Source of the DNA: Blastococcus colisei
GTDB taxonomy: Bacteria > Actinomycetota > Actinomycetes > Mycobacteriales > Geodermatophilaceae
DNA: 64,000 nucleotides
Assembly (NCBI RefSeq): GCF_006717095.1
Contig: NZ_VFQE01000001.1
Location: 310,001-374,000 of the forward strand
Direction of reading: 5' to 3'
The first letter of the stretch is position 1, and each line of letters starts with the position of its first letter. The notes below the pieces were generated by a model. It worked only from the letters and a program-made list of their open reading frames with translations, did not search any database and was not told the DNA's origin. Positions 1-64,000 of this stretch are shown piece by piece. The position numbers and the translations under genes were made by a program.

Positions 1-780
1 CTCCAGGTAGGCCGGCATCAACGGCAGGCGCCGGCGCAGGCACGTCAGCGCCGAGGCCGCGCCGGGCCACAGGCCGAACAGTGTGCCGCCCATCCGCCGC
101 CGCCACTCCCGGACCTCGGCGACGACGTCGACCGGACCGGCCAGGCAGCACCCGGCGAGCGCTCCGATGCCCTTGTAGAAGCTGACGTAGGTGGTGTCGA
201 ACAGCCCCGCCACCTCCGCCGGGGTGCGTCCGTACCCCGCGGCCGCCTCCCACAGGCGTGCACCGTCCAGGTGCGCCGCGGCGCCGCGCTCGCGCGCCCA
301 GGCGACCTGGGCGACCAGGTCGTCCCAGGGCGGCAGCTGACCGCCGAGGTCCCGCTGCGGCAGCTCGACGAGCAGGGCGGCCGGCGCCTCGGCGACGGCG
401 TCCAGGTCATGGCGCAGCAGCAGCCGGTAGCGGTCCCCCACCGGCCGGCCGACCAGACCCTGCAGCCGTTCCAGCGCGCGACCCTCGTGCCGGTCGAGGT
501 GGCTCTCGGGATGGAAGAGCACGGTGCGCCGGCCGCGCCGGTCGGCGTGCACCCGCAGTGCCGCCTGCTGGGCCATCGTTCCGCTGGGCAGGTACACGGC
601 AGCGGGCTGCCCGAGCAGCGCCGCGACCTCCGCCTCCAGTTCGGCGACCACGCCGCCGTCGCCGTAGCGGTCGGGATCGGTGTCGGCCGGGATGGTCGCG
701 AGCAGGTCGGCTGCGCGCTGCGGGCCGTGTCCGGCGAGCGCGCGGTCGCAGGTCCGGCGGAGGGTGTCCAGATCGTCCAC
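1..780 (-). CDS. Threonine aldolase-like PLP enzyme (3' end beyond window)
   Basis: The 260 visible codons start at a GTG at 780 and run off the left edge, so the C-terminal quarter or so is missing (the family is about 340-350 residues). The protein has the fold-type I PLP layout of low-specificity threonine aldolases and related beta-eliminating lyases: an early DRYGDGGVVAELE segment, the HLDGARLWE motif whose Asp contacts the PLP nitrogen, and FYKGIGALAGC, whose Lys should form the Schiff base. Expected role is cleavage of L-threonine or allo-threonine to glycine and acetaldehyde, or a related beta-hydroxy amino acid reaction, in the cytoplasm. The exact substrate cannot be read from sequence. 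It is transcribed on the same strand as the thioesterase-like gene upstream (46-nt gap), so they may share a transcript. Confidence 0.8.
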   Translation of the reverse strand, partial: MDDLDTLRRTCDRALAGHGPQRAADLLATIPADTDPDRYGDGGVVAELEAEVAALLGQPAAVYLPSGTMAQQAALRVHADRRGRRTVLFHPESHLDRHEGRALERLQGLVGRPVGDRYRLLLRHDLDAVAEAPAALLVELPQRDLGGQLPPWDDLVAQVAWARERGAAAHLDGARLWEAAAGYGRTPAEVAGLFDTTYVSFYKGIGALAGCCLAGPVDVVAEVREWRRRMGGTLFGLWPGAASALTCLRRRLPLMPAYLE

Positions 781-826
781 GCCGGTCAGTCTGTCCGGCG
801 TCGATGTCCCACGTGAAACACCCGCC

Positions 827-1534
827 TCAGGACGGCGGCATCGCGAACCAGAGTGCCTGCGCCCGGGCGCACACCTCGCCGTCGGGGCCGATCAGCGCCG
901 ACGCCGTCGTGGACCGGCGCCCCTCGCGGCCGATCACCCAGGACAAGACGACGTGGTCGGTGTCCAGCCGCACCGGGGTGTCCTGGCGCGCGGTGATGGT
1001 CCCGAGCAGGTGGGGTAACGAGTCCAGTGGCGCGATCGGCTGGAACGACGGACAGTCCAGCGCCGCCCAGACCGTCTCCGGTGCGGCGGCGCCGTCCGAC
1101 GAGGGCAGCTCGGCGGTGGGCCGGAAGACTCCGGCCCAGAGGTCGGGCCGGTCCGGGAGCGGTCCGACGAACACGGCGACGGCCTCGCCGGGCGTGCGCT
1201 CGGGCCCGCAGCCGAAGCACCGGGGGAAGGGATGCCCCGTCCGCGGCGGCAGCGCGGCCTGCGCGGCCGCCGCCTCGGCGGGGGACGGCGCGGCCGGGAC
1301 CTCGAGGTCGAGCTCGGCCGGTGTCGCGACGGCCAGCACCTCGTCGCCGTCCAGGAGCTCCACGCCGGTCCCCGCGGGACGGACGTCGAGGGGCCGGTCC
1401 AGCGGAGTGGGCCGGCGCAGCCGCACGCTCACGGTGCTCGAGTCGGTCAGCGCCGCCAGCCGGCCGGCCAGGTAGCCGCCGTTGGCGGTGCCGGGTGGAC
1501 CGCAGAAGCGCCCGGCGACGGTGAGGGTCGGCAT
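827..1534 (-). CDS. Hotdog-fold thioesterase-like protein
   Basis: A 235-residue soluble protein starting at ATG 1534. The N-terminal part (GPPGTANGGYLAGRLA) and the central CFGCGPERTPGE segment resemble PaaI/4HBT-type hotdog proteins, where a small GxGCG motif precedes the second strand set. Such proteins usually hydrolyse acyl-CoA thioesters or only bind acyl-CoA. No signal peptide or membrane segment is visible. The start lies 34 nt from the divergent alcohol dehydrogenase start, so the two share a very short promoter region. Substrate unknown; a catalytically inactive hotdog protein is a real alternative. Confidence 0.6.
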   Translation of the reverse strand: MPTLTVAGRFCGPPGTANGGYLAGRLAALTDSSTVSVRLRRPTPLDRPLDVRPAGTGVELLDGDEVLAVATPAELDLEVPAAPSPAEAAAAQAALPPRTGHPFPRCFGCGPERTPGEAVAVFVGPLPDRPDLWAGVFRPTAELPSSDGAAAPETVWAALDCPSFQPIAPLDSLPHLLGTITARQDTPVRLDTDHVVLSWVIGREGRRSTTASALIGPDGEVCARAQALWFAMPPS

Positions 1535-1568
1535 CCGGGCGATGGTAGGCGCCGGGCAGGCTGGCACC

Positions 1569-2597
1569 GTGCGCGCCCTGGTCTTCGAGTCCTTCGCCGG
1601 TCCGCTGTCGGTGCAGGAGGTGCCCGTCCCCGACCCCGCGCCCGGAGGCGTCGTCGTCCGGGTGGCCGCCAGCGGGATCTGCCGCAGCGACTGGCACGCC
1701 TGGCAGGGGCACGATGCCGACGTCGTCCTGCCGCACGTGCCCGGGCACGAGCTGGCCGGCACTGTCGAGGCGGTCGGCGGGGGAATCCGCCGCTGGCGGG
1801 TCGGCGACCGGGTGACCGTGCCGTTCGTCAACGCCTGCGGCCGGTGCGCCCAGTGCGCGGCCGGCGACCACCAGGTGTGCGCCCACCAGACCCAGCCCGG
1901 CTTCACCCACTGGGGTTCGCTGGCGGAGTTCGTCGCCCTGGACGCGGCCGACGTCAACCTGGTCGCCGTCCCGGAGGAGCTCGACCTGACCACTGCGGCG
2001 GCCCTGGGCTGCCGTTACGCCACTGCCTTCCGGGCCGTCACGCAGATCGGCCGGGTGCGCCCGGGGGAGTGGGTCGCGGTGCACGGCTGTGGTGGGGTCG
2101 GTCTCTCCGCGGTGCAGATCGCGGTGGCCGCCGGCGCACGGGTCGTGGCGATCGACGTCTCGGCCGCCGCGCTCGACCTCGCCCGGCAGCTCGGTGCCGA
2201 GCACACCGTGGACGGCGGGGCCGACGTGCCGGTCGCGGTCCAGGACCTCACCGCGGGCGGTGCGCACGTCTCGCTGGACGCCCTGGGCGCACCCGTCACC
2301 TGCGGGAACTCCCTCCGCAGCCTGCGTCCCCGCGGGCGGCACGTGCAGGTGGGCCTGCTGCCGCCGGAGCAGGGGCGCGCCGAGGTGCCGATGGAGCGGG
2401 TCATCGCCCTCGAGCTCGAGGTCCTGGGCAGTCACGGCATGGCCGCGCACGCCTATCCCGGGCTGCTCGGCCTCATCGCCGCCGGCCGGCTCGACCCCGG
2501 TCGGCTAGTCACCCGCACGCTCGCGCTCGACGAGTCCGCCCCCGCCCTGGCCGACGTGGGCCGCCGCCCGGGCATCGCCGTCGTCACCTCGTTCTAG
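1569..2597 (+). CDS. Zinc-dependent medium-chain alcohol dehydrogenase
   Basis: A 342-residue MDR-family NAD(P)-dependent alcohol dehydrogenase. Visible features: catalytic zinc ligands in GICRSDWHAW and PGHELAG (Cys, His-Glu pair); the structural zinc lobe with four Cys in ACGRCAQCAAGDHQVC; and the Rossmann fingerprint GCGGVGLSAVQIA. It should interconvert alcohols with aldehydes or ketones in the cytoplasm. I chose GTG 1569 because it gives the usual N-terminus (VRALVFESF); an in-frame ATG at 1542 would add nine unlikely residues. The gene is divergent from the hotdog gene and converges on the small membrane protein gene ending at 2601. Substrate is not predictable. Confidence 0.85.
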   Translation: MRALVFESFAGPLSVQEVPVPDPAPGGVVVRVAASGICRSDWHAWQGHDADVVLPHVPGHELAGTVEAVGGGIRRWRVGDRVTVPFVNACGRCAQCAAGDHQVCAHQTQPGFTHWGSLAEFVALDAADVNLVAVPEELDLTTAAALGCRYATAFRAVTQIGRVRPGEWVAVHGCGGVGLSAVQIAVAAGARVVAIDVSAAALDLARQLGAEHTVDGGADVPVAVQDLTAGGAHVSLDALGAPVTCGNSLRSLRPRGRHVQVGLLPPEQGRAEVPMERVIALELEVLGSHGMAAHAYPGLLGLIAAGRLDPGRLVTRTLALDESAPALADVGRRPGIAVVTSF

Positions 2598-2600
2598 GCG

Positions 2601-3089
2601 TCAGCCAGGCGCACTGCCCGTCCCGGTCTCGGTCGGCAGGCTGGGCGCCGACGTCGTCGGGGTGTCCTCGTCCGTCGTCTCCTCCGGCGTCGTCGTTCCG
2701 TCGGGGGTTCCGTCGGGGGTGCCGGTGGGGGTGCCGGTGGGCGTCCGTGTCGGGGTCGACGTGGGGCCGGTCGACGGCGTGGGGGCGGTGGACGGCGCCG
2801 GATCGGTCGTCTCCTCCGGGGGCGTCGTCTCCGGGGCGGGCGTGGTCTCGACCGCGGGCTGCTCCGTGCCGGTCCCGGCCGTCGACGGCCGGTCCGGATC
2901 GGGGCGGATCTGCAGCCAGAGGGTGCCGATCGCCAGGAACAGCAGGCTCAGGACGACGGTCGACGTCCGCGCCCGCCCCAGGTGCGACGGGATCCGCGAG
3001 GGATGCCACGGGGACCGCGGGCGAGCCGTGCTCGCATCGGCGGCGACCTCGGGTTGCTGGAGCGTGGGTTGCCGGTCGGGCTCGTTCAC
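2601..3089 (-). CDS. Single-pass membrane protein with Thr/Pro-rich tail
   Basis: A 162-residue protein of unknown function. A charged N-terminus of about 40 residues is followed by one hydrophobic helix (roughly residues 45-60) and then a long low-complexity Thr/Pro/Glu/Asp tail with short repeats such as TPTGTPTGTPDGTPDG. Topology is probably N-in with the tail outside in the wall zone, like many actinobacterial stalk-like anchors. The GTG start overlaps the stop of the mechanosensitive channel gene (GTGA), so translation is probably coupled to it. No enzyme motif is seen. Confidence 0.65.
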   Translation of the reverse strand: MNEPDRQPTLQQPEVAADASTARPRSPWHPSRIPSHLGRARTSTVVLSLLFLAIGTLWLQIRPDPDRPSTAGTGTEQPAVETTPAPETTPPEETTDPAPSTAPTPSTGPTSTPTRTPTGTPTGTPDGTPDGTTTPEETTDEDTPTTSAPSLPTETGTGSAPG

Positions 3090-3979
3090 GAATCGCCCTC
3101 CTGCGTGCGATCGCCGTCGGCGGACATCCCGACGGTCGTCGGCGGCTCCACCTTCATCCCCTGCGCGCGGAACGCCAGGACGACGCGGGCGCGCAGGTCA
3201 CGGCCGACGTCGAACTGCTTGCCGGGCAGCGTGCGGGCCACCATGCGGACGTTCACCTGGTCGAGGCCGAGGCTCTCCACGCCCATCACGCTGGGCGGGT
3301 CGAGCAGCAGGGGGCGCAGCGCGGGATCGCGGAAGGCCTCCCGGCCCACCTCGCGCAGCACCTCGTTGGCGCGGTTGACGTCGACGCTGGTCGGGACGGG
3401 GACGTCGACGACCGCCCGCGCCCAGTCGCGGGACAGGTTGATCACCTTGACGATCTGCCCGTTGGGCACGGTGACGACCTCGCCGTCGGCGGAGCGCAGC
3501 CGGGTGATCCGCAGCGTCACGTCCTCCACGGTGCCCGTGGCGGGATCCATCCCGCCCACGACCTGGATCGCGACGACGTCGCCGAAGCCGTACTGGCGCT
3601 CGGTGATGATGAAGAACCCGGCCAGGACGTCGCCGACGATCCGCTGCGCGCCGAAGCCGAGCCCGACGCCCAGCACGGTCGCCGGGGCGACCAGGCCGGT
3701 GATCGGCACTCCCAGCCGGTCGAGCACGAAGAACACCGCGATCGAGTAGATGAGGACGATGGCGGCCCAGGTGAGCACCTGGGTGAGGGAGTGCCGGTGC
3801 TTGGCGGCCTCGGTACGGACGAGGGCGTCACCGCCGGTGTACCGGGCGTCGATGCGGTCGGTGATGCGGCCGCCGGCCCACGAGACGAGCCGGGCGAGCA
3901 GCACCGAGCCGAGGATGATGAGCACGACCTCGAGACCGCGGCCGGACAGCCAGTCCCGCAGCTCGATCAGCGCGTCCAT
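3086..3979 (-). CDS. MscS-family small-conductance mechanosensitive channel
   Basis: A 297-residue channel of the inner membrane that would release solutes on hypo-osmotic shock. Two N-terminal transmembrane helices (about residues 15-32 and 68-86) precede the Gly/Ala-rich pore helix TM3 (APATVLGVGLGFGAQRIVGD) and the cytoplasmic beta domain (FGDVVAIQV, VPNGQIVKVINLSRDW). Length is normal for a minimal MscS. I chose ATG 3979 because GGGAG lies just upstream and the protein then begins immediately before TM1; an in-frame start at 4042 would add 21 polar residues. The downstream Thr/Pro-rich protein is translationally coupled and could be an accessory factor, which is inference. Confidence 0.88.
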   Translation of the reverse strand: MDALIELRDWLSGRGLEVVLIILGSVLLARLVSWAGGRITDRIDARYTGGDALVRTEAAKHRHSLTQVLTWAAIVLIYSIAVFFVLDRLGVPITGLVAPATVLGVGLGFGAQRIVGDVLAGFFIITERQYGFGDVVAIQVVGGMDPATGTVEDVTLRITRLRSADGEVVTVPNGQIVKVINLSRDWARAVVDVPVPTSVDVNRANEVLREVGREAFRDPALRPLLLDPPSVMGVESLGLDQVNVRMVARTLPGKQFDVGRDLRARVVLAFRAQGMKVEPPTTVGMSADGDRTQEGDS

Positions 3980-4046
3980 GCCACTCCCGTCGGTCGATCC
4001 GTGCTCGTACTCACCTTGCTCCGTCGGCCGGGCCCGCGCCACACCG

Positions 4047-4868
4047 TCAGCGGGGCTCCACGAACAGTGACTGCGCCGACCGGCCGATCGGGCCCTCGGC
4101 GTCGAAGAGGACGGCGGTGCACTGCGCCGCGCCGGTCCCGCCCAGCGTCGTCACGGCGTCCATGCCCAGCCAGTCGCCCCGCGGTGGCCGGTGCAGGGAG
4201 ACGAGCAGGTCCACGTTGGCGAAGGTCGCCGTGGTCCAGTCCAGAACCGCTGAGATCCCGCTCGCTGCGTCGGTCATCACCAGCAGGTGCTGCAGGGGCG
4301 TCATCGGCTCGCCCGCGACCAGGGTGCAGCGCGGGGTCGTCCACGCCGAGGCCGGCCCCGGGGAATTGAAGCTGCCCGTGGGGAAGCGCCAGTCCAGCGC
4401 CCGGTGGTAGGCAACCTCGGTGGTGAAGAAGGCCGCCAGCTCGCGGCGGCTCTCCTCCGGTCCGGACGCGGCCGGGTGGGGTGCCGGCGGCTCGGGGGCG
4501 GCACCGTCGGAACGGGCCCGCATGCGCCAGGCCGACAGCCGCATCAGCGGCCGCTCGTCCCCGGCGGTGAGCACCGTCTCGACCAGTTCGATCCGCCGTC
4601 CGGGGCGGACGACCGACGCCGTGATGCGCACCGGGCCGACCGGGACCGGCGCGAAGATGTCGTAGGCCATCCGGACGGTCTGCCCGCCCTCGATGGCGCC
4701 GGCCCGCTCGGCCTCCCGCAGCAGCAGCGCCGCCGGAGGGCCGGCGTGCTGCAGCCCGGCGTCCCAGGGCCCGATGGTCAGCGCGGTGGCCAGGTAGCCG
4801 TCGTCCGTGGATTCGTAGAGGGCGGTGGGCAGCTCCATGTCCTGCAGTCTGGCGTCAGCCTCAGACAT
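4047..4868 (-). CDS. TesB-like acyl-CoA thioesterase (double hotdog)
   Basis: A 273-residue protein with the two tandem hotdog halves of TesB-like actinobacterial thioesterases. The first half holds LQHAGPPAALLLREAERAG and the second holds FNSPGPASAWTTPRC and LVSLHRPPRGDWLGMDA. It should hydrolyse medium or long acyl-CoA. Its ATG at 4868 overlaps the stop of the upstream small membrane protein by 8 nt, suggesting coupling. A second in-frame ATG at 4838 (MELPTALYES) gives the more usual family N-terminus and could be the true start. The catalytic Asp/Gln set of TesB is not obvious, so acyl-binding without hydrolysis is possible. Confidence 0.7.
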   Translation of the reverse strand: MSEADARLQDMELPTALYESTDDGYLATALTIGPWDAGLQHAGPPAALLLREAERAGAIEGGQTVRMAYDIFAPVPVGPVRITASVVRPGRRIELVETVLTAGDERPLMRLSAWRMRARSDGAAPEPPAPHPAASGPEESRRELAAFFTTEVAYHRALDWRFPTGSFNSPGPASAWTTPRCTLVAGEPMTPLQHLLVMTDAASGISAVLDWTTATFANVDLLVSLHRPPRGDWLGMDAVTTLGGTGAAQCTAVLFDAEGPIGRSAQSLFVEPR

Positions 4869-5070
4869 CGGTCCGCCGGGCCGCCCGGGCCGCGGCGGCC
4901 GTCCACACGGTGCAGAGCGCGGTGGCCGGCCACCAGAGCCCGCGCAGGTCGTCAGGCGTGGACAGCAGGAGCAGGACGGCGACGACGAGCGCCGCGCCGG
5001 CGACGGTGCCGAGGGCGAGGCCGAGCAGGACCCGGCGCCGCCGGTCGGACCACGGTGCGCGTCCGTCCAT
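4861..5070 (-). CDS. Small two-helix membrane protein
   Basis: A 69-residue hypothetical protein with a basic N-terminus (WSDRRRRV), one clear hydrophobic helix (about residues 13-36) and a second shorter one (about residues 44-60), ending in an Arg-rich tail. It overlaps the thioesterase start by 8 nt on the same strand. No known family is recognised; it is supported mainly by its transmembrane pattern and tight coupling with a real gene. Confidence 0.5.
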   Translation of the reverse strand: MDGRAPWSDRRRRVLLGLALGTVAGAALVVAVLLLLSTPDDLRGLWWPATALCTVWTAAAARAARRTDV

Positions 5071-5306
5071 GCGACCAGGAAACCCGGTGGACCTGTGGAT
5101 CGGCTGAGCGCGCCCGCCGAAGAGGTGACGCCGACCTCAACCGTTCGGGCCCGAGCGCGTTTGGGCGGGTCCCGGCACGGTCACGGTCATGGGCGCCCGT
5201 AGCGCGCGCGGAGCACTGTCAGGCATTGCTCCCCGCGGCCTCCGGGCTGTCCGTACTGCTCGTCGACCGTGAACGGAGATGCGTCGAACGCCGACGCCAC
5301 ACCACT

Positions 5307-7190
5307 GTGACGACTACCCCGACCGACAGGCCTCTCAGCGACGGCCCGGAGCCCGGCACGTCCGGCTCGGGCGCAACCCAGATGCACCCCGCGATCGCCG
5401 AGCCACCACCCATGGCGGGCGACCGCGCGGGGCGGCTGGACACCGTGGTCTTCGGCGTCGCTGCGGCACTCGCGCTCGCCTTCGTCGCCTGGGGCTTCCT
5501 GGCGCCGTCGAACCTGGGAACGGCGAGCAGCAGCGCGCTCGGGTGGGTCATCGGCAACCTCGGCTGGCTGTTCGTGGTGGTCGCCTCGGCGTTCGTCGTC
5601 TTCGTGATCTGGCTGGCGGCCAGCAAGTACGGCCGCATCCCGCTGGGCCGCGACGACGAGGAGCCCGAGTTCCGGACGACCTCCTGGATCGCGATGATGT
5701 TCAGCGCGGGCATGGGCATCGGTCTGATGTTCTTCGGCGTCAGCGAGCCCCTGTCGCACTACGTCTCGCCGCCGCCCCTGACCGTCGAGGGCGAGACCCC
5801 GGCCGCGGTGGAGACGGCGATGGCCACCACGCTCTTCCACTGGTCGCTGCACCCGTGGGCCATCTACGCCGTCGTCGGCCTGGCGATCGCCTACGGCACC
5901 TTCCGCCGCGGCCGCCGGCAGTTGATCAGCTCCGCGTTCGCTCCGCTGTTCGGCGAGCGGCGCACCTCCGGCCCGGCGGGCAAGGCCATCGACATCCTGG
6001 CGATCTTCGCCACCCTGTTCGGATCGGCGGCCTCCCTGGGGCTCGGCGCGCTGCAGATCGGCAGCGGCGCGGAGATCCTGGGCTGGGCAGGTGACCTCGG
6101 CAACTCGCTCCTGGTCGTCATCATCGCGATCCTGACGATGGCGTTCGTCGCCTCGGCGGTCTCCGGGATCGCCAAGGGCATCCAGTACCTGGCCAACATC
6201 AACATGGTCCTCGCGTTGATCCTCGCGGTGTTCGTGTTCGTCGTCGGCCCGACGGTCTTCATCCTCAACCTGATTCCCACCACGGTGGGCAACTACTTCG
6301 CCGATCTGGGCGACCTGGCTGCCCGCACCGGGGCCAGCGGCGGCGACCCGCTGGACGCGTGGCTGAGCGGCTGGACGATCTTCTACTGGGCCTGGTGGAT
6401 CAGCTGGACGCCGTTCGTCGGCATGTTCATCGCCCGGATCAGCCGCGGCCGCACCGTCCGCCAGTTCGTCACCGGCGTGCTGCTCGTGCCCAGCGTCGTG
6501 AGCCTGATCTGGTTCGCGATCTTCGGTGGCGCCGGGATCGCCGCCCAGCGGGACGGCGCCGACCTGGCCGGCGCGGGCTCGCCCGAGGCCCAGCTGTTCG
6601 GCGTCCTCGAGCAGTTCCCGCTGGCCACCGTCATGACCGTGCTCGTCATGCTGCTCGTGGCGATCTTCTTCGTCTCGGGCGCTGACGCCGCGTCGATCGT
6701 CATGGGCTCGCTGTCGGAACGCGGCACGATCGAGCCCAGCCGGAAGACCGTCGTCTTCTGGGGGCTGGTCATGGGTGCCGTGGCGGCGATCATGCTGCTG
6801 GTGGGCGAGGAGGCCCTCACCGGATTGCAGAACCTCACGATCGTCGCCGCGCTGCCGTTCGCGATCGTCATGGTCGGGCTGGCGGTGTCGCTGGCCAAGG
6901 ACCTGAGGTCCGATCCCCTGATGCTGCGGCGTGAAGTGGCTCTGGAGGCGGTGCGGCAGGCCGTCCGCCACGGGATCACCCACCACGGGGACGACTTCGT
7001 CCTGTCCGTCAAGCCGGCACCGGACGCCGACGGGGACGGTGTGCCCGACACGCCCACGGGCCGGACGCCGGCGCAGGAGGCCAAGCGGGATCGCGCCGAC
7101 GGCAGCGAGACGGTCCGGGACGTCGGCTCGCCGGTGCCGCACGGCGGCGACGCCGGCACGGGGCACGGACAGGGCTCGCCTGCCCGGTAG
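5307..7190 (+). CDS. BCCT-family betaine/carnitine/choline transporter
   Basis: A 627-residue secondary transporter with twelve predicted membrane helices. The family signature is visible in TM8 (GWTIFYWAWWISWTPFVGMF), and GMGIGLMFFGVSEP in TM3 carries the Gly-rich unwound substrate/Na+ region. It probably imports glycine betaine, choline or a similar quaternary amine for osmoprotection. N- and C-terminal cytoplasmic extensions are polar; the last 90 residues (DADGDGVPDTPTGRTPAQ and beyond) are disordered-looking and could hold an osmosensing tail, as known for BetP. GTG 5307 is chosen because the residues before it are unlike the family. The 236 bp upstream of it hold no recognisable gene. 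Confidence 0.9.
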   Translation: MTTTPTDRPLSDGPEPGTSGSGATQMHPAIAEPPPMAGDRAGRLDTVVFGVAAALALAFVAWGFLAPSNLGTASSSALGWVIGNLGWLFVVVASAFVVFVIWLAASKYGRIPLGRDDEEPEFRTTSWIAMMFSAGMGIGLMFFGVSEPLSHYVSPPPLTVEGETPAAVETAMATTLFHWSLHPWAIYAVVGLAIAYGTFRRGRRQLISSAFAPLFGERRTSGPAGKAIDILAIFATLFGSAASLGLGALQIGSGAEILGWAGDLGNSLLVVIIAILTMAFVASAVSGIAKGIQYLANINMVLALILAVFVFVVGPTVFILNLIPTTVGNYFADLGDLAARTGASGGDPLDAWLSGWTIFYWAWWISWTPFVGMFIARISRGRTVRQFVTGVLLVPSVVSLIWFAIFGGAGIAAQRDGADLAGAGSPEAQLFGVLEQFPLATVMTVLVMLLVAIFFVSGADAASIVMGSLSERGTIEPSRKTVVFWGLVMGAVAAIMLLVGEEALTGLQNLTIVAALPFAIVMVGLAVSLAKDLRSDPLMLRREVALEAVRQAVRHGITHHGDDFVLSVKPAPDADGDGVPDTPTGRTPAQEAKRDRADGSETVRDVGSPVPHGGDAGTGHGQGSPAR

Positions 7191-7225
7191 GTGGCTCGGG
7201 GCACGACGGGGACTACGTTCCCGAC

Positions 7226-8191
7226 GTGCCCCGCCCCGCCCGCCCCGCCCTCGGCTACGCCCTCACGCTGGCCGCGGCCGGGTTCTTCGCCGTCAACGGC
7301 ACGGTCTCCGCCCTCGCGCTCGAGGCGGGCATCTCCGCCCCGCGGCTGACCGCCCTGCGCTGCACCGGTGCCGCGATCGGGCTGCTCGCCGTCCTGCTGG
7401 TGACGGCGCCGGGCCGGCTGCGGGTCGGCCGCCGGGAGCTCCCCCTGCTGGCCGTGCTCGGTGTCATCGGCATCGCCATGACCCAGTACCTGTTCTACGT
7501 GGCGATCGGCCGGCTGCCGGTGGGCATCGCCCTGGTGTTCGAGTTCACCGGGACGGTGCTCATCGCCCTCTACGTCTGGTTGGTGCGCAAGGAGGAGGTG
7601 CGCAGCCGGGTGTGGGTGGCGCTCGTGCTGTCGCTGTCCGGGCTGGCGTTGGTCACCGAGATCTGGACCGGTGGCGGCTCGCTGGACGTGGTGGGGGTCG
7701 CGGCCGGGCTCGGTGCCGCCGTCGCCCTGGCGACCTACTACCTCATCGGGGAGCGGGGAACGGTCACCCGCGACCCGGTGACGTTGACCTGCTGGGCCTT
7801 CGTCGCGGCGGCGATCTTCTGGGCGGTGGCCGCGCCGTGGTGGCAGTTCGACGCCGGGGTGCTGGGCCGCAGCGTGCCCGTCTCGATCGGCTCGCTCGAG
7901 CTGTCGCTCTGGGTGCTGGTCGCCTGGATCGCGGTGATGGGCGCCATCATGCCGTTCTGGTTGTCGATCGCCGCCCTGCGCCACCTGCCGCCGACCGCCG
8001 CGGGGCTGGTGGCCACGGCCGAACCGGTGCTCGCCTCGATCGTCGCCTGGCTGTGGGTGGAGCAGGTGCTCTCCGCCTGGCAGATCATCGGCGGCGGCGT
8101 CGTCCTCACCGGGATCCTGCTCGCCCAGACCGCGCGCACCGCTCCTCCGCAGGCCCCGATGGGCGAGACCCCCGCGGCCCTGTCCAGCTGA
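7226..8191 (+). CDS. DMT/EamA-family transporter
   Basis: A 321-residue membrane protein with ten predicted helices formed by two EamA repeats (first about residues 10-145, second about 160-305). Such proteins export amino acids, nucleobases or other small metabolites; the substrate is not predictable. It starts at GTG 7226, 35 nt after the BCCT gene on the same strand. The end of its coding region forms the left arm of a hairpin that probably ends both this gene and the convergent iron-binding lipoprotein gene. Confidence 0.88.
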   Translation: MPRPARPALGYALTLAAAGFFAVNGTVSALALEAGISAPRLTALRCTGAAIGLLAVLLVTAPGRLRVGRRELPLLAVLGVIGIAMTQYLFYVAIGRLPVGIALVFEFTGTVLIALYVWLVRKEEVRSRVWVALVLSLSGLALVTEIWTGGGSLDVVGVAAGLGAAVALATYYLIGERGTVTRDPVTLTCWAFVAAAIFWAVAAPWWQFDAGVLGRSVPVSIGSLELSLWVLVAWIAVMGAIMPFWLSIAALRHLPPTAAGLVATAEPVLASIVAWLWVEQVLSAWQIIGGGVVLTGILLAQTARTAPPQAPMGETPAALSS

Positions 8192-8205
8192 GCGGGGGTC
8201 TCGCC
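8162..8205. terminator. Bidirectional hairpin terminator
   Basis: Perfect 14-bp inverted repeat: GGCGAGACCCCCGC at 8162-8175 and GCGGGGGTCTCGCC at 8192-8205, with a 16-nt loop. It lies between convergent genes ending at 8191 and 8211 and overlaps the end of the transporter gene. There is no T tract, as is common for actinobacterial terminators. Confidence 0.75.
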
Positions 8206-8210
8206 GTCGT

Positions 8211-9221
8211 TCAGCTGGTGACCTTCTGCGCCTCGGTCAGGTAGCCGGCCAGTTCCGCCATGTAGGCGGCCTGCGAGACGTAGTCGGGGCCGATGTACTT
8301 CCACGGGTGGAGCTGGCCGGCCTGGACGGCGGGCAGCAGGGCGGCGGTCGGCTGCGCGGCGATCTCCTCGGGGCTCATGCTGAAGCGCAGCGAGTACAGG
8401 ATCACGTCGCTGGGGTGGTCGGGCACCTCTTCCCAGCCCACCGAGTGCCAGAAGTAGCCGTCGCCGCCCGGATCGACGAAGGTCACGCCCAGGTCCTGGT
8501 AGAGCGCCAGCTGCGGGTCGTCGGGCGCCTTCGCCATCCACCAGCCGTCGGCCTCGGTGGCGAACACCGGCAGCACGCTGACGCCGCTCGAGGCCGCCTC
8601 GGTGAGCGCCGCGGAGGCGGACTCGAAGTCCGCGCGGGCGTCGGCGACCTCGCCGCTCCCGGTGTCCACGCCCAGCGCGTCGGCCAACTCGACGACCCGC
8701 TCGATGACGTCGGCGGCCGAGCCGGTGTAGGCGATGGTGATGATCGGCGCGATCTCGGCGACCAGCTCCTGCTGGGCCATGTCGTTGAAGCCGTAGCCGG
8801 CCTTGTCCTCGGGGATCCCGCCGGAGGCGTCGTCCGGGTAGATCGTGGTGACGATGACGTCGGGATCGGCCGCGGCCAGCGCCTCGAGGTCGATCTCGCC
8901 GTAGGCGGAGCCCACGATCGCCACGTCGCCGAGGTCCCGGCCCTCGAAGGCGACGTCATCGGCCGCCGAGGTCTGCCCGAAGGTGGCCACCGGCTCGATG
9001 CCGTAGTTCCAGAGCGAGGCCGTCAGGTCGTTGAGGCCGGCGATGCGGGTCGGCGCCTCGTCCAGCTCGACGGTGGTGCCCAGGTCGTCGGTGAACGACC
9101 AGCCGCCCTCGGCGGACCCGGCGCTCGTGGTGTCTGCGCTGTCGGCGCCGCAGGCGCTGGCGCCCACGGTCACTCCGAGGGCCAGCAGGCCGCCGATCAG
9201 GCGGCGAGAGGTGTGGTGCAA
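8211..9221 (-). CDS. Iron-siderophore ABC transporter substrate-binding lipoprotein
   Basis: A 336-residue FecB/FepB-like (helical backbone) binding protein that would capture ferric siderophore outside the membrane and hand it to the permeases encoded upstream. The N-terminus is a lipoprotein signal: RR, a hydrophobic stretch, and a lipobox ending in VGASAC with the acylated Cys near residue 24. The mature part has LNDLTASLWNYGIEPVATFGQ and ADPDVIVTTIYPD, typical of the family. I prefer TTG 9221, preceded by GAGGGAG at good spacing; an ATG at 9254 would add eleven residues in front of the signal. An iron-box-like site lies at 9267-9285. Confidence 0.87.
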   Translation of the reverse strand: MHHTSRRLIGGLLALGVTVGASACGADSADTTSAGSAEGGWSFTDDLGTTVELDEAPTRIAGLNDLTASLWNYGIEPVATFGQTSAADDVAFEGRDLGDVAIVGSAYGEIDLEALAAADPDVIVTTIYPDDASGGIPEDKAGYGFNDMAQQELVAEIAPIITIAYTGSAADVIERVVELADALGVDTGSGEVADARADFESASAALTEAASSGVSVLPVFATEADGWWMAKAPDDPQLALYQDLGVTFVDPGGDGYFWHSVGWEEVPDHPSDVILYSLRFSMSPEEIAAQPTAALLPAVQAGQLHPWKYIGPDYVSQAAYMAELAGYLTEAQKVTS

Positions 9222-9266
9222 CGGAACTCCCTCGGTGAGGGGATGCGAGATCATCCCGGTTGCGAG

Positions 9267-9285
9267 GAAGGTTAGCCTGCCCTAA
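9267..9285. promoter_or_regulatory. DtxR/IdeR-like iron box upstream of siderophore-binding protein
   Basis: The 19-bp stretch GAAGGTTAGCCTGCCCTAA matches 14 of 19 positions of the published DtxR/IdeR consensus TTAGGTTAGSCTAACCTAA. It lies 46 bp upstream of the chosen start of the binding-protein gene, where repression by iron-loaded DtxR would be expected. Confidence 0.7.
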
Positions 9286-9306
9286 GCAAGACGGGGAAGG
9301 GGGCCG

Positions 9307-10134
9307 TCAGCGCAGCCGGCGCACCGGGACGACCATCGGGGTCCCGGCCACCGGATCGGGCAGGATCCGCGCCTCGAGATCGAAGACCTCGGCCAGGAGC
9401 TGCTCGGTGAGCACCTCGGCCGGCCGGCCGGAGGCGACCAGCACGCCGTCCTTCATGGCGACCAGCCGGTGGGCGTAGCGGGCCGCCAAGTTGAGGTCGT
9501 GCAGGACCACGACGACGGTGCGGCCGCGCTCGGCGTGCAACCGGCTGACCAGCTCGAGGACGTCGATCTGGTGGGAGAGGTCGAGGTAGGTCGTCGGCTC
9601 GTCGAGGAGCAGCAGGTCGGTGCCCTGGGCCAGGGCCATGGAGATCCAGGCGCGCTGCCGCTGGCCGCCGGAGAGCTCGTCGACCGGCCGGTCGGCGAGC
9701 TCGGCCATGTCGGTCCAGGCCAGCGACTCGGCGACCACCGCCTCGTCGTCCCGCGACCACTGGCGCAGCCAGTTCTGGTGCGGGTGCCGGCCCCGGGCCA
9801 CCAGGTCGGCGACGGTCAGCCCCTCGGGCGCGATCGGCGCCTGCGGGAGCAGGCCGAGCACCTTGGCGACCTCCCTGGTCGGCGTCTTCGCGATCGCCTG
9901 CCCGTCGAGCAGCACCTGACCGCTGGTCGGCCGCATCAACCGGCCCAGGGCCCGCAGCAGCGTGGACTTGCCGCAGCCGTTCGGTCCGACGATCGCGGTG
10001 AACGACCCCTCGGTGAGCTGCAGGTCCAGGTCGCGGACGACGACGTGGTCGTCGTAAGCCAGGCTGACGCGCTCGGCGGCGAGACGGACCCGTCCGCTCC
10101 CGACGTCCGTGCCAGGGTTCAGCAGCTGGGTCAT
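9307..10134 (-). CDS. Iron-siderophore ABC transporter ATPase
   Basis: A 275-residue FecE/FepC-type ATPase. Walker A is GPNGCGKST (about residue 53), the signature is ELSGGQRQRAW, Walker B is LLLLDEPTTYLD and the switch His is in VVLHDLNLAARYAHR. It powers ferric-siderophore import with the two permeases directly upstream (13-nt gap to the nearer one). The binding-protein gene follows 85 nt downstream with its own iron box, so the four genes form one functional system with two promoters. All key motifs are intact. Confidence 0.93.
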   Translation of the reverse strand: MTQLLNPGTDVGSGRVRLAAERVSLAYDDHVVVRDLDLQLTEGSFTAIVGPNGCGKSTLLRALGRLMRPTSGQVLLDGQAIAKTPTREVAKVLGLLPQAPIAPEGLTVADLVARGRHPHQNWLRQWSRDDEAVVAESLAWTDMAELADRPVDELSGGQRQRAWISMALAQGTDLLLLDEPTTYLDLSHQIDVLELVSRLHAERGRTVVVVLHDLNLAARYAHRLVAMKDGVLVASGRPAEVLTEQLLAEVFDLEARILPDPVAGTPMVVPVRRLR

Positions 10135-10147
10135 CGCTGGATCGTCC

Positions 10148-11221
10148 TCATGTGAACTGCCGCCTTCCGCGGACGAGGAGCCAGAGCAGGTACGGGGCGC
10201 CGAGGACGGCGGTGAGGATGCCGACGGGCAGCGCCTCGGGGAGCACGGTGCGCGTCACGAGGTCCGCGCCGACGACCAGCACGGCGCCGAGCAGACCCGA
10301 GGCCAGCAGCGGCGGCCGGGAACCACCGGTCAGGCGGACGGCGATCTGCGGCACCACGAGCGCGACGAAGGTGATCGGCCCGGCGGCCGAGACGGCGAAG
10401 GCCACGCAGCCGATCGCGACGAGGACGACGGCGGCCTGCGCCGTCTGCAACCGGACGCCGAGGCCCCGGGCGGTGTCGTCGCCGAACTGGAGGACGCCGA
10501 GGGCGCGGCTGGCCGCCACGGCCAGCGGTAGCAGCACCGCCAGCGCCACGGCCAGCGGGAGCGCGTGGTCCCAGGTGCGGGCGTTCAGCGAGCCGGTGAT
10601 CCACACGTAGGCCGCGGCGGCGTCGTAGATCTCGGCGTTGGTCAGCAGCCAGTCGACCAGCGCGGTGCCCACCGACCAGAGCGCGATGCCGACGAGCACC
10701 AGCCGGTAGCCGTCGATGCCGGCCCGCCACGTGAGCACGAACAGCAGGACGCCGACCAGCAGCGCGCCCAGCAGGGCGGCCAGGGGGATACCCAGCCCGC
10801 TGACCGCGCCGCCCGCGGCGAGCACGATCGCCCCGACCGCACCGACGGAGGCCCCCATGGTGATGCCGAGCGTGTCGGGGGAGGCCAGCGGATTGCGGGC
10901 GAAGGTCTGGAACAGCGCACCGGCCACGCCGAGGGCCAGGCCGACCAGCAGGCCCACCACGATCCGGGGCGCCCGCAGCTCGAGGATGATGAAGTCCTGC
11001 GTGCCGTCGCCGAGACCGACGAGGGTCCGGAGCACGTCCGGGACGCTGATGGGAAAGTCGCCGCGGCCCAGGCCGACGGCCGAGAGCAGCACGAGGACGG
11101 CGACGGCGCCCAGCGGCACGGCCACCTGGCGCCAGCGCACGATGCCCGAGGCGGGACCGATCCGGACCACGATGCCCGGCCGGCCCGGCGGAACCGGCGG
11201 TGCCGCTGCGCCGACGCTCAC
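10148..11221 (-). CDS. Iron-siderophore ABC permease (FecCD family)
   Basis: A 357-residue permease with about nine membrane helices and the FecCD family motifs GVAGALFQTFARNPLASPDT and PITFVALVVPQIAVRLTG, the latter being the region that contacts the ATPase. It imports ferric siderophore together with its paralogue encoded upstream. The GTG start at 11221 overlaps the stop of that gene (GTGA), showing translational coupling. Length and topology are normal. Confidence 0.92.
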   Translation of the reverse strand: MSVGAAAPPVPPGRPGIVVRIGPASGIVRWRQVAVPLGAVAVLVLLSAVGLGRGDFPISVPDVLRTLVGLGDGTQDFIILELRAPRIVVGLLVGLALGVAGALFQTFARNPLASPDTLGITMGASVGAVGAIVLAAGGAVSGLGIPLAALLGALLVGVLLFVLTWRAGIDGYRLVLVGIALWSVGTALVDWLLTNAEIYDAAAAYVWITGSLNARTWDHALPLAVALAVLLPLAVAASRALGVLQFGDDTARGLGVRLQTAQAAVVLVAIGCVAFAVSAAGPITFVALVVPQIAVRLTGGSRPPLLASGLLGAVLVVGADLVTRTVLPEALPVGILTAVLGAPYLLWLLVRGRRQFT

Positions 11222-12279
11222 AGCCCGGCCGTCTTCCGGCGGCGGACGAGTGCGATGAAGAACGGGGCGCCGATCAGCGCCAGCACGATCCCGACCTGCA
11301 GCTCGCCGGGACGGGCGACGACCCGGCCGATCACGTCGGCGGTCAGCAGCAGGACGGCACCGGCCAGTGCGGAGCAGGGCACCAGCCAGCGGTGGTCGGG
11401 ACCGGTGAACGCGCGGACCGCGTGCGGCACGACGAGCCCGACGAAGGCGATGGGGCCGCAGGCCGCGGTCGCGGCACCGGCCAGCAGGGTGATCGAGGCC
11501 AGTCCCACGGCCCGGGCCAGCCAGATGCGCTGCCCGAGCCCGCGGGCGACGTCCTCGCCGAGGCCGAGCAGGTTGAGCGCGGGGGCGTTGGCCAGGGCGA
11601 GCAGCAGGCCGAGCGCGATGAACGGCGCGACCTGCCACGCCACGTCGGCGTCGCGCCCGGCCAGCGATCCGACGACCCAGAAGCGGAAGGAGTCCAGGGT
11701 CTGCTGGTCGCTGACCAGCACGGCGCGGACCAGTCCGTACATCAGCGCGGACAGGGCGGCGCCGGCCAGCGCCAGGGTGAGCGGGGTGGCCCCGCCGCGG
11801 CCCACCGAGCCGATCGCGTAGACGAGGACGGTGCCGGTCAGCGCGCCGAGGAAGGCGAACCAGACGTAGCCCGACGGCGTGCCGATGCCGAGCAGGGCGA
11901 TGGACAGGACGACGGCGAGGCTGGCGCCGGCCGTCACCCCGAGCAGCCCCGGATCGCCGAGGGGGTTGCGGGTGTGCCCCTGCATGAGGGCTCCGGCCAC
12001 GCCCAGCGCCACCCCGACCATCAGGCCGAGCGCGGTGCGCGGTACGCGCAGCTGCCGGATGATGACCGTTTCCTCGCTGGTCGGGTCGCTGTCGAGCAGC
12101 GCCTGCCAGACCTCGCCGAGCCCGATCGAGCGGGTGCCGACCGCGATGCTGGCCAGGCAGACCCCGACGGTGAGCGCGATGAGCAGGACCAGGCCGAGCC
12201 AGCGGCGGGACCGGCCGGGACGCCTCCCCCCGGACAGGGGTGCCGCGAGGCCCCGCGCCGGGGCGGCGGTCGCGGTCAC
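11218..12279 (-). CDS. Iron-siderophore ABC permease (FecCD family)
   Basis: A 353-residue FecCD permease, first gene of the iron-uptake operon. It carries GVAGALMQGHTRNPLGDPGLLG and GPIAFVGLVVPHAVRAFTG, the conserved loops of the family, and about nine helices. The start at 12279 is GTG. An iron-box-like sequence lies 32-50 bp upstream, consistent with iron repression of the whole operon. It would form a heterodimer with the coupled downstream permease. Confidence 0.92.
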   Translation of the reverse strand: MTATAAPARGLAAPLSGGRRPGRSRRWLGLVLLIALTVGVCLASIAVGTRSIGLGEVWQALLDSDPTSEETVIIRQLRVPRTALGLMVGVALGVAGALMQGHTRNPLGDPGLLGVTAGASLAVVLSIALLGIGTPSGYVWFAFLGALTGTVLVYAIGSVGRGGATPLTLALAGAALSALMYGLVRAVLVSDQQTLDSFRFWVVGSLAGRDADVAWQVAPFIALGLLLALANAPALNLLGLGEDVARGLGQRIWLARAVGLASITLLAGAATAACGPIAFVGLVVPHAVRAFTGPDHRWLVPCSALAGAVLLLTADVIGRVVARPGELQVGIVLALIGAPFFIALVRRRKTAGL

Positions 12280-12310
12280 GTGCGGCTCCCGGGGACAGCA
12301 GTCGAGAAAG

Positions 12311-12329
12311 AAAGGCTTACCTTACCTGG
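12311..12329. promoter_or_regulatory. Probable DtxR/IdeR-like iron box upstream of permease operon
   Basis: Read on the minus strand, this 19-bp stretch (CCAGGTAAGGTAAGCCTTT) matches 12 of 19 positions of the DtxR/IdeR consensus and keeps the AGGT...GCCT core. It lies 32 bp upstream of the first permease start. Weaker than the site at 9267, but the position and gene function support it. Confidence 0.5.
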
Positions 12330-12499
12330 CCGCGCGAGGCCGCCGGTCGTCCGAGGTAGGGCTGGGCCCACTCCGTGTGGGGAGCTGCGACGGCGCAGCG
12401 TCAGGTGCGTACCGGCGAAGGCCGATGGGAACAAGGTCCAGATCCGCCGCCGGAACGACCGGCCGGTGTCCGACAGGCCGTGAACCGGAGGAGGCACGC

Positions 12500-13417
12500 G
12501 TGTCCGCTCAGCGGGAGTCCGCCCACTCCGCCGCCGAGCTGGCGCACGCCCTGGTGGAGGCGACCGAGTCGCTGATCTGCGTCGTCGACGGCGACGGCCG
12601 CATCCTCCTGGCCAACGCCGCGCTGGAGCGCTTCACCGGACGCGCGGCCGCGGACCTCGTCGATCGCTGCCTCTGGGACGTGCTGGTCATCCCCGAGGAG
12701 GTGGACCTGGCCCGCGCCGCCGTCGCCGACGCGATGGCCGGTGTGCGCCGGATCCCGAAGGAGGTGGACTGGCTGGCCGCCGGCGGTGCCCGGCGGCGCG
12801 TGGCGCTGCACAACAGCGTGCTCGCCGACGAGACCGGCCGGCCCTACGCCACCGCTTTCGTCGGATCCGACGTCACCGAGCAACGGGAACGCGAGGCGCT
12901 GAGCGACCTGCGGGCCAGCACCGATCCGCTGACCGGTGTGGGGAACCGGCGCGTCGTCTTCGAGGTCCTGCAGGAGCACCTGGGTGCTGCGAGGGGCGGC
13001 GGCTGCGGATTGCTCTTCTGCGATGTCGACCAGTTCAAGCAGGTCAACGACCAGCACGGACATGCCGCCGGCGACCAGGTGCTGATCGAGCTGGCCAGGC
13101 GGCTCGGCGACCTGGCCGGGCCCGACGACGTGGTGGCCCGCCTGGGCGGCGACGAGTTCGTCCTGCTGAGCCCCGGCGCGGACCAGGCGTCTCTGGCGGC
13201 TCTGGCCGGTCGCCTGGGAGAGGGCATGCGCGCGCCGGTGCAGACGTCCGCCGGGGCGCTGGACCTCAGGGTCAGCGTCGGCAGTGCGCTCGGCCGCCCC
13301 GGGGAGGACGCCGACGAGCTCATGGCGCGCGCCGACCGGGCCATGTACGGCTCGAAGACGCTCCGGCGGCGCAACCGGCCGCGCCATCCACAAGGTGCGG
13401 TCCGCATGCCCCGCTGA
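12500..13417 (+). CDS. PAS-GGDEF diguanylate cyclase
   Basis: A 305-residue soluble signalling protein. Residues 15-125 form a PAS sensor domain (ESLICVVDGDGRILLANAALERFTG), followed by a short linker with the usual TEQREREAL helix and a GGDEF domain (about 135-290) with DPLTGVGNRR and an intact RLGGDEFVLL active site. It should make cyclic di-GMP from GTP in response to an unknown signal read by the PAS domain. There is no EAL domain. The GTG start at 12500 is set by GGAGGAGG at 12487-12494. It is divergent from the iron operon. Confidence 0.9.
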   Translation: MSAQRESAHSAAELAHALVEATESLICVVDGDGRILLANAALERFTGRAAADLVDRCLWDVLVIPEEVDLARAAVADAMAGVRRIPKEVDWLAAGGARRRVALHNSVLADETGRPYATAFVGSDVTEQREREALSDLRASTDPLTGVGNRRVVFEVLQEHLGAARGGGCGLLFCDVDQFKQVNDQHGHAAGDQVLIELARRLGDLAGPDDVVARLGGDEFVLLSPGADQASLAALAGRLGEGMRAPVQTSAGALDLRVSVGSALGRPGEDADELMARADRAMYGSKTLRRRNRPRHPQGAVRMPR

Positions 13418-13434
13418 TCCTCCCGGCCGCGCCG

Positions 13435-14163
13435 TCACCGCTTCTGCCGGCGGCTCCCGCCGTGCCAGTCCTCCTGGATCCCGGTCTGGCCCGGCCGGAC
13501 GCCGAACGCAGGAAGCTGCGGCCGCTCGCGCAGGCTCCGCTTCAGCTCGGCGAACCCGGGGAAGCCGGCCAGTGCGACGACGTGCTGCCAGAGCGCGACG
13601 GCGTCGTCCTCGTCGGGCAGCCGGCTGATGACCGGGCCGAAGAAGGCCACGCCGTCGGGCGGGCCGTCCGGTGGCCGGAAGTGCAGGATCGGCGTGCCGA
13701 CGTCCTTGCCGGTCAGCCCGAGGGCCTCGTCGGTCTCCGCCCGCAGCTCGGGGTCCAGCGTCTCGTCGTCCAGGGCGTCGGCCAGCACCGCCGGCAGGCC
13801 GACCTCGGCCAGCGCGGGCGCCACGAACTCCCGGGTACTCCGGTCACCGGCACCGGGTGCTGCGTCCACCTCGAAGATGCGCCGGCCGAGGGCCTCGTAG
13901 AGCGGACCGACCGCTTCGCGCCCGTGCTCTGCGCGGGCGCGGGCCGCTACCCGGAGGAGCCGCAGGCCGTCGGTGTGGCCGGCCTCGTACTCGGGCGGGA
14001 AGTGGGCGTCGTAGTCGATGTGCGCGTTGAGCAGGCGCAGGGAGATCAAGCGCCAGTCGACGGCGTAGTCGCTGCGGGCGGCGACCGTCCGGACCCACTT
14101 GCTCGTCATCCAGGCGAAGGGACAGACCGGATCGAAGTAGAACGTGAGATCGGCGTCGGCCAT
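13435..14163 (-). CDS. Mycothiol-dependent nitroreductase, Rv2466c family
   Basis: A 242-residue DsbA-fold protein. The active site region FDPVCPFAWMTSKWV matches the CPWA-type site of Mycobacterium tuberculosis Rv2466c, and the C-terminal half keeps GKDVGTPILHF, VAFFGPVISRLP and FAELKRSLRERP. Rv2466c uses mycothiol to reduce nitro compounds and is part of the oxidative stress response. The Phe in CPFA replaces Trp. ATG 14163 is the start; residues before it are unlike the family. A glutathione peroxidase and a DUF2237 gene follow on the same strand upstream, making a likely redox group. Confidence 0.87.
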   Translation of the reverse strand: MADADLTFYFDPVCPFAWMTSKWVRTVAARSDYAVDWRLISLRLLNAHIDYDAHFPPEYEAGHTDGLRLLRVAARARAEHGREAVGPLYEALGRRIFEVDAAPGAGDRSTREFVAPALAEVGLPAVLADALDDETLDPELRAETDEALGLTGKDVGTPILHFRPPDGPPDGVAFFGPVISRLPDEDDAVALWQHVVALAGFPGFAELKRSLRERPQLPAFGVRPGQTGIQEDWHGGSRRQKR

Positions 14164-14221
14164 GCACCGAACGTAACCCGGGACCGGGGGAGCGGCGACT
14201 GCCGATGGGGAAGGGTGAGCC

Positions 14222-14716
14222 TCAGCCGGGCAGCACGGACTCGATCGCGGCGCGGACCTCGGGCGCGTCCGGCTGGGTCCTCGGACGGAACCGGGCAACG
14301 ACCTCGCCCTGCCCGCTGATCACCCACTTCTCGAAGTTCCACGCGACGTCGCCGTCCTGCCCGTCGATGTCCGGCGTCGCCGTCAGGCGCTGGAACAGCG
14401 GATGCGCCCCGGGGCCGTTGACCTCGACCTTCTCGGTCATCGGGAACGTGACGCCGTAGGTCGCGGAGCAGAACTCGGCGATCTCCTCCGCCGTGCCGGG
14501 CTCCTGGCCCATGAACTGGTTGCAGGGCACGCCGACGACGGCGAACCCGCGGCCGGCGTACTCCTCGTGCATCGCCTCGAGGCCGGCGTACTGCGGGGTG
14601 AGGCCGCACCGGCTGGCCACGTTGACGACGAGGGCGGGGCGGCCACCGGTCAGGTCGCGCAGCGTCGTCGGCTCGCCCTGGAGGGTGGACACCGGCAGGT
14701 CGAGGAGGTCGCTCAT
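14222..14716 (-). CDS. Glutathione peroxidase-family thiol peroxidase
   Basis: A 164-residue thioredoxin-fold peroxidase. Peroxidatic Cys37 is in NVASRCGLTPQY, followed by the conserved CNQFMGQEPG and VAWNFEKWVI motifs that supply Gln, Trp and Asn of the catalytic tetrad. The active residue is Cys, not selenocysteine. In an actinobacterium the electron donor is more likely thioredoxin or a mycothiol system than glutathione, which is inference. ATG 14716 gives the normal family length. Confidence 0.92.
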   Translation of the reverse strand: MSDLLDLPVSTLQGEPTTLRDLTGGRPALVVNVASRCGLTPQYAGLEAMHEEYAGRGFAVVGVPCNQFMGQEPGTAEEIAEFCSATYGVTFPMTEKVEVNGPGAHPLFQRLTATPDIDGQDGDVAWNFEKWVISGQGEVVARFRPRTQPDAPEVRAAIESVLPG

Positions 14717-14744
14717 GCGGGCGGCAGCGTCGCCGGCGGTGCAT

Positions 14745-15140
14745 TCATTCCAGGCCGCTGACGTCGTCCGGGACGTCGACCGCGTGCTGACGCAGCGCCT
14801 CCATCGGGACGATCTCCAGCGCACGGACGTTCGTCGCGGCCAGGACGACGCCGGCTGCCGCGCCCGCCTGGTAGGCCTGCAGCCACCGCACCGCGACCAC
14901 GCACCACCGGTCGCCGGGCCTCAGGCCCGGGAACCCGTATTCCGGGCGCGGGGTGGAGAGGTCGTTGCCCAGGTCGCGCTGCATCCGGAGGAAGTCCGCC
15001 GAGACGACGGCGCACACGGTGTGCGAGCCCAGGTCCTCGGGCCCGGTGCTGCAGCAGCCGTCCCGGTAGAAGCCGGTCAGCGGCTCGGTGCCGCACGGTT
15101 CCAGCGGGCCGCCCAGCACGTTGCGCTCGTCGGGCTGCAC
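14745..15140 (-). CDS. DUF2237 family protein
   Basis: A 131-residue conserved protein of unknown function. It has the family pattern NVLGGPLEPCGTEPLTGFYRDGCC, followed by DLGSHTVCAVVSADFL, DLSTPRPEYGFPGLRPGDRWC and a C-terminal VRALEIVP. Several invariant Cys and His residues suggest metal or redox chemistry, but no function has been shown to my knowledge. GTG 15140 is the start. It is followed on the same strand by the glutathione peroxidase gene after a 28-nt gap. Confidence 0.85.
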   Translation of the reverse strand: MQPDERNVLGGPLEPCGTEPLTGFYRDGCCSTGPEDLGSHTVCAVVSADFLRMQRDLGNDLSTPRPEYGFPGLRPGDRWCVVAVRWLQAYQAGAAAGVVLAATNVRALEIVPMEALRQHAVDVPDDVSGLE

Positions 15141-15202
15141 GGCCGCTCCTCGGATCGGGTGCGCGCATGGTCGGCGCGCGGTCAGGATGGCATGGTGCGG
15201 TC

Positions 15203-17167
15203 GTGAACGAGGTGCTGTGGGAGCCGACGCCGGAGAGCATGCAGCAGACGCGGATGGCCGCGTTCGCCCGCTGGGTGGAGGAGCGCCGCGGCCTCTCCTT
15301 CGGGGACCCGCCGGACTACGACGCCCTGTGGCGCTGGTCGGTCGAGCACCTCGACCAGTTCTGGGCCGACGTCGCGTCGTGGACCGGCGTGCTGCCCGAT
15401 GTCCCCGACGACCGGGTGCTCACCGACCGCAGCATGCCGGGAGCGGTCTGGTTCCCCGGGACGACGGTCAACTACGCCGAGCAGGCCCTGCGCCACGCGA
15501 CCGACGAGGCGCCGGCGCTGATCGCCGTCGCCGAGGACACCGCGCCGGTCGAGATCTCCTGGGCGGACCTGCGCGCGCAGGTCGGCGCCTTCGCCGCGAC
15601 GTTGCGGCGGCTCGGGGTGCAGCGCGGCGACCGGGTCGCCGGCTACCTGCCCAACGTCCCCGAGGCGGTGATCGCCTTCCTCGGGGCGGCGTCGGTCGGG
15701 GCGGTGTGGTCCTCGTGCGCCCCCGACTTCGGCACCCGGGCGGTGCTCGACCGGTTCGCCCAGATCGAGCCCGTCGTGCTGGTCGCCGTCGACGGCTACC
15801 GCTTCAACGGCAGGGACCACGACCGGCGGGACGTCGTCGGCGAGTTGCGGGCCGGCCTGCCCAGCGTGCGGACGACGGTCGCCGTCCCCCGGCTGTTCCC
15901 GGACGAGGTGCCCGAGGGCGCGCTGCCCTGGTCCGAGGCGGTGGCGGACGCCCAGGAGCCGGTGTTCGAGCCGCTGCCCTTCGACTCGCCGCTGTGGATC
16001 CTCTACAGCTCGGGCACGACCGGGCTGCCCAAGGGCATCGTGCACGCGCACGGCGGCGTGGTGCTGGAGCAGCTGAAGTCGAGCCGGCTGCACTCCGACC
16101 TCGGCCCCGGTGACCGCTTCTACTGGTACACGTCGACGGCCTGGATGATGTGGAACGTCGTCGTGTCCTCGCTGATGTCCGGCGCCACCGCTGTGGTCCA
16201 CGACGGCGCACCGGCGTACCCGACGGTGGACGCGCAGTTCGCCCTCGCCGCGCGGCTCGGCATCACCCACCTCGGCACCAGCCCCGGCTACCTCGCCGCG
16301 TGCCAGAAGGCCGGCGTCCGGCCCGGGGACGACCACGACCTCTCCGCGTTGCGGGTGCTCGGGTGCACCGGCTCCCCGCTGCCCGCCGCCAGCTACCACT
16401 GGGTCTACGACGCGGTCGGCACGCAGCTGCAGCTGACGTCGGCGTCGGGCGGGACGGACGTCGCGGCCGGGTTCATCGGCAGCTCACCGCTGCTGCCGGT
16501 GATCGCGGGGGAGCTGCAGCGGCCGATGCTCGGCGTCGCGGTCGCGTCCTGGGACGAGGACGGCCGGCCGGTGGTCGGGGAACTCGGCGAGCTGGTGGTG
16601 ACCGAGCCGATGCCGTCGATGCCGCTCTACTTCTGGAACGACCCTTCCGGGCAGCGCTACCGGGAGGCGTACTTCGAGCCGTGGCCGGGGGTGTGGCGGC
16701 ACGGCGACTGGCTGGAGATCACCGAGCGGGGCACGTGCCTCATCACCGGCCGCTCGGACTCGACGCTCAACCGCGGCGGGGTCCGGATGGGGACGGCGGA
16801 CATCTACGCGGCGGTCGAGTCGATCCCCGCCGTCGTCGACTGCGTCGTCCTCGGTGTGGAGCTTCGCGACGGCGGTTACTGGATGCCGCTGTTCGTGCAG
16901 CTGGCGCCGGGAGAGGAGCTCACCGACGAGCTGGCCGGCACGATCCGGACGGCGGTCCGCGAGCAGGCCTCGCCGCGGCACGTGCCCGACGAGATCATCG
17001 CCGTCCCCGGTGTGCCGCACACCCGCACCGGCAAGCGGCTGGAGGTGCCGCTGAAGAAGCTGTTCCAGGGCGTGGACCCGGCCAAGGCGGTCAACCCCGG
17101 CGCCGTCGACGACGCCGCCCTGGTCGACCACTTCGTACAGCTGGCGCAGGACCGCGTCAGCTCCTGA
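15203..17167 (+). CDS. Acetoacetyl-CoA synthetase
   Basis: A 654-residue ANL-superfamily ligase that would activate acetoacetate with ATP and CoA, feeding ketone bodies into acetyl-CoA. The N-terminal ACS-like cap, the P-loop YSSGTTGLPKGIVH, the SASGGTDVAAGF motif, RSDSTLNRGGVRMG and the C-terminal TRTGKRLEVPLKKLF with the catalytic Lys are all present. Length matches the AcsA/AACS family (about 650) and distinguishes it from shorter medium-chain ligases. GTG 15203 is chosen because the sequence from VNEVLWEPTPE aligns with the usual N-terminus. It is convergent with the NudK-like gene, with an 11-bp overlap. Confidence 0.9.
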   Translation: MNEVLWEPTPESMQQTRMAAFARWVEERRGLSFGDPPDYDALWRWSVEHLDQFWADVASWTGVLPDVPDDRVLTDRSMPGAVWFPGTTVNYAEQALRHATDEAPALIAVAEDTAPVEISWADLRAQVGAFAATLRRLGVQRGDRVAGYLPNVPEAVIAFLGAASVGAVWSSCAPDFGTRAVLDRFAQIEPVVLVAVDGYRFNGRDHDRRDVVGELRAGLPSVRTTVAVPRLFPDEVPEGALPWSEAVADAQEPVFEPLPFDSPLWILYSSGTTGLPKGIVHAHGGVVLEQLKSSRLHSDLGPGDRFYWYTSTAWMMWNVVVSSLMSGATAVVHDGAPAYPTVDAQFALAARLGITHLGTSPGYLAACQKAGVRPGDDHDLSALRVLGCTGSPLPAASYHWVYDAVGTQLQLTSASGGTDVAAGFIGSSPLLPVIAGELQRPMLGVAVASWDEDGRPVVGELGELVVTEPMPSMPLYFWNDPSGQRYREAYFEPWPGVWRHGDWLEITERGTCLITGRSDSTLNRGGVRMGTADIYAAVESIPAVVDCVVLGVELRDGGYWMPLFVQLAPGEELTDELAGTIRTAVREQASPRHVPDEIIAVPGVPHTRTGKRLEVPLKKLFQGVDPAKAVNPGAVDDAALVDHFVQLAQDRVSS

Positions 17168-17819
17168 AGGGCCCTCGCGCGGCCGCCCACTGCAGCAGCA
17201 TGATCGTCTTGGCGTCGGCGATCCGGCCGCCGTCGATCATGTCGAGCGCCTCGTCGAAGGGCAGTTCGAGGACCTCGATGTCCTCGCCCTCCTCCTCGAG
17301 CCCGCCGCCGGCTGTGGTGCGGTCATGCGGGCGGTAGGGCGCGGCGTAGAAGTGCAGCCGCTCGGTCACCGAGCCGGGGCTCATGAAGACGTCGAACACG
17401 TGCTGCACCTCGCCGACGGCGACCCCGAGCTCCTCCTCGACCTCGCGGCGGACGGCGACCTCCGGGGCGTCGTCGTCCAGGAGCCCGGCAGCGGCCTCGA
17501 TCAGCAACCCGTCGGGGTGGCCGTTGACGTAGACCGGGTAGCGGAACTGCCGGGTGAGCAGCACGGTCCGGCGCTCGACGTCGTGCAGCAGCATGGTCGC
17601 GCCGTTTCCGCGGTCGTAGGTCTCGCGCTGCTCGGTGACCCACTCGCCGTCGCCGCGACGGCGCTCGAGGGTCGTCCTCCGCAGCACGTGCCAGCCGCTG
17701 TGAAGCAGTTCGACGTCCTTCACGACGACGTCGGGATTGCCGGTCAGGTCGCGGCCGACCTGGTCCAGGCCGGTGCGGCCGCGGTGGTCCGGGACGTCGA
17801 CCCCGGGGACGCCGGTCAT
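17157..17819 (-). CDS. NudK-like Nudix hydrolase (GDP-mannose or ADP-ribose type)
   Basis: A 220-residue Nudix protein. The Nudix helix is LLDDDAPEVAVRREVEEELG, and the flanking segments EAAAGLLDDD, FMSPGSVTERLHFYAAPY and EGEDIEVLELPFDEALDMI resemble E. coli NudK, which hydrolyses GDP-mannose; close relatives act on ADP-ribose. The gene's ATG overlaps the stop of the DUF4406 gene (ATGA), so it is the last member of a three-gene operon with the DeoR regulator. Substrate is inferred only from family resemblance. Confidence 0.8.
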   Translation of the reverse strand: MTGVPGVDVPDHRGRTGLDQVGRDLTGNPDVVVKDVELLHSGWHVLRRTTLERRRGDGEWVTEQRETYDRGNGATMLLHDVERRTVLLTRQFRYPVYVNGHPDGLLIEAAAGLLDDDAPEVAVRREVEEELGVAVGEVQHVFDVFMSPGSVTERLHFYAAPYRPHDRTTAGGGLEEEGEDIEVLELPFDEALDMIDGGRIADAKTIMLLQWAAARGPFRS

Positions 17820-18184
17820 CGCGCGGCCGGGATCTCGTCGACGCTGGTCCACACCGGGGCCCCGCGTGCCTCTGCCAGCGCGACCATCTCGTCGGAGCCG
17901 GCCGAGGGGCCGGGCAGGCGCAGGACGCCGTCGCACCGGGCCACCAGTCGTCGGCCCATCGGGTGGAACATTTCGTCGAAGGCGGCGTCGCCCACCGTGC
18001 GCGACCCCGCCAGCGAGGCCAGGGGGAGGGCGAGGTCCTCACCGTTGACCGCGAGATGGCCCGCCCGGAACAGGTCGAGACACGCCGCCTGGATGCGGCG
18101 GTGGTTGGCCGCGATGCGCCCGGGGTCGTCGTCGGTGCCGCTCCGGTAGGGGCCGGCCACCAGGATCATCAACGGCTCGGTCAT
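17816..18184 (-). CDS. DUF4406 / nucleoside 2-deoxyribosyltransferase-like protein
   Basis: A 122-residue Rossmann-like protein. MILVAGPYRSG at the N-terminus and GSDEMVALAEARGAPVW near the C-terminus match DUF4406 proteins, relatives of nucleoside 2-deoxyribosyltransferase; the Glu in SDEM sits where the transferase nucleophile Glu lies. It may cleave or transfer a nucleoside or nucleotide base, but this is inference. It overlaps both neighbours by 4 nt, DeoR upstream and NudK-like downstream, which points to a nucleotide or nucleotide-sugar salvage task. Confidence 0.65.
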   Translation of the reverse strand: MTEPLMILVAGPYRSGTDDDPGRIAANHRRIQAACLDLFRAGHLAVNGEDLALPLASLAGSRTVGDAAFDEMFHPMGRRLVARCDGVLRLPGPSAGSDEMVALAEARGAPVWTSVDEIPAAR

Positions 18185-18966
18185 GCGCAGACCACCTCCA
18201 CGTCGGCCTCGGTCAGGGCGGTGATGCTCTCCTGTGCGGCGGGGGAGAGCTGGGGATCGCGGGCACCGGTGTCGGTGACCAGCCGGTCGACGGAATCGAT
18301 GGGCGCCACGGAGGCGAAGGCGCGCACGCCGAGCTTGCTCGCGTCGGCGACCACCGTCGTCGTCCGTGCGCGTTCCAGCCCAACCTGCTTGACCGCCGCG
18401 TCCTCGAGGGTGAACTCCGACCAGCCGGCGTCGGCGCTGACCGCCCCGATGGACATGAGGAAGACGTCGAAGCTGAGCCGGCGCAGGGTCTCGGCCGCGA
18501 GCGGCCCGGCGAGGCTCTGCTCGCCGGGCCGGGACTCGCCGCCGACGACGATCAGCCGGATGCCGGGCTGGTCGGCGAGCTGGGCGGCGACCGGCAGGCT
18601 CAGCACCGCCACGGTGAGCGGACCGCGGTCGACCAGGTGGCGCGCCACGTGCACGGTCGTGGTCCCGGCGTCCAGAAGCACCGTCGATCCCGGTTCGACC
18701 AGCGCAGCGGCGGTCCGTGCGATCCGGTCCTTGGTGGCGCCCTGCCAGTCGCGGCGCGCGGTGAAGCCGCCCTCGGTCTCGGGCCGGGTGACCGCGACCG
18801 CGCCCCCTCGTATCCGCTCGACCAGTCCTCGCCGCTGGAGAACGTCGAGGTCGCGCCGGACGGTCATCTCCGAGACCCCGAGGCGAGTGGCGAGATCCAC
18901 CAGCGACACCCGGTCGGCGTTGCGCACGAGTCTCAGCGTCACGTCGAGCCGGTCGGGAACAGCCAT
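18181..18966 (-). CDS. DeoR/GlpR-family transcriptional regulator
   Basis: A 261-residue repressor. The N-terminal winged helix-turn-helix (about residues 8-60: VSLVDLATRLGVSEMTVRRDLDVLQRRG) carries the DeoR signature, and the C-terminal sugar-phosphate sensor domain holds VLLDAGTTTVHVARHL, the isomerase-like effector site. It probably senses a phosphosugar and controls its own overlapping operon (DUF4406 and NudK-like genes). Three TGTGA direct repeats lie just upstream of its start and are candidate binding sites. The divergent neighbour is an acyl-CoA dehydrogenase. Confidence 0.9.
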   Translation of the reverse strand: MAVPDRLDVTLRLVRNADRVSLVDLATRLGVSEMTVRRDLDVLQRRGLVERIRGGAVAVTRPETEGGFTARRDWQGATKDRIARTAAALVEPGSTVLLDAGTTTVHVARHLVDRGPLTVAVLSLPVAAQLADQPGIRLIVVGGESRPGEQSLAGPLAAETLRRLSFDVFLMSIGAVSADAGWSEFTLEDAAVKQVGLERARTTTVVADASKLGVRAFASVAPIDSVDRLVTDTGARDPQLSPAAQESITALTEADVEVVCA

Positions 18967-18987
18967 GCCGCAGTTTTAACAGCTCGA

Positions 18988-19012
18988 TGTGAGATGTGTG
19001 AAGTAGTTGTGA
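18988..19012. promoter_or_regulatory. TGTGA direct repeats, candidate DeoR-type operator
   Basis: TGTGA occurs at 18988-18992, 18997-19001 and 19008-19012, 22-42 bp upstream of the DeoR-family start. DeoR/GlpR proteins often bind short direct repeats of about one helical turn. A separate perfect inverted repeat, GGTGAG and CTCACC with a 4-nt loop, follows at 19020-19035 on the side of the divergent acyl-CoA dehydrogenase. Binding is not demonstrated. Confidence 0.4.
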
Positions 19013-19120
19013 TGTCTCTGGTGAGTCCGCTCACCTCGCGGGTGACGACGGCATGCGGGGGGCACCCCCTGCCGCCAAGGTGTACGTGATCATCCGCCGC
19101 ACGAGTGGAGACGACCGACG

Positions 19121-20374
19121 ATGACGTCGAACGAGACCTGGCAGCCGGAGCCGCCGGTGCTGCTGCCGCCGTGGCACACGCCCGAGCGGGAGCAGCTGCA
19201 GGAGCAGGCCCGCCGGTTCGCCATCGACGAGGTGCTGCCGGTCGCCAACGAGCTCGACCCGCAGAAGGGCGAGATCCCGGCGTCCCTGCTGTCGCGGCTG
19301 GCCGAGCTCGGCTGGTTCGGCATCACCGTGCCCGCCGAGCAGGGCGGGCTGGGGCTCGGCGTCTTCGAATACTGCATGGTCAGCGAGGAGCTGGCCCGTG
19401 CCTGGATGTCGACCGCCAGCATCCTGGCCCGTTCCCAGGGCCTGGGGACGGCGGTGGCCGACGCGGACCGCCGGCACGAGTTGCTCGCCCGCAGCGCCCG
19501 CGGAGAGTGGATCGGCGCGATCGCGCTGTCGGAGCCCGACGCCGGTTCCGACCTGGCCGGGGTCTCCACCCGCGCCGTCCTCGACGGCGACGAGTGGATC
19601 GTGACCGGTCACAAGCGCTGGTGCGGCAACGCCAAGGCCGCCGACTTCATCCAGGTGCTCGTGCGCCAGCGGGACCCGGAGCCGGGGGAGTCCCGCTCTA
19701 CGGGCCTGGTCAACCTGCTGCTGGAGAAGGAGCGCGGGGAGTTTCCCGAGGGGGTCTCGGGCTACCCGATCGACAAGGTCGGCTACCACGGCTTCCTCAC
19801 CTGGGACCTCGAGTTCGACGGCGTCCGGATCCCGAAGGACAACGTCGTCGACGAGGCGCGCGCCGCGCGGGAGGAGAGCGAGGAGGAGGGCGAGGCCGCC
19901 GAGCAGGCCGGCTTCGCCGAGGCGCAGAAGTTCCTCAACACCGCCCGCGTGCACACCGCCGCCCGCGCCGTCGGCCTGGCCCGCGCCGCGCTCGAGGACT
20001 CGATCGTCTACCTGCAGGAGCGCGAGCAGTTCGGCCATCCGATCGCCGACTTCCAGGCGCTGCGGTTCGCCGTCGCCGAGATGGCCGCCCAGATCGAGCA
20101 GTCCCGCGCCTTCTACCGGCAGGTCGCCCACCTGCTGGACCTGGGGCTACCGGTCCACAAGGAGGCCTCGATGGTGAAGCTCGAGGCGACCGAGATGTCG
20201 GTGCGGGTGACCAACCAGGCCATGCAACTGCACGGCGGGAACGGCTACACCACCGAGCGGCAGGTCGAGCGTCACTGGCGCGACGCCCGGCTGACCACGA
20301 TCTTCGAGGGCACCAGCGAGATCCAGAAGCGGATCATCAGCGACCGGCTGCTCCCACGGAGTCCCCTGGGTTGA
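19121..20374 (+). CDS. Acyl-CoA dehydrogenase
   Basis: A 417-residue FAD-dependent acyl-CoA dehydrogenase that introduces the 2,3-double bond in acyl-CoA. It has the FAD/substrate loop ALSEPDAGSDLAGV, the C-terminal motif MQLHGGNGYTTERQVER and the classical catalytic Glu in IFEGTSEIQKR. An acidic insert (about residues 245-265, EESEEEGEAAEQ) before helix G is unusual. ATG 19121 follows a weak ribosome site. It stands apart from the 36-59 kb catabolic island and lacks that island's operator; substrate unknown. Confidence 0.9.
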   Translation: MTSNETWQPEPPVLLPPWHTPEREQLQEQARRFAIDEVLPVANELDPQKGEIPASLLSRLAELGWFGITVPAEQGGLGLGVFEYCMVSEELARAWMSTASILARSQGLGTAVADADRRHELLARSARGEWIGAIALSEPDAGSDLAGVSTRAVLDGDEWIVTGHKRWCGNAKAADFIQVLVRQRDPEPGESRSTGLVNLLLEKERGEFPEGVSGYPIDKVGYHGFLTWDLEFDGVRIPKDNVVDEARAAREESEEEGEAAEQAGFAEAQKFLNTARVHTAARAVGLARAALEDSIVYLQEREQFGHPIADFQALRFAVAEMAAQIEQSRAFYRQVAHLLDLGLPVHKEASMVKLEATEMSVRVTNQAMQLHGGNGYTTERQVERHWRDARLTTIFEGTSEIQKRIISDRLLPRSPLG

Positions 20375-20397
20375 CGCGGCGAGCGTTGTCCCTCAGC

Positions 20398-20424
20398 CGG
20401 ACATTTCGCCGCACCGAATGTCCG
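20398..20424. repeat. Inverted repeat after acyl-CoA dehydrogenase
   Basis: Perfect 8-bp arms CGGACATT (20398-20405) and AATGTCCG (20417-20424) separated by 11 nt. It lies between the acyl-CoA dehydrogenase stop and the alpha/beta hydrolase start, so it could be an operator for the hydrolase (TetR-like geometry) or a weak terminator. The AT-rich arms favour an operator. Confidence 0.45.
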
Positions 20425-20467
20425 CCTCGGGGGCGACGTTCCGGCGCACGGTGGGTAGGGGCTTCGG

Positions 20468-21253
20468 ATGAAGCTCTCGGCGCACCGCTCCGGATCCGGC
20501 CCACCTCTCGTGCTCGTCCACGGTCTCGGAGGTTCGTGGCGCACCTGGCAACCGGTGCTCCCCGGGCTGTCCGCCGAGCGGGAGGTCGTCGCCGTCGACC
20601 TCCCCGGCTTCGCCGGCGACACCCCACCGCTGCCCGACCCGACGCTGGCCGCGCTCGACGACGCGCTGCAGGAGTGGCTGGTCGAGGAGGGCTTGGCCGA
20701 CGCGCCGCTGGTCGGTACCTCGATGGGCGCCCGGATGGTGCTCGAGCTCAGCCGCCGCGGGATCGGCCGGGACAACGTCGCGCTCGACCCGGGAGGCTTC
20801 TGGACCGACCGCGAGGCGACCGTCTTCCGGACCAGCATCGCCGCATCGGTCGCCCTGCTCCGGCGGATCCGGCCGGTGCTCCCCGCGCTGCTCGGCAACC
20901 CGGCCGGCCGGACGGCGTTGCTGGCGCAGTTCTCCGCCCGGCCCTGGGCGCTGGACGCCGACGTCGTCCGGACCGAGCTGGAGGGTTACGTGGCGTCGCC
21001 GTCCTTCGACCCGGTGCTCGACGATCTCGCGAACGGCCCGAAGCAGGAGGGGGCAGCGCCCGGCGCGGTGTCCGGCCGGCTGACCATCGGCTGGGGACGT
21101 CGCGACCGGGTGACCCTCGCCCGGCAGGCAGCCCGCGCGCTGGAGGCGTTCCCGGACGCCGAGCTGCACTGGTTCGAGCACTCCGGCCACTTCCCGTTGT
21201 GGGACCGGCCGGAGGAGACCGTGCGGCTCGTGCTGGACCGCACGGGTAGCTGA
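20468..21253 (+). CDS. Alpha/beta hydrolase
   Basis: A 261-residue serine hydrolase. The oxyanion HGLGG loop (VLVHGLGGSWRTW), the nucleophile elbow GTSMGARM, a late Asp in GWGRRDRV and the catalytic His in HSGHFPLWDRPEE form a complete triad. Likely an esterase, epoxide hydrolase or C-C hydrolase; the substrate is not predictable. There is no signal peptide. It follows the acyl-CoA dehydrogenase by 93 nt, with an inverted repeat between them. Confidence 0.85.
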   Translation: MKLSAHRSGSGPPLVLVHGLGGSWRTWQPVLPGLSAEREVVAVDLPGFAGDTPPLPDPTLAALDDALQEWLVEEGLADAPLVGTSMGARMVLELSRRGIGRDNVALDPGGFWTDREATVFRTSIAASVALLRRIRPVLPALLGNPAGRTALLAQFSARPWALDADVVRTELEGYVASPSFDPVLDDLANGPKQEGAAPGAVSGRLTIGWGRRDRVTLARQAARALEAFPDAELHWFEHSGHFPLWDRPEETVRLVLDRTGS

Positions 21254-21256
21254 CGT

Positions 21257-21531
21257 TCAGGGCAGGCGGATCGGCATCAGCATGCTCACGTCCCCGGGCC
21301 GCGACGCGTCGCGGAGTGCCAGGGGGCGATGGGGCCGTCGAGCTCCAGCACGAGCTGGCCGGAGTCCCCGGCGTCGAGGGCCTGGAGCAGGAACTCCCGA
21401 TTCAGCCCCACCTGCAGCACGCCGTGCGCCTGCATCGCGAAGCTCGGCTCGCCGTCCGGCCCGATGGTGAGCACGGAGACTTCCTCGTCCTCGACGCTGC
21501 GGGTGAGAGCGGCGCGCGTGTTCCTCCACAT
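21257..21531 (-). pseudogene. Frameshifted fragment resembling C-terminus of MerR/beta-clamp-like protein
   Basis: From ATG 21531 the reading frame gives about 70 residues (VLQVGLNREFLLQALDAGDS, GQLVLELDGPIAP) resembling the last domain of DNA polymerase III beta-clamp proteins and of actinobacterial MerR proteins that carry such a domain. After GPIAP the frame ends in an unrelated tail; shifting by one base at the C run near 21325-21330 restores LALRDASRPGDVSMLMPIRLP and a stop at 21257, a typical clamp C-terminus. So the reading frame is broken and the N-terminal DNA-binding and clamp domains are absent. Either a decayed remnant or a homopolymer sequencing error in a short gene. Confidence 0.55.
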
Positions 21532-21570
21532 GGACGACCGTCCGGCCTCGACCAGGTCGAGAGCCGACCG

Positions 21571-22809
21571 TCACGACGTGAGCGCGACCTCGTCGGCGTG
21601 TGCGATGTGCGCCAATTCCTTCCAAATCAGCGCCAGGATGACGGCGGAGCCCACGAAGGCGAACCAGAACGGGCCGGTGATGCCCCAGATCCGGGCGATG
21701 ACGCCGCCCAGCGCCTGGCCCGCCACGATGCCCCCGAAGACGCCGATGGAGTAGAGGCTGCCCACGCGTCCCTGCAGCTGCGTGGGCACCGCCCGCATGC
21801 GCACCGTGCGCGACGTCGTCCCCCAGACGAAGGCGTGCGCGCCGAAGACGAACATGATTCCCATCGCGACCCAGCCCGTGGTGGCCAGCGCGAGGCCCAG
21901 GTGCGTGAAGGTCTCGATGACCAGCCCCACCCGCATGATCGCGGCCAGGCTCACCCGCCGCTCCAGCCAGTCGTAGCCCGCCGTCCCGGCGAGGCCGCCG
22001 AGGGCGCCGACCGTCGTGAGCAGGCCGAAGCCGATGGGGCCCAGGCCCAGGTGCTCCGTCGCGTAGAGGACCAGGACCGACCAGGCGGCGCCGTAGGTGA
22101 CGTTGAAGGTGACGATCGCCAGGGTGAGCGTGCGGACGGGGGGATTGCCCCAGGTCCACCGGAAACCCTCGGCGATGTCGCGGCCGACGTGACGGGGCCC
22201 CTCCGGGCTGGGCAGCGACGGCAGCACCATCCGCGAGATCAGCAGCGCCGCCAGGCCCAGGCAGACCGCCTGGACGACGAACGGCCACGCCATCCCCGCC
22301 GCGAAGAGTGCGGCCCCGACGGCCGGCCCCACCAGCTGATTCATCGTGATGCCGGCGGTCATGAGGCGGGCGTTGCCGATGCCGAGGTCCGCCCGGGGCA
22401 CCGCCATCGGCAGCAGCGTCGCGCTCGTGGTGTCGACGAACACCTCGGCGGTGCCGAGCAGGAACAGGGCGAGCAGGACGACGCTGGTGTTCACCGCGCC
22501 GGTGACCAGCGCGGCGGCGAGCACGACGACCACGCCGGCGCGCAGCAGGTCGACCGCGACGACCACGAGCCGGCGGTCCACGCGATCGGCGAGGACGCCG
22601 GCGTGCAGGCCGAAGAGCAGCCACGGCAGGCGCTGGAGGAGGCCGGCGAGCGCGACGAGGAGCGGGTCGGAGGTCTGCGAGGCGACCAGCAGCGGCCCGG
22701 CGGCCAGCGCGATGCCGTCGCCGAGGTTGCCCACCCACGCCGAGCCGACCAGCCAGCGGAACGGCGTCCCCATGCGGGCCGGGAGCACTGCTTCGACGAT
22801 CCGGCCCAC
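21571..22809 (-). CDS. MFS transporter (MFS_3-like exporter)
   Basis: A 412-residue major facilitator with twelve predicted helices. The loop GVLADRVDRRLVVVAVDLLRAG between helices 2 and 3 is the MFS motif A variant seen in enterobactin-exporter-like (EntS/MFS_3) proteins. A likely small-molecule or drug exporter; substrate unknown. The GTG at 22809 is the longest start; an ATG at 22773 (MGTPFRWLVG) would also leave helix 1 intact. It is followed by the frameshifted clamp-like fragment in the same frame. Confidence 0.87.
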   Translation of the reverse strand: MGRIVEAVLPARMGTPFRWLVGSAWVGNLGDGIALAAGPLLVASQTSDPLLVALAGLLQRLPWLLFGLHAGVLADRVDRRLVVVAVDLLRAGVVVVLAAALVTGAVNTSVVLLALFLLGTAEVFVDTTSATLLPMAVPRADLGIGNARLMTAGITMNQLVGPAVGAALFAAGMAWPFVVQAVCLGLAALLISRMVLPSLPSPEGPRHVGRDIAEGFRWTWGNPPVRTLTLAIVTFNVTYGAAWSVLVLYATEHLGLGPIGFGLLTTVGALGGLAGTAGYDWLERRVSLAAIMRVGLVIETFTHLGLALATTGWVAMGIMFVFGAHAFVWGTTSRTVRMRAVPTQLQGRVGSLYSIGVFGGIVAGQALGGVIARIWGITGPFWFAFVGSAVILALIWKELAHIAHADEVALTS

Positions 22810-22854
22810 GAAGAGGAGACCCTAGGCGCCGGCCACGGATCCGCCGACACCATT

Positions 22855-22866
22855 ACCCGGCCGGGT
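22855..22866. repeat. 12-bp perfect palindrome between GH13 and MFS genes
   Basis: ACCCGGCCGGGT reads the same on both strands. It overlaps the GH13 stop and lies 46 bp upstream of the MFS start at 22809, so it could be an operator for the exporter. With such GC-rich sequence it may also be chance. Confidence 0.3.
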
Positions 22867-24575
22867 CAGGACACGCTGAGGACCCGGGCCTCCCACGGGC
22901 GCAGCAGGTCGGGATCCTCGTCGGCCAGGTTGCCCAGCAGCAGCCGCCCGTTCGCGGCCTCGGGCAGCAGCTCGGCCAGCGGGTACGGCGTCGCGCTGAC
23001 GTTGCAGACGACGAGCAGCACCTCACCGCCGAGGGTGCGGGTGAAGGCGTAGACGTCGTCGTGCTCGGGCAGCAGCATCGCGAAGTCGCCCAGCGCGACG
23101 ACCGGGTTCTCGTGCCGCAGCGCGATCAACCGACGGTAGTGGGCGAGCACCGACGAGGGGTCGCCGCGCTGGGCCTCGGCGTTCCACTCGACGTGGTCGG
23201 GGTTGACCGGCAGCCACGGCGTCCCGGCGGTGAACCCGGCGTGCTGCGACGCGTCCCACTGCACGGGGGTGCGGGCGTTGTCCCGGCTCATCCGGCGCAT
23301 CGCGGCGAGGACGGCGGCCGGATCCTCGCCGGCGACCATCGCCGTCCCGAAGTGGTTGACCGACTCCACGTCGCGGAAGTCGTCCACTCCTGCGAACGGG
23401 TAGTTCGCCATCCCGAGCTCCTGGCCCTGGTAGACGTACGGCGTCCCCCGGTGCAGGTGCAGCAGCGTGGCCAGGCAGGTGGCGGAGTCCCGCCGGTAGC
23501 GGGGGGAGTCGTCGCCGAAGCGGGACACCGCCCGGGGCTGGTCGTGGTTGTCCCAGTAGAGGGAGTTCCAGCCGACGTCGGCCAGCCCGGCCTGCCACCG
23601 CCCGAACGATGCCTTGAGGTCGCGCATCCGCAGGGGGACGGGCCGCCACTTGCTGCCCTCGTGGTCCAGCCCGACGTGCTCGAACTGGAACACCATGTCC
23701 ACCTCGCCCCGCGCCGGATCGGTGAACAGCACAGCCTGCTCGACGGTCACACCGGGCATCTCGCCGACCGTGAGGAGAGCGCCCTCCCGCCCGGCGAAGA
23801 CCTCGCGGTGCATCTCCTGCAGGAACTCGTGGATCCGCGGGCCGCCCAGGTACGACGCCGACCCGTCGCCCAGCGACGTCCCCGGGATCGGCGGTCCGTC
23901 GTGCAGGTGCCCGTCGGGCGAGACGTCCTTGGAGATCATGTTGATGACGTCCATGCGGAAGCCGTCGACCCCGCGGTCGAGCCACCACCGCATCATCGCG
24001 TAGACCGCCTGCCGCACCCCCGGGTTCTCCCAGTTGAGGTCGGGCTGTCTCCGGTCGAACAGGTGCAGGTAGTACTCGCCGCTGGTCTCGTCGAACTCCC
24101 AGGTCGGACCGGAGAAGAACGACTGCCAGTTCGTCGGCTCCGCACCCGGGTCGCCGCCGGCGAAGCCCGCGCGCGGCGGCCGCCACCAGTACCAGTCGCG
24201 CTTGGGTGACGACGGCGACGACCGGCTCTCCGCGAACCACGGGTGCTCGTCGCTCGTGTGGTTCACCACCAGGTCCATCAGCAGCTTCATGCCGCGCCCG
24301 TGCAGGGCGGCGACCAGCTCGTCGAGCTGCTGGAGCGTCCCGAACAGCGGATCGATGCCCTGGTAGTCGCTGATGTCGTAGCCGTTGTCGGCCTGCGGCG
24401 AGGGGTAGACCGGCGAGAGCCACAGGACGTCGACGCCCAGGTCGGCCAGGTGGTCCAGGCGCTGCAGGACCCCGCCGAGGTCACCGATGCCGTCGCCGTC
24501 GGAGTCCTGGAACGAGCGCGGGTAGACCTGGTAGGCGACGGCGCTGGTCCACCACGGGGCGTCCTCGGGCTCCAT
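22866..24575 (-). CDS. GH13 alpha-glucosidase (oligo-1,6-glucosidase type)
   Basis: A 569-residue glycoside hydrolase of family 13, subfamily of alpha-glucosidases and oligo-1,6-glucosidases. The start WWTSAVAYQVYPRSFQD is followed by the calcium-loop DSDGDGIGDLGG, the nucleophile Asp in GFRMDVINM, the acid/base Glu in LTVGEMPG and the stabilising Asp in DNHDQPR. It should release glucose from alpha-glucosides in the cytoplasm (no signal peptide). ATG 24575 overlaps the stop of the VOC gene by one base (TGATG), so the two are co-transcribed. Sucrose or trehalose-related specificity cannot be excluded. Confidence 0.92.
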   Translation of the reverse strand: MEPEDAPWWTSAVAYQVYPRSFQDSDGDGIGDLGGVLQRLDHLADLGVDVLWLSPVYPSPQADNGYDISDYQGIDPLFGTLQQLDELVAALHGRGMKLLMDLVVNHTSDEHPWFAESRSSPSSPKRDWYWWRPPRAGFAGGDPGAEPTNWQSFFSGPTWEFDETSGEYYLHLFDRRQPDLNWENPGVRQAVYAMMRWWLDRGVDGFRMDVINMISKDVSPDGHLHDGPPIPGTSLGDGSASYLGGPRIHEFLQEMHREVFAGREGALLTVGEMPGVTVEQAVLFTDPARGEVDMVFQFEHVGLDHEGSKWRPVPLRMRDLKASFGRWQAGLADVGWNSLYWDNHDQPRAVSRFGDDSPRYRRDSATCLATLLHLHRGTPYVYQGQELGMANYPFAGVDDFRDVESVNHFGTAMVAGEDPAAVLAAMRRMSRDNARTPVQWDASQHAGFTAGTPWLPVNPDHVEWNAEAQRGDPSSVLAHYRRLIALRHENPVVALGDFAMLLPEHDDVYAFTRTLGGEVLLVVCNVSATPYPLAELLPEAANGRLLLGNLADEDPDLLRPWEARVLSVS

Positions 24576-24964
24576 CAGCCGGGGAACGTGTGGTGGACGG
24601 CCTCGAGGTTGTTGCCGTCCGGGTCGCGGAAGAAGACGGCGTAGTAGCCCGGGTGGTACTCCGGCCAGATCCGCGGCTCGTGCAGGATCTCGGTACCGGC
24701 GTCCTCCGCGGCCGCGAAGACCCCATCCACTGCCTCGCGGGACGGCGCCGCGACCGCCAGGTGCACGGGGCGGACGCCGGTGTCGACGGCGCTGCCGAGC
24801 CAGAGCCGCGGGAAGCTGTCCGGGCCGCACAGGCCGACGACCGCGCCGCCACCCGGCGCCTCGTACCGCATCAGTTCGCGGACCCCGCACGACGCGAGGA
24901 CGCGCGTGTAGAAGTCCGCCGCGGCGCCGACGTCCGTGCACTGGAGGGCCAGGTGATCGAGCAT
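24575..24964 (-). CDS. VOC-family (glyoxalase/bleomycin resistance) protein
   Basis: A 129-residue vicinal-oxygen-chelate protein with two beta-alpha-beta-beta-beta repeats: LDHLALQCTDVGAAADFYTRVL at the start and GYYAVFFRDPDGNNLEAVHH at the end. The metal-ligand positions His4 and the Glu in NNLEAVHH are present. It could be a glyoxalase-like lyase, isomerase or dioxygenase; function unknown. It overlaps the GH13 start by one base. Confidence 0.85.
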   Translation of the reverse strand: MLDHLALQCTDVGAAADFYTRVLASCGVRELMRYEAPGGGAVVGLCGPDSFPRLWLGSAVDTGVRPVHLAVAAPSREAVDGVFAAAEDAGTEILHEPRIWPEYHPGYYAVFFRDPDGNNLEAVHHTFPG

Positions 24965-25086
24965 GTCCCGGACGCTAGTGCCGGGGACTGACGTCGGGCA
25001 TCCGGGCGGTGCGCCGACCGCGAAATCGGGTGCGTCCTGTCGTACCCGTCACCGACGATGACGGCACCGACCCGACAAGGAGCACG

Positions 25087-26391
25087 ATGACCGCCCTGCC
25101 GCGTGCGCTGTCGCCGCTGCAGCATGCCCACTACCGCCGGCTGGCCGCCTCCCTGGCGCTGTCGCTGCTCGGCCACGGGCTGTGGGCGGTCGCCGTGGTG
25201 TGGCAGGTCGTCGCCCTCGGTGGCGGCCCGGCAGCGCTGTCGCTGGTCACCGCGCTCGCGGCGGGCGGCATGCTCGTCAGCACCCTCGTCGGCGGGGCGC
25301 TGGCCGACCGGCTCCCCCAGGGGCACATCCTGCTGGGGGTGACGCTCACCGAGGGCGTCACGATCGCGGTCGTCGCCGTGCTGTCCCTGACCGGCGTGCT
25401 GGCGCTGGGTCACGTGGCGGCCGTCGGGCTCGTCGGCGGGATCGCCATGGGCTTCTACTACCCGGCCTACTCCGCGCTGGTGCCGGTGCTGGTCCCGCCG
25501 GGCGACTTCCTTGCGGTCAACGGCCTGGAGGGCGTCGTCCGCCCGGTGCTCGCGCAGGCGGCCGGACCGGCCGTCGCCGGATTCCTGGTCGCCGCGATCT
25601 CCCCCGGCGCCGCCCTGGCCGCGGCGGCCGCCGCGGCGTTCGGTGCGGCCGCGTGCGTCACCACCCTGCCGGTCCGCGAGGCGCCGGCGACCCATGCGGG
25701 TGCCCGCTCGGCCGTGGCCGGCCTGCTGGCCGACGTCGGCGAGGGTTTCCGCTACATGGTGCAGACGCCGTGGCTGCTGGCGACCCTGCTCTTCGCCGCC
25801 ACGATGCTGCTCGCCTTCATCGGGCCCTTCGAGGTGCTCGTCCCGTTCGCCATCCAGGCGGCCGGGGGCGGCCCCTCGCAGCACGCCTACGTCCTGGCCG
25901 CGTTCGGTATCGGCGGCGCGATCGGGTCGCTGGGCGTGGCCTCGCTCCGGCTGCCACGCCGCTATCTGACCGTGATGAACCTGCTCTGGGGCGCCGGCTG
26001 CATCCCGCTGGTGGTCTTCGGGTTCACCACCGACCTCTGGCTGATGCTCGCGGCCGGGGCGGTCATGGGTGCCACCTTCCAGGCGGGCATGGTCATCTGG
26101 GGCACGCTGCTGCAGCGTCGCGTGCCGGCCGAGCTGCTGGGCCGCGTCTCGAGCCTCGACTTCTTCGTGTCCCTGTCGTTCATGCCCCTGTCGATGGCGC
26201 TGGCCGGCCCGGTGAGCGAGCTGATCGGGCTGACCGCCACGTTCGTCGTCGGCGGCCTCGCGCCCGCGGTCCTCGCCGTCGTCACCATCGTGGTGGCGCG
26301 CATGCCGGCCGACGAGCTCTCCCATCCCCTCGACGTCGTCCCCGAGGTGCCATCCGGGCCGCTGGCCGAGGAGCGGCTGGACCGGGTCTGA
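25087..26391 (+). CDS. MFS transporter (MFS_3-like exporter)
   Basis: A 434-residue major facilitator with twelve predicted helices, with VGGALADRLPQGHILLGVTL as the helix 2-3 loop and TPWLLATLLFAATMLLAFIG in the second half. It resembles EntS-type exporters. ATG 25087 is fixed by AAGGAG at 25077-25082. Substrate unknown. The FKBP gene follows after 68 nt on the same strand. Confidence 0.88.
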   Translation: MTALPRALSPLQHAHYRRLAASLALSLLGHGLWAVAVVWQVVALGGGPAALSLVTALAAGGMLVSTLVGGALADRLPQGHILLGVTLTEGVTIAVVAVLSLTGVLALGHVAAVGLVGGIAMGFYYPAYSALVPVLVPPGDFLAVNGLEGVVRPVLAQAAGPAVAGFLVAAISPGAALAAAAAAAFGAAACVTTLPVREAPATHAGARSAVAGLLADVGEGFRYMVQTPWLLATLLFAATMLLAFIGPFEVLVPFAIQAAGGGPSQHAYVLAAFGIGGAIGSLGVASLRLPRRYLTVMNLLWGAGCIPLVVFGFTTDLWLMLAAGAVMGATFQAGMVIWGTLLQRRVPAELLGRVSSLDFFVSLSFMPLSMALAGPVSELIGLTATFVVGGLAPAVLAVVTIVVARMPADELSHPLDVVPEVPSGPLAEERLDRV

Positions 26392-26459
26392 GCGGGTCCG
26401 GCCGGCCGCTGCTTGGATGGGTGCGGCGCCGGGAGAGCCCCGGTGCAGGAGGGAGAACC

Positions 26460-26837
26460 GTGGCCGAGTTGACCCGACCGGACGTCGAGCCGCCCACCGG
26501 GCCGGCCCCGGCGGACCTCGTGATCGAGGACATCGCCGTCGGCGACGGGCCCGAGGCGACCGCCGGCAGCCTCGTCAGCGCGCACTACGTCGGCGTCACC
26601 CACGACGCCGGGGAGCAGTTCGACGCCTCCTGGGACCGGGGCGATCCGCTGGAGTTCCGCCTGGGCGTCGGCATGGTCATCCAGGGCTGGGACGAGGGCA
26701 TCGCCGGCATGAAGGTCGGCGGCCGCCGCCGGCTGACCATCCCCGCGCACAAGGCCTACGGCGAGCGAGGCGCGGGCGGGGTCATCAAGCCCGGTGCGAC
26801 GCTCGTCTTCGTCGTCGATCTCGTCGGGGTGCGCTGA
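26460..26837 (+). CDS. FKBP-type peptidyl-prolyl cis-trans isomerase
   Basis: A 125-residue single-domain FKBP. The core pattern VSAHYVGVTHDAGEQFDASWDRGDPLEFRLG, MVIQGWDEGIAGMKVGGRRRLTIP and YGERGAGGVIKPGATLVFVVDLV includes the Trp floor and the Tyr/Phe/Asp ring of the prolyl pocket. It speeds prolyl isomerisation in folding cytoplasmic proteins; no signal peptide is present. GTG 26460 follows GGAGGGAGA. Confidence 0.93.
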   Translation: MAELTRPDVEPPTGPAPADLVIEDIAVGDGPEATAGSLVSAHYVGVTHDAGEQFDASWDRGDPLEFRLGVGMVIQGWDEGIAGMKVGGRRRLTIPAHKAYGERGAGGVIKPGATLVFVVDLVGVR

Positions 26838-26875
26838 CCCGGAATCGTTGAACGGGCAACGACGTTGGGCCGGGC

Positions 26876-27568
26876 ATGCAGGTAGAGATCTGGTCCGACG
26901 TCGTGTGTCCCTGGTGCTACATCGGCAAGCGCCGCCTGGAGAGCGCCCTCGAGCAGTTCCCGCACCGGGACCAGGTCGAGGTCGTCTGGCGGTCCTTCCA
27001 GCTCGACCCGTCGGTCCCGGAGGGCGAGACGCACCCCACGCTGCCCGCGCTGGCGGCCAAGTACGGCACGACCGAGGACGCCATGCGCGCGAACATGGCA
27101 CGCGTGGAGCAGGTCGCCGCCGAGGAGGGCCTGGAATACCACCTCGTCGACGCGACCAGCGGCAACACCCTGCTCGCTCACGAGCTGCTGCACCTGGCCG
27201 CCGAGCACGGGAAGCGCAACGAGCTCAAGGAGCTCCTGCTGCACGCCTACTTCGAGCAGGGCCGCCCGGTCTTCGACGTCGACTCCCTCGTGCCGTTCGC
27301 GGTCGAGGTGGGGCTCGACGAGGCCGAGGTGCGCGAGGCCCTCGCCGACCGCCGCTACCTCTCCGCCGTCCGGCAGGACGGCGCGACCGCGCAGGCTCTC
27401 GGCGCGACCGGCGTCCCGTTCTTCGTCGTCGACCGCAAGTACGGTGCCGCCGGTGCCCAGCCGGCCGAGCTGCTCCTGCAGATCCTGGAGCGGGCCTGGG
27501 CCGACGCCCACCCGCTGGTCACCGTGCCGGCCGCCGACGGCTGCACCGACGACAGCTGCGTGGTCTAA
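26876..27568 (+). CDS. DsbA-family oxidoreductase, FrnE-like
   Basis: A 230-residue thioredoxin-fold protein with the active site VVCPWCYIGKRRLE (CPWC at residues 11-14), the ATGVPFFVVDRKYG cis-Pro loop, and a second cysteine pair near the C-terminus, CTDDSC (C223 and C228, spacing CX4C). FrnE of Deinococcus radiodurans has the same combination of CXXC and CX4C and acts as a cytoplasmic disulfide isomerase in stress tolerance. No signal peptide, consistent with a cytosolic enzyme. Its stop codon interlocks with that of the convergent nitronate monooxygenase (4-bp overlap). Confidence 0.88.
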   Translation: MQVEIWSDVVCPWCYIGKRRLESALEQFPHRDQVEVVWRSFQLDPSVPEGETHPTLPALAAKYGTTEDAMRANMARVEQVAAEEGLEYHLVDATSGNTLLAHELLHLAAEHGKRNELKELLLHAYFEQGRPVFDVDSLVPFAVEVGLDEAEVREALADRRYLSAVRQDGATAQALGATGVPFFVVDRKYGAAGAQPAELLLQILERAWADAHPLVTVPAADGCTDDSCVV

Positions 27569-28527
27569 CCCAGCAGTCGCGGCACGGCGCGCAGCGCCTT
27601 CTCGGCCTCGGCGTCCATCTCCCGGACGACGTCGGTCGCCGACCGCTCACTGGTCACCAGCCCGACCGACTCACCCGCATAGATGGGGGCGTCGGCGGGG
27701 TCGCCGGTGCGACGTCCGTCGATCACCCGCTGGCGGGCCTCCGGTGTCCCGCGCAGCTCGTCCTCGCGGCCGTGCCATTCCCGGCTGAAGTCGTTGACCA
27801 ACGCCCGGCCGGGCCACCGTTCGGGCCAGGCGGCGCCCTCCGCGACGTCGAACGCCCGGGTCAGCACCGTCTCGTCGCCCGAGGCCGCCCGGACCCGCTC
27901 CCGCAGGGCGGGCGCGTTGAGCCCCTCGGTGCACGACAGCAGGGGCGTCCCGATCCACACCCCGGCCGCGCCCGCGACGAGAGCGGCAGCCATCCCCGCG
28001 CCGGTGGCGATGCCGCCGGCCGCCACCACCGGCCGGTCGGTCAGCGTCAGGACCTCCTGCAGCAGCGGGAGGGTGGCGCGGTGACCGGTGTGCCCCCCGG
28101 CCTCGGTCCCCTGCGCGACCAGGATGTCGACACCGGCGTCGAGGGCTCTATGGGCGTCGGCGGTGGTGTTGACCTGCGCGCAGACGGCGATCCCCGCGTC
28201 GTGCAGCGGGCCCACGTAGGGCGCCGGGTCCCCGAAGGAGACCGACACCAGGCTGGGCTCCGCGGCCACCGTCGCCTCGAACAGCTCCGGCCGGGCCTCG
28301 AGGACCCAGATCATCAGCCCCACGCCGAAGGGCAGCTGGTTGGCGGCCGGGACCGCGCACTGCTCGGTGACGAACTCCGCTGAGTGGGATCCGCTGACAC
28401 CGACCATCCCGAGGCCGCCGGCACGCGAGACAGCTGCGGCCAGCGCACCGCCGGACACGCCGGCCATCGGCGCACCGATGACCGGCGTGGTCAGGTCGAA
28501 CCAGCGGGTCAGCGGAGTCCTGATCAC
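27565..28527 (-). CDS. Nitronate monooxygenase-like FMN enzyme
   Basis: A 320-residue TIM-barrel flavoprotein of the 2-nitropropane dioxygenase/NMO family. It has PVIGAPMAGVSGGALAAAVSRAGG at the N-terminus, the catalytic His in AQGTEAGGHTG, and the FMN-phosphate loop VVAAGGIATGAGMAAAL with WIGTPLL. It should oxidise alkyl nitronates such as propionate 3-nitronate, a plant toxin; some relatives are enoyl reductases. GTG 28527 is the start that keeps the family N-terminus (TPLTRWFDL). Confidence 0.88.
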   Translation of the reverse strand: MIRTPLTRWFDLTTPVIGAPMAGVSGGALAAAVSRAGGLGMVGVSGSHSAEFVTEQCAVPAANQLPFGVGLMIWVLEARPELFEATVAAEPSLVSVSFGDPAPYVGPLHDAGIAVCAQVNTTADAHRALDAGVDILVAQGTEAGGHTGHRATLPLLQEVLTLTDRPVVAAGGIATGAGMAAALVAGAAGVWIGTPLLSCTEGLNAPALRERVRAASGDETVLTRAFDVAEGAAWPERWPGRALVNDFSREWHGREDELRGTPEARQRVIDGRRTGDPADAPIYAGESVGLVTSERSATDVVREMDAEAEKALRAVPRLLG

Positions 28528-28574
28528 CCGCTCATCGTGCCCTGTGGCGCGGTGGGGCGGCAGGAGTCCTCCTG

Positions 28575-28817
28575 CTACTGCGCTGCCGGACCGGCCTGAT
28601 CGGTCCCCTGCAGCCTGCCCAGGAACTCGTGACAGCGCTTCGCCCGCGCGGAATCCTGCTCCATCACCTCGCGGAAGAAGCTCGCGATGTCGTCCAGGCC
28701 GGCGTTCTCGGCGTCCCGGACGTACTGGCCGTAGTCGTGCCCGGCCTTCAGCGAGTGGTACTGGACGGAGATCAGGTCGTAGTAGACGTCTTCGAAGCCG
28801 GTTTCGCCCGTGGCCAT
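28575..28817 (-). CDS. Small helical hypothetical protein
   Basis: An 80-residue protein with an acidic amphipathic pattern (YYDLISVQYHSLKAGHDYGQYVR, then AGLDDIASFFREVMEQDSARAKRCHEFL) predicted to be two helices, similar in feel to ferritin-like or spore/stress-associated helical proteins. An AGGAGGA ribosome site lies just before ATG 28817, which supports real translation. Function unknown. Confidence 0.65.
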   Translation of the reverse strand: MATGETGFEDVYYDLISVQYHSLKAGHDYGQYVRDAENAGLDDIASFFREVMEQDSARAKRCHEFLGRLQGTDQAGPAAQ

Positions 28818-28889
28818 CCGATCCTCCTCGATCCAAAGCGGTAAAGGACCTCGCGGCCCTACCCGGCACGGACCGATCCGTCACATGGA

Positions 28890-29099
28890 TCAAGATTCCG
28901 AGAACGCGCCTCCGGTGACGTCGCCGCCACCGGCTTCGTCGGGGAGGTTCTGGCTGGTGGCGAGGTCCTCCTCGCCCGTGGCCGTCGGGTCGTCCCCGGC
29001 CGAGGCAAGGTCGTCGCCCTGGCCGTGGGCGCCGGGGTCGGCCTGGAGAGTGCGCGGGTCGTTGAGGGGATCGGGGACGTCGGGATCGGTGACGGTCAT
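28890..29099 (-). CDS. Small acidic hypothetical protein
   Basis: A 69-residue strongly acidic, Gly/Asp/Ala-rich protein (DPDVPDPLNDPRTLQADPG, ending GGDVTGGAFSES), probably disordered. It is divergent from the ArsR gene and shares its 75-bp promoter region, which holds an operator-like inverted repeat. No family recognised; translation is plausible but unproven. Confidence 0.45.
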   Translation of the reverse strand: MTVTDPDVPDPLNDPRTLQADPGAHGQGDDLASAGDDPTATGEEDLATSQNLPDEAGGGDVTGGAFSES

Positions 29100-29144
29100 G
29101 GCGGTCGCATGCCCCGGCCGTGCACGGGTGAAAACCTCTGGTGT

Positions 29145-29170
29145 CATGCGTAACCCGCGTGTTACACATG
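29145..29170. promoter_or_regulatory. Inverted repeat, probable ArsR-family operator
   Basis: Arms CATGCGTAAC (29145-29154) and GTTACACATG (29161-29170) are complementary at 9 of 10 positions with a 6-nt spacer. The site ends 4 bp before the GTG start of the ArsR-family gene, the expected place for autorepression, and implies a leaderless or very short leader transcript. Confidence 0.65.
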
Positions 29171-29174
29171 ACCG

Positions 29175-29504
29175 GTGGAGGCGCTCGCGGCACTGGCCGA
29201 CCCCGTCCGGCGGGAGCTGGTGAGCCTGCTCGCCCGGGGAGAGCTGGCCGCCGGTGAGCTCGCCGACCGGTTCCCCGTCAGCCGGCCGGCGATCAGCCGG
29301 CACCTGCGGGTGCTCCGCGAGGCGGGGCTGGTCACCGCGCGGGCCGAGGGCAGGCGGCGGCTCTACGCGCTCGACCCGCGACCGCTGCGGGAGATCGACG
29401 ACTGGCTGGAGCCCTACCGCGACCTGTGGGCCCAGCGGCTGGACGCACTGGACACCGAGATCGCCCGCGGTCGGCGGGCACGGACGAGCGGAGGACAGGC
29501 ATGA
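29175..29504 (+). CDS. ArsR-family transcriptional regulator
   Basis: A 109-residue winged helix-turn-helix repressor (LADPVRRELVSLLARGELAAGELADRF, recognition helix VSRPAISRHLRVLREAGLV, wing AEGRRRLYALD). The metal-binding ELCVC motif of metal-sensing ArsR proteins is absent, so it belongs to the common group paired with SRPBCC proteins. Its stop overlaps the next gene's ATG. A near-perfect inverted repeat lies immediately upstream and is probably its own operator. Confidence 0.9.
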   Translation: MEALAALADPVRRELVSLLARGELAAGELADRFPVSRPAISRHLRVLREAGLVTARAEGRRRLYALDPRPLREIDDWLEPYRDLWAQRLDALDTEIARGRRARTSGGQA

Positions 29505-30010
29505 CTCAGGACGTCGGGGCCCGGCGAGGCGTCGTCACCGCGCAGGACGACGGGCGGCAACGGCTGGAGTTCCGCCGCTCCTGGCCCGACCCGATCGAGG
29601 ACGTCTGGGGAGCGCTCACCGAGCCCGACCGCCTGGCCCGCTGGATCGGCCGTTACGACGGGGCGAGGGACGTGGGAGCCACCGGTACCTTCTTCATGAC
29701 GCACGAGCAGGGGGAGCCGGTCGGAGAACCGATGACCGTCGTCGAGTGCGAGCCGCCCCGCCGGCTGGTGGTCGAGTGGATCCAGCAGGAGACGGAGGAC
29801 TGGTCGGTGGCCCTCGACCTCTGGACCGAGGACGGGCGGACGTGGCTGCGCTTCGTCCAGGTCTTCCCGGCCGGCGCAGACGTCACCGACTTCGCGATGG
29901 GCTGGCACTGGTACCTGGACAAGTTCGGCGCCGAGGTCAGCGGCGATCCGGTCCCCGGCGACTGGGACGACTTCCTCGCGGAGGTCGGCCCCGCCTACGG
30001 TCGCGGCTGA
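29501..30010 (+). CDS. SRPBCC-domain protein (AHSA1-like)
   Basis: A 169-residue START-like/Bet v1-fold protein with the AHSA1 pattern: FRRSWPDPIEDVWGALTEPDRLARWIG at the start and DFAMGWHWYLDKFGAEV in the long C-terminal helix. Such proteins bind hydrophobic ligands in a deep pocket. It is translationally coupled to the ArsR gene (ATGA), a very common actinobacterial pair; the ligand may control the operon, which is inference. It overlaps the convergent membrane protein gene by 16 bp. Confidence 0.87.
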   Translation: MTQDVGARRGVVTAQDDGRQRLEFRRSWPDPIEDVWGALTEPDRLARWIGRYDGARDVGATGTFFMTHEQGEPVGEPMTVVECEPPRRLVVEWIQQETEDWSVALDLWTEDGRTWLRFVQVFPAGADVTDFAMGWHWYLDKFGAEVSGDPVPGDWDDFLAEVGPAYGRG

Positions 30011-30411
30011 GGGCGACCGAGTACGAGCATCGCGACGGCGCCGGCCAAGACCGCGATGACGATCGGCGTCTCCACCGGATCGAACCCCCGCGGCCGGAGC
30101 AGGCCGCGGGTCCGGCGCTCCAGCAGCACGCCAGGGACCATGCCCGCCGCGAGCAGGCGGAGTACCCGCCGGGCACGGTCGTCCGGGCCGCCGGCCAGGC
30201 GGATGACGGCCCAGGTCTGCGCCGCGAGCATGTACGAAGGCGCGCTCAGCGCCGTGCCGATCCACCACGAGTCCCGGGCGACGTGATCTGCGTCGCCCTG
30301 CAGGAACGGGATGTCGAACGCGCGTTGCCGGCGGAGGGCGACCAGCTGGCCGGCCAGTCCCGCGGCCAGCTGGAGGGCGGAGGCGCGGACGAGCGACGAG
30401 GTGTGCGCCAT
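29995..30411 (-). CDS. Hypothetical membrane protein
   Basis: A 138-residue protein with about three hydrophobic segments (around residues 10-25, 50-72 and 117-132). The C-terminal helix IVIAVLAGAVAMLVLG is clear. No family is recognised. It is convergent with the SRPBCC gene and overlaps its end by 16 bp. The 87-bp gap upstream to the next gene is a G/C-run-rich stretch with no visible gene. Confidence 0.6.
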   Translation of the reverse strand: MAHTSSLVRASALQLAAGLAGQLVALRRQRAFDIPFLQGDADHVARDSWWIGTALSAPSYMLAAQTWAVIRLAGGPDDRARRVLRLLAAGMVPGVLLERRTRGLLRPRGFDPVETPIVIAVLAGAVAMLVLGRPQPRP

Positions 30412-30498
30412 GCCGGCGCACCCTAGGACCGCCCCCCCGCCTCGTGGTGTGTTCGGCGCGCCCGGCCCCGGCCCCGACGCCGGGGGGGTGGGCTTTCC

Positions 30499-31674
30499 TC
30501 AGACGGGCTGGTGCACCTGGACCGGGTCCGGGCCCGTCCAGGGCCCCAGTCGGCCCAGCAGCCGATCACGCGCAGCCAGCCGGGGCCCGGCCTGCACCGG
30601 GTAGCCCTCGTGGCTCCCGGTGAGCTCGCGCGCCGCACGCGCGGCGAAGTTGGGATCGTCCTGCGCCTCCCGCGCGACCGCCACCAGGTCGGCGCAGCCC
30701 TGCTGCACGATCGCCTCGGCCTGCCGGGCGTCGACGATGAGCCCGACGGCCATCGTGGCGATGCCGGCCTCCTCGCGGATCCGGGCGGCGTGCGGCACCT
30801 GGTAGCCGTAGCCGATGGGGTGCTGCCAGCCGCCGCCGAGCCCGCCGCCGGAGGCGTCGACGACGTCGACGCCGCGCTCCTTCAGCTCGCGGGCGAAGGC
30901 GACGGTGTCCTCCAGCGTCACACCGTCGCGGGACCCGTCGACCGACGAGACGCGCACGAAGAGGGGTCGATCGTCGGGCCATGCCGCGCGGACGGCCTCG
31001 ACCACCTCGAGCGGGAAGCGCATCCGGCCCTCGCGGGAGCCGCCGTACTCGTCGTCCCGCCGGTTGGTGAGGGGGGAGAGGAACTGGTTGAGCAGATAGC
31101 CGTGTGCGGCGTGCACCTCGACGACGTCGAAGCCCGCGGCCAGCGAGCGCCGGGTGGCGGCGACGAACGCCTCGCGCACCTCGGCCAGCTCGTCGGTGGT
31201 CAGCGCGTGCGGGGTCGGCCACCCCGGCGCGACCGGCACGGCGCTGGCCGACACGGTGGGCCAGGGCTCCTCGCCCGGAAGGGCGTTCTCCGCCGTCACC
31301 GGCCCGTCGCCGTCCCACGGCCGCAAGCTGGCGGCCTTGGCGCCGGCGTGGGCGAGCTGGATCCCGGCCAGGGACCCGTGGGCGTGCAGGAAGTCGGTCA
31401 CGCGGGCGAGCCCGGCGATGTGCTCGTCGGACCAGAGGCCGACGTCACCGTGGCTGATCCGGCCCTCGGGGGTGACCCCGGTCGCCTCGACGACGACCAG
31501 CCCGAACCCGCCCAGTGCGAACCGGCCCAGATGGGCCAGGTGGTAGTCGCCGACGAAGCCGTCGGTCACCGAGTACTGGCACATGGGGGCGACGACGAGC
31601 CGGTTCGGCAGCGTGACGCCGCGGAGGGGCAGGGGCGCGAAGAGGCTGGTGTCAGAAGAGGGTGAGGTGCTCAC
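30499..31674 (-). CDS. NADH:flavin oxidoreductase, old yellow enzyme family (YqjM-like)
   Basis: A 391-residue FMN-dependent ene-reductase. It shows SLFAPLPLRGVTLPNRLVVAPMCQYS (with the Cys of the YqjM subgroup), the active-site His pair region AAHGYLLNQFLSPLTNRR, and the FMN-phosphate region MAVGLIVDARQAEAI. It reduces activated C=C bonds of enones, quinones or nitro compounds using NADPH. GTG 31674 is chosen because the preceding residues do not fit the family. It is divergent from pckA across a 219-bp region holding repeats. Confidence 0.92.
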   Translation of the reverse strand: MSTSPSSDTSLFAPLPLRGVTLPNRLVVAPMCQYSVTDGFVGDYHLAHLGRFALGGFGLVVVEATGVTPEGRISHGDVGLWSDEHIAGLARVTDFLHAHGSLAGIQLAHAGAKAASLRPWDGDGPVTAENALPGEEPWPTVSASAVPVAPGWPTPHALTTDELAEVREAFVAATRRSLAAGFDVVEVHAAHGYLLNQFLSPLTNRRDDEYGGSREGRMRFPLEVVEAVRAAWPDDRPLFVRVSSVDGSRDGVTLEDTVAFARELKERGVDVVDASGGGLGGGWQHPIGYGYQVPHAARIREEAGIATMAVGLIVDARQAEAIVQQGCADLVAVAREAQDDPNFAARAARELTGSHEGYPVQAGPRLAARDRLLGRLGPWTGPDPVQVHQPV

Positions 31675-31701
31675 AGCCGGCGCAACGCGCCCGACGGCCG
31701 A

Positions 31702-31730
31702 GGTCTTCCGCGTCCCACCAGGGTCTTCCG
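31702..31730. repeat. Direct repeat GGTCTTCCG, 20-bp period
   Basis: GGTCTTCCG occurs at 31702-31710 and 31722-31730, exactly 20 bp apart (two helical turns), 28 bp upstream of the old yellow enzyme start. The spacing suits a regulator binding one face of the DNA, but no regulator gene lies next to it. Confidence 0.35.
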
Positions 31731-31768
31731 ACCTGAGAACCAGACGTCCTAGACGTAACATCTCTCAC

Positions 31769-31797
31769 GGTTACAGCGGTGCGAAGCGCCGGTAACC
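31769..31797. promoter_or_regulatory. Inverted repeat upstream of pckA
   Basis: GGTTAC at 31769-31774 and GTAACC at 31792-31797 are perfect complements separated by 17 nt, 96 bp upstream of the PEP carboxykinase start. A candidate operator for carbon-source control of gluconeogenesis. Confidence 0.35.
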
Positions 31798-31893
31798 TCA
31801 CCTGATCCGGATCGTTGCACCTGTACCGACACCGGATCCGCAGCACCAGCGCCGGTGCCAGAGCCGCCCGGCTACCCAGAGGATGGAGACGCC

Positions 31894-33708
31894 GTGACTT
31901 CAGTGGCCACCCCCGGTCTCGAGAACGCACCCACCACGCATGCCCGCCTCCTGGCGTGGGTCCGGGAGATGGCCGAGCTGACGACGCCGGACCAGGTGGT
32001 CTGGGTCGACGGCAGCGACGAGGAGTGGGAGCGGCTGACGGCACAGCTCGTCGATGCCGGCACCTTCACCCGCCTGGACAAGAAGCCCAACTCGTTCCAC
32101 TGCGCCTCCGACCCCAGTGACGTCGCCCGGGTCGAGGACCGCACCTACATCTGCTCGGTCGACGAGGCCGACGCGGGTCCTACCAACAACTGGATGGACC
32201 CGGCCGAGATGAAGTCGGTCATGACCGAGCTGTACCGCGGGTGCATGCGCGGCCGGACCATGTACGTCATCCCGTTCTGCATGGGCCCGGTCGAGGCCGA
32301 GAACCCCATGTTCGGCGTCGAGCTCACCGACTCGGAGTACGTCGTCGTCTCGATGCGCGTCATGGCCCGCATCGGCAGCTACGTCCTCGAGGCCATGGGC
32401 GAGGACCGCCCGTTCGTGCCGGCCATGCACTCCCTGGGCGCGCCGCTCGAGGAGGGCCAGCAGGACGTGCCGTGGCCCTGCAGCGACACCAAGTACATCG
32501 TGCACTTCCCCGAGGAGCGGGCCATCTGGTCCTACGGCTCGGGCTACGGCGGCAATGCCCTGCTGGGCAAGAAGTGCTACTCGCTGCGCATCGCCTCGGT
32601 GATGGCGCGCGACGAGGGCTGGCTCGCCGAGCACATGCTGATCCTCAAGCTGACCAGCCCGCAGCAGAAGACCTACTACGTGGCCGCGGCGTTCCCGTCG
32701 GCCTGCGGCAAGACGAACCTGGCCATGCTCGAGCCCACCATCCCGGGCTGGAAGGTCGAGACCCTGGGCGACGACATCGCCTGGATGCGCTTCGGCGAGG
32801 ACGGCCGGCTCTACGCCCTCAACCCGGAGTTCGGCCTGTTCGGCGTCGCCCCGGGCACCGGCTGGGACACCAACCCCAACGCCATGCGCACGATCGAGAA
32901 GGGCAACTCGGTCTTCACCAACGTCGCCCTCACCGACGACGGCGACATCTGGTGGGAGGGCATGACCGACGACGCCCCCGCCCACCTCACCGACTGGAAG
33001 GGCCGCGACTGGACGCCGGAGAGCGATGAGCCCTCCAGCCACCCGAACAGCCGGTTCTGCACCCCGATCGCCCAGTGCCCGATCCTGGCGCCGGAGTACG
33101 AGGACCCGAAGGGCGTGCCGATCTCGGCGATCCTCTTCGGCGGCCGGCGCAAGACCACGATCCCGCTGGTCAGCGAGGCCCGGGACTGGAACCACGGCGT
33201 CTTCATGGGCGCGACGCTCTCCTCGGAGACCACCGCCGCCGCGACCGGTGCGGTCGGCGTCGTCCGCCGCGACCCGTTCGCCATGCTGCCGTTCATCGGC
33301 TACAACGCCGGCGACTACTTCTCGCACTGGGTCGACACCGGCAAGCAGGCCGACTCCACCAAGCTGCCGCGGATCTTCTACGTGAACTGGTTCCGTCGCG
33401 ACGAGGACGGCGGCTTCCTGTGGCCGGGCTTCGGCGAGAACAGCCGGGTCCTCAAGTGGGTCGTCGAGCGCCTCGAGGGGACGGCGGCCGCCGTCGAGAC
33501 CCCGGTCGGCCACGTGCCCACCGTCGACGCGCTCGACGTCTCCGGTCTGGACATGACGCCGGAGCAGGTCGAAGCGGCGCTGGCCGTCAAGCCCGAGGAG
33601 TGGCGCGAGGAGATCCCGCAGATCACCGAGTGGTTCGAGAAGTTCGGGGACAAGCTGCCCAGCACCATGTGGGACGAGCTGGAGATCCTGAAGAGCCGGC
33701 TCGCCTGA
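31894..33708 (+). CDS. pckG: Phosphoenolpyruvate carboxykinase (GTP)
   Basis: A 604-residue GTP-dependent PEPCK that converts oxaloacetate and GTP to PEP, CO2 and GDP, the first step of gluconeogenesis. It carries the kinase-1a loop [15 protein letters not shown] with the reactive Cys, the kinase-2 region [33 protein letters not shown], and the [20 protein letters not shown] substrate region. Length fits the GTP class rather than the shorter ATP class. GTG 31894 is preceded by GGATGGAGA. A very strong hairpin terminator follows at 33728. Confidence 0.97.
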
Positions 33709-33727
33709 AGAAGGACCCCGCGAGGCA

Positions 33728-33778
33728 CTGAACGCCTGAGGCCCAGAACCGCTCCGGTTCTGGGCCTCAGGCGTTCAG
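33728..33778. terminator. Strong hairpin terminator after pckG
   Basis: A perfect 23-bp stem (left arm 33728-33750, right arm 33756-33778) with a 5-nt GCTCC loop, starting 20 bp after the PEPCK stop. The arms begin CTGAACGCC and end GGCGTTCAG. No T tract follows. This is the longest perfect hairpin I saw in the window. Confidence 0.88.
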
Positions 33779-33869
33779 CGGCACGACACCGATTCCTCGC
33801 CCGTCGCCGGAGCACGCAGTCGGTTAGCGTGGCGAGGGCCCTACCTCGTCCGACGGAGGCTCCCAGCTC

Positions 33870-35084
33870 GTGGCGAATCCCTACCTGCAGGTGCTGCGGA
33901 CCCCGCACACCCTGCCGATGGTGCTCGCCGCGTTCATCGGGCGGCTGCCGCTGTCGATGGTCGGCCTGGGCTGCGTGCTGCTGGTCGCCGACGAGACCGG
34001 GTCCTACGGGCTGGGCGGCGCCGTCGCCGCGGCCGGCGCGGTCACCACCGCCATCGCCGGCCCCGTGCTCGGTCGCTGGGCCGACAGCCACGGCCAGCGC
34101 AAGGTCCTCCTGCCGGTCCTCGCCGTGTTCGTCGTCGCCGGAACGGCGTTCCTCGCGGCCGTGAAGGGGGACTGGCCGCTGTGGACGGTCTTCGTCTCGG
34201 CCGGGATCGCGGGCGCCTGCATCCCGCCCGTCTCCTCGATGATCCGGGTGCGCTGGACCCACCTGTTGCGCGGCAGCCACCGGCTCCCCACGGCCCTGGC
34301 GATGGAGTCCGTGGTCGACGAGTTCGTCTTCATCGTCGGCCCGGTGCTGGTCACGTTCCTCTCCACGACCGGCCACGCCACCAGCGGCGTCGTCACCGCA
34401 TTCACGCTCGCCGCTGTCGGCAGCCTGCTGTTCGCCGCCCAGGGCAGGACCGAGCCCCCACCGACCCCGCACGAGCACCGCAACGGCCCCTCGGCGATCC
34501 GCACCCCCGGGCTGCGGGTGCTGTTCGTGGTCGGTGCCGCGGTCGGCGCCATCCTCGGCACACTGGAGATCGCGCTGGTCGCCTTCGCCGACCAGGAGGG
34601 CGCCTTGTCGCTGTCGGGCGTCCTCATCGCCGGCCTCGCCGTCGGGTCGATGGCCAGCGGGATCGGCTGGGGCACGGTGCACTGGCGGATGCCGCTGCGG
34701 CACCGGCTGGTGGGCGTGCTCGCGCTCCTGACTATCTGCAGCATCCCGCTGCTCCTGGTCACCGACGTGTGGGTGATGGTGCCCTTCGTCGTTCTCGCCG
34801 GGGTCGCGGTCTCGCCGTCGCTCATCAGCTCGTTCACCCTCGCCGAGCTGCTCGTCCCCCGGGCGGCGGTGACGGAGGCCTTCACCTGGATCGGCACCGC
34901 TCTCGGCCTCGGGGTGGCGGTCGGCGCGTCGGTCGCGGGCAAGGTCGTGGACGTCTACGGCGCCAACACGGCGTTCCTCGTGGCGGTCGTCGCCGCCGCC
35001 ATCGCCACGGTCGTCGTCGGGATGTTCCAGAGGCTGCTGCACGTCCCGGCGGAGCACGCCTCGGCGCCGGCCCTCGTCCGCTGA
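33870..35084 (+). CDS. MFS transporter
   Basis: A 404-residue major facilitator with about twelve helices and the helix 2-3 loop GPVLGRWADSHGQRKVLLP (motif A variant). Substrate unknown. Its TGA overlaps the ATG of the rhodanese gene by one base, and that gene overlaps acVLRF1, so the three genes form one tightly coupled operon. GTG 33870 is the start. Confidence 0.87.
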   Translation: MANPYLQVLRTPHTLPMVLAAFIGRLPLSMVGLGCVLLVADETGSYGLGGAVAAAGAVTTAIAGPVLGRWADSHGQRKVLLPVLAVFVVAGTAFLAAVKGDWPLWTVFVSAGIAGACIPPVSSMIRVRWTHLLRGSHRLPTALAMESVVDEFVFIVGPVLVTFLSTTGHATSGVVTAFTLAAVGSLLFAAQGRTEPPPTPHEHRNGPSAIRTPGLRVLFVVGAAVGAILGTLEIALVAFADQEGALSLSGVLIAGLAVGSMASGIGWGTVHWRMPLRHRLVGVLALLTICSIPLLLVTDVWVMVPFVVLAGVAVSPSLISSFTLAELLVPRAAVTEAFTWIGTALGLGVAVGASVAGKVVDVYGANTAFLVAVVAAAIATVVVGMFQRLLHVPAEHASAPALVR

Positions 35085-35515
35085 TGGGGCGCGAGGACCG
35101 GCAGTCGGGGGCCCGCACCATCGACGAACTGCTCGAGCAGGTGCGCGGCAGGATCGACCGCGTCGGGCCGGGGGAGGCCGCGAGCCGCCTCGCCGAGGGG
35201 GCGCTCCTGATCGACACCCGCCCGCTCGAGCAGCGAGACCGGGACGGAGAGGTGCCCGGCGCCGTCGTCGTCGACCGCAACGTGCTCGAGTGGCGGCTCG
35301 ACCCGGCCAGCCCGTACCGCCTCCCCGAGGTGAGCGGCTACGACCGGGAGGTGATCGTGCTGTGCAACCAGGGCTTCAGCTCCAGCCTCGTGGCCGACAC
35401 GCTGCGCTCGCTCGGGCTGCGCCGGGCCGTCGACGTCGTGGGCGGCTTCGAGGCGTGGGCCGCCGCCGGGCTCCCGGTCCTCCCTCCGGGCGGGCGACGG
35501 GACGTCGGGGTGTGA
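35084..35515 (+). CDS. Rhodanese-domain sulfurtransferase
   Basis: A 143-residue single-domain rhodanese. ALLIDTRPLEQRDRDGEVPGAVVVDRN is the CH2A-type N-terminal motif, and VIVLCNQGFSSSLVADTLRSLG carries the active-site Cys loop (CNQGFSS). GGFEAWAAAGLPV is the usual C-terminal end. It should move sulfane sulfur from a donor to thiol acceptors. It overlaps the MFS gene by one base and acVLRF1 by four (GTGA). Confidence 0.9.
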   Translation: MGREDRQSGARTIDELLEQVRGRIDRVGPGEAASRLAEGALLIDTRPLEQRDRDGEVPGAVVVDRNVLEWRLDPASPYRLPEVSGYDREVIVLCNQGFSSSLVADTLRSLGLRRAVDVVGGFEAWAAAGLPVLPPGGRRDVGV

Positions 35516-36177
35516 GCCGGCCCCGGCCCGCCGCGGGAGGGGGCCGCATCCTCGGCGTCACGCCGGAGCGGCTGGGGCGCTGGCTGGACGGCGTGGCCGA
35601 ACGGCACGGCAGCTTCACCGCCGCCGTCCACGCGGAGGAGGCCGTGCGCATCACCTGCGCCGACACCACGACGGTCGTGCTGCGCGCGCCCTTCGCCTGG
35701 GAGCCCGGGCCGGCGCTGCTCAGCACGTTCACGGCCGCAGCGCGACAGCCGCACCGGGCGGCCGTGCTGCTGGTGCGCCGCGGGCGCTGGGCCGTGGGGG
35801 TGTTCGACGGCTCCGACCTGGTCGTCTCGAAGGTGGACGCCAGGCAGGTCCAGGGCCGGACGGCGGCCGGCGGCTGGTCGCAGCAGCGCTTCGCCCGCCG
35901 CCGCGGGCACCAGACCGACGCCGTCGTCGCCCACGCCATCGAGACGGCGGTGCGCGTGCTCATGCCGCACGCGGCCACGGTGGACGCGCTCTTCACCGGC
36001 GGTGACCGCGGCCTGGTCGACGACGTCCTCGCGGACTCCCGGCTGACCCCGCTCGCCGCGCTCCGGCGCGAGCCCGCCCTCGACGTGGGCGAGCCGACCA
36101 AGGCGGTCCTGCTGGAGACCCCGAAGCAGTTCCGCGCGGTCCAGGTGCACATCGTGGAGCCAGTCGACCGCATGTGA
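35512..36177 (+). CDS. acVLRF1-family peptidyl-tRNA hydrolase (ribosome rescue)
   Basis: A 221-residue protein with the Vms1/eRF1-like (VLRF1) release-factor fold in its actinobacterial form. The key loop is at about residues 117-139: GRTAAGGWSQQRFARRRGHQ, with the GGxSxxRF signature and a Gln that in eRF1/Vms1 is the catalytic GGQ-type residue. A later AATVDALFTGGDRGLVDDVL segment corresponds to the second part of the domain. The known family hydrolyses peptidyl-tRNA on stalled ribosomes. Start GTG 35512 is coupled to the rhodanese gene. It is the last gene before the catabolic island. Confidence 0.85.
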   Translation: MSRPRPAAGGGRILGVTPERLGRWLDGVAERHGSFTAAVHAEEAVRITCADTTTVVLRAPFAWEPGPALLSTFTAAARQPHRAAVLLVRRGRWAVGVFDGSDLVVSKVDARQVQGRTAAGGWSQQRFARRRGHQTDAVVAHAIETAVRVLMPHAATVDALFTGGDRGLVDDVLADSRLTPLAALRREPALDVGEPTKAVLLETPKQFRAVQVHIVEPVDRM

Positions 36178-36486
36178 TCCAACCTGCGAGAGATCTTCAG
36201 GGCCGGTCCTGTCGATCATTCCGTACACGGACGAGCCATGCGTGTGGCCCGCCAGCTGCGGGTCGGGGACCGTCGATGACGGGGTCCTCAACCCGGCTGC
36301 ACCGTCCGGCGGGTATATCGGCAATCGGGCATCGTGGGCGAGTGTGGCGAGCACGGTCTGACCGAGTTCCTTGACGAAGGCGATCCAGCGCCCGGGGGAG
36401 AGCCCTGAGCTGCCTCACGGCCGGGCCGGCAGACTCCCCGGCGGTGAGGCGCACCTGGGTCCTCCGCGAGTCTCTAGAGTGCAGGA
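36178..36486. other. 309-bp intergenic junction, no confident gene
   Basis: This is the only gap above 300 bp. It separates the core acVLRF1 operon from the TetR-led catabolic island. It is somewhat less GC-biased than its surroundings. The minus strand is open with a plausible-looking stretch (RWIAFVKELGQTVLATLAHD, about 36340-36400 down toward 36190), but it has no start with a ribosome site and runs antisense into acVLRF1. It may be the remnant of a gene or simply the TetR promoter region. No copy of the island operator is present here. Confidence 0.4.
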
Positions 36487-37161
36487 ATGTCACAGGACGC
36501 CATCGAGCAGCAGTCGAGCGGTATCGGCCGCCGCCGAGCGGCGGCTCAGGGGGAGAACCGGACGGCCTACCGGGAGCGCCGTCAGGAGATCATCACCGTC
36601 GCCGCCAACCTGTTCAAGGCCCGGGGGTTCCGCGGGACGAGCATCGGCCAGATCGCGGAGGCGCTCGACACCGACCGGGCGACGCTCTACTACTACATCG
36701 GGAGCAAGGAAGAGCTCTTCGACGAGGTGGTCACCGACGCTGTCCGGGCCAACGTCGCCTTCGCCGAGTCGGTCCGCGACGGCGGGGGGACGGCGCCGGA
36801 GAAGTTGCGCACCCTGATGACCGCGCTGATGCAGTCGTACGCGGAGAACTATCCGTTCCTCTACGTCTACATCCAGGAGAATCTCAGCCACGTCGGCGGG
36901 ACGCGTGCCGACTGGTCTCGCGAGATGCGCCAGTTGAACAAGTCCTACGAGGACACCGTCGTGGCGATCATCCAGTCGGGCATCAACGAGGGCACGATCC
37001 GGCCGGTGGCGGACGCATGGGTCATCGCCTACGGACTCATCGGCATGTTCGGGTGGACCAACCGGTGGTTCAACCCGGCCACGTCCGCGGTCGACGCCGC
37101 CACGATCGGCTCGGCCTACGCCGAGATATTCCTCCAGGGGATCGTCACCGTCTCCCCCTGA
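36487..37161 (+). CDS. TetR-family transcriptional regulator, probable regulator of catabolic island
   Basis: A 224-residue TetR/AcrR repressor. After a 25-residue tail, the helix-turn-helix (about 30-80) reads RRQEIITVAANLFKARGFRG, then SIGQIAEALDTDRATLYYYI, and GSKEELFDEVV. The C-terminal part (YIQENLSHVGGTRADW, WVIAYGLIGMFGWTNRWF) resembles acyl-CoA-responsive regulators such as KstR2/FadR types. ATG 36487 is the start. The next gene, 93 bp downstream, is preceded by the first of seven GTCAAC-N6-GTTGAY sites. I infer that it represses those operons and is released by an acyl-CoA intermediate. Confidence 0.88.
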   Translation: MSQDAIEQQSSGIGRRRAAAQGENRTAYRERRQEIITVAANLFKARGFRGTSIGQIAEALDTDRATLYYYIGSKEELFDEVVTDAVRANVAFAESVRDGGGTAPEKLRTLMTALMQSYAENYPFLYVYIQENLSHVGGTRADWSREMRQLNKSYEDTVVAIIQSGINEGTIRPVADAWVIAYGLIGMFGWTNRWFNPATSAVDAATIGSAYAEIFLQGIVTVSP

Positions 37162-37202
37162 CGCACCGCGCGGTGGCGACGCCAGGCGTACCTTCAAGTG
37201 CT

Positions 37203-37220
37203 GTCAACGGTTATGTTGAT
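37203..37220. promoter_or_regulatory. Island operator copy 1 (before 3-hydroxyacyl-CoA dehydrogenase)
   Basis: GTCAACGGTTATGTTGAT: inverted half-sites GTCAAC and GTTGAT with a 6-nt spacer, 34 bp before ATG 37255. One of seven matching sites in 36.5-58.7 kb. Confidence 0.8.
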
Positions 37221-37254
37221 CCTTCGCAGGAGTTCCCGGTCGGAGGAGAGCAGC

Positions 37255-38097
37255 ATGGCGAGCAGTGTCGGAGTGATCGGTGGCGGCACGATGGGCATCG
37301 GAATTGCCTACGTGTTCGCCGTCTCGGGTGCCGCGACGACCGTCGTCGAGCCCGATGCCGGCCGGATAGCGATTCTCCGGGAGGAGATCGAGCAGGCCGC
37401 CGCGGGAGGGGTCGCCCGCGGCAAGCTGGCCCCCGAGGCCGCCGCCGCCCTTGGCGGGCTGATCACCCACGCGATCTCGGCCGACGAGCTGCCCGAGGGC
37501 CTCGACCTCGTCGTCGAGACCGTCCCGGAGTCGCCCGACCTCAAGCGTGAGGTCCTCTGTGCGGCCGAGTCGCGCGGTCCCGCTGTCCTGGCCAGCAACA
37601 CCAGCGCGCTCTCGATCGACGAGCTCGCCACGTCGTTGACGGAGCCCGAGCGCTTCCTCGGACTGCACTTCTTCAACCCGGTCTGGTCGATCCCGGTGGT
37701 CGAGGTGGTCCGTGGCGCGGCCACCAGCCCGCAGACGCTCGACGCGGCGCTGGCCTCGGTGCGGGGGATCGGCAAGGAGGCGGCTGTCGTCCGCGACATG
37801 CCCGGCTTCGCGACCAGCCGGCTCGACGTGGTGGCGGCCCTCGAGGCGATCCGCATGGTGGAGACCGGTGTCGGCGAGCCCGCCGACATCGACCGAGCCA
37901 TCCAGCTCGCCTACCGGCACCCGGTGGGGCCGCTACGGCTGAGCGACATCGTCGGCCTGGACGTGCGCCTCCACATCGCGCGCAACCTCGAGCAGGCGCT
38001 CGGGCCGCAGTTCACCCCGCCCCGACTTCTCGTCGACAAGGTGGAGGCCGGCGAGCTCGGCCGCAAGACCGGCCGCGGCTTCTACGACTGGGACTGA
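37255..38097 (+). CDS. 3-hydroxyacyl-CoA dehydrogenase
   Basis: A 280-residue NAD-dependent dehydrogenase of the 3-hydroxybutyryl-CoA/HADH type. It has the Rossmann motif VIGGGTMGIGIAYVFA, the conserved NTSALSIDELA, the catalytic His in GLHFFNPVWSIPVVEVV with Asn, and the C-terminal dimer domain with GPLRLSDIVGLDV and GRKTGRGFYDWD. It oxidises 3-hydroxyacyl-CoA to 3-ketoacyl-CoA in beta-oxidation. ATG 37255 follows GGAGGAG. It belongs to the island regulon by its upstream operator. Confidence 0.93.
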   Translation: MASSVGVIGGGTMGIGIAYVFAVSGAATTVVEPDAGRIAILREEIEQAAAGGVARGKLAPEAAAALGGLITHAISADELPEGLDLVVETVPESPDLKREVLCAAESRGPAVLASNTSALSIDELATSLTEPERFLGLHFFNPVWSIPVVEVVRGAATSPQTLDAALASVRGIGKEAAVVRDMPGFATSRLDVVAALEAIRMVETGVGEPADIDRAIQLAYRHPVGPLRLSDIVGLDVRLHIARNLEQALGPQFTPPRLLVDKVEAGELGRKTGRGFYDWD

Positions 38098-38138
38098 CGG
38101 CGGCTGCTCGTTGACGTGCGGGCGCTCGCTCGCCTATC

Positions 38139-38156
38139 GTCAACTGTACTGTTGAC
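38139..38156. promoter_or_regulatory. Island operator copy 2 (before acyl-CoA dehydrogenase)
   Basis: GTCAACTGTACTGTTGAC, perfect inverted half-sites extended by C and G on either side, 34 bp before GTG 38191. The same spacing to the start as copy 1. Confidence 0.85.
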
Positions 38157-38190
38157 GACCGGCCGCGGGGCCGTGGAAGTGGAGGTTCGC

Positions 38191-39381
38191 GTGGGCGGGC
38201 AGCCGATCGGACTGGGCCGGGCGTCGCTGATCTCTAACACCAGCGACGAGCACCGCAACCTGCGCGAGAGCGTGGCCAAACTGGTCGCGGGCTACGGACG
38301 CGCCTACTTCCAGGACGTCGTCGCCAAGGGGCAAAAGGCCGACGCGCTGTGGGCCGACATGGGAGCGGCCGGCTTCCTCGGGGTCCACCTGCCCGAGGAG
38401 CACGGCGGCGGTGGCGGCGGGCTGGCCGACCTCGCCGTGGTCATCGAGGAGATGGCCGCGCAGGGCTGCCCGATGTTCATGATCGTCATCAGCCCGGCGA
38501 TCTGCGGTTCGGTGCTCGCGGCACACGGCACCCCGGAGCAGAAGCAGCGCTACCTGCCGGGCATCGCCGACGGCACCTTCCGCATGGCGTTCGCGATCAC
38601 CGAGCCCGATGCCGGCTCCAACACCCACAAGATCACCACGACGGCGCACCGGGACGGCGACGGCTGGCGGTTGCGGGGGCAGAAGTACTGGACCTCCGGC
38701 GTCGACGAGTGCCAGGCCCTTTTGGTCGTGGCCCGCGACGCCGACCCGGGCCCCGACGGCCGGAACACGCTCTCGCTGTTCATCGTCCCGACCGACGCCC
38801 CCGGCCTGAGCTTCCAGCAGCTCGACTCGGCGCTGCAGCTGCCCGAGAAGCAGTTCACCACCTTCTTCGACGACGTCCCCGTCGAGCGCATCGGCCTGGT
38901 CGGTGCCGAGGGCGAGGGGCTCAAGCAGGTCTTCGCCGGCCTGAACCCGGAACGCGTCGCGGCCGCCTGCATGGCGAACGGCATCGCTCGGTACGCGCTG
39001 GCCCGCGGCGCCCAGTACGCCCGTGAGCGCATTGTCTGGAAGGCGCCGATCGGCGCCCACCAGGGCGTGGCGCACCCCCTGGCCAAGGCATACATCGACG
39101 TGGAGCTCGCCCGGCTGATGACCATGCGCGCGGCGACCATGACCGACCAGGGGCTTGACGCGGCCGAGGCCGGCAACATCGCGAAGTTCGCAGCCGGCGA
39201 CGCCTGCGTCCAGGCGCTGGACCAGGCGATCCAGGTGCACGGCGGCAACGGGCTGTCCAACGAGTTCGGCCTGGCCGACCTCTGGTTCATCGGCCGCATG
39301 TTCAAGACCGCGCCGGTGAGTCGCGAGATGGTCCTCAACCACATCGCCCAGCACAGCCTCGGCCTACCGAAGAGCTACTGA
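38191..39381 (+). CDS. Acyl-CoA dehydrogenase (IVD/LCAD-type active site)
   Basis: A 396-residue acyl-CoA dehydrogenase. It has AITEPDAGSNTHKITT and IQVHGGNGLSNEFGLAD. The position of the usual C-terminal catalytic Glu (the EGT motif) reads FKTAPVS, so that Glu is missing. Instead a Glu in helix G, GLNPERVAAACM, lies where isovaleryl-CoA and long-chain acyl-CoA dehydrogenases keep their base. This suggests branched or bulky acyl-CoA substrates. I chose GTG 38191 because GGAGG lies 6 nt upstream; GTG 38171 is possible. The AMP-ligase gene follows after 29 nt. Confidence 0.88.
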   Translation: MGGQPIGLGRASLISNTSDEHRNLRESVAKLVAGYGRAYFQDVVAKGQKADALWADMGAAGFLGVHLPEEHGGGGGGLADLAVVIEEMAAQGCPMFMIVISPAICGSVLAAHGTPEQKQRYLPGIADGTFRMAFAITEPDAGSNTHKITTTAHRDGDGWRLRGQKYWTSGVDECQALLVVARDADPGPDGRNTLSLFIVPTDAPGLSFQQLDSALQLPEKQFTTFFDDVPVERIGLVGAEGEGLKQVFAGLNPERVAAACMANGIARYALARGAQYARERIVWKAPIGAHQGVAHPLAKAYIDVELARLMTMRAATMTDQGLDAAEAGNIAKFAAGDACVQALDQAIQVHGGNGLSNEFGLADLWFIGRMFKTAPVSREMVLNHIAQHSLGLPKSY

Positions 39382-39410
39382 GGCCGCCCCGACCGCGACA
39401 GGAGTGGCTC

Positions 39411-40946
39411 GTGTCCGCAACCCTCTCGGGACTGATCCGTGACCTCGGGGCCGCCCGCCCGGCTGCGCCCGCCGTCTCCACGGGCGGGCAGACGGTGACC
39501 TTCGGCCGGCTCGACGAGCGCAGCTCCCGGGTGGCGCAGGCACTGCTGCAGGCAGGGGTCGGCCCGCAGGACCGGATTGCCGTCCTCGACAAGAATGCGC
39601 CCACTTTCTACGAGGTGACGTTCGGCGCGGCCAAGGTCGGGGCGGTCACCGTCGGGCTGAACTTCCGGCTGGCGACGCCCGAGATCGCGGCGATCGTCGC
39701 CGACGCCCGCCCCCGGGTCGTCGTGGTGGCGCCGGAGTTCCGTGCGCTGCTCGCCGACGTGGGTCCCGACGGCCCCCGCGTCGTGCAACTCGGCGAGGAG
39801 TACGAGGCGTGGCTGGCCGCGGCGCCGGCGGAGGACCCCGGCGCGGAGGCCGACCCCGACGACGTCGTTCTGCAGCTGTACAGCTCTGGGACGACCGGCC
39901 GCCCCAAGGGGGCGATGCTGACTTCGGCGAACCTGCTGTTCACCCCTCGCATGGGCCGCGAGTTCTACGGCATGGGTCCTGAGACGGTGAACCTCGTGCC
40001 CTCACCGCTGTTCCACATCGGGGGGATCGGCTACAGCCTCACGGCCATGGGGCTGGGTGGGCACACCGTCCTGGTGCGGGACGTCGATCCCGCAGGGGTG
40101 CTCGCGCTCATCGAGCGTCACCGGGTGACGCACACGTTCCTGGTCCCCGCCGTCGTGCAGATGCTCGCCGAGAGCCCGGCGCTCCCGGGCACGGACCTCT
40201 CGAGTCTGCGGCGCATCGCCTACGGCGGGGCGCCGATGGGGGAGACCCAGCTGCTGAAGGCCATGGCGCTGCTCGGTTGCGACTTCATGGGCGTGTACGG
40301 GATGACCGAGACCGCCGGCAGCGTCACGGCGTTGGCTCCGGACGACCACGACCCCCGCGGTCCGCGGGCGGCGCTGCTGCGGTCGGTCGGTCGCCCGCTG
40401 CCGTGGCTGGACCTGCGCGTGGTCGATCCCACGACAGGCGAGGACGCGCCGGTCGGCGGCGTCGGCGAGATCTGGGTGCGCTCGGGCCAGAACACCGTCG
40501 GCTACTGGGGGCTGCCCGAGCTGACCGCGGAAACCCTCGTCGAGGGTGGCTGGCTGCGCACCGGTGACGCGGCCTACCTCGACGACGAGGGGTACGTGTA
40601 CATGCACGACCGGATGAAGGACATGGTGGTGTCTGGCGGGGAGAACATCTATCCCGCAGAGGTCGAGAACGTCCTCTACGCACATCCGGAGGTGCTCGAG
40701 GTCGCGGTCATCGGCGTCCCGTCCGACCGGTGGGGCGAGACAGTGAAGGCGGTCGTCGTCCCGCGGCCGGGCGCCGCTCTCGACGCGGACGACCTGATCG
40801 CGTTCGCGCGGGAGCGGCTGGCGCACTACAAGTGCCCCACCACCGTCGACTTCGCCGGCGAACTTCCCCGAAACGCCTCCGGAAAGGTGCTCAAGAAGGT
40901 GCTGCGGGAGCCGTTCTGGGCCGGTGTCGGCCGAAAGGTGAACTGA
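39411..40946 (+). CDS. Acyl-CoA synthetase (AMP-forming, FadD-like)
   Basis: A 511-residue ANL-superfamily acyl-CoA ligase. The P-loop is YSSGTTGRPKGAML, followed by VYGMTETAG, the hinge TGDAAYLDDEGYVYMHDRMKDM, GGENIYPAEVENVL and a C-terminal catalytic Lys in NASGKVLKKVLR. It activates a carboxylic acid released earlier in the pathway to its CoA thioester. Length fits FadD3/FadD13-like or medium-chain ligases. It is probably co-transcribed with the acyl-CoA dehydrogenase upstream and the SnoaL-like gene 2 nt downstream. Confidence 0.92.
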   Translation: MSATLSGLIRDLGAARPAAPAVSTGGQTVTFGRLDERSSRVAQALLQAGVGPQDRIAVLDKNAPTFYEVTFGAAKVGAVTVGLNFRLATPEIAAIVADARPRVVVVAPEFRALLADVGPDGPRVVQLGEEYEAWLAAAPAEDPGAEADPDDVVLQLYSSGTTGRPKGAMLTSANLLFTPRMGREFYGMGPETVNLVPSPLFHIGGIGYSLTAMGLGGHTVLVRDVDPAGVLALIERHRVTHTFLVPAVVQMLAESPALPGTDLSSLRRIAYGGAPMGETQLLKAMALLGCDFMGVYGMTETAGSVTALAPDDHDPRGPRAALLRSVGRPLPWLDLRVVDPTTGEDAPVGGVGEIWVRSGQNTVGYWGLPELTAETLVEGGWLRTGDAAYLDDEGYVYMHDRMKDMVVSGGENIYPAEVENVLYAHPEVLEVAVIGVPSDRWGETVKAVVVPRPGAALDADDLIAFARERLAHYKCPTTVDFAGELPRNASGKVLKKVLREPFWAGVGRKVN

Positions 40947-40948
40947 TC

Positions 40949-41728
40949 ATGGAGGGCGCTCCGGCCGGAGCCATCCACCCGCTCGTGCGGCTGGCCCAGC
41001 GGTTCACCATCGACTGGCTCGACCGCGCCGACGGTTCCGTGCCGCCGCAGATCATGACGCCGGACTATCAGGTGCACATCGGCGGCATCGATCTCGAGGG
41101 CCTCGAGGCCTATGCGCCGGCGACCCTCGGCCAGCTCACCCAGTTCCCCGGTCTGCAGCTGACGGTCCACGACCTCGTGACCACCGGCGACCGGCTGGCG
41201 CTGCACTTCACTGAACACGGCGCGTCCGCGCGCCACGAGGGGCGGCCCGCGGCCTGGGCCGGTGTCGCCCTCTTCCGCTGGGACGGTGAGCGGCTGGCCG
41301 AGAACTGGACGCAGGAGGACTACGCCGCCCGTCGTCGCCAGCTGGCCGACGGGCAGTCCGACCCCGTCGCGGCGCCCATGGTCGCGCCGTGGACCGTGAC
41401 GCCGGCCGCATCCGACCCGACCGCCGAGGTCGTGGTGCGGGACTGGCTTGCCACGGCCGCCCCGGGTGGCGGCGACGTCCGCTGGGACGACGGCCGGGAC
41501 GGGCCGCTGATCGCGCCGACCGGCGCCGGGGTCGTGGAAATCTTCTCGGTCGGCTCGCGGGTCGCCTTCGCCGCCACGCAGACGGGCCGCTTCCTCGGCG
41601 AGGGCGGGAGTGACGAACCGGTTCGCCTCGGACTGGCTGGCCTGGTCGACGTCGTCGACGGTTCGGTGGCACGGGGTGTCGTGATCAGCGACCGTCTGGG
41701 GCTGCTCCGCGCGCGCTCGAGGGGCTGA
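40949..41728 (+). CDS. Tandem SnoaL/NTF2-like protein
   Basis: A 259-residue protein. Residues 1-130 form a SnoaL-like cone (FTIDWLDRADGSVPPQIMTPDYQVHIGG, then LTVHDLVTTGDRLALHFTEHG and a final WTQEDYAARRRQLA), and the second half repeats a weaker NTF2-like pattern (VVRDWLATAAPGGG, then FSVGSRVAFAATQTG). SnoaL relatives are isomerases, cyclases, hydratases or ligand carriers. It starts 2 nt after the acyl-CoA synthetase stop, so it acts in the same pathway; its role is not known. Confidence 0.7.
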   Translation: MEGAPAGAIHPLVRLAQRFTIDWLDRADGSVPPQIMTPDYQVHIGGIDLEGLEAYAPATLGQLTQFPGLQLTVHDLVTTGDRLALHFTEHGASARHEGRPAAWAGVALFRWDGERLAENWTQEDYAARRRQLADGQSDPVAAPMVAPWTVTPAASDPTAEVVVRDWLATAAPGGGDVRWDDGRDGPLIAPTGAGVVEIFSVGSRVAFAATQTGRFLGEGGSDEPVRLGLAGLVDVVDGSVARGVVISDRLGLLRARSRG

Positions 41729-41834
41729 TCCTGCCCCCACCAGCGATCTCTTCTCGCCGGAGGACCCATCGGTCGTCCGGCGAGAGGTCGTGCGCCGATA
41801 GTCGGATGACGGTCCGGCAACGATGTCGGAATCA

Positions 41835-41852
41835 GTCAACAGAGTGGTTGAC
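41835..41852. promoter_or_regulatory. Island operator copy 3 (before SDR and Liv transporter genes)
   Basis: GTCAACAGAGTGGTTGAC, perfect half-sites with A and T flanks extending the symmetry. It lies 125 bp before the SDR start, the longest distance of the seven, in the 249-bp gap after the SnoaL-like gene. Confidence 0.8.
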
Positions 41853-41977
41853 TGGCGTGGTGCAAGTCACCTAACGTGCTTCTCGTCGCCGACGACGAGG
41901 TCGGCGACCACGGTCGCGGGCCGGAGGGTGGGACACCGCTCGCCGGCCTCGCGCCGGACATCGACGGAGGAGTAGCC

Positions 41978-42790
41978 GTGGCCCAGCACACGACGCGAGG
42001 CGGTGCCGTCCTCGTCACCGGTGCGGCGTCGGGCATCGGCGAGGCGGCCGCACGGCTGCTCGCGGCACGGGGGCAGCACGTCGTCGTCACGGACCGGGAC
42101 GGCGAAGGCGCCGCGGCGGTGGCCGCCGACATCGAGCGCGCGAGCGGGTCGGCCGAGTCCGTGTGCATCGACGTCGCGGACGACGACTCCGCGCGGCGTG
42201 CGTTCGACGAGCTGCGCGGGCGGGGTGTCGCGGTCGACGGGTTGGTCAACAGCGCGGGAGTCGCCAGCCGCTACCGGTTCCAGGACATGCCGGTCAGCGA
42301 GTGGGAGCGCGTCCTGGCCGTTAACCTCACCGGCACCATGCGCGTGACGCAGCTGGTGGTGGCCGACCTGCTGGCGCGCGGCGCCGGTGGCGCCGTCGTA
42401 AACGTGGCGTCGGTGATGGCGCACTTCGCGGCCCCCAACCTGGCCTCCTACGTCGCGTCCAAGGGCGGGATCGCGATGCTCACCCGGGCGACTGCGCTCG
42501 AGCTGGCTGCCCACGGCATCCGGGTCAACGCGGTGAGCCCGGGCTACGTGGAGTCCGGCATGACCGTCCGGGGATTCGCCGTCCCGAGGTTCCGCGACGC
42601 CGTCCTCGCCCGCACGCCGATGGGCCGCTTCGGCACCCCCGGCGACATCGCCGGGGTGATCGCCTTCCTCCTGTCTCAGGACGCCGGCTTCCTCACCGGT
42701 CAGGTCATCCCCGTCGACGGCGGCATGTCAGCGGGCGACGCGTCTCTCGCGTCACCGTCGGCCGACGAGCTGGCAGCGGTGTCCCGGTGA
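41978..42790 (+). CDS. Short-chain dehydrogenase/reductase
   Basis: A 270-residue classical SDR. TGAASGIGEAAARL is the cofactor motif, VNSAGVAS replaces the common NNAG, NVASVMAHF supplies the Ser, and YVASKGG the Tyr and Lys of the catalytic set. The C-terminal LTGQVIPVDGGMS is typical. An Asp after strand 2 (VVVTDRDG) suggests NAD rather than NADP. It would oxidise an alcohol to the ketone, or the reverse, in the island's pathway, possibly supplying the substrate of the monooxygenase. GTG 41978 follows GGAGGAG. Confidence 0.9.
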   Translation: MAQHTTRGGAVLVTGAASGIGEAAARLLAARGQHVVVTDRDGEGAAAVAADIERASGSAESVCIDVADDDSARRAFDELRGRGVAVDGLVNSAGVASRYRFQDMPVSEWERVLAVNLTGTMRVTQLVVADLLARGAGGAVVNVASVMAHFAAPNLASYVASKGGIAMLTRATALELAAHGIRVNAVSPGYVESGMTVRGFAVPRFRDAVLARTPMGRFGTPGDIAGVIAFLLSQDAGFLTGQVIPVDGGMSAGDASLASPSADELAAVSR

Positions 42791-42875
42791 GCGACCCGAC
42801 CCGCTGAGTCCCCTCCCTCCCTCCCATCCCAGACCCACCGCGATCAGCCGCGGTGTCACCCCCAAGGAGCAGGCC

Positions 42876-44069
42876 ATGAGCAGGTCCACGAGGTTCGCGA
42901 TCGGCATCGCGATCACCGCCACCGTCGTGAGCGGGTGCGGCGGCGGGTCCGACGATGCCGGAGGTGGCGCCGAAGCGGCGTCGTCCGACGAGCCCATCGT
43001 CATCGGGGCCTCCGTCTCGCTGACCGGCCCCTACGCCTCGAGCGGCGCCAACGTGTCCAACGGGTACCAGCTCGCGGTCGACCAGATCAACGAAAACGGT
43101 GGCGTGCTGGGCCGCCAGCTGGAGCTCGACCTCCAGGACGACCAGAGCGACGCAGGCATCGTCAGCCGCCTCTACACCGAGTTTCTCGGCACCGACGAGG
43201 TCGACGCCGTCCTCAGCCCGTACGGCAGCGCCCTGTCCGGACCGGCCGCCCAGCTCGCCGAGCGGTACCAGACTCCCATGGTGCACAGCCAGACGTCGTC
43301 GGCCGCCGTGTTCGAGGGCACGGAGTGGAGCGTCATGGCCGGACTCGGCCCTGGCGACGAGGTGCTGGCGCAGGTGCCGGCGTTCGCCGTGGAGGCCGGG
43401 TACACCGACATCACCCTGGTCAACAACGACCTCGACGCCTTTAGCGCCATCTGCGACGGCGTGGAGGCGGCGATCGAGGACGCCGGCGCCACCCTGGTCG
43501 ACCGCATCGAGTACGCCGCCGCAACCAGCGACTTCTCCTCCACGGCCCTCCGGATCTCCGAGGGTGCCCCCGAGGTCGTCGTCATGTGCTCGGCGATCCA
43601 GGACTCGATCGGCCTGACCCGGGCGCTGGACCAGCAGGGCTTCCGTCCGGCCGTGGTCGCCTCGCCGACCGCCGTGGACCCGGCCTTCGCCGAGTCGCTC
43701 GGTGCACTGGCCGAGAAGGCCGTCGGGTACACGCAGTTCGCGCCCGCTCTCGGTTACGAGGGGTCCGAGGAGTTCGTCGAGGGCTACGAGGCCGAGCACG
43801 GCACGGTGAACACCCAGGCCGCCGGCGCCTACGCCACCGTCCAGGTGCTGGCCGCTGCCATCGAGGAGGCTGGCTCCACCGAGAAGGAGGCCGTGAACAC
43901 CGCGCTCCACGAGGGCACGTTCGAGACCATCCTGGGTGAGTACAGCGTCGACGAGAACGGCGTCCAGACCGGTTACGAGCCGGTTCTGTTCCAGTGGATC
44001 GGCGGCGAGCAGGTCATCGTCTACCCGAGCGACGTCGAGGGCGCCGTCGAGCCCCAGCTGCCCTACTGA
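42876..44069 (+). CDS. Branched-chain amino acid-type ABC transporter substrate-binding lipoprotein
   Basis: A 397-residue LivK/Leu-Ile-Val-type periplasmic binding protein. The signal peptide ends in the lipobox VVSGC (Cys21), followed by a Gly/Ser/Asp linker and the mature domain beginning IVIGASVSLTGPYASSGANV. Paralogues of this family often bind aromatic acids, amides or other catabolic substrates rather than amino acids; here the context of a degradation island suggests it captures the pathway's substrate. AAGGAG precedes ATG 42876. It leads a four-gene transporter unit ending at 47623. Confidence 0.9.
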   Translation: MSRSTRFAIGIAITATVVSGCGGGSDDAGGGAEAASSDEPIVIGASVSLTGPYASSGANVSNGYQLAVDQINENGGVLGRQLELDLQDDQSDAGIVSRLYTEFLGTDEVDAVLSPYGSALSGPAAQLAERYQTPMVHSQTSSAAVFEGTEWSVMAGLGPGDEVLAQVPAFAVEAGYTDITLVNNDLDAFSAICDGVEAAIEDAGATLVDRIEYAAATSDFSSTALRISEGAPEVVVMCSAIQDSIGLTRALDQQGFRPAVVASPTAVDPAFAESLGALAEKAVGYTQFAPALGYEGSEEFVEGYEAEHGTVNTQAAGAYATVQVLAAAIEEAGSTEKEAVNTALHEGTFETILGEYSVDENGVQTGYEPVLFQWIGGEQVIVYPSDVEGAVEPQLPY

Positions 44070-44103
44070 CCGGCAGCGGTGACGGCGAGGAGAGGGGCGG
44101 GGC

Positions 44104-44967
44104 GTGACCTACGTACAGGTGGTGCTCAACGGCATCCTGCTGGGCGGCTTCTACCTCCTGATGGCGCAGGGGCTGAATCTGGTCTTCGGTGTCATGGGGA
44201 TCGTGAACCTGGCCCACGGCGCGTTCATCGTGCTGGGTGGCCTGGGCGTCTTCAGCCTGTACGAGGCCGGGGTGAACCCGTTCCTCGGCCTGGTCATCGT
44301 CCTGATCGCGGGGGCGGCGCTCGGTGCGCTGGTCCAGTGGGCGGTCATCGAGCGGATCCGCGGGACGGCGAAGCAGCACGAGCTGCTGACCCTGATGGCG
44401 ACGTTCGGGCTGTCCTACATCCTCATCAACATCGCGCAGCAGGTCTGGGGTTCGAACTACCGGACGATCCCCTTTCTGCAGTCGGCGTTGACGGTGGGCC
44501 CGTTCCGCTTCTCCCTCTCCCTGGTGGTCGGGGTCGCGCTCGCTGCGGTCATCACGCTGAGCATCGCGTTCTGGCTCACCCGGACCCGCGCCGGCATGAG
44601 CTTGCGGGCGCAGGCGCAGAGCCCGGTGGGGGCCGGGGCGTGCGGGATCAATCCCCGCAGGCTCCGGCTGGTCGGGTTCAGCGTGGGAGCGGCGGTCGCC
44701 GCGGCGGCCGGGATGCTGCTGGTCATGACCCAGCCGATCGCCCCCCAGGAGGCTACGAACTTCACGATCGTGGCGTTCGTGGTCATCGCCCTGGGCGGGC
44801 TCGGCAACTACAAGGGCGCCGTCGCCGGTGCCGTCCTGGTGGGGGTGGTCCAGACTCTCGCCGGCTACCAGATGGGTGCCGTCATCCAGGGCGCGGCGCC
44901 CTACCTGATGCTGATCCTGGTGATGCTCTTCCGGCCCGCCGGGCTGCTCACGAGGAAGGCTGCCTGA
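44104..44967 (+). CDS. LivH-type ABC transporter permease
   Basis: A 287-residue permease with about eight helices and the LivH pattern VLNGILLGGFYLLMAQGLNLVFGVMGIVNLAHG at the start, and the EAA-like loop VGAGACGINPRRLRLVGFSVG that contacts the ATPase. It forms the membrane pore with the LivM part of the next protein. Start GTG 44104; its TGA overlaps the next ATG by one base. Confidence 0.93.
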   Translation: MTYVQVVLNGILLGGFYLLMAQGLNLVFGVMGIVNLAHGAFIVLGGLGVFSLYEAGVNPFLGLVIVLIAGAALGALVQWAVIERIRGTAKQHELLTLMATFGLSYILINIAQQVWGSNYRTIPFLQSALTVGPFRFSLSLVVGVALAAVITLSIAFWLTRTRAGMSLRAQAQSPVGAGACGINPRRLRLVGFSVGAAVAAAAGMLLVMTQPIAPQEATNFTIVAFVVIALGGLGNYKGAVAGAVLVGVVQTLAGYQMGAVIQGAAPYLMLILVMLFRPAGLLTRKAA

Positions 44968-46862
44968 TGACCGACCACCCCGGAACCCCGGTGGACCGCC
45001 CGGCCGAGCCCGGCCGGGGCTCGCTGGTCGCCACCTTGATCGGCCGCGGACGCGGCGCCGCCAGCACGCGGCACACCGGCGGCCGGCTGCCCTCCACGCG
45101 CAGCGACGCCCTCCAGGCGCTGGCCCTGGTGGTGCTGGTGTGTCTGTTCCTGTCCTGGGGGCTGCTGGGCTCGCTGTCGACCAATCAGCTGGCCATCGAC
45201 ATCGCCATGTTCGTCGCGCTGGCCTATGCGTTCAACGTCATCAGCGGGTTCACCGGCTACATCTCGTTCGGCCAGGTGGTCTTCTTCGGCCTGGGCGCGT
45301 TCGCGACGGCGCTGCTGATCATCCACCTGGACGTCCCCTGGTTCCTCGCGACGCTGCTGGGCGGCGCCGGCGCCGCGCTGCTCGCGGTGCCCATCGGCGC
45401 GGTCATGCTGCGGTTGCAGGGGATCTACTTCGCGCTGGGGATGTTCGGTCTGGCCTACATCGTCCATCTGCTCCTGTCCCAGTGGGACTTCACCGGTGGC
45501 TCCACCGGTCTGGTCGTCCCCGGCGTCATCGCGCAGAAACCGGTGCTGCTCGGCGTCACCGGCGTCGCGGTCGCAGCGTTCGCCGTGAACGCGTTCATGG
45601 CCCGGTCCTCGTTCGGCCTGCGCGCCATGGCCGTGCGCGACGACGAGCAGGTCGCCGCGGCGATGGGCGTGCCCACCACGCGGATCAAGGTCCTGGCGTT
45701 CCTGCTCAGTGCCGTCTTCCCAGCAGTGGTCGGAGGGATGGTCGCCTACAACCGCGGCTTCATCGACACCTCGTCGGTGTTCAACCCCGCGATCGACCTG
45801 CAGGTCATCGTCCTGGTGCTCGCCGGGGGGATCGGGACCCTCTGGGGACCGCTCATCGGCGCGGTGCTTCTCACCGTCGTCAGCGACCAGCTCGCCGACT
45901 CATTCCCCGACTACCAGCTTGCGCTGTTCGGCTTGCTGGTCATCCTCGTGACGATCTTGCTGCCGGGCGGGATCGTGTCGGTGGTCAACCGTTGGGGCTG
46001 GTTGCGGCGCGCGATCGTCCGCGGCACGGCCGACCTGCCCGCCACGACCGACCTGGAACGCGAGCTGGCTGCGGCGCACACCCCGCGGGCAGACCGTCGC
46101 GACGGCGAGGAGCTGCTCGTCTGCACCGACGTCGGCGTCACCTTCGGTGGCGTGCAGGCGCTGCGTGGCGTCGACTTCACCGTCCGCCGCGGCGAGACGG
46201 TGTTCATCATCGGCGCCAACGGAGCCGGTAAGACCACGCTGTTCAACGCCATCACCGGCGTCGTCACGCCGTCGTCGGGCAGCGTCGTGTTCGACGGCCG
46301 GCCGGTGCACAAGGTGCCGGCGCACCAGCTGGCCCGGCGCGGTCTGGCCCGCACCTTCCAGATCCCTCGTCCCTTCGCGTCCATGACGGTGTGGGAGAAC
46401 GTCTACCTCGCCGCGCTCGGCGGCCGGCACCGGCGTCAGGCGCGGGAGCAGGCGGCCTGGGTCGTGCGGGTGCTGGGCCTCGAGGAGATCCGGTTCGCCG
46501 CGTCCGACACGCTCGCCGTCGGCCACCGGCGGATGGTCGAGTTGGGACGGGCGCTCGCGCTCGGGCCGTCGCTGATCCTGCTCGACGAGGTCATGGCGGG
46601 CATGTCCGACGACGAGCTCGAGCGCGTGCGCGACGCGATCCGCCGCATGCCGGCCTTCGGGGTGGACGCGGTCGCCGGAATCGAGCACGTCATCAAGGCC
46701 ATCGTCGACCTGGCCGACGAGATCGTCGTCATGGACCGGGGGGCCAGGATCATCTCCGGCGAACCGAACGAGATCCTGCGGCACCCCGAGGTGATCCGCG
46801 CCTATCTCGGCACCGGTGGCGGACTGGACGCCGCCGCCCCCGCAGCCAGGGACGTGCAGTGA
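44967..46862 (+). CDS. Fused LivM permease and LivG ATPase
   Basis: A 631-residue fusion. Residues 40-345 are a LivM permease (NVISGFTGYISFGQVVFFGLGA; RSSFGLRAMAVRDDEQVAAAMG), a charged linker follows, and residues 385-620 are a LivG-type ATPase with Walker A GANGAGKTT, RTFQIPRPFASMTVWENV, Walker B LILLDEVMAGMSDDE and switch His in AGIEHVIKA. The ABC signature, normally LSxGQ, reads LAVGHRRMVELGRAL, an altered form, and DEV replaces DEP. The protein thus supplies one permease and one ATPase half; LivF supplies the other ATPase. It overlaps both neighbours by one base. Confidence 0.92.
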   Translation: MTDHPGTPVDRPAEPGRGSLVATLIGRGRGAASTRHTGGRLPSTRSDALQALALVVLVCLFLSWGLLGSLSTNQLAIDIAMFVALAYAFNVISGFTGYISFGQVVFFGLGAFATALLIIHLDVPWFLATLLGGAGAALLAVPIGAVMLRLQGIYFALGMFGLAYIVHLLLSQWDFTGGSTGLVVPGVIAQKPVLLGVTGVAVAAFAVNAFMARSSFGLRAMAVRDDEQVAAAMGVPTTRIKVLAFLLSAVFPAVVGGMVAYNRGFIDTSSVFNPAIDLQVIVLVLAGGIGTLWGPLIGAVLLTVVSDQLADSFPDYQLALFGLLVILVTILLPGGIVSVVNRWGWLRRAIVRGTADLPATTDLERELAAAHTPRADRRDGEELLVCTDVGVTFGGVQALRGVDFTVRRGETVFIIGANGAGKTTLFNAITGVVTPSSGSVVFDGRPVHKVPAHQLARRGLARTFQIPRPFASMTVWENVYLAALGGRHRRQAREQAAWVVRVLGLEEIRFAASDTLAVGHRRMVELGRALALGPSLILLDEVMAGMSDDELERVRDAIRRMPAFGVDAVAGIEHVIKAIVDLADEIVVMDRGARIISGEPNEILRHPEVIRAYLGTGGGLDAAAPAARDVQ

Positions 46863-47623
46863 TGAAGCTCGGTCGAGGGTCCGCCGTCTCCAGGGTGGAC
46901 GACACGGGCGCCGGCCCCGCGCTGGAGGTCACCGACCTCCAGGCCGGCTACGGCGCGCTACGCGTGCTGCACGGCATCACCCTGAGCGTCGCCCCCAACG
47001 AGGTGGTCGGCGTGCTGGGGGCCAACGGGGCCGGGAAGACCACCCTGCTGAGAGCGATCTCCGGCGCCGTCCGCCCCCAGGGGGGTTCGGTCGTCCTCCA
47101 CGGGCGGACCGTCACGGGGATGCCGGACTACGAGCTGACCCGGGCCGGCGTGGGTCATGTGCCCAGCGGTCGGGAGCTGTTCGCCGACCTGAGCGTTGAC
47201 GACAACCTGATGATGGGCGCCCACTCGGTCCCCGCCGCGCGCGCCGGTGAGCTGCGGGATCGGGTCCTGGAGCTGTTCCCCGCCCTCGGGTCGATGCTGG
47301 ACCGGCGGGCCGGCGCCCTGTCCGGCGGCGAGCAGCAGATGCTGGCGTTCGGCCGGGCGCTGATGACAGACCCGTCCTTGCTGCTGCTCGACGAGCCGTC
47401 GACCGGGCTGGCTCCGGCGATCGTGGCCTCGTTGTTCGACGCGTTGCGACAGCTGATCGCCGAGGGCGGCATGAGCGTGGTCCTCGTGGAGCAGAACGCA
47501 GGGTTGGCCCTCGAGGTGGTCGAGCGTGCCTTCGTCCTCCGCCAAGGCCGGATCGTCCTGGCTGGGACGGCTGCGGATCTGGGGAACGACACCCAGCTGG
47601 TCGACGCCTATCTGGGGGCTTGA
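46862..47623 (+). CDS. LivF-type ABC transporter ATPase
   Basis: A 253-residue ATPase with all motifs intact: Walker A GANGAGKTTLL, VPSGRELFADLSVDDNL (the LivF Q-loop region), signature LSGGEQQMLAFGRAL, Walker B LLLLDEPSTGLAP and switch region VVLVEQNAGLAL. It pairs with the ATPase half of the upstream fusion, in which the signature is altered, so the two nucleotide sites are probably unequal. The ATG overlaps the fusion gene's stop by one base. A 178-bp gap without a gene follows. Confidence 0.93.
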   Translation: MKLGRGSAVSRVDDTGAGPALEVTDLQAGYGALRVLHGITLSVAPNEVVGVLGANGAGKTTLLRAISGAVRPQGGSVVLHGRTVTGMPDYELTRAGVGHVPSGRELFADLSVDDNLMMGAHSVPAARAGELRDRVLELFPALGSMLDRRAGALSGGEQQMLAFGRALMTDPSLLLLDEPSTGLAPAIVASLFDALRQLIAEGGMSVVLVEQNAGLALEVVERAFVLRQGRIVLAGTAADLGNDTQLVDAYLGA

Positions 47624-47801
47624 CCCCCGCTCGTCCCGGGTGGAGCCCGTCGTGCGCAGGGTCGGCAGGCGTCGCCGCGATTGCCGCATGTCCCTCGCGC
47701 CGACGCGGCCGATGGACGGGGACCGACCGGGTCGGGTGCACGGTCGGCCCCCGCTGCCGGTGGGCGTCGGCGGGACGCCAGTCGTCCGGCCGACGGGCGC
47801 C

Positions 47802-49442
47802 TCAGGGGGTGCGGGAGAAGCCGGCGTAGCCGTCCTGCGCGACCTGGTCGCACTCGCGCCGGTAGCGGCGCAGCCCGCCGGCGTAGGGCATGAACACCCG
47901 CGGCTTGCCGGGGATCTCGGCGCCCAGGTAGTAGGAGGCGGCCTCCCAGTAGAGCGTTCCCGCCGCTGCGGCGTTCACGTGCGCCACCCACTCCGCCTCG
48001 GCGTCCCGCTGGGCCTCGATGGTGGGTGTGCCCTCGGCAAGGGACCGGGTGAGCAGGTCCGACACCCAGTCGACGTGCTGCTCGATGGAGACCATCACGT
48101 TGCCCAGCAGCGACGGGCTGCCGGGGCCGGCGATGATGAACATGTTGGGGAAGCCTGAGGTGGCCAGGCCGAGGTAGGTCAGCGGCCCGCCCTGCCAGTG
48201 CTCGCGCAGGGTCTCCCCGCCACGGCCGCGGATCTCCGGCCGCAGCAGCGAGCCGGTCATGGCGTCGAAGCCCGTCGCGAAGACGATGACGTCGAGTTCG
48301 TACTCCGCCGTCGACGTGTGCAGGCTGGTCTCGGTGACCTTGGCCAGCGGCGACTCGGCGATGTCCACGAGCGTGACGTTCGGCCGGTTGAACGTCTCGT
48401 AGTAGCCGGTGTCCACGCACGGTCGCTTGGCCCCGTAGGGGTACGTGCGTGGGGTCAGCTTCTCGCGCAGCTCCGGGTCCTCGACCCGCTCTGCGATCTT
48501 CGACCGGATGAAGTCCGCCGCGGTGTCGTTGGACTCGCGGTTGGTGAGCAGGTCCGAGTAGCTGAGGAGGAATCCGAACCCGGCCGTGGCCCAGTACTCC
48601 TCGTAGTGCGCGCGGCGTTCCTTGTCGTCGACCTCGAGCGCCGACTGGCGCGTGATCGGCACAGAAAGCCCGGTGGGTGACTTGCGCAGCAGCTCACGAC
48701 GCTGTGGCAGTTCGGCCCGGATGGCCGCCCGGTCGGCGTCGGTGAGGACCTGGTGGCGGGCGGGCACGCTGAAGGTGGGTGTCCGCTGGAAGACGAACAG
48801 TTGGTCGACGACCGGGGCGACCGTCGGGATGACCTGGATGCCCGAGGAGCCGGTGCCGATCACACCCACACGCTTGTCCGTGAGGTCGACGGGTTCGGCG
48901 GGCCAGTCAGCGGTGTGCAGCACCTGTCCGCGGAAGTCCCCGAGGCCGTCGAGCTCGGGCCGCTTGGTGGCCGAGAGACATCCGGTGGCCATGACCAGGT
49001 AGCGACCCCGACCGGTCAGGCCGTTCTCGCAACTCACGTGCCAATGGGACGAGTCCTCGTCCCAGGACGCCTCGACGACCCGGGCACCCAGGGAGATGTC
49101 GCTGCGCAGGTCGAACTTGTCGGCAACGTGGTGGACGTAGCGGAGGATCTCCGGCTGCGTCGCGTAGCGCTCGCTCCAGTTCCACTCCTCGTCGAGCTCA
49201 CTGGAGAAGGAGTAGGAGTAGTCGGTGCTGTCGACGTCGCAGCGCGCGCCGGGGTAGCGGTTCCAGTACCAGACGCCCCCGACGTCGTCCCCGGCCTCGA
49301 GGACCTGCACCGAGAGGCCCCGCTCGTCGCGCAGCTCCCGCAGCATCGCCAGGCCGGCGAAGCCGGCGCCGACGACGACCACGTCGACGTCGAACGCAGG
49401 GGCCGTGCCGGGATCGACTGGGGCGGGGGTGGGGAGGGTCAT
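47802..49442 (-). CDS. Type I Baeyer-Villiger monooxygenase
   Basis: A 546-residue flavoprotein monooxygenase. It has the FAD motif VVVGAGFAGLAML, the Baeyer-Villiger fingerprint in FRGQVLHTADWP (FxGxxxHxxxWP), the NADPH Rossmann motif VIGTGSSGIQV and the second conserved ATG region VIVFATGFDAMTG. With NADPH and O2 it would insert oxygen next to a ketone to give an ester or lactone. Length and motifs fit the cyclohexanone/cyclopentanone monooxygenase class. ATG 49442 removes 21 unlikely residues. It is divergent from an esterase, with operator copy 4 between them. Confidence 0.93.
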   Translation of the reverse strand: MTLPTPAPVDPGTAPAFDVDVVVVGAGFAGLAMLRELRDERGLSVQVLEAGDDVGGVWYWNRYPGARCDVDSTDYSYSFSSELDEEWNWSERYATQPEILRYVHHVADKFDLRSDISLGARVVEASWDEDSSHWHVSCENGLTGRGRYLVMATGCLSATKRPELDGLGDFRGQVLHTADWPAEPVDLTDKRVGVIGTGSSGIQVIPTVAPVVDQLFVFQRTPTFSVPARHQVLTDADRAAIRAELPQRRELLRKSPTGLSVPITRQSALEVDDKERRAHYEEYWATAGFGFLLSYSDLLTNRESNDTAADFIRSKIAERVEDPELREKLTPRTYPYGAKRPCVDTGYYETFNRPNVTLVDIAESPLAKVTETSLHTSTAEYELDVIVFATGFDAMTGSLLRPEIRGRGGETLREHWQGGPLTYLGLATSGFPNMFIIAGPGSPSLLGNVMVSIEQHVDWVSDLLTRSLAEGTPTIEAQRDAEAEWVAHVNAAAAGTLYWEAASYYLGAEIPGKPRVFMPYAGGLRRYRRECDQVAQDGYAGFSRTP

Positions 49443-49500
49443 CTCGCTCCTGTCACGACGGAACCGGGCTGGCTCGACGCTAGGTGGCCTGGCGCCATCT

Positions 49501-49518
49501 GTCAACGTTGGTGTTGAC
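49501..49518. promoter_or_regulatory. Island operator copy 4 (between monooxygenase and esterase)
   Basis: GTCAACGTTGGTGTTGAC, perfect half-sites. It lies 58 bp upstream of the monooxygenase start (minus strand) and 82 bp upstream of the chosen esterase start (plus strand), so one site may control both. Confidence 0.85.
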
Positions 49519-49600
49519 GAATGTGACCCGGGTGGCGGAGCATGGGAATCCGGCGGCGCTACGGTGCCGCACCTACGGGGGCGACGAGGGGAACGGCGGC

Positions 49601-50557
49601 ATGGGTGGCGGTGTGTGGCCGGGGGAGCTGAACCCGGATTCCCGGGCGCTCATCGACGCCTTCGTGGCTCAGGGTGTCCAGCCGTACGACCGGCTGAGCG
49701 TCCTGGAGGCGCGGGCGATGGTGGCCGGTTCGACCCGGCTCCAGGGGCCCCGCATCGAACTCCCGTCCGTCCGCGATCTTCTCCTGCCCGCTCGCGCCGG
49801 TCGGTTGCCGGTCCGCGTCTACCATCCCGCGCCGGGGCAGTCGCTCCCGCTCGTCGTCTACTTCCACGGCGGCGGCTTCGTCACCGGCAGCGTCGCCGTC
49901 GCCGACCGGCCATGCCGCCTGCTCGCCCGGGCCGGGCGCTGCGTCGTGGCGTCGGTGGAGTACCGGCTGGCTCCCGAGTGCCCGTTCCCCGGCCCCTTGG
50001 ACGACGCTCTGGACTCCACCCGGTGGCTGGCCGCCCATGCCGACGAGCTCGGTGCGGATGCCGAACGCCTGGTGATCGCCGGCGACAGTGCGGGTGGGAA
50101 CCTTGCGGCGGCGACGGTGCAGCGGATCGTCGCCGTTGGCGGGCCGACGATCGCCCACCAGATGCTGCTGTACCCGACGCTCGCGCCGAGTCGGGACAGT
50201 GCGTCGGAATCCCTCGTCGAGAACGGTGAGGGATACCTCCTCACCCGCGGGTCGCTCGACTGGTTCTGGGACCACTACCTGCCGGACCCGGCCGCCACAC
50301 GGGATCCGCGGGCCGCACCGCTGTTGGCCGAGAACCTGGCGGGGCTGCCGGGGACGACGATCGTCGTCCCTGAGTTCGATCCCCTGCGCGATGAGGGGCT
50401 CGCCTACGCCGACCGGCTACGGGCGGCCCTCGTGGACGTCGAGGTGGATCGAGTCCCTGGAGCGCTGCACGGATTCTGGTGGATGGCCGGCGCGCTCTCC
50501 CAGGCGGGCGAGCTGACCGAGCGTCTCGGGGCTCGATTGCGCGCCCTGCTCGAATGA
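49601..50557 (+). CDS. HSL-family alpha/beta hydrolase (esterase)
   Basis: A 318-residue hormone-sensitive-lipase-type esterase. The oxyanion motif is VYFHGGGFVTGS, the nucleophile is in IAGDSAGGNLAAA, the Asp in VPEFDPLRDEGLAYADRL and the His in PGALHGFWWMAG. Together with the divergent Baeyer-Villiger enzyme it would hydrolyse the ester or lactone that the monooxygenase makes. ATG 49601 follows GAGGGGAA and fits the family N-terminus; an in-frame GTG at 49530 is possible. No signal peptide, so it is cytoplasmic. Confidence 0.88.
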   Translation: MGGGVWPGELNPDSRALIDAFVAQGVQPYDRLSVLEARAMVAGSTRLQGPRIELPSVRDLLLPARAGRLPVRVYHPAPGQSLPLVVYFHGGGFVTGSVAVADRPCRLLARAGRCVVASVEYRLAPECPFPGPLDDALDSTRWLAAHADELGADAERLVIAGDSAGGNLAAATVQRIVAVGGPTIAHQMLLYPTLAPSRDSASESLVENGEGYLLTRGSLDWFWDHYLPDPAATRDPRAAPLLAENLAGLPGTTIVVPEFDPLRDEGLAYADRLRAALVDVEVDRVPGALHGFWWMAGALSQAGELTERLGARLRALLE

Positions 50558-50559
50558 GC

Positions 50560-50589
50560 GGGGCGGGGCGGAGTGCTCCGCCCCGCCCC
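50560..50589. terminator. Bidirectional hairpin terminator
   Basis: A 14-bp perfect stem, GGGGCGGGGCGGAG (50560-50573) with CTCCGCCCCGCCCC (50576-50589) and a 2-nt loop, lies between the convergent esterase (ends 50557) and thiolase (ends 50594). Confidence 0.75.
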
Positions 50590-50593
50590 CCAC

Positions 50594-51736
50594 TCACAGC
50601 AGCTCGAGGATCGTGGCGTTGGCCTGGCCGCCGCCCTCGCACATCGACTGCAGGCCGTAGCGGATTCCCTGGTCCCGCATGTGGTGGACCATCGTGGTCA
50701 TGATCCGAGCGCCGCTGCCGCCGAGTGGGTGACCCAGGGCGATCGCTCCGCCGAGCGGGTTGAGCGCCTTGTCGTCCGCCCCGATGTCGTGCAGCCACGC
50801 CAAGGGCACCGAGGCGAAGGCCTCGTTGATCTCGAAGACGCCGATCTCGTCCAGGCGCAGGCCGCTGCGGTTGAGCACCTTGCGGGTGGCCGGGATGGGG
50901 GCGGTGAGCATCTTGATGGGGTCGTCACCGGCCAGCGCGACGCTGTGCACCCGGGCGATCGGTGTGAGACCGAGCTCCCGCGCCTTGTCGCTGGTGGTCA
51001 TGAGGAGCGCGGCGGAGCCGTCGGAGATCTGGCTGGCATTGCCCGCGCTGACGACGCCGTCGGCCTTGAAGGGAGTCTTGAGCCCGGCGAGGCCCTCGAG
51101 CGTCCCGCCGCGGCGGATGCCTTCGTCGACCTCCACGACGGTGCCGTCCGGCGCCGTCGCCGGCGCGATCTGGGCGGTGAACCGGCCGTCGTCCTGCGCG
51201 GTGGCGGCGCGCTCGTGGGACCGCAGCGCGAATTCGTCGAGCTGGGTGCGCGAGAGGCCCCACTTCTCGGCGATCATCTCGGCGCCGATTCCCTGGTTGG
51301 GGAACATGCCGTAGCGCTCCAGGAAGCGCTCGCCGAGGGGGCTCTGGTCAGCCAGGGACGAGCCCATCGGCACCCGACTCATCGACTCGACACCACCGGC
51401 CACGACGACGTCGTAGTGACCGGCGACCAACCCGGCGGCGGCGAAGTGCACGGCCTGCTGGGACGAGCCGCACTGACGGTCGACGGTGGTCCCGGGCACG
51501 CTCTCCGGCCAACCGGCGGCGAGGACGGCGTTGCGGGCGATGTCGTAGGTCTGCTCCCCGACCTGCGAGACACACCCCCAGACGACGTCGTCGACGTGTA
51601 CGGGGTCCACGCCGGCGCGGGAGACGAGTGACTCCAGGACGTGTGCGGACAGGTCGGTCGGGTGGATGCCGGCCAGACCGCCGTTGCGCTTGCCCACGGG
51701 CGTGCGCACCGCCTCGACGATGACTGCGTCGCGCAT
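50594..51736 (-). CDS. Acetyl-CoA acyltransferase (thiolase)
   Basis: A 380-residue degradative thiolase. The acyl-accepting Cys is in TVDRQCGSSQQAVH (about residue 90), the His in ALGHPLGGSGAR and the second Cys in QSMCEGGGQAN; INEAFAS is also conserved. It cleaves 3-ketoacyl-CoA with CoA in the last step of beta-oxidation; FadA5-like thiolases of steroid catabolism look similar. ATG 51736 is the start and operator copy 5 lies 49 bp upstream. Confidence 0.93.
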   Translation of the reverse strand: MRDAVIVEAVRTPVGKRNGGLAGIHPTDLSAHVLESLVSRAGVDPVHVDDVVWGCVSQVGEQTYDIARNAVLAAGWPESVPGTTVDRQCGSSQQAVHFAAAGLVAGHYDVVVAGGVESMSRVPMGSSLADQSPLGERFLERYGMFPNQGIGAEMIAEKWGLSRTQLDEFALRSHERAATAQDDGRFTAQIAPATAPDGTVVEVDEGIRRGGTLEGLAGLKTPFKADGVVSAGNASQISDGSAALLMTTSDKARELGLTPIARVHSVALAGDDPIKMLTAPIPATRKVLNRSGLRLDEIGVFEINEAFASVPLAWLHDIGADDKALNPLGGAIALGHPLGGSGARIMTTMVHHMRDQGIRYGLQSMCEGGGQANATILELL

Positions 51737-51785
51737 GCTGCGACTCCTCTCGGTCGGGAGCCCGGCGGCTCCGCAGGGAAACTTC

Positions 51786-51803
51786 GTCAACACCGTAGTT
51801 GAC
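51786..51803. promoter_or_regulatory. Island operator copy 5 (before thiolase)
   Basis: GTCAACACCGTAGTTGAC, perfect half-sites with a 6-nt spacer, 49 bp upstream of the thiolase start, in the gap after the FAH-family gene. Confidence 0.85.
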
Positions 51804-51830
51804 AGGTCTGATGGTGCGCCGTGTCCGCCG

Positions 51831-52754
51831 TCAGTGCAAGGGTCGGACTGGCGGGGCCGGCTGGATCGTCGTCTCGACCGCGCCCAGAAGGTCCACTTCG
51901 AGACGCACGCGGTCGCCGGGCCGGAGCCAGGGGCGGGTCTCCGCTCCGTGCACCGCCGACAGCTCGAGGATGCAGCCGGTCCCGACCGTGCCCGTGCCGA
52001 GGACGTCGCCGGGGCGCAGCGCCGTACCCCGCGAGGCGTAGGCCAGCAGTTGGCCCACGGTCCAGTGGAGGTCGGAGAACCGCCCCTCGCTCCACAGCTC
52101 GCCGTTGACCAGCGCGCGCATCCCGACGTCGGGGGCGTTGCCGGCGCCACGGTCGGGAAGCTCGTCGGGGGTCACGAGGTAGGGGCCGAGGCTGGTGGCG
52201 CCGTCCTTGCCCTTGACCGGCCCGAGGCCCAGGGCCATCTCCCGGGCCTGGAGGTCGCGCGCGCTCCAATCGCAGAGCACGGTGTACCCGGCGACGTGCG
52301 ACTCGGCGCAGGCTGGATCGAGGTCCCGACCAGCGGCACCGACGACGATGCCGATCTCCAGCTCGTAGTCGAATGCGGACGAGCCGGGGGAGACAGCCAC
52401 CGGGTCGGTCGGGCCGCACACGGCGGCCGGGTTCGTGAAGTAGAAGACCGGGAGTTCGTACCAGTCCGGGTTCACCTCGCGTCCGAGCGCCGCGCTGGCC
52501 GTGACGACATGCTGCTCGAAGGCCATGAAGTCGCGGACCGACGGCGGCTGCGGGACGGGAGCGCGCAGCCGGACGCTGCCCTCGGGCAGCACTTCGACCG
52601 GAGCGCGGATCGCGCGGTCGGCGGCGTCGGCCAGTCGCTCCGGGGACAGCACGTCGATCAGCCGCCGGTCCGGAAGCCCGTGGAGGGCGCCGTCCTTCAC
52701 GAGGGCGACGTGATCGGTTCCGTCACGCGGGGAGACGTACGTGGCGAACCGCAC
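51831..52754 (-). CDS. Fumarylacetoacetate hydrolase-family protein
   Basis: A 307-residue FAH-superfamily enzyme. The metal ligands are in AFDYELEIGIVVG (two Glu) and YTVLCDWSARDLQAREM (Asp), with the conserved KGKDGATSLGPYLVTPDEL and GTGTVGTGCILEL. Members hydrolyse C-C bonds of acylpyruvates or decarboxylate or hydrate oxo-dienoates. In this island it might cleave a ring-opened diketone-type product. GTG 52754 lies 2 nt after the MBL-fold gene stop, so the two are one operon. Confidence 0.9.
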   Translation of the reverse strand: MRFATYVSPRDGTDHVALVKDGALHGLPDRRLIDVLSPERLADAADRAIRAPVEVLPEGSVRLRAPVPQPPSVRDFMAFEQHVVTASAALGREVNPDWYELPVFYFTNPAAVCGPTDPVAVSPGSSAFDYELEIGIVVGAAGRDLDPACAESHVAGYTVLCDWSARDLQAREMALGLGPVKGKDGATSLGPYLVTPDELPDRGAGNAPDVGMRALVNGELWSEGRFSDLHWTVGQLLAYASRGTALRPGDVLGTGTVGTGCILELSAVHGAETRPWLRPGDRVRLEVDLLGAVETTIQPAPPVRPLH

Positions 52755-52756
52755 GG

Positions 52757-53695
52757 TCAGGCCCGGCAGGTCAGCGGTCGACCACCGTTGTAGGCGACCA
52801 TGTCGCGGAGTGCGGCGCCGACGTCGATGCGTGCCCCCCGGGGCGCCCCGTCCAGTTCTGCGTAGGCACGGTGGAGGTTGCCGACGATGCGTTCGGCGTC
52901 GGTCCAATCGGCGTACGGGCCGAGGTCCGTGCCGCGGGCGGCCTCCAGGGGTGCCACCCCGGCGGCATGTGCGTCGCGGGCTACGTCGTCGAGCCAGCGC
53001 AGGTAGCCGAGGACGTCGTCCACGAGGCCGGCGCCCGCAACTGGGCCGTGACCGGGAACGATGGTCTGTGCACCCAGCGGCCCCACCACCTGCTCCAGCA
53101 CCTCGATGGCGCCTGCGAGCGAGCCCATGACCAGGAACGGCGTCCCGCCCGAGAAGAGGAGATCGCCGGCGAAGAGGGTGTGGCGTTCGGGGATCCAGAC
53201 GACCGAGTCGTTGGTGGTGTGCGCCGGGGTGCCCACGTGCAGGACCTCGCAGCGCAGGTCGTCCACCCAGAGCGTGACGCCCTCGGTGTAGGTGAGGAAC
53301 GGCGGCGCCAGGCGGATCTCGCCGAAGTCGAACGGCGTCCAGAACTCCTGGGTGGCCATCACCCCCGCGGCGATGACGCCGGCCCGGGTGCCCTCGTGCG
53401 CCACGATGGTCGCGTCGTCGAAGAGCCAGTTGCCATGCGTGTGGTCGCCGTGGTGGTGGGTGTTGATCAACGTCTTCACCGACCGGGGGGTCACGGTGCG
53501 GATGGCCTCGAGGTAGGCGCGGGTGCGCCGCTCGGTGGCGCAGCTGTCGACGCTCGTCACCCCCGACCTGCCCACGAGTAGGCCGGTGTTGTTGATCCAC
53601 CACGTGCCGTCGGGCTGGACGTAGGCGAAGACGTCCTCGCTCACCTCCTGCAGCATCCCCGGCTGCAGGACCGGATCGGCGGTCGTCGAGCTCAT
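52757..53695 (-). CDS. MBL-fold metallo-hydrolase
   Basis: A 312-residue metallo-beta-lactamase-fold hydrolase. The metal-binding motif THHHGDHTHGNW is complete, followed by GTPAHTTNDSVVWIP, FAGDLLF and IVPGHGPV, which provide the remaining His and Asp ligands. It probably hydrolyses an ester, lactone or thioester intermediate. It begins 24 bp from operator copy 6 and is followed by the FAH gene after 2 nt. Confidence 0.9.
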   Translation of the reverse strand: MSSTTADPVLQPGMLQEVSEDVFAYVQPDGTWWINNTGLLVGRSGVTSVDSCATERRTRAYLEAIRTVTPRSVKTLINTHHHGDHTHGNWLFDDATIVAHEGTRAGVIAAGVMATQEFWTPFDFGEIRLAPPFLTYTEGVTLWVDDLRCEVLHVGTPAHTTNDSVVWIPERHTLFAGDLLFSGGTPFLVMGSLAGAIEVLEQVVGPLGAQTIVPGHGPVAGAGLVDDVLGYLRWLDDVARDAHAAGVAPLEAARGTDLGPYADWTDAERIVGNLHRAYAELDGAPRGARIDVGAALRDMVAYNGGRPLTCRA

Positions 53696-53719
53696 CTGCG
53701 TCTCCTCGGTGCGGTGGGT

Positions 53720-53737
53720 GTCAACCTAGCCGTTGAT
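53720..53737. promoter_or_regulatory. Island operator copy 6 (before MBL-fold and FAH genes)
   Basis: GTCAACCTAGCCGTTGAT, with the same GTTGAT variant half-site as copy 1. It overlaps the last codons and stop of the BtuF-like gene and lies 24 bp before the MBL-fold start. It implies that MBL-FAH has its own promoter in addition to read-through from the mutase operon. Confidence 0.75.
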
Positions 53738-54505
53738 CGCCGGTCGGATGGCCGCGGTCAGCTCGGCACGGGCGGTGGCCAGCGACGGCCCGTACCAGGT
53801 GAGCAGCCTGCCGGAGATCAGTGTGGTCGGCGTCCCGGGAAAGGCCTCCGGCCCGTCGGCGGCGGTGAAGGCGTACGGCTCGTCCGGCAGCAGGACCAGC
53901 CCGGCCCCTTGGAGCTCGGCCAGCTCCCGGTGTGGGTAGCGTTCGTCGCCCGCCGCCCAGACGTTCTCCAGACCCAGCCGGGCGAGCACGTCGCCGGTGA
54001 ACGTCCGGGCGCCGACCACCATCCACGGATCCCGCCAGATCGGGACGCACACCCGTGTCGGTGGCAGCGGCGCGGCCCCGGACCACGCGTGCGCCGCGGC
54101 CGACAGCCACGATGGCGTCCCGACGTCGAGCACGTCGTCGAACAGTCGGTGCAGCGAGGCCAGAGCCTCGTCGACGGACTCGATCACGGTCACCCAGACC
54201 GGCACGCCGGCAGTGCGCAGCCGTTCCACGTCGAGCTGCCGGTTCTCCTCCCGGTTGACCACCACCAGGTCCGGGTGCAGCGCCTCGATCGCTGTCCGGT
54301 CGGGGTTCTTGGTCCCGCGCACCCGGACCACGTCCAGTCCGGCCGGGTGGGTGCACCAGTCGGTGGCCCCGACGAGACGGTCGGGCACCGTCACGGCGAG
54401 CGCCTCGGTGATCGACGGGACCAGCGAGACCACCCGCCGAGGCGGCGCCTGAAGGTGGACAGCCGTGCCGAGGTCGTCGGTCAGGGATCGGGGACGGGCC
54501 GTCAT
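53726..54505 (-). CDS. Cytosolic BtuF-like helical-backbone metal/cobalamin receptor
   Basis: A 259-residue protein with the fold of cobalamin and siderophore binding proteins: VVSLVPSITEALAV, RLVGATDWCTHP, TAIEALHPDLVVVN and a long central helix. Unlike BtuF it has no signal peptide or lipobox (N-terminus MTARPRSLTDDLGTAVHLQ), so it should stay in the cytoplasm. It starts one nucleotide after the stop of the cobalamin-dependent mutase IcmF. I infer that it binds or delivers cobalamin for the mutase. Such signal-less proteins are known in actinobacteria but their role is unclear to me. Confidence 0.75.
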   Translation of the reverse strand: MTARPRSLTDDLGTAVHLQAPPRRVVSLVPSITEALAVTVPDRLVGATDWCTHPAGLDVVRVRGTKNPDRTAIEALHPDLVVVNREENRQLDVERLRTAGVPVWVTVIESVDEALASLHRLFDDVLDVGTPSWLSAAAHAWSGAAPLPPTRVCVPIWRDPWMVVGARTFTGDVLARLGLENVWAAGDERYPHRELAELQGAGLVLLPDEPYAFTAADGPEAFPGTPTTLISGRLLTWYGPSLATARAELTAAIRPAING

Positions 54506-54506
54506 G

Positions 54507-57500
54507 TCAGACGTTGCGCCGGTACTGTCCGCCGACCTCGAAGAAGGCCTCGCTGATCTGGCCCAGGGAGCAGGACCGGACGGCGCTCATCAGCTCGGCG
54601 AAGACGTTCCCGCCGTCCAGGGCGACCCCCTGCAGGCGAGCGAGCGCCACCGGCGACTCGTCGGCGTTGCGGGACTGGAAGTCGGCCAGCCGGACCAGCT
54701 GGGACTGCTTCTCCTCCTCGGTGGCCCGGGCCAGCTCGACGGTGGGCGGCGGGGCGTCGCCCCGGTCGGGAGCGAGGAAGGTGTTGACCCCCACGATCGG
54801 CAGGCTGCCGTCGTGCTTGCGGTGCTCGTAAAGCATCGACTCGTCCTGGATCCTGCCCCGCTGGTAGCCGGTCTCCATCGCCCCCAGCACCCCGCCACGC
54901 TCCGCGATCCGGTCGAACTCGGCCAGCACGGCCTCTTCGACGAGGTCGGTGAGCTCGTCGATGACGAAGGACCCCTGGAGGGGGTTCTCGTTGCCGGAGA
55001 GGCCCCATTCCTTGTCGATGATCATCTGGATCGCCAGGGCCCGGCGGACCGAGTTCTCGCTCGGCGTCGTCACGGCCTCGTCGAACGCGTTGGTGTGCAG
55101 ACTGTTGGCGTTGTCGTAGATCGCGCAGAGCGCCTGCAGCGTCGTCCGGATGTCGTTGAAGTCCATCTCCTGGGCGTGCAGCGACCGGCCCGAGGTCTGC
55201 ACGTGGTACTTCAGCTTCTGCGAGCGCTCGTCCGCTCCGTAGCGCTCGCGCATGGCCACCGCCCAGATGCGGCGGGCCACCCGGCCGATCACCGAGTACT
55301 CCGCGTCCAGCCCGTTGGAGAAGAAGAACGACAGGTTGGGCGCGAAGTCGTCGATGTCCATCCCGCGGGCGAGGTAGCTCTCCACGTAGGTGAAGCCGTT
55401 GGCCAGCGTGAAGGCGAGCTGGCTGATGGGGTTCGCCCCGGCCTCGGCGATGTGGTACCCCGAGATCGACACCGAGTAGAAGTTCCGCACGCCGTTGTCG
55501 ATGAAGTACTGCTGGATGTCCCCCATCGCCCGCAAGGCGAACTCGGTGGAGAAGATGCAGGTGTTCTGGCCCTGGTCCTCCTTGAGGATGTCGGCCTGCA
55601 CCGTGCCGCGGACGTTGGCCAGCACCCAGGCGCTGATCTCCTCGGCCTCGGACGCGTCGGGGTCGCGGCCCTCCTCGGCGCGGAAGGCGTCGAAGCGCTG
55701 GTCGATCGCGGTGACGAGGAACATCGCGAGGATCGTCGGAGCGGGGCCGTTGATCGTCATGGACACCGAAGTCGTCGGCGAACAGAGGTCGAAGCCGGAG
55801 TACAGGACCTTCATGTCCTCGACCGTCGCGATCGAGACGCCCGACGTGCCGACCTTGCCGTAGATGTCGGGGCGCTGGTCGGGGTCGCGGCCGTACAGCG
55901 TCACGGAGTCGAAGGCCGTGGACAGCCGGGTCGCCTCGCCGCCGCTCGACAACAGCTGGAAACGCCGGTTGGTGCGGAAGGCGTCGCCCTCGCCGGCGAA
56001 CATCCGGGCGGGGGCTTCGCCCTCGCGCTTGAACGGGAAGACCCCGGCGGTGAAGGGGAAGAAGCCGGGCAGGTTCTCCGAGCGCAGGAAGCGCAGCAGC
56101 TCGCCGTGGTCGGTCGTCCGCGGCAGGGCGACGCGGGGCACCTTGTTGCCCGACAGCGTCGTGCGCGTCAGCTGCGTCCGGATCTCGTTGCCGCGGACGG
56201 AGTAGACGAGCTCGTCGCCGGTGTACTCGGCCACGCGGGCCGGCCACCGGTCGAGTTGCTCGCGGACGGCCGGCAGCACCTGCTGGTCGGTCTCGGCCAG
56301 CAGCTCGGCGAGGCGGTCCCCTGCAGTGGTGCCGAGTACGTCGGCCGCCGTCTGGAGGTGTTGCCGGCGGCGAACGACGTCGGCCTGGGCGGTCGTTTCG
56401 CGGTGGTAGATCCGCACCGCCTCGGTGATCTCTGCCAGGTACCGGGACCGGGCCGAGGGAACCACGCCGGTCAGGCCGGAGGAGGCGCGCACGTCGACAG
56501 CGGGCAGGACGCCGTCGGTGATCGGCAGGCCCTGGACGGCGAGCAGGCTCCGGAGTTCCTGGTACAGGGCGGTGACGCCGTCGTCGTTGAACCGTGCGGC
56601 GCTGGTGCCGAAGACAGGCATCTGCTCCCAGGCCACGCCGAAGGCGGCCCGGTTGCGGACCATCTGGCGGGCGACGTCGCGGCGGGCGTCCTCCGCCCCC
56701 CGCCGCTCGAACTTGTTGATCGCCACGACGTCCGCGAAGTCGAGCATGTCAATCTTCTCGAGCTGGGATGCGGCGCCGAACTCCGGCGTCATGACGTACA
56801 GCGAGACGTCGCTGAACGGAATGATGGCGGCGTCACCCTGCCCGATTCCGGGGGTCTCCACGATCACGAGGTCATACCCGGCGGCCTTCACCGCCGCTAT
56901 CACGTCGTCGAGGTGTTCTGGCACCTGCGCCCCGGCGGTCCGGGTGGCCATCGACCGGAAGTAGGTGCGGTTGCGGTCGCCGCTCTCCAGCGCGTTCATC
57001 CGGATCCGGTCGCCGAGGAGCGCGCCACCGCCGCGGCGACGGGTCGGGTCGACGGCGAGGACGGCGATGCGGAGCTTGTCCTCCTGGTCCAGCCGGATCC
57101 GGCGCAGCAGTTCGTCGGTCAGCGAGGACTTGCCGGAGCCGCCGGTGCCGGTGATCCCGAGGACAGGAACAGTCCGTCCGGCGGCGATGGCGCGGACGCG
57201 TTCGGCGAGCTCGGGGGAGCGGCCGCTCTCCAGGAGCGTGATGGCGCGCGCCAGTGCGGCCGGGTCACCGCCGAGCAGGGCCTCGGTGTCCGGCGCGGAA
57301 TCCGCGAGGTCGACGTCGCAGGCGCGGATCAGCTCGTTGATCATGCCGGGGAGGCCCAGGCGCTGGCCGTCCTCGGGAGCGAAGATGGTGACGCCCCGCT
57401 CCCGAAGGGTGTCGATCTCGTCGGGGACGATCACGCCGCCGCCGCCGCCGAAGACCTGAACGTGGCCGGCCCCCTGCTCGGCAAGCCGTTCGACCAGGTA

Positions 57501-57749
57501 GCTGAAGTACTCGACGTGCCCGCCCTGGTAGGACGAGAGGGCGATGCCTTGGACGTCCTCCTCCAACGCCGCCCGGACGACGGAGTCCACGCTCCGGTCG
57601 TGACCGAGATGCACCACCTCGGCGCCTTGGCTCTGCAGCATCCGCCGCATGATGTTGATCGCCGCGTCGTGTCCGTCGAACAGACTGGCCGCCGTCACGA
57701 AACGGACGGGATGCGAGGGGACGTGCAGGTCGGACGTCGGAGTGGCCAT
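54507..57749 (-). CDS. icmF: Fused isobutyryl-CoA mutase (IcmF-like), cobalamin-dependent
   Basis: A 1080-residue protein with the IcmF order: N-terminal B12-binding domain (about 1-145, with SLFDGHDAAINIMRRML carrying the base-off His), a MeaI/ArgK-type GTPase chaperone domain (about 185-430, P-loop GITGTGGSGKSSL, then VETPGIGQGD and INKFERRG), a linker, and the substrate-binding TIM barrel (about 540-1080, TLYGRDPDQRPDIYGKVGTSG). It interconverts isobutyryl-CoA and butyryl-CoA, or a related branched acyl-CoA such as pivalyl-CoA. The GTPase helps load and protect the cofactor. ATG 57749 matches the family start; operator copy 7 lies 96 bp upstream. Confidence 0.93.
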   Translation of the reverse strand: MATPTSDLHVPSHPVRFVTAASLFDGHDAAINIMRRMLQSQGAEVVHLGHDRSVDSVVRAALEEDVQGIALSSYQGGHVEYFSYLVERLAEQGAGHVQVFGGGGGVIVPDEIDTLRERGVTIFAPEDGQRLGLPGMINELIRACDVDLADSAPDTEALLGGDPAALARAITLLESGRSPELAERVRAIAAGRTVPVLGITGTGGSGKSSLTDELLRRIRLDQEDKLRIAVLAVDPTRRRGGGALLGDRIRMNALESGDRNRTYFRSMATRTAGAQVPEHLDDVIAAVKAAGYDLVIVETPGIGQGDAAIIPFSDVSLYVMTPEFGAASQLEKIDMLDFADVVAINKFERRGAEDARRDVARQMVRNRAAFGVAWEQMPVFGTSAARFNDDGVTALYQELRSLLAVQGLPITDGVLPAVDVRASSGLTGVVPSARSRYLAEITEAVRIYHRETTAQADVVRRRQHLQTAADVLGTTAGDRLAELLAETDQQVLPAVREQLDRWPARVAEYTGDELVYSVRGNEIRTQLTRTTLSGNKVPRVALPRTTDHGELLRFLRSENLPGFFPFTAGVFPFKREGEAPARMFAGEGDAFRTNRRFQLLSSGGEATRLSTAFDSVTLYGRDPDQRPDIYGKVGTSGVSIATVEDMKVLYSGFDLCSPTTSVSMTINGPAPTILAMFLVTAIDQRFDAFRAEEGRDPDASEAEEISAWVLANVRGTVQADILKEDQGQNTCIFSTEFALRAMGDIQQYFIDNGVRNFYSVSISGYHIAEAGANPISQLAFTLANGFTYVESYLARGMDIDDFAPNLSFFFSNGLDAEYSVIGRVARRIWAVAMRERYGADERSQKLKYHVQTSGRSLHAQEMDFNDIRTTLQALCAIYDNANSLHTNAFDEAVTTPSENSVRRALAIQMIIDKEWGLSGNENPLQGSFVIDELTDLVEEAVLAEFDRIAERGGVLGAMETGYQRGRIQDESMLYEHRKHDGSLPIVGVNTFLAPDRGDAPPPTVELARATEEEKQSQLVRLADFQSRNADESPVALARLQGVALDGGNVFAELMSAVRSCSLGQISEAFFEVGGQYRRNV

Positions 57750-57845
57750 GGTGCTCCTGTCGGGAGGCCGCAGGTGTTGCGGCCATGTGCGTGGACGTCG
57801 AGGAACCGTGGACGGTGCGCCGGCAAGTGACGCGGAACAGCCTAC

Positions 57846-57863
57846 GTCAACTATAGTGTTGAC
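57846..57863. promoter_or_regulatory. Island operator copy 7 (between icmF and enoyl-CoA hydratase)
   Basis: GTCAACTATAGTGTTGAC, perfect half-sites with C and G flanks. The spacer TATAGT is itself a good -10 hexamer, suggesting that the operator covers the promoter of the hydratase gene, whose GTG start is 31 bp away; icmF starts 96 bp away on the other strand. Confidence 0.85.
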
Positions 57864-57894
57864 GCCCCGCGCTGACGACGACCGTGGAGACCCC

Positions 57895-58704
57895 GTGACC
57901 CAGCTCGAGCGACAGAACTCCTCGGACGACGTCGTCCTGGTGGAGGTTGACGGCTCCGTCGTGACGATCACGATGAACCGCCCGCAGGTCCGCAACGCCG
58001 TCGACGGGCCTCTGTCGCGAGCCGTGGGTGTGGCACTGCGGCGCTTCGACGCCGACCCGGGACTCAGCGTCGCGGTGCTGACCGGCGCCGGCGGAAACTT
58101 CTGCACCGGCATGGACCTGAAGGCATACGACCGAGGTGAGGCCATCGGCACGGAGGAGGGTGGCCTGGCCGGCCTCACCCGCTGGTCCCCTCGCAAGCCG
58201 GTCATCGCCGCGGTGGAGGGCTACGCGCTCGCGGGCGGTTTCGAGATCGCGTTGGCCTGCGATCTCGTCGTCGCCGCTGAGGGCGCGCGGTTCGGTATCC
58301 CCGAGGTCCGGCGCGGTCTCATCGCCGGGTCCGGTGGTCTGATCGCGCTGGCCCGGCACCTGCCCCGCGTCATCGCCGCGGAGTATGCCTACACCGGCCG
58401 CCACTTCTCAGCCCGGGAGGCAGCCCGATGGGGACTGGTCAACGACGTGGTCGCGGACGGTGCGGCGCTGAGGTGGGCCCGGGCCCTCGCGGACGACATC
58501 GCAGCAAACTCTCCTTCCGCGGTTGCGGCGTCCAAGTCGGTCCTGCTCGCCGGATTGCCCACCCCCGGCGACGCACTGTGGGTACACCAGGACGCTCTCC
58601 TCGGGAAGGTCCTGGCCTCGGATGACGCACGCGAAGGGGCACGCGCCTTCCTGGAGAAGCGTCCCCCCGTGTGGCCCGGCCTGGCACCGGCCGAGACCCC
58701 CTGA
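57895..58704 (+). CDS. Enoyl-CoA hydratase/isomerase family protein
   Basis: A 269-residue crotonase-fold enzyme. MDLKAYDRGE forms the oxyanion loop region, and both catalytic Glu residues of hydratases are present: GGFEIALACD and FGIPEVRRG. It should add water to 2-enoyl-CoA in beta-oxidation. GTG 57895 follows GGAGA. It is divergent from icmF with operator copy 7 between them and is the last gene of the island. Confidence 0.92.
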   Translation: MTQLERQNSSDDVVLVEVDGSVVTITMNRPQVRNAVDGPLSRAVGVALRRFDADPGLSVAVLTGAGGNFCTGMDLKAYDRGEAIGTEEGGLAGLTRWSPRKPVIAAVEGYALAGGFEIALACDLVVAAEGARFGIPEVRRGLIAGSGGLIALARHLPRVIAAEYAYTGRHFSAREAARWGLVNDVVADGAALRWARALADDIAANSPSAVAASKSVLLAGLPTPGDALWVHQDALLGKVLASDDAREGARAFLEKRPPVWPGLAPAETP

Positions 58705-58738
58705 CTTTCTCCGGGTCGAGGCGTAACGTCCTCCGACC

Positions 58739-60793
58739 GTGTCTCCTCCTGCTGAACCCGAGACCCTCGATCCCGTTCTGACCGCCGAGCGCGCCCACCT
58801 CGCTCGAGCCGCCGAGTGCCTCACCGAGATGCGTGCCGCAGCCTCCGCCGTCGTCGATGCCGGCGTCGACGCCTGGGCCTCCGAACGTCTGGGTGCGGCG
58901 CGGGCCGAGCGGCTGCGGGCGCTGGCCGCCGACCCGGGCGTCCCGCCCTTCTTCGGCCGGACCGACGACTCCTGCGAGACCTTCCACATCGGCCGGCGGC
59001 ACGTCCGCGACACCGCGGGGAATCCGGTCGTCATCGACTGGCGTGCGCCGATGAGCCGGCCCTTCTACCAGGCCAGCACCGCCGATCCGCAGGGTCTGAC
59101 CCGCCGCCGTCGCTTCGGCTTCTCGGGCGGTGACCTCACCGGCTACGAGGACGAGGTGCTGGCGGAGTCGTCGCCCGCCCACCCGGAGGAGGGGACGGGG
59201 AGATTTCTCCGGGCGGAGATCGAGCGGCCACGCAGCGGGCCGATGCGCGACATCGTCGCCACGATCCAGCCCGAGCAGGACGAGATCGTCCGGGCGCCGC
59301 TCGCGGAATCGATCTGCGTGCAGGGCGCCCCGGGCACCGGCAAGACGGCGGTGGGCCTCCACCGGGCGGCCTTCCTGCTCTACACCTACGGCAGCCAACT
59401 GGCGCGCACCGGCGTCCTGGTCGTCGGACCCAACCGGGCGTTCCTGCGCTACATCGAGCAGGTGCTCCCGACCCTCGGCGAGGTGGATGTCGAGCAGACC
59501 ACGCTCGCCGAGCTCACCGCCCGGGTGCCGGTCCGGGCGGTGGACCCGCCGGAGGTCGCCGTCCTCAAGGGGGACGTGCGGATGGCCGAGGTGCTGCGCC
59601 GGGCCCTGTGGGGGGAGATCGCCAAGCCCACGGACTCCGTGCAGGTGCCACTGGCGGGACGCCGCTACCGCGTCCCGGTCGAGCGGCTGAAGCGGTACGT
59701 CGATGACGTGCGCCGCCGCGGCCGGGCGGAGGACGACCAGCAGGTGCTCCACTACGTCGCCGGCCGGGAACGGCTGGCGACGCGGCTGGCCGAGGACGCC
59801 CGACGGCAGAAGGAGGAGGGCGGGGGCAGCCCCACCGACGCCGAGACCCGGCGGGCGGCCCGCAGCGCCGAGGTGCGCGACTTCTGCGACGCGGTGTGGC
59901 CCGTCCGGGACGCCGCCGGTCTGCTGTGCGAACTGTGGAGCGACCCCGCCCGACTCGCACGTGCCGCACGCGGCGTCCTGGACGACGACGAGCAGGCGTT
60001 GCTCCGCTGGCCGGTGCCGCCGCGGTCGGTGCGCACCGCGCCGTGGACCGCGGCCGACGCCGTCCTGGCCGACGAGCTGGCCGGCCTGCTCGAGCGCACG
60101 TCCGGATACGGGCACGTGGTCGTCGACGAGGCACAGGACCTCTCGCCCATGCAGTGCCGCGCCGTCGCCCGCAGGCTGGCCGCGGGATCGCTCACGGTCC
60201 TCGGCGACCTCGCGCAGGCGACCAGCCCCTGGTCGCCGTCGGACTGGCGGGACACGCTGGCCGGGCTGGGCCGCCCGCACACCGTCGTCCGTCCGCTGAC
60301 CCGGGGCTACCGGGTGCCCGGCGAGGTCCTCGACTTCGCCAACCGGCTGCTGCCGCTCATCGCCCCCGGTCTCGCCGCGGCGACGGCCGTCCGTGCCGAA
60401 CCCGGGTCGCTGAGCATCCGCCCCGTGGCCGCCATCGCCGGCCCGCTCGTCGACGTGGTCGGCGGGCTGAGCGCCGTCCCGGGATCGATCGGGATCGTCT
60501 GCGCCGACGACGCGGCGGCCGACGTCGCCGCCGTCCTCAGCGACGGGGGGTTGCCCACCGCGGTGCTGACCGACGACGGCGACGAGGTGCCCCGGGTGGC
60601 CGTCGTCCCGGCCGCACTGGCCAAGGGGCTGGAGTTCGACGCCGTCGTCGTGGTCGACCCGGCGGCGATCGCGGCGGCCGAGCCACGGGGCCTGCACCGG
60701 CTCTACGTCGTCCTCACCCGGGCGGTCAGCACCCTCGTCGTCCTCCACCGGAACGACCTCCCCGCGCCTCTAGGGGATCACGCAACGCTCTGA
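58739..60793 (+). CDS. HelD-like RNA polymerase-recycling ATPase (UvrD/helicase IV-like)
   Basis: A 684-residue superfamily 1 ATPase. The N-terminal coiled-coil arm is followed by the HelD-type segment FFGRTDDSCETFHIGRRHV, then VVIDWRAPMSRPFYQA; Walker A is QGAPGTGKTAVGLHRA, motif II is VVVDEAQDLSPMQ, motif III is VLGDLAQATSPW and the C-terminal motif is LYVVLTRAVSTLVVLH. Actinobacterial HelD/HelR binds RNA polymerase and removes it from nucleic acid, and in Streptomyces gives rifamycin tolerance. The GTG start lies 34 nt after the island's last gene. A TAACGT hexamer 12 bp upstream suggests a short leader. Confidence 0.85.
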   Translation: MSPPAEPETLDPVLTAERAHLARAAECLTEMRAAASAVVDAGVDAWASERLGAARAERLRALAADPGVPPFFGRTDDSCETFHIGRRHVRDTAGNPVVIDWRAPMSRPFYQASTADPQGLTRRRRFGFSGGDLTGYEDEVLAESSPAHPEEGTGRFLRAEIERPRSGPMRDIVATIQPEQDEIVRAPLAESICVQGAPGTGKTAVGLHRAAFLLYTYGSQLARTGVLVVGPNRAFLRYIEQVLPTLGEVDVEQTTLAELTARVPVRAVDPPEVAVLKGDVRMAEVLRRALWGEIAKPTDSVQVPLAGRRYRVPVERLKRYVDDVRRRGRAEDDQQVLHYVAGRERLATRLAEDARRQKEEGGGSPTDAETRRAARSAEVRDFCDAVWPVRDAAGLLCELWSDPARLARAARGVLDDDEQALLRWPVPPRSVRTAPWTAADAVLADELAGLLERTSGYGHVVVDEAQDLSPMQCRAVARRLAAGSLTVLGDLAQATSPWSPSDWRDTLAGLGRPHTVVRPLTRGYRVPGEVLDFANRLLPLIAPGLAAATAVRAEPGSLSIRPVAAIAGPLVDVVGGLSAVPGSIGIVCADDAAADVAAVLSDGGLPTAVLTDDGDEVPRVAVVPAALAKGLEFDAVVVVDPAAIAAAEPRGLHRLYVVLTRAVSTLVVLHRNDLPAPLGDHATL

Positions 60794-60911
60794 CCACGGC
60801 CTTCCCACTCGTCCGTCGCGTTCCGTCACGGGGTGGCTACGGACGGCGCGGGGGATTGTGGGACGCGTCGTTCTCTGTTGGGGTGATGCCCGAATCGGAG
60901 AGAGGAGGGTC

Positions 60912-63308
<2,397 letters not shown>

Positions 63309-63323
<15 letters not shown>

Positions 63324-64000
63324 CCGACGCCCGAGCAGCTCGTCCAGCGACTGGGTCGCCAGCCAGCCGCTGATCACGACGAGGTGCAGCAGGAAGAGCC
63401 ACAGCCCGAGCGCGACCACGCCGCCGACGACGTCGAGGCCGCCGAAGGGTGCGCCGAGATCCAGCGGCAGGGCGAGGAAGAGCACGAAGCCCTGCAGGAA
63501 GCCTGACACGCACGCCGCCGTGAACATGGCGCCGGCGACGAGCGCAGGCCAGCGCACCCGCCCGGCAGCCACCACACGGAAGCCCCAGGCCAGGGGCACG
63601 GTAAGCGCGGCCAGGACACCGTAGAAGCCGATGGCGATCCGGCCCACCGTCGGTCCCACCCCGCCGGTCTCGGCCAGATCGGCCATGACCGGCACCGTCA
63701 GCAGCAGCGGATAGAGCAGCAGCGGGGTCATGACGACGACCGGCAGGGCCGCCAGCCGTCCCTTCCAGCCCGTCAGGCCCTCGCGGCGGCCGCTGAATCG
63801 CAGCAGCGCGCGGCGCAGGCCCTCGCCGTAGAACGACATGGGCAGCAGCGCCAACAGCCCGCCCAGCAGCGACAGCTCCACCCCCGCGGACACCAGCCGC
63901 TCGACGGCGTCGGGAGCGCCGATGTCGGGGGGCAGCAGCTCGGCCAGGCGACCGCCCAGCTCGGTCACCCGCTCCGGCGAGGTCAGCCAGGTGGTGAGGG
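63309..64000 (-). CDS. YihY/BrkB-family membrane protein (5' end beyond window)
   Basis: At least 229 residues are visible and the frame stays open to the right edge (LTTWLTSPERVTELGG), so the N-terminus is missing. It has several long hydrophobic helices (around LLGGLLALLPMSFYG, PVVVMTPLLLYPLLLTVPVM, GFYGVLAALTVPLAWGFRVV and LWLFLLHLVVISGWLA), matching the YihY/virulence factor BrkB pattern of six helices. Function is not established; the family was once mis-assigned as RNase BN. It is convergent with the penicillin-binding protein. Confidence 0.7.

Follow-up and report, generated by a model that had tools for sequence, protein, structure and literature searches.

The window, by which we mean the whole 64,000-nucleotide stretch of Blastococcus colisei DNA analyzed here, contains a gene island headed by a tetR gene and punctuated by seven copies of an 18-bp palindrome, GTCAAC-N6-GTTGAY (Table 1). 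The type I Baeyer-Villiger monooxygenase (BVMO) fingerprint is FxGxxxHxxxW; the protein encoded at 47802-49442 carries FRGQVLHTADW, and its nearest solved relative is phenylacetone monooxygenase (1w4x, E = 2.6e-183), placing it in type I by both fingerprint and homology. The fused isobutyryl-CoA mutase IcmF scored 1903.8 against an NCBIfam equivalog cut-off of 1500, and its B12-binding, G-protein and mutase domains are all present. The acyl-CoA dehydrogenase (ACAD) had no solved-structure match at E ≤ 1e-70, and the SnoaL-like and metallo-beta-lactamase-fold (MBL) proteins had weak matches only, so that these three give no hint of the substrate.

Table 1. Genes, predicted operators and a promoter-like element of the island. 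Gaps are in bases from site to start codon, with start codons picked by hand.
Feature	Position	Strand	Source
TetR-family regulator (TetR_N + TetR_C_24), presumed reader of the palindrome	36487..37161	+	Pfam; NCBIfam
Operator copy 1 (predicted), before HCDH, gap 34	37203..37220	.	Pattern scan
3-Hydroxyacyl-CoA dehydrogenase (HCDH)	37255..38097	+	Pfam
Promoter-like TTGACG-N18-TATCGT, last 2 bases overlapping operator copy 2	38111..38140	+	Pattern scan
Operator copy 2 (predicted), before ACAD, gap 34	38139..38156	.	Pattern scan
Acyl-CoA dehydrogenase (ACAD)	38191..39381	+	Pfam
AMP-forming acyl-CoA ligase (ACSL)	39411..40946	+	Pfam, NCBIfam
SnoaL-like protein	40949..41728	+	Pfam
Operator copy 3 (predicted), before SDR and ABC transporter genes, gap 125	41835..41852	.	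Pattern scan
Short-chain dehydrogenase (SDR)	41978..42790	+	Pfam
Branched-chain-amino-acid-type ABC transporter	42876..47623	+	Pfam
ABC binding protein	42876..44069	+	Pfam
ABC permease	44104..44967	+	Pfam
ABC permease-ATPase fusion	ends 46862, start not fixed	+	Pfam
ABC ATPase	46862..47623	+	Pfam
Baeyer-Villiger monooxygenase (BVMO), fingerprint FRGQVLHTADWP	47802..49442	-	Pfam, solved-structure homology
Operator copy 4 (predicted), between divergent BVMO (gap 58) and esterase (gap 82)	49501..49518	.	Pattern scan
Hormone-sensitive-lipase-type esterase (HSL), HGGG and GDSAG motifs	49601..50557	+	Pfam, NCBIfam
Thiolase	50594..51736	-	Pfam
Operator copy 5 (predicted), before thiolase, gap 49	51786..51803	.	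Pattern scan
Fumarylacetoacetate-hydrolase-type enzyme (FAH)	51831..52754	-	Pfam
Metallo-beta-lactamase-fold hydrolase (MBL), FAH directly downstream	52757..53695	-	Pfam, NCBIfam
Operator copy 6 (predicted), before MBL, gap 24; overlaps end of TroA-like gene	53720..53737	.	Pattern scan
TroA/BtuF-like binding protein	53726..54505	-	Pfam, NCBIfam
Fused isobutyryl-CoA mutase IcmF	54507..57749	-	NCBIfam equivalog
Operator copy 7 (predicted), between divergent IcmF (gap 96) and ECH (gap 31)	57846..57863	.	Pattern scan
Enoyl-CoA hydratase (ECH)	57895..58704	+	Pfam, NCBIfam

An exact pattern scan of the window reproduced all seven palindromes that the initial annotation had listed, with a spacer of 6 in every copy and perfect inverted symmetry in five of the seven. 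The pattern gave 12 strand-hits in the window compared with a mean of 0.02 in dinucleotide-preserving shuffles. The annotation had also reported flanking regions without copies, and a whole-genome scan, set beforehand as a test, extended this to the entire genome (5,160,276 bases): there was no scatter of copies, the only exact matches were the seven in the island, and a reversed control pattern had none. Six copies are intergenic. The seventh (53720-53737) shares 12 bases with the 3' end of the TroA-like gene, whose stop is at 53726, and the next start codon follows 24 bases after the site; this fits the earlier description of every copy as intergenic or nearly so. The copies do stand directly before transcription units, at 24 to 125 bases from the start codons, and, assuming plain cotranscription, the seven sites cover every island unit except tetR. 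This placement, with one copy overlapping a promoter-like −10 element, was counted in favor of an operator role. The promoter-like match was the only one found between 36300 and 42000, where shuffles gave a mean of 0.3.

The protein encoded at 36487 belongs to the TetR family, with 52.2 bits for PF00440 (cut-off, 24) and 61 bits for PF17932 (cut-off, 26.4). An alignment-based structure model was mainly helical, with a mean pLDDT of 86.9; a single-sequence model was poor and was left unused. When compared with the named TetR regulators of NCBIfam, the protein scored 42.7 bits at best (cut-off, 150), and none of the 18 models listed reached its cut-off. Among the 18 island proteins scanned against Pfam, TetR was the only regulator found, in agreement with the initial view of TetR as the sole regulator of the island. 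Among 26 of 44 candidates scored, the genome held no second TetR of the same kind at E ≤ 1e-15. The tetR promoter region (36100-36500) contains no site with up to two mismatches, again as first described, and none of seven family orthologues has a site at its own tetR promoter.

We then asked how sites and regulator are distributed among relatives, using 397 genomes of the order, that of B. colisei included, and scoring the best seven TetR candidates per genome. A TetR homologue (E ≤ 1e-25) was present in 13 of 16 genomes with at least three exact perfect palindromes but in 3 of the 381 others (Fisher test, counts read by hand). The three site-bearing genomes lacking such a homologue among their best seven candidates are G228, G303, and G365. 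In G303 the sites are scattered, and in G228 two sites lie on one contig, with no TetR of the same family in the 20 kb examined. G365 has 12 places with up to one mismatch within 15 kb, 4 of them exact, sharing an inner core (mostly GTCAAYRCGCRYRTTGAC) particular to this cluster; no island homologue was found in 34 kb around this cluster, which we took as a separate repeat family. Within the family, one of eight close TetR orthologues, that of Modestobacter sp. Leaf380 (G079, L099; 72% identity), comes from a genome without exact sites. The 30 kb around this orthologue holds only part of the island and no site with up to one mismatch. The expected conservation with TetR in relatives was borne out in that site clusters and TetR co-occur by genome, but not in this strain, which keeps TetR without sites.

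The association reaches well beyond the family. Two peptide patterns, including one taken from the putative recognition helix, served to retrieve the named TetR loci, and the hit rate among these loci is consequently that of a biased sample. In an open scan for hexamer inverted repeats at the 72 named loci outside the family, the palindrome with a spacer of exactly 6 ranked first, with 80 copies in 43 loci, while the best unrelated repeat occurred in 12 loci. With every other spacer length between 0 and 12, GTCAAC gave 0 to 1 copies at these loci, and permuted half-sites gave a mean of 0.07 and a maximum of 1. At the eight family loci alone, four other repeats were present in as many or more loci. 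All 56 site-bearing rows fell inside one clade of 86 TetR rows (SH-aLRT, 95). Clade and palindrome together extend to the Alpha-, Beta-, and Gammaproteobacteria. None of 14 remote TetR homologues had a site within 1.5 kb, and neither did the single Thermus plasmid homologue. Of 73 loci beyond the close family, 27 have a site in the 300 bases preceding tetR, and 10 of the 80 named loci, some of them short contigs, have no site at up to one mismatch. The neighboring enzymes vary while the palindrome tracks the one TetR clade through Actinomycetota and Pseudomonadota; one record titled Acidobacteriia also belongs to the set. BVMOs of two families are present in 38 of the 80 named loci, an accompaniment that, like the cross-phylum pairing of regulator and site, goes beyond the initial annotation.

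Because the palindrome stands before the gene groups of the island and, in numerous unrelated bacteria, close to the corresponding repressor gene, it is very probably the landing site of the TetR protein encoded at 36487, in the service of a little-known pathway with a ketone-cleaving enzyme. The sequence comparisons favor the original proposal of candidate TetR sites, through the co-occurrence in genomes and the top rank of this palindrome among inverted repeats near TetR relatives from other families. We regard it as highly likely that the seven palindromes are TetR operators of a repressed, ketone-catabolic island with a metabolite-released repressor. A TetR dimer would bind each operator with one GTCAAC half-site per monomer and, sitting over or beside promoters, would repress all island units except tetR. 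The ABC transporter may serve uptake, and SDR would carry out an alcohol/ketone oxidation. Baeyer-Villiger oxidation by BVMO would then yield an ester or lactone that could be hydrolyzed by the HSL esterase, MBL, and FAH. ACSL would activate the product with CoA, ACAD, ECH, HCDH, and thiolase would carry out beta-oxidation, and IcmF would rearrange a branched acyl-CoA in a B12-dependent step. The repressor would be released by an intermediate of the pathway, for which an acyl-CoA is the most likely candidate.

It is unlikely that the sites are operators at which TetR acts as an activator or mixed regulator. Site positions do vary, copies 3, 4, and 7 lie 82 to 125 bases before some starts, and some TetR proteins, FasR among them, activate. 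The sites of ACAD, HCDH, ECH, and MBL, however, lie 24 to 34 bases before the starts, the usual place for a repressor, and that of ACAD overlaps the promoter-like −10. A second alternative, which we consider very unlikely, is that the palindrome is read by some other, unlinked regulator, with TetR a hitchhiking neighbor. The binding of TetR to the palindrome is a prediction, Modestobacter sp. Leaf380 keeps the protein without the sites, and the 20 kb examined around the two clustered sites of G228 contain no such TetR; yet the palindrome follows a single TetR clade across two phyla despite differing neighbor enzymes, and it precedes tetR itself in 27 of 73 loci.

An origin of the palindromes in chance, biased composition, or a mobile repeat has a negligible probability. 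GTCGAC-like words are common in the genome, with 452 forward places at up to two mismatches against 132 for the reversed control, but the exact matches were seven, all in the island, against none. Outside the family, among 54 exact sites within the span of called genes, 7 lie in gene bodies where 38.0 were expected. Chance and composition are ruled out by the shuffles, the genome scan, the open repeat scan, and the permuted half-sites, and a mobile repeat is ruled out because the copies vary in their inner six bases and in their flanks.

Beyond the reading of the island as a TetR-repressed regulon, we tentatively suggest, as a possibility that falls somewhat short of probable, that the TetR-operator pair marks one widespread, unstudied Baeyer-Villiger route for natural ketones (alicyclic or branched, e.g., terpenoid). 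The regulator clade and a near-invariant operator would have been kept across Actinomycetota and Pseudomonadota (and the Acidobacteriia-titled record), while the type of BVMO, the transporters, and the accessory enzymes were swapped. If so, the palindrome would be a genome-mining tag for BVMO pathways in bacteria where these are unknown. Since the operator is exact, long, nearly invariant, and tied to one regulator clade, a plain pattern search could locate the complete regulon in any further genome. Such searches would turn up breakdown routes based on BVMOs, along with new BVMO/esterase pairs that may be useful in biocatalysis. The system would also offer a clean case of a catabolic regulator site fixed across phyla with the controlled enzymes changed, and the repressor a direct handle on the substrate, by ligand release or a reporter.

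In searches of the PDB, the nearest solved sequence relatives of the TetR protein include 3vpr, the best match (E = 6.3e-22), which we take to be Thermus thermophilus PfmR, and KstR2 (4w1u, 4w97), the actinobacterial repressor of late steroid catabolism. The homologue on pTT27 of T. thermophilus HB8 likewise adjoins acyl-CoA dehydrogenase, ligase, and SDR genes, but has only ~31% identity, and its 16.5-kb locus contains no GTCAACN6GTTGAC with up to one mismatch. No chain named EthR was found among the 60 of 140 profile matches listed. EthR/EthA and MekR/MekA are pairs in which a TetR-type gene adjoins a BVMO gene. The same arrangement is described in excerpts on the progesterone pdc cluster for the TetR gene EGO55_13850, whose homologue Saro_3709 is placed on pNL2 (PMC12239570). 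A plasmid search at E ≤ 1e-15 returned no record from Novosphingobium aromaticivorans, in a collection that may not include pNL2.

The initial annotation had judged the site unlike that of KstR, KstR2, or another described lipid regulator, and comparison with the sites printed in excerpts of the relevant papers leads to the same view. KstR2 resembles the island protein in being a TetR regulator whose palindromic operators precede several units of a catabolic gene cluster encoding CoA enzymes, but is a distant sequence relative only (E = 3.2e-15), and its 14-bp site, AnCAAGnnCTTGnT (PMC3068626), was ruled out against GTCAACN6GTTGAC. KstR is likewise a TetR repressor, with an operator overlapping the −10 and a large lipid regulon; its site, TnnAACnnGTTnnA, differs in core and spacer and was ruled out (PMC1995591). 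BkaR, the branched-chain keto-acid regulator, also represses a short catabolic cluster from a two-fold symmetric site, but this site, GTTA(N)T(N4)A(N)TAAC, rules it out, and BkaR is autoregulated (PMC3920632), unlike the island tetR with its site-free promoter. The EdcR operator, TnnCnnTACnAnTnGTAnnGnnA (PMC8700777), is also different. LiuQ and FadP are TetR-type regulators of CoA-based catabolism with motifs from comparative genomics; within the Proteobacteria that the paper covers, it describes both as confined to betaproteobacteria (PMC5343134). In the excerpts on QsdR, two palindromes are mentioned (PMC6262395), and in those on AlkX, the sole GTCAAC stands in a primer (PMC9430723). Partly broad searches of the open-access literature, covering sources in part, found no description of the palindrome. 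The proposed TetR-operator pair is a new and widespread one of a known kind, set apart from KstR, KstR2, and BkaR by the sites printed in the excerpts.

Seven copies of the palindrome GTCAAC-N6-GTTGAY had been reported in the catabolic island by the initial annotation, and all were confirmed by scanning the window with GTCAACNNNNNNGTTGAY, which gave 12 strand-hits at seven places compared with a mean of 0.02 hits in the shuffled window. A scan of the complete 5.16-Mb genome (4 contigs, with the window at C1:310001-374000) found exact matches only at these seven island places, with no sign of random scatter, and the reversed pattern, used as a control, gave zero exact matches. With up to two mismatches allowed, the genome contained 452 forward places versus 132 for the reversed control; such loose matches are thus uninformative, and the analysis continued with exact or one-mismatch sites only. 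Two near-palindromes lie 28 bases apart elsewhere in this genome, directly before a gene whose product resembles an ArsR/SdpR-type regulator by eye. They look like the site of another regulator, which would account for one of the one-mismatch matches in the genome.

Coordinates of the sites and associated features (window coordinates unless a genome and contig are named)
Feature	Position	Fetched locus	Description
Palindrome	37203
Palindrome	38139
Palindrome	41835
Palindrome	49501
Palindrome	51786
Palindrome	53720-53737
Palindrome	57846
Promoter-like match	38111-38140		TTGACG-N18-TATCGT
ORF right behind island	58739-60793		684 codons; UvrD/HelD-type helicase-like by eye
Near-palindromes, window's genome	G000:C1:284746-284809	L194 (3746-3809)	CTCAACCN4GGTTGAC-like and TTCAACCN4GGTTGAG
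Broken TetR copy, Geodermatophilus sp. TF02-6	G057:C51:174858-175292	L028	63% identity; 2 TGA and 1 TAG inside
Dense repeats, genome G365	G365:C2:56039-71370	L179, L180	12 places with at most 1 mismatch to the palindrome in 15 kb

Pfam and NCBIfam scans of 18 island proteins gave the gene order TetR, 3-hydroxyacyl-CoA dehydrogenase (HCDH), acyl-CoA dehydrogenase (ACAD), AMP-forming CoA ligase, SnoaL-like protein, SDR, branched-chain-amino-acid-type ABC transporter, flavin monooxygenase, HSL-type esterase, thiolase, fumarylacetoacetate-hydrolase (FAH)-type enzyme, metallo-beta-lactamase (MBL)-fold enzyme, TroA/BtuF-like protein, IcmF and enoyl-CoA hydratase (ECH). No second regulator was seen among these 18 proteins, in agreement with the earlier view of TetR as the only one. 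IcmF scored 1903.8 bits against an NCBIfam equivalog cut-off of 1500 and matched the solved fused isobutyryl-CoA mutase along its length. The flavin enzyme carries the fingerprint of Baeyer-Villiger monooxygenases (BVMOs), FRGQVLHTADWP. Its best match among solved proteins was phenylacetone monooxygenase (E 2.6e-183), with steroid monooxygenase and cyclohexanone monooxygenase ranking next, in that order.

The description of every copy as intergenic, or nearly so, held: six of the seven sites are intergenic, and the one at 53720 covers the final 12 bases of the TroA-like gene. Start codons follow at 24 to 125 bases, and one site each serves the divergent pairs BVMO/esterase and IcmF/ECH. Because the FAH gene lies directly behind the MBL gene and the TroA-like gene directly behind that of IcmF, plain co-transcription would place every island unit except tetR under a site. 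The sole promoter-like match in the range scanned (36300-42000, with four sites lying beyond it) reaches into the site at 38139 and shares its first two bases. As the initial annotation had observed, the tetR promoter lacks a site; the same is true of all seven family orthologues (0/7 with a site within 300 bases upstream of tetR), whereas 27 of the 73 loci beyond the close family have one. The siteless promoter is therefore a lineage trait.

In a set of 397 genomes from the order (the window's own among them), 90 contained at least one perfect palindrome and 16 at least three (hand count from the scan output), while TetR was detected at E<=1e-25 in 16, with the seven best candidates scored per genome. 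At least three palindromes and TetR occurred together in 13 genomes (12 without the window's), compared with TetR in 3 of the 381 genomes below three palindromes (Fisher p 3.8e-19, although the genomes are related and the cases therefore not independent). Conservation of the site with TetR in relatives was thus upheld in 12 genomes and failed in Modestobacter sp. Leaf380, which keeps TetR together with IcmF, the TroA-like gene and thiolase in a reduced island and has no exact site in its whole genome; the 30 kb fetched around its TetR contained no site with up to one mismatch, no BVMO, no ACAD and no close HCDH. The two other genomes with TetR and few perfect palindromes, G118 and G338, have one each. 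Conversely, in three site-bearing genomes (G228, G303 and G365), none of the seven best candidates reached the TetR threshold. The sites are scattered in G303. Those in G365 look like another repeat family: the dense repeats share an inner core, mostly GTCAAYRCGCRYRTTGAC, no TetR of the window's kind was found near them in the fetched loci, and the cluster is probably the regulon of another regulator. In Geodermatophilus sp. TF02-6, the broken second TetR copy shares a contig with the intact one and lies near further sites.

The TetR alignment was scanned once against 84,980 species genomes, and the best 80 of 98 relatives were used. Since the scan employed two peptide patterns, of which one covers the presumed recognition helix, the loci are a selected set. 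Identity to the window's TetR ranged from 83% down to 36%, and the loci bore the names Geodermatophilus, Modestobacter, Klenkia, Pseudonocardia, Frankia/Protofrankia, Nocardioides, Acidimicrobiales, Conexibacter, Cryobacterium, Halieaceae, SAR92, Sphingomonas, Novosphingobium, Betaproteobacteria and others. An exact site was present in 49 of these 80 loci and a site with up to one mismatch in 70 (43 and 63, respectively, of the 72 outside the eight Geodermatophilaceae loci). In an open count of all hexamer inverted repeats with spacers of 0-12 in those 72 loci, GTCAAC-N6-GTTGAC ranked first (43 loci, 80 copies); the next-ranked repeats (33, 13 and 13 loci) were shifted readings or variants of it, the best unrelated repeat reached 12 loci, and GTCAAC with any other spacer occurred 0 or 1 times. 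The eight loci of the family are related by descent and would not alone have revealed the palindrome, since four other repeats occur in 6 or 7 of them and it occurs in 6 (18 copies). Permuted half-sites (a sample of 40) gave a mean of 0.07 and a maximum of 1 exact copy, and a mean of 2.6 and a maximum of 13 one-mismatch copies versus 103 for the real site, whose mismatch lay mostly at position 1. Gene bodies were avoided: 54 of the 80 exact sites fell within the span of genes called by conservation only, and 7 of these were inside a gene versus 38.0 expected at random.

Conserved-ORF clustering of the 80 named loci (best of 98) and the window yielded a regulon core of HCDH, ACAD, CoA ligase, ECH and SnoaL-like protein, at least three of which occurred in 34 of the 80 loci; in 38, no core gene was called. 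The BVMOs fall into two separate families that never share a locus; they were found in 38 of the 80 loci, among them 24 of the 34 core loci, with the fingerprint in 17/24 rows of the first family (the window's BVMO included) and 17/17 of the second. A third flavoprotein cluster (8 loci) was not counted as BVMO, as the fingerprint was mostly absent (1/8). In non-core loci, sites preceded P450, luciferase-like monooxygenase, aldehyde dehydrogenase, cyclase-family and other oxidative genes. The regulator is thus linked with oxidative breakdown broadly, and with BVMO chemistry in roughly half the loci.

The sites, their positions, their exclusiveness to the island and their co-occurrence with TetR form the established part of the model. 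TetR family dimers read two half-sites, repress by blocking polymerase and are released by a small ligand; by analogy, the putative TetR dimer would bind the half-sites six bases apart, block polymerase and be freed by a ligand. This ligand would probably be an acyl-CoA of the pathway, since KstR2 and "fatty acid metabolism regulator" chains are among the closest sequence relatives with solved structures. The likely substrate would be a ketone or a secondary alcohol; the ester or lactone formed from it by Baeyer-Villiger oxidation would be hydrolyzed, activated and beta-oxidized. The presence of IcmF points to formation of a branched (isobutyryl-type) acyl-CoA, and a p-menthane-type terpenoid would fit as candidate substrate. 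No NCBIfam regulator model matched the window's TetR at its cut-off, and searches restricted to open-access papers found no description of the palindrome. We take the pair as new among known TetR catabolic repressor/operator pairs in a comparison that leaves out the LiuQ, FadP and QsdR motifs; what is unusual about it is its spread across phyla.

A quick maximum-likelihood tree was built from 102 TetR rows, each labeled for a site with up to one mismatch within 1.5 kb. All 56 site-bearing rows fell into one clade of 86 (SH-aLRT 95), and the label changed 22 times versus 33.8 in shuffles. The other 30 clade rows had no site within 1.5 kb, some having sites farther away. By the same label, none of 14 remote homologues (26-32% identity) had a site, nor was one found in the fetched locus of a Thermus thermophilus HB8 plasmid homologue (31%). 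Other plasmid homologues (20-29 kb fetched) were accompanied by exact sites: one in Sphingopyxis (46%), three in Sphingobium (33%), and two and one in two Rhodococcus plasmids (41% and 39%, respectively). The TetR of a record titled MAG: Klebsiella pneumoniae isolate MH-08apr19-278 (L132) grouped with uncultured Gammaproteobacteria bins, and the species label of the metagenome bin probably does not apply to this contig.
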